IMG/VR virus record: IMGVR_UViG_3300044731_001294
Coordinates: 1 to 24,272 of that record
Direction: 5' to 3' (one strand)
Length of the DNA stretch: 24,272 nucleotides
Origin: a virus
This document shows, in pieces, positions 1 to 24,272 of this stretch. Below the pieces are notes generated by a model. It saw only the letters and a list, made by a program, of their open reading frames with translations, made no database searches and was not told the origin of the DNA. A program made the translations under genes and the position numbers. The first letter of the stretch is position 1. Each line of letters begins with the position of its first letter.

Positions 1-47
1 TTAATAGTATATTTTTCCATTAACTGGATTAAATCTTCTAATTGCAT
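1..47 (-). CDS. 5' end of a hypothetical gene running off the left edge
   Basis: An open frame starts at an ATG (45-47, minus strand) and stays open to the window edge, giving about 15 residues beginning MQLEDLIQLMEKYT. A TATTTAT element (complement of 61-67) lies 13 nt upstream, as for several other genes here. The gene would be divergent from the lipoprotein gene at 120. Too little is visible to name a product, and it could be chance. Confidence 0.35.
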   Translation of the reverse strand, partial: MQLEDLIQLMEKYTI

Positions 48-68
48 AAAATATTTCTTTATAAATAG

Positions 69-98
69 TTGTAAATATTAAAAAAAGTATTAACTTTG
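69..98 (+). promoter_or_regulatory. Bacteroidetes-type vegetative promoter for the lipoprotein gene
   Basis: TTG at 69-71 and TAACTTTG at 91-98 are separated by 19 nt. This fits the Bacteroidetes primary sigma consensus (TTG at -33, TAnnTTTG at -7). A TATAAATA (105-112) lies between this promoter and the ATG at 120. The match suggests transcription by unmodified host RNA polymerase. Confidence 0.6.
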
Positions 99-119
99 TA
101 CATATATAAATAATACACT

Positions 120-623
120 ATGAAAAACATTTTTAAACTTTTAATTGTTCTAATTTCTTTAAGTTCTTGTGTTAAATACACACAGCCAAAACTTTTATCT
201 TTAAGTGGTGAATATAGAATTGATAAAATTACTTATGAAAAAATTGATAATACAGATACATCAGATTATATGGTTTTTTATCCTGGTGATATGTATGTTA
301 ACCAAAATGAACAAAATCCATTTGATACAATATATGTTGGTTTTACAAAAATAGCTTTTGATTATCAAATGTTTTTTTATAATCCAACATTAACACCATC
401 TGGTTCTACACATTGGGCAAACAAATGTGGTTATAGTGTTAGAAATCAAACAAATAATTATCTTGGTAATTTAATTATCGATATAAATGGAACAAGAAGA
501 GTTTTTAATATTATCGATGATGGTCTTGAAACCTTAGTGTTAAGATCATCTGGTCAATGGTCTTATGGTTCCTCTGGTCCAGACGAATCGATTACAATTT
601 TTATGACAAGAGTTGGTCCGTAG
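120..623 (+). CDS. Secreted lipoprotein, function unknown
   Basis: The 167-residue product starts with a typical type II signal peptide: MKN, a hydrophobic stretch, and a lipobox L-S-S-C with the acylated Cys at about residue 17. The mature part is rich in Tyr, Asn, Thr and Ser and looks beta-rich, with no recognisable domain. It should sit in the inner or outer membrane of a Gram-negative host. It has its own host-like promoter (69-98) and an intrinsic terminator whose stem contains the stop codon, so it is a stand-alone unit. A lipoprotein made early from a host promoter would fit superinfection exclusion or surface alteration, but nothing in the sequence proves this. Confidence 0.75.
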   Translation: MKNIFKLLIVLISLSSCVKYTQPKLLSLSGEYRIDKITYEKIDNTDTSDYMVFYPGDMYVNQNEQNPFDTIYVGFTKIAFDYQMFFYNPTLTPSGSTHWANKCGYSVRNQTNNYLGNLIIDINGTRRVFNIIDDGLETLVLRSSGQWSYGSSGPDESITIFMTRVGP

Positions 624-639
624 AAATACGGACTTTTTT
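616..639 (+). terminator. Intrinsic terminator of the lipoprotein gene
   Basis: GTCCGTA (616-622) pairs perfectly with TACGGAC (627-633) across a GAAA loop, followed by six T. The TAG stop (621-623) lies in the stem. The end overlaps the stop of the convergent minus-strand gene at 638. Confidence 0.8.
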
Positions 640-937
640 ATATAATTTCAGTTTTTGGTAATTTGTCTGGATAAACAATATAAAATTCATTTAAAAAAGA
701 TAATAACGCGTCTTCATCGATTGTTTGAAAATCTTCTTCGTCTTCTTCAATCTCCTCATCAAAAGTGAAAAAATCTAAACTCTCTTCAATTAGTTTGTAA
801 CCAAATTCCTTTGAATCGTCAAGATTAATTACATCATTTCTTATTTCATCATCGGAATCAATTGATAGTCTAAACGAAACTTCCAATCTTTTTGTTTCTT
901 CATATAAGTAATACGATATAATCTCTTGTATTTCCAT
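638..937 (-). CDS. Small acidic hypothetical protein
   Basis: A 99-residue acidic protein with a Glu/Asp-rich stretch around residues 58-74 and no membrane segment or signal peptide. It starts 1 nt after the stop of the gene at 939-1610 and so belongs to the minus-strand group 1915-638. I recognise no family. The strong negative charge resembles small DNA-mimic or scaffold-type phage proteins, but that is only an analogy. Confidence 0.6.
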   Translation of the reverse strand: MEIQEIISYYLYEETKRLEVSFRLSIDSDDEIRNDVINLDDSKEFGYKLIEESLDFFTFDEEIEEDEEDFQTIDEDALLSFLNEFYIVYPDKLPKTEII

Positions 938-938
938 T

Positions 939-1610
939 TTAATTATAATTTTTAAATCTGCGGAACATATCTAAAGATTCGTTCAGTTTCTCAACAAATT
1001 TTTCCTTTTCTTCCGGGTCTTCAATATTTAACTCGTCTTCCAAATAGTCTTCAATTGGTTGTGATAAATAATCTTCTAATTCATCGATATCATATTCAAA
1101 TTCCTCACCTAATTCATCAAAATCAATTACAACATCCAATGAATCATCATCACAATGTTTACACTCTTCTTCTTCATCATCACTATAGTAAGGATTATAC
1201 ATACTTAAATCTTTATATTCGTCATCCTCGTCATCATTAATACCAAGTGAAATGTATTCATCATCATATCCCGGTGATGGGTATGTATCGTGAAAATATT
1301 CTCGATTAACATCTGACATATCTGGAGTACCTCTAAAATCAACAGTACCATTTTTTAAATCATGTGGTCCGTCACTAATTCTATCGGTTCTATTAATATC
1401 TTCATTGATATTCATATTTGTATAGTTTTTAACAACCCCTTTGTTTGAGACTGTTATTCCATTTTTGTCATTTGCAAAATCTTGAACATATAAAGGTTTT
1501 TGATTAGACCCTTGAGCATATTGTGTTACAAATCCATCATATAATGATTTGTGTTGGTCAAGAATATTATTTTTCTCCGCTTGACTCATTTTAAAAAAGT
1601 ACTGTGCCAT
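939..1610 (-). CDS. Acidic protein with the S-x-x-E-K-x-x-I-L-x-x-H N-terminal motif
   Basis: A 223-residue protein. Its N-terminus, SQAEKNNILDQHKSLYDGF, closely parallels the N-termini of the proteins at 15759-17162 (SEQEKNRILNLH) and 14669-15757 (YEERQRISKLHEH), so it belongs to the same shared-peptide group. The middle is polar. The last 100 residues are very acidic, with DDEDDE and DDEEEE runs and a C-x-x-C (CKHC) pair that is probably not enough for a zinc site. Starts 2 nt after the stop of the DUF4314-like gene, so it is co-transcribed with it. Function unknown; possibly a packaged virion protein. Confidence 0.65.
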   Translation of the reverse strand: MAQYFFKMSQAEKNNILDQHKSLYDGFVTQYAQGSNQKPLYVQDFANDKNGITVSNKGVVKNYTNMNINEDINRTDRISDGPHDLKNGTVDFRGTPDMSDVNREYFHDTYPSPGYDDEYISLGINDDEDDEYKDLSMYNPYYSDDEEEECKHCDDDSLDVVIDFDELGEEFEYDIDELEDYLSQPIEDYLEDELNIEDPEEKEKFVEKLNESLDMFRRFKNYN

Positions 1611-1612
1611 TT

Positions 1613-1915
1613 TTATTTTTTTATTTCTTTTATTATTGCTCTTTTTGTTGTAAAGAACATAAACCCTTCGGACAAATCCTCTGGCTCATCCTCAACAAGT
1701 TTTGCCCATTTATCAACACCATCAATCAAAGCTAATTTTGATCCGTTTTTCCAGTTAACATAATACTGTTTTTGACCAAATACCTCCGAAACAGTCTTTA
1801 CTACACCAGGTGTTCCTCCAGGAATTGGAGAGAATTCATCCTCCATTTTTAAACAGATAACCTTATCACCAGGTTGTAAATCTGCGTTAGTCTCATATTT
1901 TCTTTTACTTGCCAT
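1613..1915 (-). CDS. DUF4314-like small protein
   Basis: A 100-residue protein. Residues 15-75 carry the pattern G-D-K-V-I-C-L-K-M, P-I-P-G-G-T-P-G-V-V, W-K-N-G-S-K-L-A-L-I and G-V-D-K-W. This matches the layout I know for DUF4314 (GDRV..., PIPPGTxGTV, WDNGSxLxLIPGxD), a small SH3-like beta-barrel common in phage and mobile-element genomes, with no established function. It is the first gene of the minus-strand group 1915-638 and has a TATATTTAT element 6 nt upstream of the ATG. The family call comes from motif layout only. Confidence 0.6.
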   Translation of the reverse strand: MASKRKYETNADLQPGDKVICLKMEDEFSPIPGGTPGVVKTVSEVFGQKQYYVNWKNGSKLALIDGVDKWAKLVEDEPEDLSEGFMFFTTKRAIIKEIKK

Positions 1916-1948
1916 ACAATAATAAATATAGCGTAATATTTATTTGTT
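1916..1948. promoter_or_regulatory. Compact divergent promoter region with two TATTTAT elements
   Basis: Only 33 nt separate two divergent start codons. On the minus strand TATATTTAT (complement of 1922-1930) ends 6 nt before the ATG at 1915. On the plus strand TATTTAT (1937-1943) ends 5 nt before the ATG at 1949. If these are -10 elements, both transcripts would start at or within a few nt of their start codons. Confidence 0.45.
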
Positions 1949-2566
1949 ATGAAGATAATAATAACAGAATCACAATATAAAAAAATATTATTTGAATCTA
2001 GATTAAAAAGTCTTGAAAATAAGGTAGACGAGCTTAAAGATTTTTTTAAAAAAGTTTCTAGTGAATCAAAAAAACAAATTGGGTTAGACTTGAGTTTTTT
2101 AACAACTTGGGGTGTAACTATTGCGGGTTTTGTGTCACCAGTTCAACAATATATTAGTGGCTCTTTTCCGGAATTATCAAGTTCAGACTTAGCGTTACTT
2201 TCAACTGGAATAATACTAACATATTATGAGTCAAATAAAGAAATGCTGGGTAAAGTTTTAGAAAAAATAAAAGAAAAAGAACTTATTTTTGAATTTGATA
2301 AAACTCTAGAAGTTTCGGCAAAATTAAAAGATGTTTTTTTTAATTTTATTAATAGCTTGGCAATTCCTGTTTCTAAAATTAGTAATATGTTAGCATATAC
2401 TTTTTTAATACCTTTAATTCCTGATTTATATGAAGTTGTTCAAGGTAATGAGTCTTTAAATATTAAAGAAACTATTTTAAGAATTGTATCTTTTGTTGGT
2501 GTTAGTTTTAGTGGTGTCTTTGTTAAAAGACTAATTCAAGAAATTGTAAAAAGGTTTAAATCTTAA
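1949..2566 (+). CDS. Membrane protein with the ITESQ N-terminal peptide
   Basis: A 205-residue protein. It opens with MKIIITESQYKKILFESR, which includes the shared I-T-E-S-Q motif and an L-F-E at residues 14-16. An amphipathic helical section follows (18-45), then several hydrophobic stretches (about 50-70, 80-95, 125-160 and 178-195), so three or four membrane helices are likely. TATTTAT lies 5 nt before the ATG. The gene is convergent with the one at 2563-2982 and the two share the tetramer TTAA as stop. I recall similar membrane proteins in uncultured marine phage contigs, without a known function. Confidence 0.65.
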   Translation: MKIIITESQYKKILFESRLKSLENKVDELKDFFKKVSSESKKQIGLDLSFLTTWGVTIAGFVSPVQQYISGSFPELSSSDLALLSTGIILTYYESNKEMLGKVLEKIKEKELIFEFDKTLEVSAKLKDVFFNFINSLAIPVSKISNMLAYTFLIPLIPDLYEVVQGNESLNIKETILRIVSFVGVSFSGVFVKRLIQEIVKRFKS

Positions 2567-2982
2567 TAGTTATTTGCCACATCAAAAAATATTTCAAACT
2601 GGACATTATAAATTTCATCCCAATGAAACTTAAATCCATTAACTAAAACACCTCTTAAAGAATTACCAGATTTAATTGTTAAATCTTCATCCACATAAAA
2701 TTTCGCTGCTTTATATACTTTTTCTTGATATTCGGTTATAACATTTATAATATCATTTGGTTCATGTGCACAATCAGGACAATCTAAAACTCCATTTATT
2801 TCTAAAGTAAAAAATAATTCATAAATTTTAAATTTTTCAGTACTACCAATTCTAGTCGCATCACCACCAGTTAATTCAAGTGATACTTTGTTTCCAAATT
2901 CAGATAAAAACCCAGACCTTACTAAAATAGCACGTTTTATTGTTTCAATCTTTGGGTTATATTTTTCTGGTAATCCTGTCAT
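2563..2982 (-). CDS. Hypothetical protein
   Basis: A 139-residue soluble-looking protein with a D-C-P-D-C-A-H segment around residues 67-73. There is no signal peptide or membrane helix, and the size and mixed alpha/beta character suggest a single domain. It begins 4 nt after the stop of the metallopeptidase-like gene (2987-3583), so the two form a pair. The 3' end shares a TTAA with the convergent membrane-protein gene. No family recognised. Confidence 0.65.
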   Translation of the reverse strand: MTGLPEKYNPKIETIKRAILVRSGFLSEFGNKVSLELTGGDATRIGSTEKFKIYELFFTLEINGVLDCPDCAHEPNDIINVITEYQEKVYKAAKFYVDEDLTIKSGNSLRGVLVNGFKFHWDEIYNVQFEIFFDVANNY

Positions 2983-2986
2983 TTAT

Positions 2987-3583
2987 TTATACTTTATTTA
3001 ATATTTTAGACATAACATCTATAGCTTGTTTATCGTCCAATCTATGAACATCTTTATGGGTGTTAAACCATCTTTTTACAACAACATCAAATGGTGTTTT
3101 TGTGATTTTTGAAAGTCTTTTAAACCCAAAAACCTGAGCATCGATTTCGTGTGGTTGTGTGTAGTATTTATATGGGTCTTTTTCTTCTGGACCACTTAAA
3201 TCATAAGTTCCTTTATCTCTTTGATCGATGTGTCTTATTTCGTGTGCAATAACCTCATTTAATTCACCAATTAAATCATAAGTTATTTTTGTTTTATTAC
3301 TTGGGTTATATTCTAAAATAAGTTCAATTATATCATCATCTTTGTAGAAATTACCATCAACTTTAAAGGATTCAACGTTTTCATTTGGTTGTAATACTAA
3401 CTCAACAATAAATTCACTCCCAAAATTATTAAATTCATAAAAATCTTTTTCATCATCAATATAATTTGGTAAATAAAATTCACCATCGTCTTCTTCCTTA
3501 TAAACTTTAATAATATCTCTAACAACGGTTCTAATTATTTCTCTCCTTCTACCATCCTCAAGTAATAATTCTCTATAATTCAT
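2987..3583 (-). CDS. Putative zinc metallopeptidase (HExxH)
   Basis: A 198-residue protein. Residues 113-120 read A-H-E-I-R-H-I-D, an HExxH zinc-binding and catalytic motif inside a predicted helix. About 28 residues later, P-H-E-I-D-A-Q (144-150) supplies a Glu suited to be the third ligand, as in gluzincin-type peptidases. The N-terminus (MNYRELLLEDGRRREII) resembles the start of the protein at 15759-17162 (MNYRGILISEQEKN) and has L-L-E at residues 7-9, so it may be a short variant of the shared peptide. TATTTAT lies 4 nt before the ATG. The substrate is unknown. It could act on virion proteins, host proteins or peptidoglycan peptides; catalytic activity is inferred from the motif only. Confidence 0.55.
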   Translation of the reverse strand: MNYRELLLEDGRRREIIRTVVRDIIKVYKEEDDGEFYLPNYIDDEKDFYEFNNFGSEFIVELVLQPNENVESFKVDGNFYKDDDIIELILEYNPSNKTKITYDLIGELNEVIAHEIRHIDQRDKGTYDLSGPEEKDPYKYYTQPHEIDAQVFGFKRLSKITKTPFDVVVKRWFNTHKDVHRLDDKQAIDVMSKILNKV

Positions 3584-3600
3584 AATAATAAATATTCATC

Positions 3601-3631
3601 TTGACTGTAATTTTAATATTGTCTATTTTTT
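3601..3631 (+). promoter_or_regulatory. Possible host-type promoter for the thioesterase/GMP reductase pair
   Basis: TTG (3601-3603, in TTGAC) is followed 20 nt later by TATTTTTT (3624-3631), a near match to TAnnTTTG. The ATG is at 3648. The T-run makes the -7 match weak. Confidence 0.35.
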
Positions 3632-3647
3632 TTTAAAAATAAAGTTT

Positions 3648-4067
3648 ATGGAATTATTAAATTCACACCCAATTAAAAAATCGGACTTAGGATTCCACGG
3701 TAATCTATTTGGTGGTAAACTACTCGCTTGGATTGATGCTTCGGCCGCTGGTTACGCAATGCAGTTATGTGATACACCAAGAATGGTTACAGTATCAATT
3801 GATAAATGTAACTTTGAAAAACCGGCAAGAGAGGGACAGTTATTAAAAATATATGGTTACCCAACTTTTGTTGGTAATAGTTCAGTTACTTTATATATGG
3901 AAGCTAGGGCTCATAATGTTTATACTGGAAAACAAGCAATTGTTTTAAAAACACATATAAAATTTGTCCACATAGATGAAGAAGGAAACCCAATACCAAT
4001 TGGTGAAAAGGGTAGAAATAGAATTAATAAAATTATTGAAAATAGAAAAAATGAAGAAAATATTTGA
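3648..4067 (+). CDS. Acyl-CoA thioesterase, hotdog fold, YciA-like
   Basis: A 139-residue protein of the size expected for a single hotdog domain. H-G-N-L-F-G-G (17-23) followed by L-A-W-I-D-A-S-A-A (26-34) corresponds to the N-x-x-G-x-x-F-G-G...D signature of the YciA/BFIT acyl-CoA hydrolases, with D30 in the catalytic Asp position. T-V-S-I-D...F-E-K-P-A (48-61) and the late F-V-H-I-D-E-E-G-N-P (105-114) also fit. It would hydrolyse acyl-CoA thioesters in the cytoplasm. The last 17 nt overlap the start of the GMP reductase gene, so translation is probably coupled. An acyl-CoA thioesterase is unusual cargo for a phage; it could alter host lipid metabolism or have a changed substrate. Confidence 0.8.
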   Translation: MELLNSHPIKKSDLGFHGNLFGGKLLAWIDASAAGYAMQLCDTPRMVTVSIDKCNFEKPAREGQLLKIYGYPTFVGNSSVTLYMEARAHNVYTGKQAIVLKTHIKFVHIDEEGNPIPIGEKGRNRINKIIENRKNEENI

Positions 4068-5010
4068 TTTTGACAACATAACGTTACTACCAAATTTTAG
4101 TTATGTTGAAAGCAGGTCTGATTGTGACACAAGTTGTAAGTTTGGTAATCACACATTTAAATTACCAGTTGTTCCGGCTAATATGGAAAGTATAGTTGAT
4201 GTTAAGTTGGCAATAGAATTAGCTAAGAATGGATACTTTTATATTTTACATAGATTTGACATTGATGAGGTTTTATTTGTTGAGACTATGAAAACATTAA
4301 ATTTGGTGTCATCAATTTCTGTTGGTGTAAATGATGATTCTTATGAATTAATTGATAATTTGGTAGCAAAAGATTTAATCCCGGATTTTATTACAATTGA
4401 TATTGCACACGGTCATTGTATTAAGATGAAAAAAATGGTTAAATATATTAAAAATAGAATGTCAGATGTATTTTTAATCGGTGGGAATGTTTGTACTCCG
4501 GATGCTGTGGAAGATTTAACAGAATGGGGTTGTGATGCCATTAAATGTGGTATTGGTGGTGGGTCTGCTTGTACAACATACCACTCAACAGGTTTTGGTA
4601 ATCGTGGTTGGCAGGCTAGCATGATAAAAAAATGTGCTAAAGTTGCAAAAATCCCAATCATTGCCGATGGGTCAATAAAAGAACATTGTGATATTGTTAA
4701 AAGTTTGGTTTTAGGCGCATCAATGGTTATGGTTGGTGGAATGTTAGCTGGATATGAAGAATCACCAGGTAATTTGGTTGAGGAAGGTTCTAAAAAGTAT
4801 AAAGAATTTTGGGGTAGTGCGTCATCGTCACAATCTGGAAAGACTAACAGAGTTGAGGGTATTAAAAAATTAATCCCATATAAAAATAAATCTATTTTTG
4901 ATAAGTTAACAGAGATTGAGGAATCTTTACAAAGTGCAATTTCATATGCTGGTGGAAATCCTAGTGATTTATCTTGTTTAGATACTGTTAAATATGTTAT
5001 AAACAATTAA
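4051..5010 (+). CDS. guaC: GMP reductase (IMPDH/GMPR family)
   Basis: A 319-residue TIM-barrel enzyme that would reduce GMP to IMP with NADPH and release ammonia. Visible signatures: V-P-A-N-M-E-S near residue 41, D-I-A-H-G-H (117-122), G-G-N-V (144-147), the catalytic loop G-I-G-G-G-S-A-C-T-T with Cys174 (167-176), T-G-F-G-N-R-G-W-Q (180-188) typical of the GuaC type found in Firmicutes, I-A-D-G-S-I, and G-G-M-L-A-G-Y-E-E-S-P-G. The C-terminal Q-S-A-I-S-Y-A-G-G also fits GMPR rather than IMPDH, and there is no CBS domain. I chose the ATG at 4051 because MKKIFDFDNITLLP aligns with the family start; an upstream in-frame ATG at 3976 only adds residues read out of frame from the thioesterase gene. 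Probably adjusts purine pools during infection. The stop shares TTAA with the convergent gene at 5007. Confidence 0.88.
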   Translation: MKKIFDFDNITLLPNFSYVESRSDCDTSCKFGNHTFKLPVVPANMESIVDVKLAIELAKNGYFYILHRFDIDEVLFVETMKTLNLVSSISVGVNDDSYELIDNLVAKDLIPDFITIDIAHGHCIKMKKMVKYIKNRMSDVFLIGGNVCTPDAVEDLTEWGCDAIKCGIGGGSACTTYHSTGFGNRGWQASMIKKCAKVAKIPIIADGSIKEHCDIVKSLVLGASMVMVGGMLAGYEESPGNLVEEGSKKYKEFWGSASSSQSGKTNRVEGIKKLIPYKNKSIFDKLTEIEESLQSAISYAGGNPSDLSCLDTVKYVINN

Positions 5011-6065
5011 GCGCTATAAGTGGCATTTGTAACTCCTAGTGATTGTGATGAATAACATTTGTTATCATCAGGTGGTAATTGTTGTACATAATAATTTGTA
5101 CCTTGATCACCAATATTAAATAGTATTGTACCTTCTCTTGTAAAACCTTTACTTTCTAATAATGTTATTAAATCTGGATGTAAATTAACACAAGAAGAAC
5201 TCATATTTAAATTTTTAGTATATGTCAAATCTTCTTGATTTACTCTTGGGTCTTCACTTTTAGATAATTTTTTTCTAGCTAAATTTAAAAGTGACCATCT
5301 TTTACCATATTTTGGGTCTGATTCCTTTTTTGTTTTTCCAGGTATCCCATGTGTTGCAAAACCAGTAGTGTTTCCAAATGTATCACCTAATTGATATGAA
5401 TAATTATAATTTATAACTTTATTTTCTGGTCCAGAATAATCTGTTGTATATTTATTAGTTGTTGTAGAACCTAATTTATATATCCCAGCATTTGCATCTT
5501 TTAAAATTTGATTTAATCTATCTAATGTTTTAATTGTTTCTCCGTTAAAAGTTACAACATTATTATTTAGATATTCTTGTCTTTTATCATCGGTTAATGT
5601 ATTTAAGTACTTTAGAGTTTCATCGGTTGGTTGTTGCCCAGCTCCAGAAATATATGGGTCTTTAGCAACAAAATTCCAATTTTGTTTTTTTGTTGTTTGG
5701 TCAAATGTTGTAGTATAAAAATAAACTAAATTATTTTGTGGATCCGTAACCATTAATTTTAAATCTTTTTGAAATTCTGGTCTAATACCAATAAAACTTA
5801 ACTCACACGATATTTTTTCTGGAATCCCCTGACTTTTAAATTGAGTTGACCCTTCATTAATTAATTTTGTAATGTAATCAAAAACACTTGATTCTCCGGC
5901 AAGTGGTGTATATGTGTCAATTATTTGTTGGTAATCAATCACTTGATTTTTTACTTTATCTGTAAAAGGGGCACAACCAACTGTATTTGTCTGTTCAATT
6001 AACAAACCATAAAGTTTTTTTATGTGATTTCTTTCACTTTCAGATATTACAAATCTTTTAGACAT
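5007..6065 (-). CDS. Protein with the SESERNxIKKLY N-terminal peptide, possible packaged protein
   Basis: A 352-residue protein. The N-terminus MSKRFVISESERNHIKKLYG is a clear variant of the shared peptide, and L-I-E at 22-24 is followed by Q-T, matching the [L/I]-x-E|Q-T junctions of the proteins at 7133 and 14669. The rest is polar, with mixed alpha/beta character and Tyr, Asn and Thr richness. A motif G-K-R-W-S-L-L-N-L-A-R lies around residues 254-264, and a few Cys (C31, and C292 in S-S-S-C-V-N) are present. No family recognised. It follows the gene at 6067-7128 with 1 nt between them, so they are co-transcribed. Confidence 0.65.
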   Translation of the reverse strand: MSKRFVISESERNHIKKLYGLLIEQTNTVGCAPFTDKVKNQVIDYQQIIDTYTPLAGESSVFDYITKLINEGSTQFKSQGIPEKISCELSFIGIRPEFQKDLKLMVTDPQNNLVYFYTTTFDQTTKKQNWNFVAKDPYISGAGQQPTDETLKYLNTLTDDKRQEYLNNNVVTFNGETIKTLDRLNQILKDANAGIYKLGSTTTNKYTTDYSGPENKVINYNYSYQLGDTFGNTTGFATHGIPGKTKKESDPKYGKRWSLLNLARKKLSKSEDPRVNQEDLTYTKNLNMSSSCVNLHPDLITLLESKGFTREGTILFNIGDQGTNYYVQQLPPDDNKCYSSQSLGVTNATYSA

Positions 6066-6066
6066 T

Positions 6067-7128
6067 TTAATATTCTTTAATTTTTACAATTAAATCCCCA
6101 GTACCTTTAATTACTCTATGATAAATACCTTTTGGTATTGTTATAACATCACCTTCGTTTAATTTAATTGGTAATTGGTTATCCATCTGTAACTCCCAAC
6201 CATTTGATTTTACAACTTTAACTTTTCTATCTGTTTTATCAAAGTGCCATTTTAATTCATGATTGTCGGTACTCTCTTTAAATAGTCTTGTTTTGATACC
6301 ATTTTTTTCTTCTTGTAAAAATGGTAATTTATCATCCACATCATCTTCTTTTACTTTTCTATTGAGATATTTTTTTTCCAAATCTAATTTATGTTCATAA
6401 TTATCTAATGTTGATGTGCTACCAGCATAAATTGTTGCATTTTTTAAAAATGGAAACATCTTTATTACTAATTCTATAAGATTCCATTTTTTTGTATAAA
6501 TTATATCGGAATCTTCAGGACTAAAAGGTTTTTTAAAAATACCAGTTAATTTAACAGTAAAATCACCATAATGATTTTTACCGGTTAATGCTCTATAACC
6601 TAAAAAATCTGGAATATCCTTTTCTTTACCAATATTAGATAAAAATTTATTTAATATTTTATCTAATTTTTCATAATATTCCTCACTATCCTGATAATCA
6701 TATTGACTTTCGTTTAATTGTTCTCCATTTAATGAGTTGTCAGATTTATAATCCAAATCATATAAAGGTCTTTTATTAAAAAGAATATCAATAATAAACT
6801 TATTAGAATTGTTTTCAAAAAAACTACCGTTTTTTAACTGTAGAAAAGTTGTACCTTTAGGAAATATTAATTCTTCTAAATAAGTAGATGTTGAGATTTT
6901 ATTTGGATATGTATCAATAAAAAACTTAACTTTTGTTTGTTGATCTGTCAACTCATCAACCGGGATTGTATTATAACGTGAATTTTTTGGTTGTATACTA
7001 ATACCATATAACTTTAATTTTATTTCTTGATGGTACTTACGCTCAAATTGTTTTTCAACAACAGTTTTTAAATAGTAGTTAAATACCTTTACGTATGTTG
7101 GGTTTACAAATCTTTTATAAGGTGTCAT
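6067..7128 (-). CDS. Hypothetical protein with C-terminal cupin-like domain
   Basis: A 353-residue protein. Residues about 285-353 look like a small cupin barrel: L-K-W-H-F-D (292-297), G-W-E-L-Q-M-D-N-Q-L-P (310-320), L-N-E-G-D-V-I-T-I-P-K-G (323-334), Y-H-R-V-I-K-G (336-342) and a closing beta strand. H294 and H337 are candidate metal ligands. I recall this cupin form as a C-terminal domain of uncharacterised marine myovirus proteins. Residues 138-160 contain N-E-S-Q-Y and Y-E-K-L-D-K-I-L, an internal copy of the shared motif, which suggests a fusion point between an N-terminal domain (1-130) and the rest. Co-transcribed with 7133-7744 (4 nt gap) and 5007-6065. Confidence 0.6.
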   Translation of the reverse strand: MTPYKRFVNPTYVKVFNYYLKTVVEKQFERKYHQEIKLKLYGISIQPKNSRYNTIPVDELTDQQTKVKFFIDTYPNKISTSTYLEELIFPKGTTFLQLKNGSFFENNSNKFIIDILFNKRPLYDLDYKSDNSLNGEQLNESQYDYQDSEEYYEKLDKILNKFLSNIGKEKDIPDFLGYRALTGKNHYGDFTVKLTGIFKKPFSPEDSDIIYTKKWNLIELVIKMFPFLKNATIYAGSTSTLDNYEHKLDLEKKYLNRKVKEDDVDDKLPFLQEEKNGIKTRLFKESTDNHELKWHFDKTDRKVKVVKSNGWELQMDNQLPIKLNEGDVITIPKGIYHRVIKGTGDLIVKIKEY

Positions 7129-7132
7129 ACTA

Positions 7133-7744
7133 TTACCAACTTCTTGAAGATTTAAGACCTAATTTTTTTCTATACCTAGAAACATTACAAGACCAATACC
7201 CCGCTGTTGTTCTATCTTTTTTCTGATCACATTTGTGTCTTGCTCTAAAAGATTTAGCACGAGATTTACTTGCGTTTCGTACTCTTAAATTAGGATCTCC
7301 AAAAGTAACTTTTTTCACACCACCACCTGGAGTTTTAACATACACAGCAAATTTCTTTGGGCCACCAGGAGTTCTAAAAGGACTTCCTAGTCTAACATTT
7401 TTTCCTCTATGTTTTGCTTCCATTAAATTTTCTTGAACTTCAAATGGTGCGTCCAACAAAACAACTTTACCATTGTCTAATGTAACAGATTCCCCCAAGT
7501 TTGATTCTACTAACCAAATATCGTCTTCATCTTCAAGATTTACATATCCAGAATAATATAAATCTCTAACTTCATTTATTAAATTAAAATAAGAATCGGA
7601 ATAAATTCTAAAAACATTTTCATTTAAAGGAATTGAGTTTTCCAAATGATATTTTAATTCTTCTGAAATTTCAGTTTGTTCTTTTAAAATCATTTTAGGT
7701 TTATATTCTTCTAATAAAACCTTTCTTACAATATTTTCTAACAT
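7133..7744 (-). CDS. Phage structural-type protein with basic Cys-containing C-terminus
   Basis: A 203-residue protein. The N-terminus (MLENIVRKVLLEEYKPKMILKEQTE) has the helical shared-peptide character and an I-L-K-E|Q-T junction at residues 19-24. The C-terminal 95 residues are basic and highly patterned: G-S-P-F-R-T-P-G-G-P-K-K-F-A-V-Y-V-K, F-G-D-P-N-L-R-V, S-F-R-A-R-H-K-C, and D-R-T-T-A-G-Y-W-S-C-N. From memory, this R-A-R-H-x-C...A-G-Y-W-S-C domain recurs in T4-like and other marine myovirus proteins linked to head assembly, though I cannot verify the annotation. The two Cys and the His could bind a metal. It is first in the minus-strand group 7744-5007. TATTTAT lies 26 nt upstream, further than usual. 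Confidence 0.65.
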   Translation of the reverse strand: MLENIVRKVLLEEYKPKMILKEQTEISEELKYHLENSIPLNENVFRIYSDSYFNLINEVRDLYYSGYVNLEDEDDIWLVESNLGESVTLDNGKVVLLDAPFEVQENLMEAKHRGKNVRLGSPFRTPGGPKKFAVYVKTPGGGVKKVTFGDPNLRVRNASKSRAKSFRARHKCDQKKDRTTAGYWSCNVSRYRKKLGLKSSRSW

Positions 7745-7822
7745 TATGATATATTTAGATATTTATTACTATAAATACATTGCAACTTATTTAAATAAAA
7801 CATATTTATAATAAAAAATCAT

Positions 7823-8380
7823 ATGAAAAGAGTTAGATTAACCGAAAGTGATCTTATAAAAGTTATAAAAAGAGTCCTTAAAGAAAATCAAATGCAACAA
7901 CCACAAGTTGCTGGTGAAACAAAAGAAAATAAAAAGAAAGAACCACCAAAACCAAGATGTGTTCCGGAAAATATGATCCCACTTGAAGAAATTGTTGGTA
8001 ATGCTGATGATTTTGTAAAATATTCTCCAGGAATTAAAAAAAGAAGAATGGGTGTTAATTCAATGGTTGATACATTAGGAATTTTAAATAATATTCGTTG
8101 GGCAAACGATATTAAGGATGGTGGGACACATTTGGCTTATGAAATGATGAATCATTTAAATCGTTTTAGAAATAAAAACTATCACGATGAAACAACAGGT
8201 GAATGTCATAAAGCTATGGATAAAATAGCTGAACTATACAAAGAAAATGAACACGGTACTGAATTAGTTAAGGATATTGAGAGGGTTTTAGCTCTTCAAA
8301 CAAAAGAAGATGAATTTACACCTTCAGCAAGAGCAAAAGAATATTTAAAACAATGTATTAATCTTGCAAAAGGACAATAA
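7823..8380 (+). CDS. Protein with the LTESDL...IKRVLKE N-terminal peptide
   Basis: A 185-residue protein. MKRVRLTESDLIKVIKRVLK followed by E-N is an archetypal copy of the shared peptide, ending in L-K-E at 19-21. A low-complexity linker rich in Q, K, E and P follows (23-45). The mature part is mostly helical and charged, with C46, C123 and C178 and a central H-x-x-R-F-R-N-K-N-Y-H segment. TATTTAT ends 13 nt before the ATG. Two hairpins follow the stop. No enzymatic motif recognised. In the packaging hypothesis the peptide and linker would be removed and the helical domain left in the head. Confidence 0.7.
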   Translation: MKRVRLTESDLIKVIKRVLKENQMQQPQVAGETKENKKKEPPKPRCVPENMIPLEEIVGNADDFVKYSPGIKKRRMGVNSMVDTLGILNNIRWANDIKDGGTHLAYEMMNHLNRFRNKNYHDETTGECHKAMDKIAELYKENEHGTELVKDIERVLALQTKEDEFTPSARAKEYLKQCINLAKGQ

Positions 8381-8397
8381 GAGTTTTTTTTAGGACC

Positions 8398-8415
8398 GTT
8401 ACCGGTTATGGTAAC
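8398..8415. other. Perfect 6-bp stem-loop upstream of the terminator
   Basis: GTTACC (8398-8403) and GGTAAC (8410-8415) form a perfect inverted repeat around GGTTAT. It lies between the stop at 8380 and the terminator at 8418-8449. Role unknown; it could be a 3' mRNA structure, a processing site or a protein-binding site. Confidence 0.45.
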
Positions 8416-8417
8416 AC

Positions 8418-8449
8418 AAAAAGGGACAATTCGCTACTGTCCCTTTTTT
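8418..8449 (+). terminator. Intrinsic terminator, possibly bidirectional
   Basis: GGGACA (8423-8428) pairs with TGTCCC (8438-8443), flanked by five A on the left and six T on the right, which lengthen the stem and supply the T-tract. It terminates the gene ending at 8380. Confidence 0.75.
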
Positions 8450-8478
8450 ATTTTGTGATATTTATAGTAAAAACAACT

Positions 8479-8712
8479 ATGATGAAACATTATTGGAAAC
8501 CCACACCAAAAAAGTGGAGAAGACTTGGGGACTCATTACTTGCTGTTGCTACCGTTATTGCAATTGGTGGTATTTGGCAATATGATAGTTTAAAAGAAAT
8601 TTTTACTCCAGAAGAAATAAAAACAATGATTACAACGTCAATTATATTTGGTGTTGTAGGAAAGTTTCTTACAAACTTCTTTAAAGAGGATGATTCCGAA
8701 CCCAAAGAGTAA
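8479..8712 (+). CDS. Small two-helix membrane protein, holin candidate
   Basis: I start it at the ATG at 8479 (or the adjacent one at 8482) because the TATTTAT element (8459-8465) lies inside the longer frame that opens at 8455. The product has about 76-77 residues: a basic aromatic N-terminus (KHYWKPTPKKWRRLGD), a first hydrophobic helix (LLAVATVIAIGGIWQY), a polar link, a second hydrophobic helix (TMITTSIIFGVVGKFL) and an acidic tail. Two membrane helices, small size and charged ends fit class II phage holins, but such features are generic. No endolysin is adjacent; the nearest lysozyme-like gene is at 12692-13444. A terminator follows. Confidence 0.55.
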   Translation: MMKHYWKPTPKKWRRLGDSLLAVATVIAIGGIWQYDSLKEIFTPEEIKTMITTSIIFGVVGKFLTNFFKEDDSEPKE

Positions 8713-8732
8713 TTATTTGTAGTTTTTTTACT

Positions 8733-8760
8733 CCCCTCCCATAAAGAGGGGTTTATTTTT
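8733..8760 (+). terminator. Intrinsic terminator after the holin-like gene
   Basis: CCCCTC (8733-8738) pairs with GAGGGG (8746-8751) over a 7-nt loop and is followed by the T-rich tract TTTATTTTTT. Confidence 0.8.
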
Positions 8761-8772
8761 TAATATTTTTTG

Positions 8773-8780
8773 TATATTTG
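8773..8780 (+). promoter_or_regulatory. TATATTTG -7 element directly upstream of a short gene
   Basis: TATATTTG is an exact TAnnTTTG match, 6 nt before the ATG at 8787, so the predicted transcript would be leaderless or nearly so. No convincing TTG at -33 is seen. Confidence 0.45.
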
Positions 8781-8786
8781 TACTCT

Positions 8787-8942
8787 ATGAGTGAGAAAAA
8801 AGTTAAAAAACCAGTAGAACATAAGAAATTTGAGAGAACAATTACCTTTGAGGATAGCATTATTATCTGGAAATACGACAATCATAAGACAAATACAGGT
8901 CCATATGAGGTAGAAATCAAACAAGTAAAGAAAAAGGGTTAA
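8787..8942 (+). CDS. Small basic hypothetical protein (51 aa)
   Basis: An ATG-to-TAA frame encoding 51 residues that begins MSEKKVKKPVEHKKFERTIT. A Lys-rich start is followed by a short beta-type stretch (TFEDSIIIWKYDN) and a Lys-rich end. It lies between a terminator (8733-8760) and the next gene (8960), in exactly the free space, with a promoter element just upstream, which supports it as real. The charge suggests nucleic-acid or polymerase binding, but no family is recognised. Confidence 0.6.
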   Translation: MSEKKVKKPVEHKKFERTITFEDSIIIWKYDNHKTNTGPYEVEIKQVKKKG

Positions 8943-8959
8943 TTATAGTATTTATACAT

Positions 8960-9406
8960 ATGAAGTTATTACCCATTTTAAGTGAAATAATAGACAAAAA
9001 AGCCCTTATTTCGACTTTAAAATCAATGGATTATAGTGAAAAAGAGGCTAAAAATGAGTTAAAATTGCACCTAGATAGGGTAAAAAACCTTCCAGAAACG
9101 TTAACTGGGTACCGAATTTTGGTTGTAAATGACAAAAAAGACATCAATTTAGATGAAATTGGGTCACATTTTAGTGAAAATAAGGTAGAATTGTTGTCAA
9201 ATCACTCATTTTGTACCGGTTGTGGTGAAAAATACTACCTAATTACAGCAAAAATACCCAAAAAAGAGGTAGATTTACAAGAAATGCTTAAAAATAACAT
9301 ACTTTACCCTAATGAATTTGAGATTACAGTAAAAAATAAGGGAAAAAACGTAAAAATTGTTAAAATTGAGGAAATTAATACCGAAAATGACTATTTTTTC
9401 TTATAA
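8960..9406 (+). CDS. Hypothetical protein with CTGC pair
   Basis: A 148-residue protein. The N-terminus MKLLPILSEIIDKKALI has an L-S-E at 7-9 and could be a short relative of the shared peptide. The rest is mixed alpha/beta and Lys-rich, with a single C-x-x-C (F-C-T-G-C-G-E-K) around residue 85. TATTTAT ends 4 nt before the ATG. The 3' end overlaps the convergent membrane-protein gene by 16 nt. Function unknown. Confidence 0.65.
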   Translation: MKLLPILSEIIDKKALISTLKSMDYSEKEAKNELKLHLDRVKNLPETLTGYRILVVNDKKDINLDEIGSHFSENKVELLSNHSFCTGCGEKYYLITAKIPKKEVDLQEMLKNNILYPNEFEITVKNKGKNVKIVKIEEINTENDYFFL

Positions 9407-9621
9407 TTGTTTAAAATATCGTTAAAAAGTTTCATTTGTTCTTTAAAATCATCAATTTTTGGTAATTTTTTATTATTTTTGACTAAATTTTGGGTTTGCG
9501 TTAGGGTTTTTAACATATTAAACAACGATTTACCCCATTTTTTCCAAAAAAAGTACATTATACCACCAATTATTGCTAATTCAACAACTAAAACTAATAA
9601 AACGATTAATAATGCTAACAT
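9391..9621 (-). CDS. Small single-span membrane protein
   Basis: A 76-residue protein: a strongly hydrophobic N-terminal helix (residues 2-26, LALLIVLLVLVVELAIIGG) with W-K-K-W-G-K just after it, then a charged, Lys-rich, probably coiled C-terminal half. This N-in or signal-anchor layout is seen in i-spanins and other phage lysis accessory proteins, but also in many others. A frame on the opposite strand (9407-9637) mirrors it; I prefer this one because it shows a coherent membrane protein layout. Confidence 0.5.
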   Translation of the reverse strand: MLALLIVLLVLVVELAIIGGIMYFFWKKWGKSLFNMLKTLTQTQNLVKNNKKLPKIDDFKEQMKLFNDILNNYKKK

Positions 9622-9674
9622 ATTTGATAATTTTTAATAAAAAATAGTTATTTTAAACAATTTTGTCAATAATA

Positions 9675-10241
9675 TTATCTAATTATTGTCAAATGACCGT
9701 GATCTTCTATTTTTCCATCATTACCAAAGACATTAAACTTCATTTTCCATATATAAACACCTTCTGTACACATTTTATTATCAAAAGTACCGTCCCAACG
9801 ACCATTTGGGTTGTTAGATTCCCATACAACCTCACCCCAACGGTTAAAAATATAAAATTCAAACCCGTTTACATCAAATCCTTCAGTCATAACTGGTCCA
9901 AATAGTTGATTATGTTCGTTCCCATCTGGTGTAAAGCAGTTTGGAATCCAGTAAATGTTCCCAGGACAGTCTGTAACAAGTACTTGTAAGGTTTCTTCAA
10001 CATAACAAGGACCATTTTCTCTTTTTACAACAATATTATATGTCCCAGCTTGATTAAAAGTATATATTAAGTCTTCTGATAGGTAAGTATCACCATTTAC
10101 AGACCATATATTTGATCCGTCACCACCTGAAATTGTTGTATATGTGACTGTTTTAGTTTGTCCGGCACACAATTCAAAGGTTTGTTGTCCTAAAACAATT
10201 AACGATGTTATTAAAAACCATATGAAAAGTAAATATTTCAT
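9675..10241 (-). CDS. Secreted protein with C-terminal CHU_C (T9SS type B sorting) domain
   Basis: A 188-residue protein. Residues 1-20 are a signal peptide (MKYLLFIWFLITSLIVLGQQ), about 21-91 a PKD/Ig-like domain (T-Y-N-I-V-V strand, C25, C79, C92), and about 95-188 a gliding-motility-associated C-terminal domain. Diagnostic parts of that domain are I-P-N-C-F-T-P-D-G-N-E-H-N (99-111), F-Y-I-F-N-R-W-G-E-V-V-W (129-140), G-R-W-D-G-T (147-152), and E-G-V-Y-I-W-K-M (160-167). In Bacteroidetes this domain directs outer-membrane passage by the type IX secretion system and surface attachment, normally at the end of very large adhesins. Here it is attached to one small domain. It is the last gene of a three-gene cassette; its ATG overlaps the previous stop (TAATG). 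Confidence 0.85.
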   Translation of the reverse strand: MKYLLFIWFLITSLIVLGQQTFELCAGQTKTVTYTTISGGDGSNIWSVNGDTYLSEDLIYTFNQAGTYNIVVKRENGPCYVEETLQVLVTDCPGNIYWIPNCFTPDGNEHNQLFGPVMTEGFDVNGFEFYIFNRWGEVVWESNNPNGRWDGTFDNKMCTEGVYIWKMKFNVFGNDGKIEDHGHLTIIR

Positions 10242-10822
10242 TAGTTATGTTGTATAGGTGACAATGTTGGCGTTCCATATACTGGTACAAGAACAGATGT
10301 TGTAAATGTACAACCAGCAGAACCTACTGTATATGTAACGGTTGATGTTGCGTTAGTACCATTTGTTACGTTATCAGGACAAAACTGGTTGCCAACCACT
10401 CCAGTTCCAGACCAAGTACCACCAACTGGTGCGCCAACAAGGGTTACACAAGGATCTGACTCACAAAATGGTCCTAAAGCTGTGATTGTTGGTATAACCT
10501 GATAAATCAACACATTTAAGTTTACAGGGGTTGCAGGACAGTTTGCTGGAGGTGGTGAAGAATATGTCACAGAAACACCATTTGTGATTAATCCAGGGGC
10601 TGCGGTTGACCAGTTTACAGAAATACTATTAGTTCCTTGACCGGTTGTTATTACTCCAGGAGCAGCAACTGTCCAAGTATAAGTACCTGAACCAACTGAA
10701 GGTATTGTGTAAGTTGATAGTGCTGTTGATTGATAACAAACCGTATCAGGGTTAACTGTTGATAATTGTGATAATGAAATACTTGAAATCATTGTCATTA
10801 AAATAAATAAAACTTTTTTCAT
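10241..10822 (-). CDS. Secreted Ig/PKD-like repeat protein
   Basis: A 193-residue protein with a signal peptide (MKKVLFILMTMISSISLSQ), then two beta-sandwich-like repeats rich in Thr, Val, Gly and Pro. The first (about 25-105, with T-Y-T-W-T-V near its start) resembles PKD-like Bacteroidetes surface domains. The second (about 110-190, with C-E-S-D-P-C-V-T-L...G-G-T-W-S-G-T-G-V) matches the G-G-x-W-S-G-x-G-V core common in Flavobacteriia adhesins. The C-terminus ends L-S-P-I-Q-H-N, almost the same tail as the upstream gene product (L-G-P-I-T-H-N). It sits in the middle of the secreted cassette, co-transcribed, and has no T9SS domain of its own. Confidence 0.75.
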   Translation of the reverse strand: MKKVLFILMTMISSISLSQLSTVNPDTVCYQSTALSTYTIPSVGSGTYTWTVAAPGVITTGQGTNSISVNWSTAAPGLITNGVSVTYSSPPPANCPATPVNLNVLIYQVIPTITALGPFCESDPCVTLVGAPVGGTWSGTGVVGNQFCPDNVTNGTNATSTVTYTVGSAGCTFTTSVLVPVYGTPTLSPIQHN

Positions 10823-10828
10823 AATAAT

Positions 10829-11422
10829 TTAATTGTGTGTTATTGGTCCCAAAACAATTGGGACTGTGTTTATTGTTCCGTTAAATACGGTAAATGGTGT
10901 TGCTAAGTCACAAGTACTACTTATATAACTCCCCCATAGACCATCTGAACCGGGAGTGACTTGTAATAATAAGTTTTGTGGTGTACATACATTTGCAACA
11001 GTTAGTGTTACACAAAATGTCCATACACAAGAACCCGCGTCTCCAAAATCGTTTCCTGGGTTACCATCAACCGATAAATCAAAAAAGTATCCAGGACCAA
11101 CAGTAACTATTGGTGTTGTTGTAGATGTTACCGATGTTCTCCATACCCATTGACCTCCTGTTGCATTTCCTCCACAATTTGCGGGTGCGGTTTGTGGGGC
11201 AACTGAAGCCCAACCTGGACCTAATGTTAAATCAAACCCCTCAATCCAATTGGTTCCTGCTTGGGTGTAACCATTCATTGTATAACACATTGTAACGGTT
11301 TGTCCAGGTAAATAAGTCCCACCAACTGGAGGTGGAGTTAGAGTAAAAGATTGTGTCCCATTACATTGACTAAATGTATTAAAAGTAAAAAATAACAATA
11401 ATATTGTAATCAAACATTTCAT
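10829..11422 (-). CDS. Secreted adhesin-type N-terminal domain protein
   Basis: A 197-residue protein with a signal peptide (MKCLITILLLFFTFNTFSQ). It is followed by one beta-rich, Gly/Thr/Pro-rich domain with six Cys and a striking pattern (W-I-E-G-F-D-L-T-L-G-P-G-W near 62-74; D-L-S-V-D-G-N-P-G-N-D-F-G-D near 114-127; D-G-L-W-G-S-Y). I recall this pattern as an N-terminal domain of large Flavobacteriia surface proteins ending in CHU_C. It is first in the cassette 11422-9675, with TATATTTAT 6 nt upstream of the ATG. The cassette looks like a host adhesin cut into three separately secreted pieces. Confidence 0.7.
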   Translation of the reverse strand: MKCLITILLLFFTFNTFSQCNGTQSFTLTPPPVGGTYLPGQTVTMCYTMNGYTQAGTNWIEGFDLTLGPGWASVAPQTAPANCGGNATGGQWVWRTSVTSTTTPIVTVGPGYFFDLSVDGNPGNDFGDAGSCVWTFCVTLTVANVCTPQNLLLQVTPGSDGLWGSYISSTCDLATPFTVFNGTINTVPIVLGPITHN

Positions 11423-11503
11423 CTAATAATAAATATAAATTAAATGTAATAAGATACAGTTTTAGTATTGTTAAATGAATATTTCTTGGTTATTATTTAT
11501 TAT

Positions 11504-11782
11504 ATGCAAAGAAAGAAATATCTACAAAAAATTTTAGACACAGCACTTAAAAATAGAATAACAAATATGTTTGGTGAAAATAGTTATATAACAATAACAA
11601 ATCTTATTTATGTTAAAAGTAAAGATAACTATATGATTAATGCAATATTACATATTGACGATCTTGAGGCTGATTTAGAATTAATAAGAGATGGTGCACC
11701 TCTAATCATTAAACAAGCGTGGACAGTTGTTGGTGATAAAAAACCAATAATGGTTAATTTTTCTGTTGATATTCCAGAATAA
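11504..11782 (+). CDS. Small hypothetical protein
   Basis: A 92-residue protein starting MQRKKYLQKILDTALKNRI. I use the ATG at 11504 because TATTTAT (11494-11500) ends 3 nt before it and would otherwise lie inside the coding region. An N-terminal amphipathic helix is followed by a beta-rich segment with several Ile and Asp residues. The gene overlaps the convergent one at 11754 by 29 nt. No family recognised. Confidence 0.55.
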   Translation: MQRKKYLQKILDTALKNRITNMFGENSYITITNLIYVKSKDNYMINAILHIDDLEADLELIRDGAPLIIKQAWTVVGDKKPIMVNFSVDIPE

Positions 11783-11939
11783 GACCCATTTCAATTAAAC
11801 TCTTTATTGTTTTATTTTCTGGAACCTTAATATAATAATTATTACCCTCATTTCTAAAAAATGCCCATCCGGTTAAAACCGTATGTAGATGATTATATGT
11901 TTCTTTGTCTTTTACTTGATATACTTTTAGTCCCACCAT
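11754..11939 (-). CDS. Small hypothetical protein (61 aa)
   Basis: A 61-residue protein (MVGLKVYQVKDKETYNHLHT at its start) with an alpha/beta pattern. Its start overlaps the end of the gene at 11927-12508 by 13 nt, read in a different frame, which is typical of translational coupling and supports it as a real gene. Convergent 29-nt overlap with the plus-strand gene ending at 11782. Confidence 0.5.
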   Translation of the reverse strand: MVGLKVYQVKDKETYNHLHTVLTGWAFFRNEGNNYYIKVPENKTIKSLIEMGLILEYQQKN

Positions 11940-12508
11940 CTTTCAATTTTTTGTTCTAATAATTTAAATAATAATTTTCTTGCTTTTTCTTGATTATGTC
12001 TTGCAACCAAATAACAAAGAGTATCTTTTTCTAGACCTTTACCAAATTCTTTTAAGACTTTTCTAACACTTGATGGATATTTTTTTAAAAACTCATCATA
12101 GTTTTCACTTAAAACAGTCTTTTTCATTTCTTTTAAATTAGGGTTATCCTCAACTGGGATAAAATCAAATTCAGTTTCACTGTAATCAAGATGTTCCATA
12201 CCATAATAATCTTCTTTTACTCTTTCAAGTAAGTTAAGTACAATTGTCATATCACGATTATCTCTGTCAATTTCAGTATGACGGTTTGCGTAGATTATTT
12301 CTTCTCTTTGAAACTCTATTTTTTTTTGTAAGATATTATAGATATACCAACCATCCCAGTCTTTATCTTTGTATAAAGTTGGCATCCATTTGACTATGTT
12401 TTTTACTCCTGTGATAAAGTAACGCACTCTCCAATGTAAGTTTCTCCATAACCAATTTCTATCCCACGCAGAATCATTTGGTGGTATCAGTTTTTTGTAA
12501 TTTTTCAT
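11927..12508 (-). CDS. Conserved phage-type hypothetical protein, Trp-rich N-terminus
   Basis: A 193-residue protein. The first 65 residues are rich in Trp and Arg (W-D-R-N-W-L-W-R-N-L-H-W-R-V-R-Y-F, then D-K-D-W-D-G-W-Y-I-Y), followed by helices with charged repeats. I recall the W-R-x-R-Y-F...D-x-D-W-D-x-x-Y-I-Y arrangement from hypothetical proteins of many large phages; no function is known. It overlaps the preceding small membrane protein gene by 35 nt and the following gene by 13 nt, so 12695-11754 is one coupled unit. Confidence 0.65.
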   Translation of the reverse strand: MKNYKKLIPPNDSAWDRNWLWRNLHWRVRYFITGVKNIVKWMPTLYKDKDWDGWYIYNILQKKIEFQREEIIYANRHTEIDRDNRDMTIVLNLLERVKEDYYGMEHLDYSETEFDFIPVEDNPNLKEMKKTVLSENYDEFLKKYPSSVRKVLKEFGKGLEKDTLCYLVARHNQEKARKLLFKLLEQKIERWWD

Positions 12509-12695
12509 TTTGTTCTTCTCTATACTGCAAATATAAAGAAAAAATTACTAAAAAGTTAACAAAAACACATAAAAAAGTTTCAAGTAAATAATGCCAATTT
12601 GTTTGTGTCATAGATACGTGGGTTCCAAACCACATAAAAGAACCGTATTTATTCATTAATTGAATAATTAAATACTTAAAAAACTTAACCATCAT
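12474..12695 (-). CDS. Small membrane protein
   Basis: A 73-residue protein with one clear transmembrane helix (about 37-58, LLETFLCVFVNFLVIFSLYL), a weakly hydrophobic N-terminus and a charged, Glu/Lys-rich tail. Its ATG overlaps the stop of the lysozyme-like gene (ATGA at 12692-12695), and its 3' end overlaps the next gene by 35 nt. Being coupled to a lysozyme-like gene, it could be a lysis helper, but nothing specific shows this. Confidence 0.5.
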   Translation of the reverse strand: MMVKFFKYLIIQLMNKYGSFMWFGTHVSMTQTNWHYLLETFLCVFVNFLVIFSLYLQYREEQNEKLQKTDTTK

Positions 12696-13444
12696 ATTTC
12701 CGGGTTTCTAATTAGATTTGCAACTTTCTCACTTCTAATTCTTGAGTTTGCTCTATCTTTAATTGCAAGATCAATTAATTCTTTATTTGACATACCTTTT
12801 TTTACACCATTTTCCAAGCTTTTAGCAAAAGTTTGAAAAAATCCGGGGCCATTCCAACTTGCATATGACATATGAATTAAAAGTCCTTTGTTTTTTAATA
12901 TTTTATTTTTTGTTTTATTGTCTTTAACATAATTTTCCATATTTCTATCAAAATAATGTTTCATAATTTTTGCCGCCAAGTTTTCTAACCTTTCTTCTAA
13001 TGCACCACCTCTATATCCCCATTTCCATTCTTTACAAAAATTTTTTATACCATCTTTTTTCTTTTCATTATCAATTATTCTAAAAAATTTTTTACCATTT
13101 TCAGTAGATTCAATATTACCATTAAACCTATCTAAACCAAACATAGTTTCTGTTGATTTACCCATTCCTTTAGTTGGGTGTCCACATACAGGATTCCAAT
13201 AACCACCTTCTAATTTATCAATAACTTTTCTAGTAATCTTCATCCAATTACTATCAACATCGCCTTCTAATTCATCATCAGACTCTTCTTCTTTATTTTT
13301 TAAAACATCACCTAATTTATCTTCAATTTTGTCGACATTAATTTTTTTATTTTTTAATTTTTCTACATCAACACCTAAAATTTTGGCTATTAATGAAAGA
13401 ATAAAATCTTTTAACTCTGATTCTGTAAGTAAAACTTTTTTCAT
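12692..13444 (-). CDS. Lysozyme-like protein with the shared N-terminal peptide
   Basis: The start is placed at the ATG at 13444 rather than 13474, because TATATTTAT occupies the stretch between them and MKKVLLTESELKDFI is the shared N-terminal peptide. The 250-residue product has an acidic linker to about residue 65. It then has a domain with K-L-E-G-G-Y-W-N-P (about 79-87) and T-E-T-M-F-G-L-D (about 99-106), reminiscent of the E-G-G-Y...G-x-T-x-x-G-I core of GH108-type phage lysozymes. Late in the protein, Y-A-S-W-N-G-P-G-F-F-Q (about 195-205) resembles the N-x-G-P-x-x-A-x-x-x-Q segment of their C-terminal domain. The Glu in L-E-G-G-Y would be catalytic. With the N-terminal peptide this would be a virion-associated peptidoglycan hydrolase rather than a free endolysin. 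The family call is tentative. Confidence 0.5.
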   Translation of the reverse strand: MKKVLLTESELKDFILSLIAKILGVDVEKLKNKKINVDKIEDKLGDVLKNKEEESDDELEGDVDSNWMKITRKVIDKLEGGYWNPVCGHPTKGMGKSTETMFGLDRFNGNIESTENGKKFFRIIDNEKKKDGIKNFCKEWKWGYRGGALEERLENLAAKIMKHYFDRNMENYVKDNKTKNKILKNKGLLIHMSYASWNGPGFFQTFAKSLENGVKKGMSNKELIDLAIKDRANSRIRSEKVANLIRNPEI

Positions 13445-13460
13445 ATATAATAAATATATC

Positions 13461-14148
13461 CTAAACCCATTCAATTATTTCACGACCTAAAAAATCAAAT
13501 AATTTTTTATTTTCGTTATTGTATTTTTCTTTCATAAATTCAGTTTCTTCATTAGTAATGTTTCTAATGTAATTATTTTTTCTTATTGTGATATCAAAAT
13601 TTAAACTAGATAAATTTTCTAACCCTAAAAAATTAAACATTTTATTATAGAACAATAATGAGTCTTTTTTTATATCTTCATATATCCCAATAAATAAATT
13701 TTCTTTATTAAATTTAGTTAAGATATAATCAATTTGTTCAAAATAATAACCTCTTTGTAATGCCCAATAACCATTACTTTTAATTTCGTTTAATTTAACA
13801 TTTTCAATTTCTATAATCTGTTTTATACATATTCCATTCGGAAAATGCCCTTTTTATTGGGTTTCTTAATATAAAAATTAATTTTATTTCTGGGTTATAT
13901 TCGTATATCCTATCAATCGCAAATTGTAAATATGAATACGATGGTGTTTTTTCACCTATAATTTTTTTTTGGTTTTTACCTATAAATTTATTATGGTAAA
14001 TTTGATAGTTTTTATTAAATGTTGTAGAATCAAAAAAATGTATTTCATCTTTAAACATAAAAATATCTGGGTGTTGATTCATATGATATATCATAGAAGT
14101 TGTTCCTGCTTTTTGTGTACCAATGACAATAAAATCAATTTTTTTCAT
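13461..14148 (-). pseudogene. PAPS-dependent sulfotransferase gene with one frameshift
   Basis: The 5' part (14148-13804) encodes 114 residues with the 5'-phosphosulfate loop T-Q-K-A-G-T-T-S (11-18), I-G-E-K-T-P-S-Y and the 3'-phosphate motif R-N-P-I-K-R-A-F-S (95-103). It ends at a TGA (13804-13806). The frame one base on then continues without stop to 13461, encoding a typical C-terminal half: N-G-Y-W-A-L-Q-R-G-Y-Y...Y-E-D-I...F-N-F-L-G-L. Together they give about 230 residues, close to a small Sulfotransfer_1 protein. The shift lies near 13804-13835, where short A-runs occur, so it may be a true mutation or a sequencing or assembly indel. If intact, it would transfer sulfate from PAPS to a sugar, lipid or other host or phage molecule. 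The start at 14148 fits the family; 14157 is an alternative. Confidence 0.75.
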
Positions 14149-14190
14149 ATTTAACATTAATAAGTATTTTACAAAATAAAAAATAAAATA

Positions 14191-14198
14191 TATATTTA
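14191..14198 (+). promoter_or_regulatory. TATATTTA element upstream of the SlyD-like gene
   Basis: TATATTTA is one base from TAnnTTTG and lies 14 nt before the ATG at 14213. No -33 TTG is evident. Confidence 0.3.
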
Positions 14199-14212
14199 AT
14201 AAAAAAAACAAT

Positions 14213-14638
14213 ATGGCAAAAGTAAATTCAAACAGTACTGTGACTGTAAACTACACAGGTAAATTAGAAGATGGTTCAGTATTTGATTCTTCATTAAATG
14301 AAGGTAGGGAACCATTAAAAGCAACTTTAGGTCAAGGGCAATTAATTCCTGGTTTTGAAAATGGTTTAATTGATATGGAAGTTGGTGATAAAAGAACAAT
14401 CGAAATCCCACATACTGAAGCATATGGTGATGTAAATTCTGAGTTAATTGTTGTTGTACCTAAAACACAAGTCCCAGAAGGTGTACAGCCTGGTGCAAAA
14501 TTACAAACAATGGGTCCTATGGGTCCTCAAGTTGTTGAAGTTGTTGAAGTTAGGGAAGAAGATGTTGTTATTGATGCAAACCATCCATTGGCAGGTAAAA
14601 ATTTAATTTTTGAACTAGAGGTTTTGGAAGTTGAGTAA
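14213..14638 (+). CDS. FKBP-type peptidyl-prolyl isomerase, SlyD-like
   Basis: A 141-residue cytoplasmic protein with the SlyD domain order. The FKBP part starts V-T-V-N-Y-T-G-K-L-E-D-G-S-V-F-D-S-S (10-27), followed by L-G-Q-G-Q-L-I-P-G-F-E-N-G-L (39-52), M-E-V-G-D-K (55-60) and A-Y-G (70-72). The insert-in-flap chaperone domain follows (about 75-122), then the returning FKBP strand with H-P-L-A-G-K-N-L (124-131). There is no His-rich metal-binding tail. It would catalyse prolyl cis-trans isomerisation and hold unfolded chains. In a phage it may help fold virion proteins or a host partner. Stand-alone unit with its own terminator. Confidence 0.88.
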   Translation: MAKVNSNSTVTVNYTGKLEDGSVFDSSLNEGREPLKATLGQGQLIPGFENGLIDMEVGDKRTIEIPHTEAYGDVNSELIVVVPKTQVPEGVQPGAKLQTMGPMGPQVVEVVEVREEDVVIDANHPLAGKNLIFELEVLEVE

Positions 14639-14639
14639 A

Positions 14640-14668
14640 AAAAAAAGGACCTATTGGTCCTTTTTTAT
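14640..14668. terminator. Bidirectional intrinsic terminator
   Basis: GGACC (14647-14651) and GGTCC (14656-14660) flank a TATT loop, with A-run and T-run arms on each side. It serves the plus-strand SlyD-like gene and the minus-strand gene ending at 14669. Confidence 0.8.
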
Positions 14669-15757
14669 TTAAATATTATCCCATTTAAATCTTTCAAAAG
14701 TACTAATCCTTTTAAAATCTTTACAACTTATTGTAGTTCCATTAGATAGTTTTTTTGGTCTATCAAAGAACGCTTTATACGCTTCAATATTAGTATCGTA
14801 TCTACCGTCTTTATTTTTCTTTGACGCTGTTTGATATGATTTATAATATTTAATACATTCTTCTTTATGTTTTGTTTTTTCTTCTTGTACTTTAACATCT
14901 TTATCAGCAATTTCTTGGTCAATTTGTTCTAAACTTTTTAAGTTTTTAATATCAGTATCAACTTTTTGTATGTTTGTCTCGTTTGTCATTTCTTGACAAG
15001 TATCAAGTACTTTTTGTAATGTATCTCTTAAACCTTCAAAATCATCTAAGAGACCTGCAATTTTCATTTGTGTACCTTTTTTTTCAATTTTTTGTTTTAT
15101 TAAATTTAAACCATCTGAAATTTTTTGTATATTTTCTGGTTCACAAGCGTTTCCGGCATCAATTGATGTTATATCTTGTTTTGCCTTAGCTAACATATCT
15201 TTATCCTCTTTTGTTAACATCCAAAAACCTTCTATTTCTGTAATATATTTAATTGCTTCAGCTTTTAAAGGTTCAATTTTTTCTTTTACTTTAGTTTTGT
15301 CTAAATTAGATTGACCACTTGGTTGATTAGTAGATTGACCACTTGGTTGATTAGTAGATTGACCACTTGGTTGATTAGTAGATTGACCACTTGATTGATT
15401 TAAATTAGTTCCATATGGATATTTTGTCCAAATATAAGGTGAACCTTTATCATCACTATACGCTCTTTCATATTGACCATTATCGTTCATAACAACGGCA
15501 GTTCCATCAGGTATTAAAATGTAAGTAACACCATCTGCTGTTGTAACTTTATATCCAACTTCATATTGTGAATTATTTAATGGTGTAATATCTCCTTTTG
15601 GAAAATTTCTATATTTTTTAGCAACATCTTCAAAGTATTTTTTTAATTCTTCTTGGGTTTGTTCTAAAATTAAAGAAAAAGTTTTTCTAACTGAATGTTC
15701 GTGTAATTTAGAAATTCTTTGTCTTTCTTCATAACTTGTTTGAAATAAATTTTTCAT
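14669..15757 (-). CDS. Protein with shared N-terminal peptide, 8-residue repeats and coiled region
   Basis: A 362-residue protein. Residues 1-32 are a shared-peptide variant (Y-E-E-R-Q-R-I-S-K-L-H-E-H) ending in I-L-E at 30-32 followed by Q-T. A small beta-type domain follows (about 50-117), then four copies of an 8-residue S-G-Q-S-T-N-Q-P repeat (119-150). A long charged helical region (150-305) is likely coiled-coil. The Cys-containing C-terminus has F-D-R-P-K-K-L-S-N-G-T. The layout (signal, domain, repeat linker, helical rod) suits a structural or packaged protein. It starts 1 nt after the stop of the 467-residue protein, so the two are made together. Confidence 0.7.
   Translation of the reverse strand: MKNLFQTSYEERQRISKLHEHSVRKTFSLILEQTQEELKKYFEDVAKKYRNFPKGDITPLNNSQYEVGYKVTTADGVTYILIPDGTAVVMNDNGQYERAYSDDKGSPYIWTKYPYGTNLNQSSGQSTNQPSGQSTNQPSGQSTNQPSGQSNLDKTKVKEKIEPLKAEAIKYITEIEGFWMLTKEDKDMLAKAKQDITSIDAGNACEPENIQKISDGLNLIKQKIEKKGTQMKIAGLLDDFEGLRDTLQKVLDTCQEMTNETNIQKVDTDIKNLKSLEQIDQEIADKDVKVQEEKTKHKEECIKYYKSYQTASKKNKDGRYDTNIEAYKAFFDRPKKLSNGTTISCKDFKRISTFERFKWDNI
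15309..15403. repeat. 24-bp tandem repeat, about 4 copies, in frame
   Basis: The unit ATTGACCACTTGGTTGATTA plus GTAG recurs with starts of the TTGACC core at 15311, 15335, 15359 and 15383. The last copy is degenerate (ACTTGATTG). On the coding strand it encodes S-G-Q-S-T-N-Q-P. The near-identity of the copies at DNA level suggests recent slippage expansion. Confidence 0.9.
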
Positions 15758-15758
15758 A

Positions 15759-17162
15759 TTAGTCTTTTGGTTTTATTGGTTCTTTAGGTTTAATAAAAGG
15801 TGGTAAAAATTCTTCTTTGTCACCCTCTGGTAATTGCATACCCGGTAAATCTTTAATTGGTATCTCAATCTTTCTACCTGGATTTTTTGGGTCCGGTAAT
15901 GGTATTTTAATATCCGGTAAATTCTTAACAGATTTAAATATACAATTAAATAACTCAACAAAAATTTGTTGTGCGTTACTAATATCACCTTTAGTTAGTA
16001 ATGCTTGTAATACCGCATTTACAATATCCATAAGACACTGTTGAACTTGATTTCCTGGTAAAATGCTCATCATTGAACTTAAACAAGAAGTTGGTAATTT
16101 TATTTCAATTTGATAATTTTTAAGAATAGTAACAACACATTCTCTAATATCACCAATAGGTATTTTAACATCCGGTATTTTAATATTTGGATTATTTGGG
16201 CCACTTGGACCTTTTGGTTTTGGAATATTATCCTGTATAACTTCACCCCTTGTAATTTGATTTTGATTACAAACTATTTTGTATAATGTACCATTACCGG
16301 TTGGGTTTTCACACCACATTGTTCCATCAATAAAGTAAACACAAGGACCACTTTTATCATAAAAACATCCACATGTTTTAAAATCGTCTCTTTTTACTAT
16401 CTTGTTAGTAACTCTCCAAGAATGTTCTAAACAAGGAAATTTAGTCATCCAATCACCTTCTTTTATTGGTGTATTACCACCATCTTGACCTCCGCCGTCA
16501 CCTTCTTTTCCTTTACCAGTTTTTGGGTCCCACTTACCATCACAAATAGCATTTCTAAGGTTAATATTTGTAATACCTTTTGTTCTTGCTTCATCATAAC
16601 TACAAGGAGTTGTTCCCATACAGCCAGAATCAATCCATTTCTTTTGTACTTCTTTAAAATTTAACCCTAATTCGGCAACAACATTATATGGTGTTTTATT
16701 TTTACAATTTGCACCACCTGGTTTTTCACCGTCAGTTTGACCACCTTGTTTACAAGGTGTCTTATCACTACATTCATGTTCTTTTTTATAATTATGATCT
16801 TGGTCAGCATATGATTTTGCTTGACATTTTCCATTTAGACAAACACAATTATATGACCTTACCTGTCTAATTTCTTTAGTTATGGCATCAACTTCAACCA
16901 TAACCCTACCTTGTTCAGTTTCCTGACTCCAGTAATAGTCTCTACCTTTTCCGCCACCATTTGGTACGTGAACAGCATAACCATTAACAATATCATTTGC
17001 TGGTAAATCAACGTGATTTCCAGCCCATCTAACACATACCGGAAAAACTTGTGGATGGTCTTGCGCTTCCTTTATTAATGATGATTTTTGTTTTCTACTT
17101 GTGTGTAAATTTAATATTCGATTTTTTTCTTGTTCAGAAATAAGTATTCCTCTATAATTCAT
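15759..17162 (-). CDS. Large Cys-rich protein with the SEQEKNRILNLH N-terminal peptide
   Basis: A 467-residue protein. Residues 1-32 are a clear shared peptide (L-I-S-E-Q-E-K-N-R-I-L-N-L-H) ending L-I-K-E|A-Q. Residues about 40-110 form a domain with W-A-G-N-H-V-D-L-P, Y-Y-W-S-Q-E-T-E-Q and C-V-C-L-N-G-K-C. A Gly/Lys-rich Cys-containing middle has several C-x(3-8)-C spacings. A Pro-rich stretch (K-I-P-D-V-K-I-P-I-G-D) leads into a helical domain with paired Cys (about 338-415), and the end is Pro/Lys/Ile repeats. The many Cys could form disulfides once outside the cytoplasm. A TATATTTAT element is 15 nt before the ATG. No known family; the best guess is a virion or ejected protein. Confidence 0.7.
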   Translation of the reverse strand: MNYRGILISEQEKNRILNLHTSRKQKSSLIKEAQDHPQVFPVCVRWAGNHVDLPANDIVNGYAVHVPNGGGKGRDYYWSQETEQGRVMVEVDAITKEIRQVRSYNCVCLNGKCQAKSYADQDHNYKKEHECSDKTPCKQGGQTDGEKPGGANCKNKTPYNVVAELGLNFKEVQKKWIDSGCMGTTPCSYDEARTKGITNINLRNAICDGKWDPKTGKGKEGDGGGQDGGNTPIKEGDWMTKFPCLEHSWRVTNKIVKRDDFKTCGCFYDKSGPCVYFIDGTMWCENPTGNGTLYKIVCNQNQITRGEVIQDNIPKPKGPSGPNNPNIKIPDVKIPIGDIRECVVTILKNYQIEIKLPTSCLSSMMSILPGNQVQQCLMDIVNAVLQALLTKGDISNAQQIFVELFNCIFKSVKNLPDIKIPLPDPKNPGRKIEIPIKDLPGMQLPEGDKEEFLPPFIKPKEPIKPKD

Positions 17163-17223
17163 ATTAAGATTTTTAATATAAATATATCATAGATTGTAAA
17201 AAAAATTAAATTATTTCTTTTTT

Positions 17224-17766
17224 TTAGTTAAAATCTGGATTTCTTTGATCTCTACCTTTTGTTAGTCTTCTTTTAAATGTTTTATCGGCATTACGTAGTT
17301 TAAACGCATATTCTACCATACTGTTTCCAACATTTTCTGTCATAGATTCAAGTCTATCTAATAAATTTTCTTTTGATAGCAACTCCTCACCCATATTTAC
17401 CATCATCCTTATTTTTTCTTGGTATGACTCAAGTTTTCTGCGCATAATTTCTCCAGACTTAATAACATCTTTATCTGTAAAATCTTTAAATACAATTTTC
17501 ATAACATCATTAATTTCAGTAATTAAATCAACAGCCGCCATTAAATTTTCTCGTAAATCAATATATTCGATATTATCAGAATTTAACATAGTTTTTATCC
17601 CTTTAAACACCTGTACTAAATCATTCAACGTATCGACTAATAATCTCATTGATTTTCCACCATGTTGATTCATAACATAAAAGTCGTCATAACCAGCTGC
17701 TTCCTCGTTAATTCTTTCAATCAATTTTTTTAATTGAGATTCTGTTACTACTATTTTTCTTCCCAT
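17224..17766 (-). CDS. Helical protein with the VTESQLKKLIERINEE N-terminal peptide
   Basis: A 180-residue, almost entirely helical protein. MGRKIVVTESQLKKLIERIN followed by E-E is the shared peptide, with I-N-E at 19-21. The remainder has long amphipathic helices with Leu/Ile/Met heptads (about 40-155), probably coiled-coil, and a basic end (K-R-R-L-T-K-G-R-D-Q-R-N). It begins 3 nt before the end of the broken small frame at 17770-17883. No enzymatic motif. A head-internal or DNA-associated helical protein is plausible. Confidence 0.65.
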   Translation of the reverse strand: MGRKIVVTESQLKKLIERINEEAAGYDDFYVMNQHGGKSMRLLVDTLNDLVQVFKGIKTMLNSDNIEYIDLRENLMAAVDLITEINDVMKIVFKDFTDKDVIKSGEIMRRKLESYQEKIRMMVNMGEELLSKENLLDRLESMTENVGNSMVEYAFKLRNADKTFKRRLTKGRDQRNPDFN

Positions 17767-17769
17767 AAT

Positions 17770-17883
17770 TTATTTTTTTAATTCATCGGTATATTTTTGA
17801 ATTAACTCGGTATTCTTCTTAATTAATTTAAGTTTCTTTGATAAGTTTCTTCTATTTCTTGGTTTTGTTTCTTATTTTTTCAT
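17770..17883 (-). pseudogene. Small Lys-rich frame interrupted by a stop at codon 4
   Basis: An ATG (17881-17883) with TATTTAT 4 nt upstream is followed by AAA AAA TAA. The same frame then stays open for 33 more codons (ETKPRNRRNLSKKLKLIKKN and on) to a TAA at 17770. Without the early stop it would be a 37-residue, very basic peptide. It may be a decayed small gene or a single-base error. The element upstream is the main reason to note it. Confidence 0.3.
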
Positions 17884-17901
17884 ATTAATAAATACTACAA
17901 G

Positions 17902-18252
17902 TTATTGATTGTTATCTACACCATATAAAAATCCGGATAAGTAATCAATATCATCTTCATCATAATCATTACAACCCTCACTATCAATTAATTCAAGATA
18001 CTCGTCTTTAATGTATTGGGAAAAATTCCTTCTAACCCAACTATGTATTAAAGGTATATTAGTATTATTAGATTCAATTCCAAGCTCATCCGAATTATCT
18101 GATACTTGCCAAGAAACTTCAGTAAGAAATTCTGAAAATGTATAATCACATACATCAGTATCATTACGAATAACCTCAATACCATTATCAATTAAATCTT
18201 TTATTGCTTCTTTTCTTCTTAAAAATACAATATCATTAGTTTTATTTCCCAT
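17902..18252 (-). CDS. Small acidic hypothetical protein
   Basis: A 116-residue acidic protein: an N-terminal helix (K-E-A-I-K-D-L-I-D-N), W-Q-V-S and H-S-W-V-R-R-N-F motifs in the middle, and an Asp/Glu/Tyr-rich end (about 96-112). Cys at about 35 and 94. TATTTAT lies 5 nt before the ATG. Apparently monocistronic, or leading the unit that includes 17770-17224. No family recognised. Confidence 0.6.
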   Translation of the reverse strand: MGNKTNDIVFLRRKEAIKDLIDNGIEVIRNDTDVCDYTFSEFLTEVSWQVSDNSDELGIESNNTNIPLIHSWVRRNFSQYIKDEYLELIDSEGCNDYDEDDIDYLSGFLYGVDNNQ

Positions 18253-18297
18253 ATAAAATAAATATTAAAAATATTTTTTAGATTAGAAAAAAATACC

Positions 18298-18305
18298 TAT
18301 ATTTG
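18298..18305 (+). promoter_or_regulatory. TATATTTG -7 element for the secreted protein gene
   Basis: An exact TAnnTTTG match 19 nt before the ATG at 18325. The -33 region has only a T-run (about 18274-18279) rather than TTG. Consistent with host-type transcription. Confidence 0.5.
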
Positions 18306-18324
18306 TAGTATAAATTTAAAACCT

Positions 18325-18720
18325 ATGAAAAAATTAATTATTGCAACAGTATTATCTTTAATGACAAGTTTTGTTTATTCCCAAAATTGTATTTTTGGTG
18401 TTTACCTTAATAGTTATAAAAACACATCTAAAAAAATTTCATTTACTAAAAGAAAAAATCTTACTTTTTATATTAAAACCGATAGTTGTCATTGTTTTGG
18501 TAACAACTTTAGTTTTTTTGAAGGTAATGATTTAAAAAAATGGGGAAAATTAACAGAAACAAAAATAAATGATGGGACAATAAGTTTTTATTTGTTGGTT
18601 GATGATAAATTAAATTTTAAAATAATTGTTGAAGAATCAAAAATAACTTTAATTGAGAATAACAATGGTAGACAAAAAATTTTTGTTAGTAAAAAATTTA
18701 AAACAAAATGGTTAATCTAG
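18325..18720 (+). CDS. Small secreted protein, function unknown
   Basis: A 131-residue protein with a signal peptide (MKKLIIATVLSLMTSFVYSQ), cleaved before or after Gln as in many Flavobacteriia exported proteins. The mature part of about 110 residues is Lys-rich and beta-like, with S-C-H-C (about 57-60) and another Cys near the new N-terminus. No sorting domain, so probably periplasmic. It has its own host-type promoter element and a terminator, like the lipoprotein gene at 120. Confidence 0.65.
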   Translation: MKKLIIATVLSLMTSFVYSQNCIFGVYLNSYKNTSKKISFTKRKNLTFYIKTDSCHCFGNNFSFFEGNDLKKWGKLTETKINDGTISFYLLVDDKLNFKIIVEESKITLIENNNGRQKIFVSKKFKTKWLI

Positions 18721-18723
18721 TCA

Positions 18724-19275
18724 TTATTTAACCCCCGGATATTTTCGGGGTTTAATTTTATTGTCAGTTTTAACCAAACTTCTTTTTGGTATTTGTTCAC
18801 AATAAATCATAAGCCACTCAATGTCAGATTGATCTTGCTTTGTCTTATCTAGGTCTTTATAATAAATTGAATTTGTGTTAAATTTTTGACTACTTATAAT
18901 TTTATTTTTATCACAAAAATATATTACATCATTACTTGTTCTTTTATGATAGTTGTCATCCAAGTCTTGCGCAACTACGGTTTTTTCATTATTAATATCA
19001 TAACCATATTTTATAGTATCATAAAGTTGACCACTTGTTTTTCCGTCTGTATAATACAATTTTCTTTCCCAAGTTTCTTTAGGGTCTTCTTTTTTTAATG
19101 TTTTTACAATATAGTCTTCACCATATCTTTTTCTACGTAAAAATCTAGGTAAACCAGGTTTTGATTCAGCACTAGTCTCTAATTCAGTACTAGTCTCTAA
19201 TTCTGTGGTCTCTTTTAGTACTCTTTTAACAATACGAGTTAAGTCTGATTCGGTCAGTTTTATAATTTTTTTCAT
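18724..19275 (-). CDS. Protein with the LTESDLTRIVKRVLKE N-terminal peptide
   Basis: A 183-residue protein. MKKIIKLTESDLTRIVKRVL followed by K-E is a near-ideal shared peptide, ending L-K-E at 20-22. A T-E-L-E-T-S duplication follows as an acidic linker. The domain from about residue 42 (G-L-P-R-F-L-R-R-K-R-Y-G) has a basic start, then a Tyr/Asp/Lys-rich alpha/beta region with two Cys. No known family. The upstream region has AATATTTTAG close to the ATG instead of the exact TATTTAT. The neighbour at 19293-19493 begins with nearly the same 22 residues. Confidence 0.7.
   Translation of the reverse strand: MKKIIKLTESDLTRIVKRVLKETTELETSTELETSAESKPGLPRFLRRKRYGEDYIVKTLKKEDPKETWERKLYYTDGKTSGQLYDTIKYGYDINNEKTVVAQDLDDNYHKRTSNDVIYFCDKNKIISSQKFNTNSIYYKDLDKTKQDQSDIEWLMIYCEQIPKRSLVKTDNKIKPRKYPGVK
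18729..18755 (+). terminator. Terminator-like hairpin inside the convergent gene's 3' end
   Basis: AACCCC and GGGGTT pair around an interior GGA/TTC stem with one bulged C, followed by a T-rich TTTAATTTTATT tract. It follows the plus-strand stop at 18720 but also encodes the last residues of the minus-strand gene. Confidence 0.55.
19171..19206. repeat. 18-bp tandem duplication, in frame
   Basis: ACTAGTCTCTAATTCAGT (19171-19188) is repeated at 19189-19206 with one mismatch. It encodes two copies of T-E-L-E-T-S just after the predicted end of the shared N-terminal peptide. Confidence 0.85.
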
Positions 19276-19292
19276 AAACTAAAATATTACAT

Positions 19293-19493
19293 TTAAGAAT
19301 GTAAATTATATTCCATATTATCTCCGGGCATCTCTAATAAAAGAGAACCACCCTCAATTCTCCATGTACCTTTAGTACCATCTTTCAATCCACTTTTAAA
19401 TTCATCAACAGTAAATCTTTCTCGATCTTCATTAATTATTCTTTTAACAATTCTTGTTAAATCTCTTTCTGTTAATTTTATTGCTTTTCTCAT
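19293..19493 (-). CDS. Small protein with the LTERDLTRIVKRIINE N-terminal peptide
   Basis: A 66-residue protein. Residues 1-22 (MRKAIKLTERDLTRIVKRII plus N-E) differ little from the start of the gene downstream (18724-19275), ending I-N-E. The remaining 44 residues look like a small beta domain (F-T-V-D-E-F-K-S-G, G-T-W-R-I-E-G-G, L-L-L-E-M-P-G). The signal peptide is therefore a third of the protein. TATTTATAAATA sits 14 nt upstream of the ATG. It shows that the peptide is attached even to very small domains. Confidence 0.7.
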   Translation of the reverse strand: MRKAIKLTERDLTRIVKRIINEDRERFTVDEFKSGLKDGTKGTWRIEGGSLLLEMPGDNMEYNLHS

Positions 19494-19532
19494 AATATTT
19501 TTTATTTATAAATATTACAAAAAAATAAAAAA

Positions 19533-20279
19533 TTAGATATTACTAGAAAAATTAATTAGTTCCGTTAATTTTTCATCATTTGTAATTGCACCACAAAAAT
19601 CTATATTAGAAAGTCTAAATACAACATTACCGGTTTCAAGATTCGATGTATAATACAATTTAACTCGAACACTATTTTTAAATGAAAAATAAATCATAAC
19701 TGAATCACTACTTAATACGCTACAACCCTTAAATTTTTCAAATAATTTTTTAATCGCCAAGTTACGTTTATCTTCAGCAATAAGTTGATCATTATGGATA
19801 GCCCAAATTGAATTAATCTTTTCTGTTATTTTTTTTACAAGACCTTTACCTGTTTTATAGTAAATTGGGTTATCGTAATTAATTCTTAATGTTAATTTAA
19901 GACCTTCGTTTCTTTTACTACTCCAATACCCTCTACCATATATTATATGTTCCTCAACAGAAATATTAAATGGGCGTCTAGCATTTTCTGGTAACTTACC
20001 AACATAGGAAATAACACATTCATTATATTCTTCTGTTACATCACCAAGTGTAATATATTTTCCATTGGTGTGTCTATACTTAACTTCTCTGGAATAAGTT
20101 CTTTTATTTTTTGTGAGTTGGAAATCATTTGAAACTTTTGAAATTTCAGCAAAAAAGTTATCGTAATGATTTTCAATGTTTTTTTGTTGAGAGATAAAAC
20201 TGTTTACGTGTTTAACAACGTTTTGTTTTTCTTGTATTGCTATCTCTCTAATTGATTTTTCTTGTTTTGCCTGCATCAT
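19533..20279 (-). CDS. Hypothetical protein
   Basis: A 248-residue protein that starts at ATGATG (20279 or 20276). The N-terminal 55 residues are helical and Gln/Lys-rich, probably coiled-coil. They are followed by a mixed alpha/beta region with Y-G-R-G-Y-W-S-S-K-R-N-E-G-L-K-L-T-L-R (about 113-131), V-R-V-K-L-Y-Y-T-S and a C-terminal F-C-G-A-I-T-N. There is no signal peptide and no shared N-terminal peptide, unlike its neighbours, so it may be expressed at another time. No family recognised. Confidence 0.6.
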   Translation of the reverse strand: MMQAKQEKSIREIAIQEKQNVVKHVNSFISQQKNIENHYDNFFAEISKVSNDFQLTKNKRTYSREVKYRHTNGKYITLGDVTEEYNECVISYVGKLPENARRPFNISVEEHIIYGRGYWSSKRNEGLKLTLRINYDNPIYYKTGKGLVKKITEKINSIWAIHNDQLIAEDKRNLAIKKLFEKFKGCSVLSSDSVMIYFSFKNSVRVKLYYTSNLETGNVVFRLSNIDFCGAITNDEKLTELINFSSNI

Positions 20280-20333
20280 TATCTTTATTTGATTACAAAG
20301 ATAATAAAATTATTTTAATTTTTAAAAAAATAA

Positions 20334-20984
20334 TTACAAACCGATTGATTTTTTTCTTTCCCAGGCCTTATATAATCTGTCCTTATATCTCTTTTCAAGA
20401 ATTGGTTTTAATTCCCAATACATATCCATAATTTTATTTCTACTTTTTTCGACATAAACCACACCATAATCCGGATCCTCTTCAGTTTCAATCTCATCTC
20501 CTTTTCTAGCTATAATAAACTCGTGAAGAAGATCCCCAATAACATAACTGGAAAACTCTTCAAACTTGTTTACCGGTGGTGTTGATAAAATATAATGTGT
20601 TAATTCTCTATCAAGAAATTCAAAATCATCCTGTGTTAATCTTCGTTTAAGAGAATTGGATAACTTTTCGTACTGGGATTCTGTTAATTGTTTTTTATGT
20701 TTATTATAAAAATCAACTAATTCTTGATAAAAATGGTAATTAACAAATACTTTAATTTGATTTCTAAAAGTAACATAATCAAAATCAACATCTTTTTCTT
20801 CTAATCTTCCAGCAATTATATCACCAACAAACATAGCCACCGCGTGAATAAAACCATCTTTATTTAATGTTTTAGCGGTACGTATAAAAAGGTCCTCATA
20901 TTCATTAAATATATCTTCAATCTCACCGATTCTTCGGTAAATATGTTGTAATTTTTTTTGATTTTCTGTTATTATTATTTTCAT
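20334..20984 (-). CDS. Two-module protein with N-terminal and internal TESQ motifs
   Basis: A 216-residue protein. Module 1 (1-98) starts MKIIITENQKKLQHIY and contains N-K-D-G-F-I-H-A-V-A (41-50). Module 2 (99-216) starts with an internal T-E-S-Q-Y-E-K-L (101-108). It then matches the first module of the next protein upstream (20988-21887): R-R-L-T-Q-D-D-F-E-F-L-D against R-R-M-T-D-K-D-F-Q-L-L-D, L-L-H-E-F-I against S-L-H-E-F-I, and L-E-K-R-Y-K-D-R-L-Y against L-N-E-K-Y-H-D-D-L-Y. It appears to be a fusion of two originally separate shared-peptide proteins. It starts 3 nt after the preceding stop, so co-transcribed. Function unknown. Confidence 0.7.
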   Translation of the reverse strand: MKIIITENQKKLQHIYRRIGEIEDIFNEYEDLFIRTAKTLNKDGFIHAVAMFVGDIIAGRLEEKDVDFDYVTFRNQIKVFVNYHFYQELVDFYNKHKKQLTESQYEKLSNSLKRRLTQDDFEFLDRELTHYILSTPPVNKFEEFSSYVIGDLLHEFIIARKGDEIETEEDPDYGVVYVEKSRNKIMDMYWELKPILEKRYKDRLYKAWERKKSIGL

Positions 20985-20987
20985 TAT

Positions 20988-21887
20988 TTAATCACTGTAG
21001 TCACCCAGTTTATCATAAACATTATTTGTATAATCAATTAAAATTTTAACATAGTCATTTTCAAGCCAGTTTTTTATTTCCATAAATGAGTTCCATTGTT
21101 TTGGTAGTTTAACATATTCTTGATACTCACCCACAATATCAACTTCATCTGGTTCTTCATCATCGTTAATATTATATACGTAAAAATCTGCGTCCAAAGG
21201 TAAATTACAATTACCATCAAAGTAAGGTGTTGCATAGCCATCAATCATAGTTAAATCTTTGAATTTCCTTCTAAAGAAATTAGTACCGGAAAAACTGTCA
21301 GTATAAAAACTAATTGACTCATTTTTTTTAATTTTAAATTCAGTCTGAACTAAATTTTTAAAAACAAAGTATGAAAATATTTGATACAAATCACGACAAT
21401 CAAATTTTGGTAAATTACCTTCACCAAATATTTTATGAAGACTCTTAATATTTAATTTATAAGCATTCATAGTCTCATAAAACCCATTTTTTTTAATTGA
21501 GTTTAAAATCTGGTTTTGTATTTTTTCGTACTGTGATTCATTTATATTCCTATGTCTTCTATTCTTTTCCATATAATATTCATATAAGTCATCGTGATAT
21601 TTCTCATTTAAAAATGGAAACAACTTTCTAAAAATTACATAAGTATTATTTTCTTCACGGTCCCAAGAATCATCACCAAGATTTGGGTCAATTTCTGCTA
21701 CTTTATATTGAATAAACTCATGTAAAGAATCGTGTAAGTTAACATCAAAATATTCATCAAAACCCATTTCAACCCCAAATCTTTTATTATTATGAATAAT
21801 ATCATCAAGAAGTTGAAAATCTTTATCGGTCATTCTCCTTCTAACTACCGGTGGTATTAAATCAAGTTGTTCTTTTGTGATAAACAT
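20988..21887 (-). CDS. Two-module protein, paralogous to its neighbours
   Basis: A 299-residue protein starting MFITKEQLDLIPPVVRRRMT. Module 1 (1-112) is homologous to module 2 of the protein at 20334-20984. An internal N-E-S-Q-Y-E-K-I (116-123) opens module 2. Its N-G-F-Y-E-T-M-N-A (134-142) and L-H-K-I-F-G (150-155) parallel S-G-F-D-A-A-M-K-A and L-V-N-I-I-G in the protein at 21899-22381. The rest is alpha/beta, with several F/Y-rich strands. TATTTAT lies 4 nt before the ATG. Order and similarity suggest duplication and fusion among three adjacent genes. Confidence 0.7.
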   Translation of the reverse strand: MFITKEQLDLIPPVVRRRMTDKDFQLLDDIIHNNKRFGVEMGFDEYFDVNLHDSLHEFIQYKVAEIDPNLGDDSWDREENNTYVIFRKLFPFLNEKYHDDLYEYYMEKNRRHRNINESQYEKIQNQILNSIKKNGFYETMNAYKLNIKSLHKIFGEGNLPKFDCRDLYQIFSYFVFKNLVQTEFKIKKNESISFYTDSFSGTNFFRRKFKDLTMIDGYATPYFDGNCNLPLDADFYVYNINDDEEPDEVDIVGEYQEYVKLPKQWNSFMEIKNWLENDYVKILIDYTNNVYDKLGDYSD

Positions 21888-21898
21888 ATAAATAAATA

Positions 21899-22381
21899 TT
21901 AGTCCTCCTCGGTATAATAAAGGTCAATAACTTTTCCTATGTCAAGCCCTTTAAGACCAATATGGTTAAGGATATAATTTTGAAAATCCTCTTCCGAAAT
22001 TAAACCATCGTATTCAGCAATAAAAAGTTTTTCTTTATGTTGATCTTGATATAAATAATATTTATTATTTATCATAAATAAAAACATTGGTCCAAAACGA
22101 TTTAATAATGTGTTAATTCCAACAACTGATATATAATCAAATGGACTTTCAAAAAAACCTCTTGGTACATCAAATCGTGATTGAACCATTTTAACTTTAT
22201 TCACAGGATCAAATCCGTTTTGAACAAGAATTGAATAAACGGTTTCTTTTCCAATTATATTTACCAATCTATCAAATGAACCAACGGCCTTCATTGCAGC
22301 ATCAAATCCGGAACGATTAATAAGTTTCATTAAACTATTTTTTAATGATTCATTTTGTGATTCGGTAATAATGATTTTCAT
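21899..22381 (-). CDS. Single-module protein with the ITESQ N-terminal peptide
   Basis: A 160-residue protein: MKIIITESQNESLKNSLMKL, then R-S-G-F-D-A-A-M-K-A-V-G (23-34), a segment shared with its two neighbours. After that comes a repeated-looking pair of hydrophobic helices and a Tyr-rich beta segment (N-N-K-Y-Y-L-Y-Q-D-Q), ending acidic. No [L/I]-x-E close to the start, so it may keep its N-terminus. TATTTAT lies 6 nt before the ATG. It is probably the simplest, ancestral-like form of the module set. Confidence 0.65.
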   Translation of the reverse strand: MKIIITESQNESLKNSLMKLINRSGFDAAMKAVGSFDRLVNIIGKETVYSILVQNGFDPVNKVKMVQSRFDVPRGFFESPFDYISVVGINTLLNRFGPMFLFMINNKYYLYQDQHKEKLFIAEYDGLISEEDFQNYILNHIGLKGLDIGKVIDLYYTEED

Positions 22382-22404
22382 ATAACAATAAATACCTTAT
22401 AAAA

Positions 22405-22433
22405 TAAAAAACCCCATTCTTATTAGAATGGGG
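22405..22433 (-). terminator. Intrinsic terminator of the small Cys-rich gene
   Basis: CCCCATTCT (22412-22420) and AGAATGGGG (22425-22433) form a perfect 9-bp stem with a 4-nt loop. Read on the minus strand it is followed by TTTTTTATTTT. Confidence 0.9.
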
Positions 22434-22455
22434 GAATAATCTAAATTTACATATG

Positions 22456-22734
22456 TTAACTTAATTTTTTTCCAACACAACATTTTTTACATGTGTCTTC
22501 ATCAGAAAAAGGACTATTACCGGCAGTTCTTATTTTACAACTACCAGATTTAGAATCATAGTAATAACCAATGTTTTGAGTATACATCTTTCCAGATTCT
22601 AATTTTGGTGGTACAACATTACATAAATTTTTACCATCAGATGATTTACAACCGGACATATTACTATCCTCTTTTATAATTTTTTTTATTAACCTAATTA
22701 AATCACTCTCGGTTAATCTTACTGTTTTTTTCAT
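22456..22734 (-). CDS. Small Cys-rich protein with shared N-terminal peptide, Kunitz-like tail
   Basis: A 92-residue protein. Residues 1-22 are the shared peptide (L-T-E-S-D-L-I-R-L-I-K-K-I-I-K-E). The remaining 70 contain six Cys at 29, 38, 66, 82, 85 and 86. The segment I-G-Y-Y-Y-D-S-K-S-G-S-C (55-66) followed by a final C-x-x-C-C recalls the Y-Y-Y-D/N-x-x-x-x-x-C part of Kunitz/BPTI domains. The spacings C29-x8-C38 and C82-x3-C86 equal the Kunitz first and last spacings, but the middle is different and one conserved Cys is displaced. This is a weak resemblance; a novel disulfide mini-protein is equally possible. Ends in a strong terminator. Confidence 0.6.
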   Translation of the reverse strand: MKKTVRLTESDLIRLIKKIIKEDSNMSGCKSSDGKNLCNVVPPKLESGKMYTQNIGYYYDSKSGSCKIRTAGNSPFSDEDTCKKCCVGKKLS

Positions 22735-22833
22735 ATTTCATATTTTATAATTTATTGTTTATCTAAAGCAGTTTGGTATGAAATTAATTTTAAATCTATT
22801 TAGTTCCATTGTATTTTTATTTTTATAAATATC

Positions 22834-23811
22834 TTACAAAAACATAATTCCTTTTATTCTTTTTATTTGTTCTTGTAAGTTTTGATTACCATTAAGCTGA
22901 TTAAAAAAACTTCTATACAAAGGATTTTTTTGCATAACAGCAAGAGAATCATAATCCTCGTATTCCAAATAACGATCATATACCGCTTTTAATTTATCAA
23001 ATGAACAATTACATTTATCTTTGTCTTCACTTTTTGTGTCGACACGCACTTTACAAATATTACAACGCCACCATGAGTAACCATGATGTGTCATTGGTAA
23101 AGGTTTACCTGATGGATTACATTTTGAACAAAATTCTTCTTTAGAAATCATTCCTTTTGGATAATCATCTTCAGAATTTACCCATTTCATATAGTTGCTT
23201 GCATGACAACTTGGACAAACATCCTGCCCCATACCCTTTTCTTTGTTTTCACGATATTCTAAATCTTCTTTTGCTTTTTTGTCTCTATGTTGATAATTTT
23301 CATAATATTTTCCCCCAAACAAATAAGTCAAATAAAACTTATCACCCATAAAGTCGACAACATCTTCATTTGGTGTCCATATTGGAATATCATCAATAGA
23401 TGTAAATAATTTAAAATCACTTCCATCATAATCTTTCCTTGTTTCAAGGTTACGGGTTTTTGAAATCCAATTTTGATATGCTTCTCCCGCCGCCTTTTCA
23501 TCCCCTTTGAAAAATTTATTTACCAAAGTGTCAACGATAATTCTATCAATAGTCCTATTTTGTCTATCAGAGCTTCGTGATTGAATGGCCTTAAAATTAT
23601 TCATAATTTGTTTCTCCCCCTTTGGTCCGCCAAAGTGATCAAACGCCAAAGGTTTAGTTGGTTTTGGGTAACCAAGTTTTTCTAGTTCACTTTCAAGTGT
23701 CGTTAAAAAATTGTCTGGGTTTCCAGCAACGTAGTTATCAAAAAAAATATTTTCAACAACTTCCTCCCAATTTACATTTTCATCGTTTTCAAATAATCCC
23801 ATTCTTTTCAT
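22834..23811 (-). CDS. Zinc-ribbon protein, function unknown
   Basis: A 325-residue protein. The N-terminal two thirds is soluble and mixed alpha/beta. Residues about 199-276 hold Cys pairs of zinc-ribbon type: C-P-S-C, C-S-K-C, C-N-I-C and C-N-C, with W-W-R-C-N-I-C resembling rubredoxin-like or zinc-ribbon knuckles, enough for two zinc sites. The C-terminus ends in L-Q-E-Q-I-K-R-I-K-G-I-M, an amphipathic helix like the shared peptide but at the other end. TATATTTAT lies 4 nt before the ATG. The ribbons suggest nucleic-acid or protein binding. No catalytic motif recognised. Confidence 0.65.
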   Translation of the reverse strand: MKRMGLFENDENVNWEEVVENIFFDNYVAGNPDNFLTTLESELEKLGYPKPTKPLAFDHFGGPKGEKQIMNNFKAIQSRSSDRQNRTIDRIIVDTLVNKFFKGDEKAAGEAYQNWISKTRNLETRKDYDGSDFKLFTSIDDIPIWTPNEDVVDFMGDKFYLTYLFGGKYYENYQHRDKKAKEDLEYRENKEKGMGQDVCPSCHASNYMKWVNSEDDYPKGMISKEEFCSKCNPSGKPLPMTHHGYSWWRCNICKVRVDTKSEDKDKCNCSFDKLKAVYDRYLEYEDYDSLAVMQKNPLYRSFFNQLNGNQNLQEQIKRIKGIMFL

Positions 23812-23830
23812 ACCAATAAATATATCATAA

Positions 23831-23859
23831 AATAAAAAACCCCACTTGATGAGGTGGGG
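23831..23859 (-). terminator. Intrinsic terminator
   Basis: CCCCAC (23840-23845) and GTGGGG (23854-23859) form a stem with an 8-nt loop. On the minus strand TTTTTTATTTTA follows. It ends transcription of the small gene at 23866-24045. Confidence 0.85.
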
Positions 23860-23865
23860 AATGTT

Positions 23866-24045
23866 TTATAACCGGGATGCTGCTTCCATAAGGTATCTTA
23901 ATTTATTTTCCAATTCCCTTATTTCATTTAACTGTCTTTGGTTTAGTTCTAGGGATTCACCCTTTATTGAAGAAATCTTATTTTGTGTTCTTGTATATTC
24001 AAACATTAGTTGATTATATTGTTCTGCTTTTTTTTCGTTGTTCAT
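23866..24045 (-). CDS. Small coiled-coil protein (59 aa)
   Basis: An ATG-to-TAA frame encoding 59 residues, beginning MNNEKKAEQYNQLMFEYTRT and followed by a helical heptad-like stretch (L-E-L-N-Q-R-Q-L-N-E-I-R-E-L-E-N-K-L-R). It is almost certainly a short alpha-helical coiled coil. A strong terminator follows directly, and TATATTTAT lies 16 nt upstream, both supporting a real gene. Such small coiled-coil proteins often act as scaffolds or oligomerisation partners; no specific function. Confidence 0.65.
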   Translation of the reverse strand: MNNEKKAEQYNQLMFEYTRTQNKISSIKGESLELNQRQLNEIRELENKLRYLMEAASRL

Positions 24046-24097
24046 AATTTATATATAGTTGATAAATATAAAAAGGAAATAATTTATCTTTCACATA

Positions 24098-24272
24098 TTA
24101 TTTATTACCTCTTGATATTGTACCACCAAAATATTTGTTTAATAATCTAGTTTGTTCATCGTCGCTTATTTTAAAACTATTGTTATTTTCACTTTTTGCC
24201 GTTTTACGACCAAAATAATTCAAACTAAAATCACCACCAACCCTTTCGCTCTGACCATTATGTTCCATTCTA
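24098..24272 (-). CDS. C-terminal part or short gene at the right edge
   Basis: An open frame that ends at a TAA (24098-24100) and runs to the window edge. A possible ATG is at 24266-24268, which would give 56 residues. The sequence is polar, with G-G-D-F-S-L-N-Y-F-G-R-K and L-L-N-K-Y-F-G-G-T-I. Whether the gene starts at 24268 or beyond the window cannot be decided here. No family recognised. Confidence 0.45.
   Translation of the reverse strand, partial: RMEHNGQSERVGGDFSLNYFGRKTAKSENNNSFKISDDEQTRLLNKYFGGTISRGNK

Follow-up and report, generated by a model that had tools for sequence, protein, structure and literature searches.

Genes sharing N-terminal tags

The window, which is the whole stretch of viral DNA analysed here (24,272 nucleotides), contains 42 called genes, and 14 of these were originally predicted to encode proteins that share one N-terminal peptide while the rest of each protein is unrelated. 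All of the listed start sites and peptides are present in the sequence. The sharing is real, but the single peptide is not: there are three related classes and a short form outside them. The consensus is [RK]LTESDLxRIVKRVI.E for class A, IITESQ for class B and [IL][TS]E.EK.RI..[LM][HY] for class C. Profiles of the three classes, on which the counts are based, recover 13 of the 42 called genes, and a 14th has the short version.

Class A tags (the bar follows a putative closing Glu) begin the genes at 7823 (7823-7885, plus strand; MKRVRLTESDLIKVIKRVLKE|N, L-K-E ending at residue 21, 32.1 bits with profile A) and, on the minus strand, at 19275 (19210-19275; MKKIIKLTESDLTRIVKRVLKE|T, L-K-E at 22, 44.0 bits), 19493 (19428-19493; MRKAIKLTERDLTRIVKRIINE|D, I-N-E at 22, 32.7 bits) and 22734 (22669-22734; MKKTVRLTESDLIRLIKKIIKE|D, I-K-E at 22, 35.9 bits), the last encoding a Cys-rich mini-protein. 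The gene for a lysozyme-like protein at 13444 has a class A-type start (13379-13444, minus strand; MKKVLLTESELKDFILSLIAKI, 10.0 bits) with no closing [L/I]-x-E. Class B is represented at 1949 (1949-1996, plus strand; MKIIITESQYKKILFE|S, L-F-E at 16, 15.8 bits with profile B) and 17766 (17704-17766, minus strand; MGRKIVVTESQLKKLIERINE|E, I-N-E at 21, 20.7 bits), and class B-type starts are found on the minus strand at 20984 (20922-20984; MKIIITENQKKLQHIYRRIGE, 8.9 bits), where the closing site is doubtful (I-G-E only), and at 22381 (22316-22381; MKIIITESQNESLKNSLMKLIN, 16.2 bits), which has no distal [L/I]-x-E.

The class C genes are all on the minus strand, at 6065 (5994-6065; MSKRFVISESERNHIKKLYGLLIE|Q, L-I-E at 24, 30.1 bits with profile C), 17162 (17067-17162; MNYRGILISEQEKNRILNLHTSRKQKSSLIKE|A, I-K-E at 32, 28.9 bits) and 15757 (15662-15757; MKNLFQTSYEERQRISKLHEHSVRKTFSLILE|Q, I-L-E at 32), the last being assigned from 6.0 bits with profile C together with its sequence. 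The start of the 1610 gene (1551-1610, minus strand; MAQYFFKMSQAEKNNILDQH) is only marginally class C-like, at 6.1 bits, and has no closing [L/I]-x-E; its orthologs in G002 and G003 have similar starts. The short tag belongs to the gene at 7744 (7679-7744, minus strand; MLENIVRKVLLE|EYKPKMILKE|Q) and was read from the sequence, with candidate sites at residues 12 and 22, the latter being the L-K-E|Q of the prediction. The ortholog in G003 (MRILENIIKRVIKE) gives 12.4 bits with profile A. The closing sites are those originally claimed, with that of 17766 as an addition, and the statement that most of the peptides end in [L/I]-x-E holds for 10 of the 14 genes, failing at 1610, 13444 and 22381 and being doubtful at 20984.

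The tag is confined to N-termini and joined to unrelated proteins

The tag is strictly N-terminal: the profiles match 109 of the 1179 N-termini in the window and three relatives but, among 3198 internal stretches of 60 aa, only 8 (Fisher p ~1e-53). The lack of relationship among the remaining parts was confirmed with BLASTP, the 13 mature parts in the window forming 13 separate families. Each contig has one paralogous set of 5 to 12 members, mostly of class B, and sets of this kind would be expected if the tagged proteins all derived from a single ancestral gene, by rapid divergence of paralogs or by recombination, with the shared start as a relic. Such an origin is very improbable, as the mature parts of a contig otherwise fall into 23 to 26 families, and a relic would be expected neither to retain the Glu at position 22 (E22) nor to be exchanged for a tag of another class. 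Exchange is evident when orthologs are compared, since homologous mature domains carry tags of different classes. Orthologs of the 7823 gene have A or B tags, and the class B gene at 17766 has an ortholog in G003 with a class A tag ending KIIE|QAAG.

Conservation ends at the closing Glu

Among class A proteins with non-redundant mature parts, 135 of 148 have [L/I/V]-x-E at a fixed position. About 9 of the 13 exceptions, which include 13444, can be read as closing at a shifted place, displaced by a single residue or lying a helix turn further on, and a tag that is four residues longer still has the closing motif. The information content of class A is 3.8 bits at the closing Glu, falls to 1.3 bits at the next residue and is then ~0.5 bits. 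Only M1, E9 and E22 are conserved in >90% of an alignment of 110 tagged proteins. In class C, [LIV]xE occurs at variable spacing, its position floating over 11 residues, in 32 of 37 proteins versus 36% of untagged proteins, and Gln directly follows the closing Glu in 19 of the 32. A class B subfamily in the relatives ends YLDNQDF and has no closing site. A second, inner cut is possible, because L-T-E|S or I-T-E|S within the tag has the [L/I]-x-E pattern as well.

These patterns bear on whether the tag is cut at all. A docking helix that stays in place, attaching the proteins to a late assembly such as the core, portal, neck, tail or a membrane patch, with the terminal Glu having a structural role in capping the helix, would suit the amphipathic character of the tag and the conservation of E9 to the same degree as E22. 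We regard this as unlikely. The class C site floats and has an adjoining Gln, the longer tag retains its motif, conservation ends at the Glu, and the same motif is found in the major capsid proteins, where LINE|A or a near variant occupies the position of the T4 cleavage site, FLTE|A.

Distribution and the prohead protease

The tag is widespread in uncultured T4-like phages with a gp23-type capsid protein, and three contigs of ~300 kb have 30, 36 and 30 tagged genes. A search for a gp21-like prohead protease had been proposed as a check, and an S77 (gp21-type) protease, assigned by PF03420 above cut-off, is encoded in all nine tagged contigs of >200 kb, so that the lack of such a protease, named beforehand as a refutation, was not borne out. 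The window itself is a 24-kb fragment lacking head genes, and the protease is seen in relatives only. Of 22 large contigs, 17 encode both S77 and gp23. Alignment of the S77 proteins of 17 contigs with T4 gp21 shows conserved LNHP and SSRG motifs, the catalytic His and Ser motifs being the same as those of gp21. By tblastn with the capsid protein, identity over the aligned pieces is 41% for Flavobacterium phage immuto and 36% for Rhodothermus phage RM378. The 22-aa class A peptide found no match in cultured phages and a full-text literature search for the tag peptide found no paper.

An upstream motif shared with late genes

The motif TATTTAT, a putative late promoter element, lies upstream of the 7823 (7803-7809) and 1949 (1937-1943) genes on the plus strand, and of the 13444 (13450-13456), 17162 (17178-17184), 19493 (19508-19514) and 22381 (22388-22394) genes on the minus strand. 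It stands ahead of 65 of 96 tagged genes, a strong enrichment, and has the same place in 26 of 34 homologs of late genes but in 5 of 26 homologs of early genes. Tagged genes and untagged late structural genes have it in common, and the tagged genes may be late. Within the window it is not clearly commoner before tagged genes (6 of 13) than before others (10 of 29). Its position just upstream of the tag raises the idea that what is conserved is the nucleic acid, a DNA or RNA element such as a late promoter, ribosome-binding site or translation enhancer that is translated only incidentally. This was rejected, and we give it almost no credence, because the invariant residues are freely encoded by different synonymous codons (all six for Ser and five for Leu, for example); in addition, the motif is also found ahead of late genes that have no tag.

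Mature proteins

Of the mature domains that could be recognised, most are wall-active or wall-binding, and none of the homologs of replication, sheath, tube, baseplate, portal or terminase proteins is tagged. Searches of the tagged proteins of the window against Pfam and PHROGs gave no function except phrog_7595, itself of no known function. The lysozyme-like protein at 13444 does match the T4-lysozyme fold, but weakly (best match E 0.65). Its fold was poorly predicted from the single sequence and reached a pLDDT of 75.5 with four homologs, and the fold search returned, beside T4 lysozyme, two receptor structures which we take to be T4-lysozyme fusions. For the Cys-rich mini-protein at 22734 the resemblance is Kunitz-like and weak. 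PADLOC matches to tagged proteins are few and weak. An ADP-ribosyltransferase identity found no support, either for the YRGT-containing proteins beside gp23 in LR756508 or for a tagged protein in L293.

The prevalence of wall-active domains would be accounted for if the tag were an address for the host envelope or for some other part of the infected cell. This is highly improbable. The tag is amphipathic and charged, and has no hydrophobic signal-peptide core; ordinary signal peptides are present on other genes in the window (120 and 9675-11422), which implies that export has a separate route; and export leaves the S77-type site unexplained. Virion-delivered lysozymes are, moreover, known in other phages.

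A probable capsid-targeting propeptide

The tag is probably a capsid-targeting propeptide, the functional equivalent of the capsid-targeting sequence (CTS) of the T4 internal proteins, but one that comes in several classes and is borne by ~10 times as many proteins. This reading is favoured because of the restriction of the tag to N-termini, the unrelated mature parts, the boundary of conservation at the Glu, the co-occurrence of the tag with S77 and gp23, the matching site in the capsid protein, the late-gene motif and the swapping of classes. The targeting and cleavage originally proposed came through all the computational tests set; there are several signals rather than one, and about 4 of the 14 proteins have no distal site. 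Against it stand this minority of tagged proteins, the dissimilarity in sequence between the class A peptide and the T4 CTS, the absence of head genes from the window, and the near-equal frequency there of TATTTAT before tagged and other genes. The tagged proteins would be made late in infection alongside the head proteins, and the amphipathic tag would dock them into the prohead core, perhaps through a gp22-like scaffold. The S77 protease would then cut after the [L/I]-x-E closing the tag, as expected in the major capsid protein, and release an unrelated mature protein within the head. When the next cell is infected, these proteins would be ejected with the DNA, several of them to act on the cell wall. 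Some tagged proteins could be components of the core rather than cargo.

Comparison with T4 and the giant phages

In T4, the internal proteins IPI, IPII and IPIII, and also Alt, likewise consist of unrelated mature proteins behind a short N-terminal propeptide with an [L/I]-x-E end, the CTS. It is removed by gp21, an S77 protease whose catalytic motifs recur in the tagged contigs, and the gp23-type capsid protein of T4 likewise has a site of this kind. The first 10 residues of the CTS suffice for packaging (PMC9026906), and IPII and IPIII share MKTYQEFIAE|A. Inspection of IPI-III beside the tags shows no sequence likeness between MKTYQEFIAE and the tags, the resemblance being in architecture and cleavage site. 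The T4 CTS is 10 residues long versus ~22 for the tag, it lacks the possible inner [L/I]-x-E, and it is found on few proteins, whereas the contigs have ~30 tagged genes each and three or more classes per genome.

The giant phages phiKZ, 201phi2-1 and SPN3US also have a Glu-specific prohead protease and N-terminal propeptides on inner head proteins. At least 19 head proteins are cleaved in phiKZ and 201phi2-1 (PMC10052503), and gp53 and gp54 of SPN3US have identical N-termini but have otherwise diverged (PMC5694885). Their propeptides are, however, mostly >100 residues with no single interchangeable tag, and SPN3US cuts at A-x-E. The Far-T4 phages, RM378 and immuto, have gp23, gp20, terminase and S77 of a lineage related to that of the tagged contigs. 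The terms 'internal protein' and 'prohead' are both absent from the Far-T4 paper (PMC4360716).

In this extensive set of T4-like phages, most of them uncultured, ~30 proteins per genome carry a short, probably removable tag, most likely so as to be packed in the head, trimmed by its protease and delivered to the next host. If so, sequence alone would pick out head-carried, probably early-delivered proteins among hundreds of unknown genes of these abundant phages. Many uncharacterised proteins would become candidates for injected effectors, and a principle that serves a handful of internal proteins in T4 would be extended to dozens of cargoes. We lean slightly towards a broader generalization, a protein-delivery system with dozens of exchangeable cargoes per genome and several interchangeable, removable classes of tag, in which the tag alone would predict much of the head-packaged, injected proteome and in which lineages (the class A/B/C group, immuto and the 484-kb phage LR756508) would have rewritten the tag but kept its [L/I]-x-E end. 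Around the head genes of immuto, a cultured relative grown on the laboratory host LMO8 in which a direct test could be made, the N-termini that recur are different ones, F[DN]LKKFLVENKLTxNSxxLKE and MKKSQLRxIIKEEL.

Tag classes and N-terminal position

The original prediction held that one N-terminal peptide is shared by about fifteen unrelated proteins. The peptides are indeed present in the window, but they form three related classes rather than one: class A, MKKI[IV]RLTESDLxRIVKRVI.E; class B, MKIIITESQ...; and class C, MKKFIITEEEKxRILxMH... followed by a variable linker. The gene at 7744 carries a short form, MLENIVRKVLLE. Profiles built mainly from relatives find tags on 13 of the window's 42 genes. 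Once three relatives are counted with the window, they match 109 of 1179 N-termini versus 8 of 3198 internal stretches. The core of the tag falls inside the first 10 residues for 217 of the 251 class A or B occurrences in the relatives, and for 61 of the 64 class C ones. Codons within the tags vary synonymously; the constraint therefore acts on the protein.

The closing site, the protease and the capsid protein

The further claim that tags often close with [L/I]-x-E is borne out. Among 148 class A proteins whose mature parts are non-redundant, [LIV]xE stands at a fixed place in 135: core residue +16 is Glu in 92%, any residue may stand at +15, and +14 is I, L or V. Right past the Glu, conservation drops sharply. 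Eight of the 13 exceptions can be read as tags longer by one helix turn (LTESDLHRIVKESVKRIL-R-E and similar) that still close with [IL]-x-E, and one as a site moved by one residue (KIIE/QAAG; the slash marks the candidate cleavage point). Only M1, E9 and E22 exceed 90% conservation in an alignment of 110 tagged proteins. The class C site floats across 11 residues, with Gln next in 19 of 32, behavior that would be hard to fit to helix geometry and easy to fit to a protease site.

In T4, head proteins are cut after Glu by the protease gp21, and the propeptides known as capsid-targeting sequences (CTS) direct proteins into the head (PMC9026906). The suggested search for a gp21-like (S77, PF03420) protease gave a match in 17 of 22 large tagged contigs, with the major capsid protein gp23 in those same 17, and in all nine tagged contigs >200 kb. 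In a second set, 18 of 48 contigs matched at E <= 0.001, 17 of the 18 above the family cut-off; one contig belongs to both sets. In alignments with T4 gp21, these proteases match it across the LNHP and SSRG motifs. At the position of FLTE/A in T4 gp23, the capsid proteins have HLINE/A, FLINE/A or close variants.

Three window proteins have very short [L/I]-x-E starts (MNYRELLLE/D, 2987-3583; MKLLPILSE/I, 8960-9406; MKRMGLFE/N, 22834-23811). They resemble T4 gp24, MAKINELLRE/S, and may belong to the tag system. A protein near gp23 in contig G002 (127606-128337) has tag-like stretches at its N-terminus and its C-terminus (NESLEKLVKKIIREIVQD and similar), and gp23 neighbors in G003 (180498-180950) and G005 (71666-72313) have a like C-terminal stretch. 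This may be a C-terminal propeptide, because T4 Alt is likewise processed at its C-terminus (PMC9026906).

Interchangeable tags and their cargo

Homologous mature domains carry class A in one phage and B or C in another. Tags A and B both occur in the 7823 family and the EDAYGSVEETDF family, and A and C on a pair that is 61-62% identical across about 190 residues. In the lysozyme-like family of 12692, the start is A-type in the window and class C-like, with YLHE/A, in contig L200.

Most of the 110 tagged proteins are without any Pfam or PHROG match. The strong matches are mostly wall-active: LysM, PG_binding_1, phage lysozymes, M23 peptidase, YkuD and Tlde1 transpeptidase folds, GH19 chitinase, OmpA and several endolysin families. 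G003 also encodes a separate, untagged endolysin homolog. In the window, 12692-13444 matches the T4-lysozyme fold weakly and not securely. The Cys-rich mini-protein at 22456-22734 has a Kunitz-like pattern (YYYDSKSGSC...DTCKKCC), a weak and insecure resemblance, and matches the Kunitz-type inhibitor 2m01 weakly (E 0.46); it may be a tagged protease inhibitor.

Small paralogs in tandem arrays (G005 1186-3547 and 285715-293080; G002 32037-34179; L054) start with MK[YF]LITES[QK]xDxxIFxYLDNQDF, without a closing Glu; they make up a separate group that uses a class B-like start.

Proposed mechanism

Most likely, tagged proteins would be synthesized with the late genes, the amphipathic tag would dock in the prohead core, S77 would cleave after [L/I]-x-E, and the mature protein would stay with the DNA and be ejected at infection. 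For the proposed T4-like capsid-targeting and cleavage signal, late synthesis and cleavage are indirectly backed by sequence, and docking, retention and ejection are drawn by analogy with T4. A signal of this kind is already known in the T4 CTS. What seems new is the scale, the several interchangeable tag classes in one genome and the lineage-specific rewriting: there are about 30 tagged genes per contig here, whereas T4 has a few internal proteins, and phiKZ and 201phi2-1 at least 19 cleaved head proteins (PMC10052503). No paper describing the peptide was found in the literature searched.

Upstream motif and putative late expression

Of 96 tagged genes, 65 have TATTTAT at most 30 bases upstream, versus about a fifth of other genes. 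With the annotated, cultured Flavobacterium phage immuto as guide, a copy is found no more than 60 bases away for 26 of the 34 late homologs versus 5 of the 26 homologs in replication or nucleotide metabolism; by the same guide, no homolog of a replication, sheath, tube, baseplate, portal or terminase protein is tagged. On its sequence, TATTTAT is a putative late promoter element. The window alone has no clear excess (6 of 13 tagged versus 10 of 29 other genes), which is taken to reflect a mostly late region with genes in operons. Spacings to the ATG are two, 4-6 and 13-17 bases (e.g. window 1937-1943, 13450-13456, 23816-23822); should TATTTAT act as the -10 element of a late promoter, genes with the shorter spacing would have leaderless messages.

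Distribution and other lineages

No close DNA relative of the window was found in the phage collection. The class A start or the conserved neighbor protein 7133-7744 occurs in hundreds of IMG/VR contigs. Tagged genes number 30 of the 365 called in a 322-kb contig, 36 of 383 in one of 296 kb and 30 of 389 in one of 294 kb. Among 84,980 bacterial and archaeal species (one genome each), the class A start occurs in only four contigs, all from metagenome-assembled genomes, and one of them, L290, also has a gene whose product reads as a large terminase; the tag is therefore essentially a phage feature.

The related immuto has different N-termini that recur among proteins near its head genes: several carry F[DN]LKKFLVENKLTxNSxxLKE, others MKKSQLRxIIKEEL. 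At the corresponding position, the immuto capsid protein has IVSE/A. In LR756508, a 484-kb uncultured phage, KLRxIIREEIxxVLxE-type starts occur on 17 of the 54 genes that surround S77 and gp23, 11 of the 17 with a closing [LIV]xE, and the capsid site is LLKE/A. With shared starts and capsid sites of their own in both phages, the principle looks lineage-wide, its letters rewritten by lineage.

The LR756508 S77 gene (4499-6223) is 574 aa long and, by reading, looks as though an intein splits it after the catalytic LDHPD. In G003, a similar break at GEPGC is seen in a ClpB-like gene (152616-152906). Beside LR756508 gp23 lie six adjoining proteins (25715-31591), several related to one another; most begin with a very short M[RK][LF]K..L..E stretch and have a YRGT-like motif.

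The window also encodes three successive secreted proteins with signal peptides (9675-11422). By reading, the C-terminal region of one resembles a domain of gliding motility or type IX secretion, which suggests a host among the Bacteroidota. Metabolic or chaperone genes lie at 3648-5010 and 14213-14638: a 4HBT thioesterase, an FKBP-type isomerase and, by reading, a GMP-reductase- or IMP-dehydrogenase-like gene.
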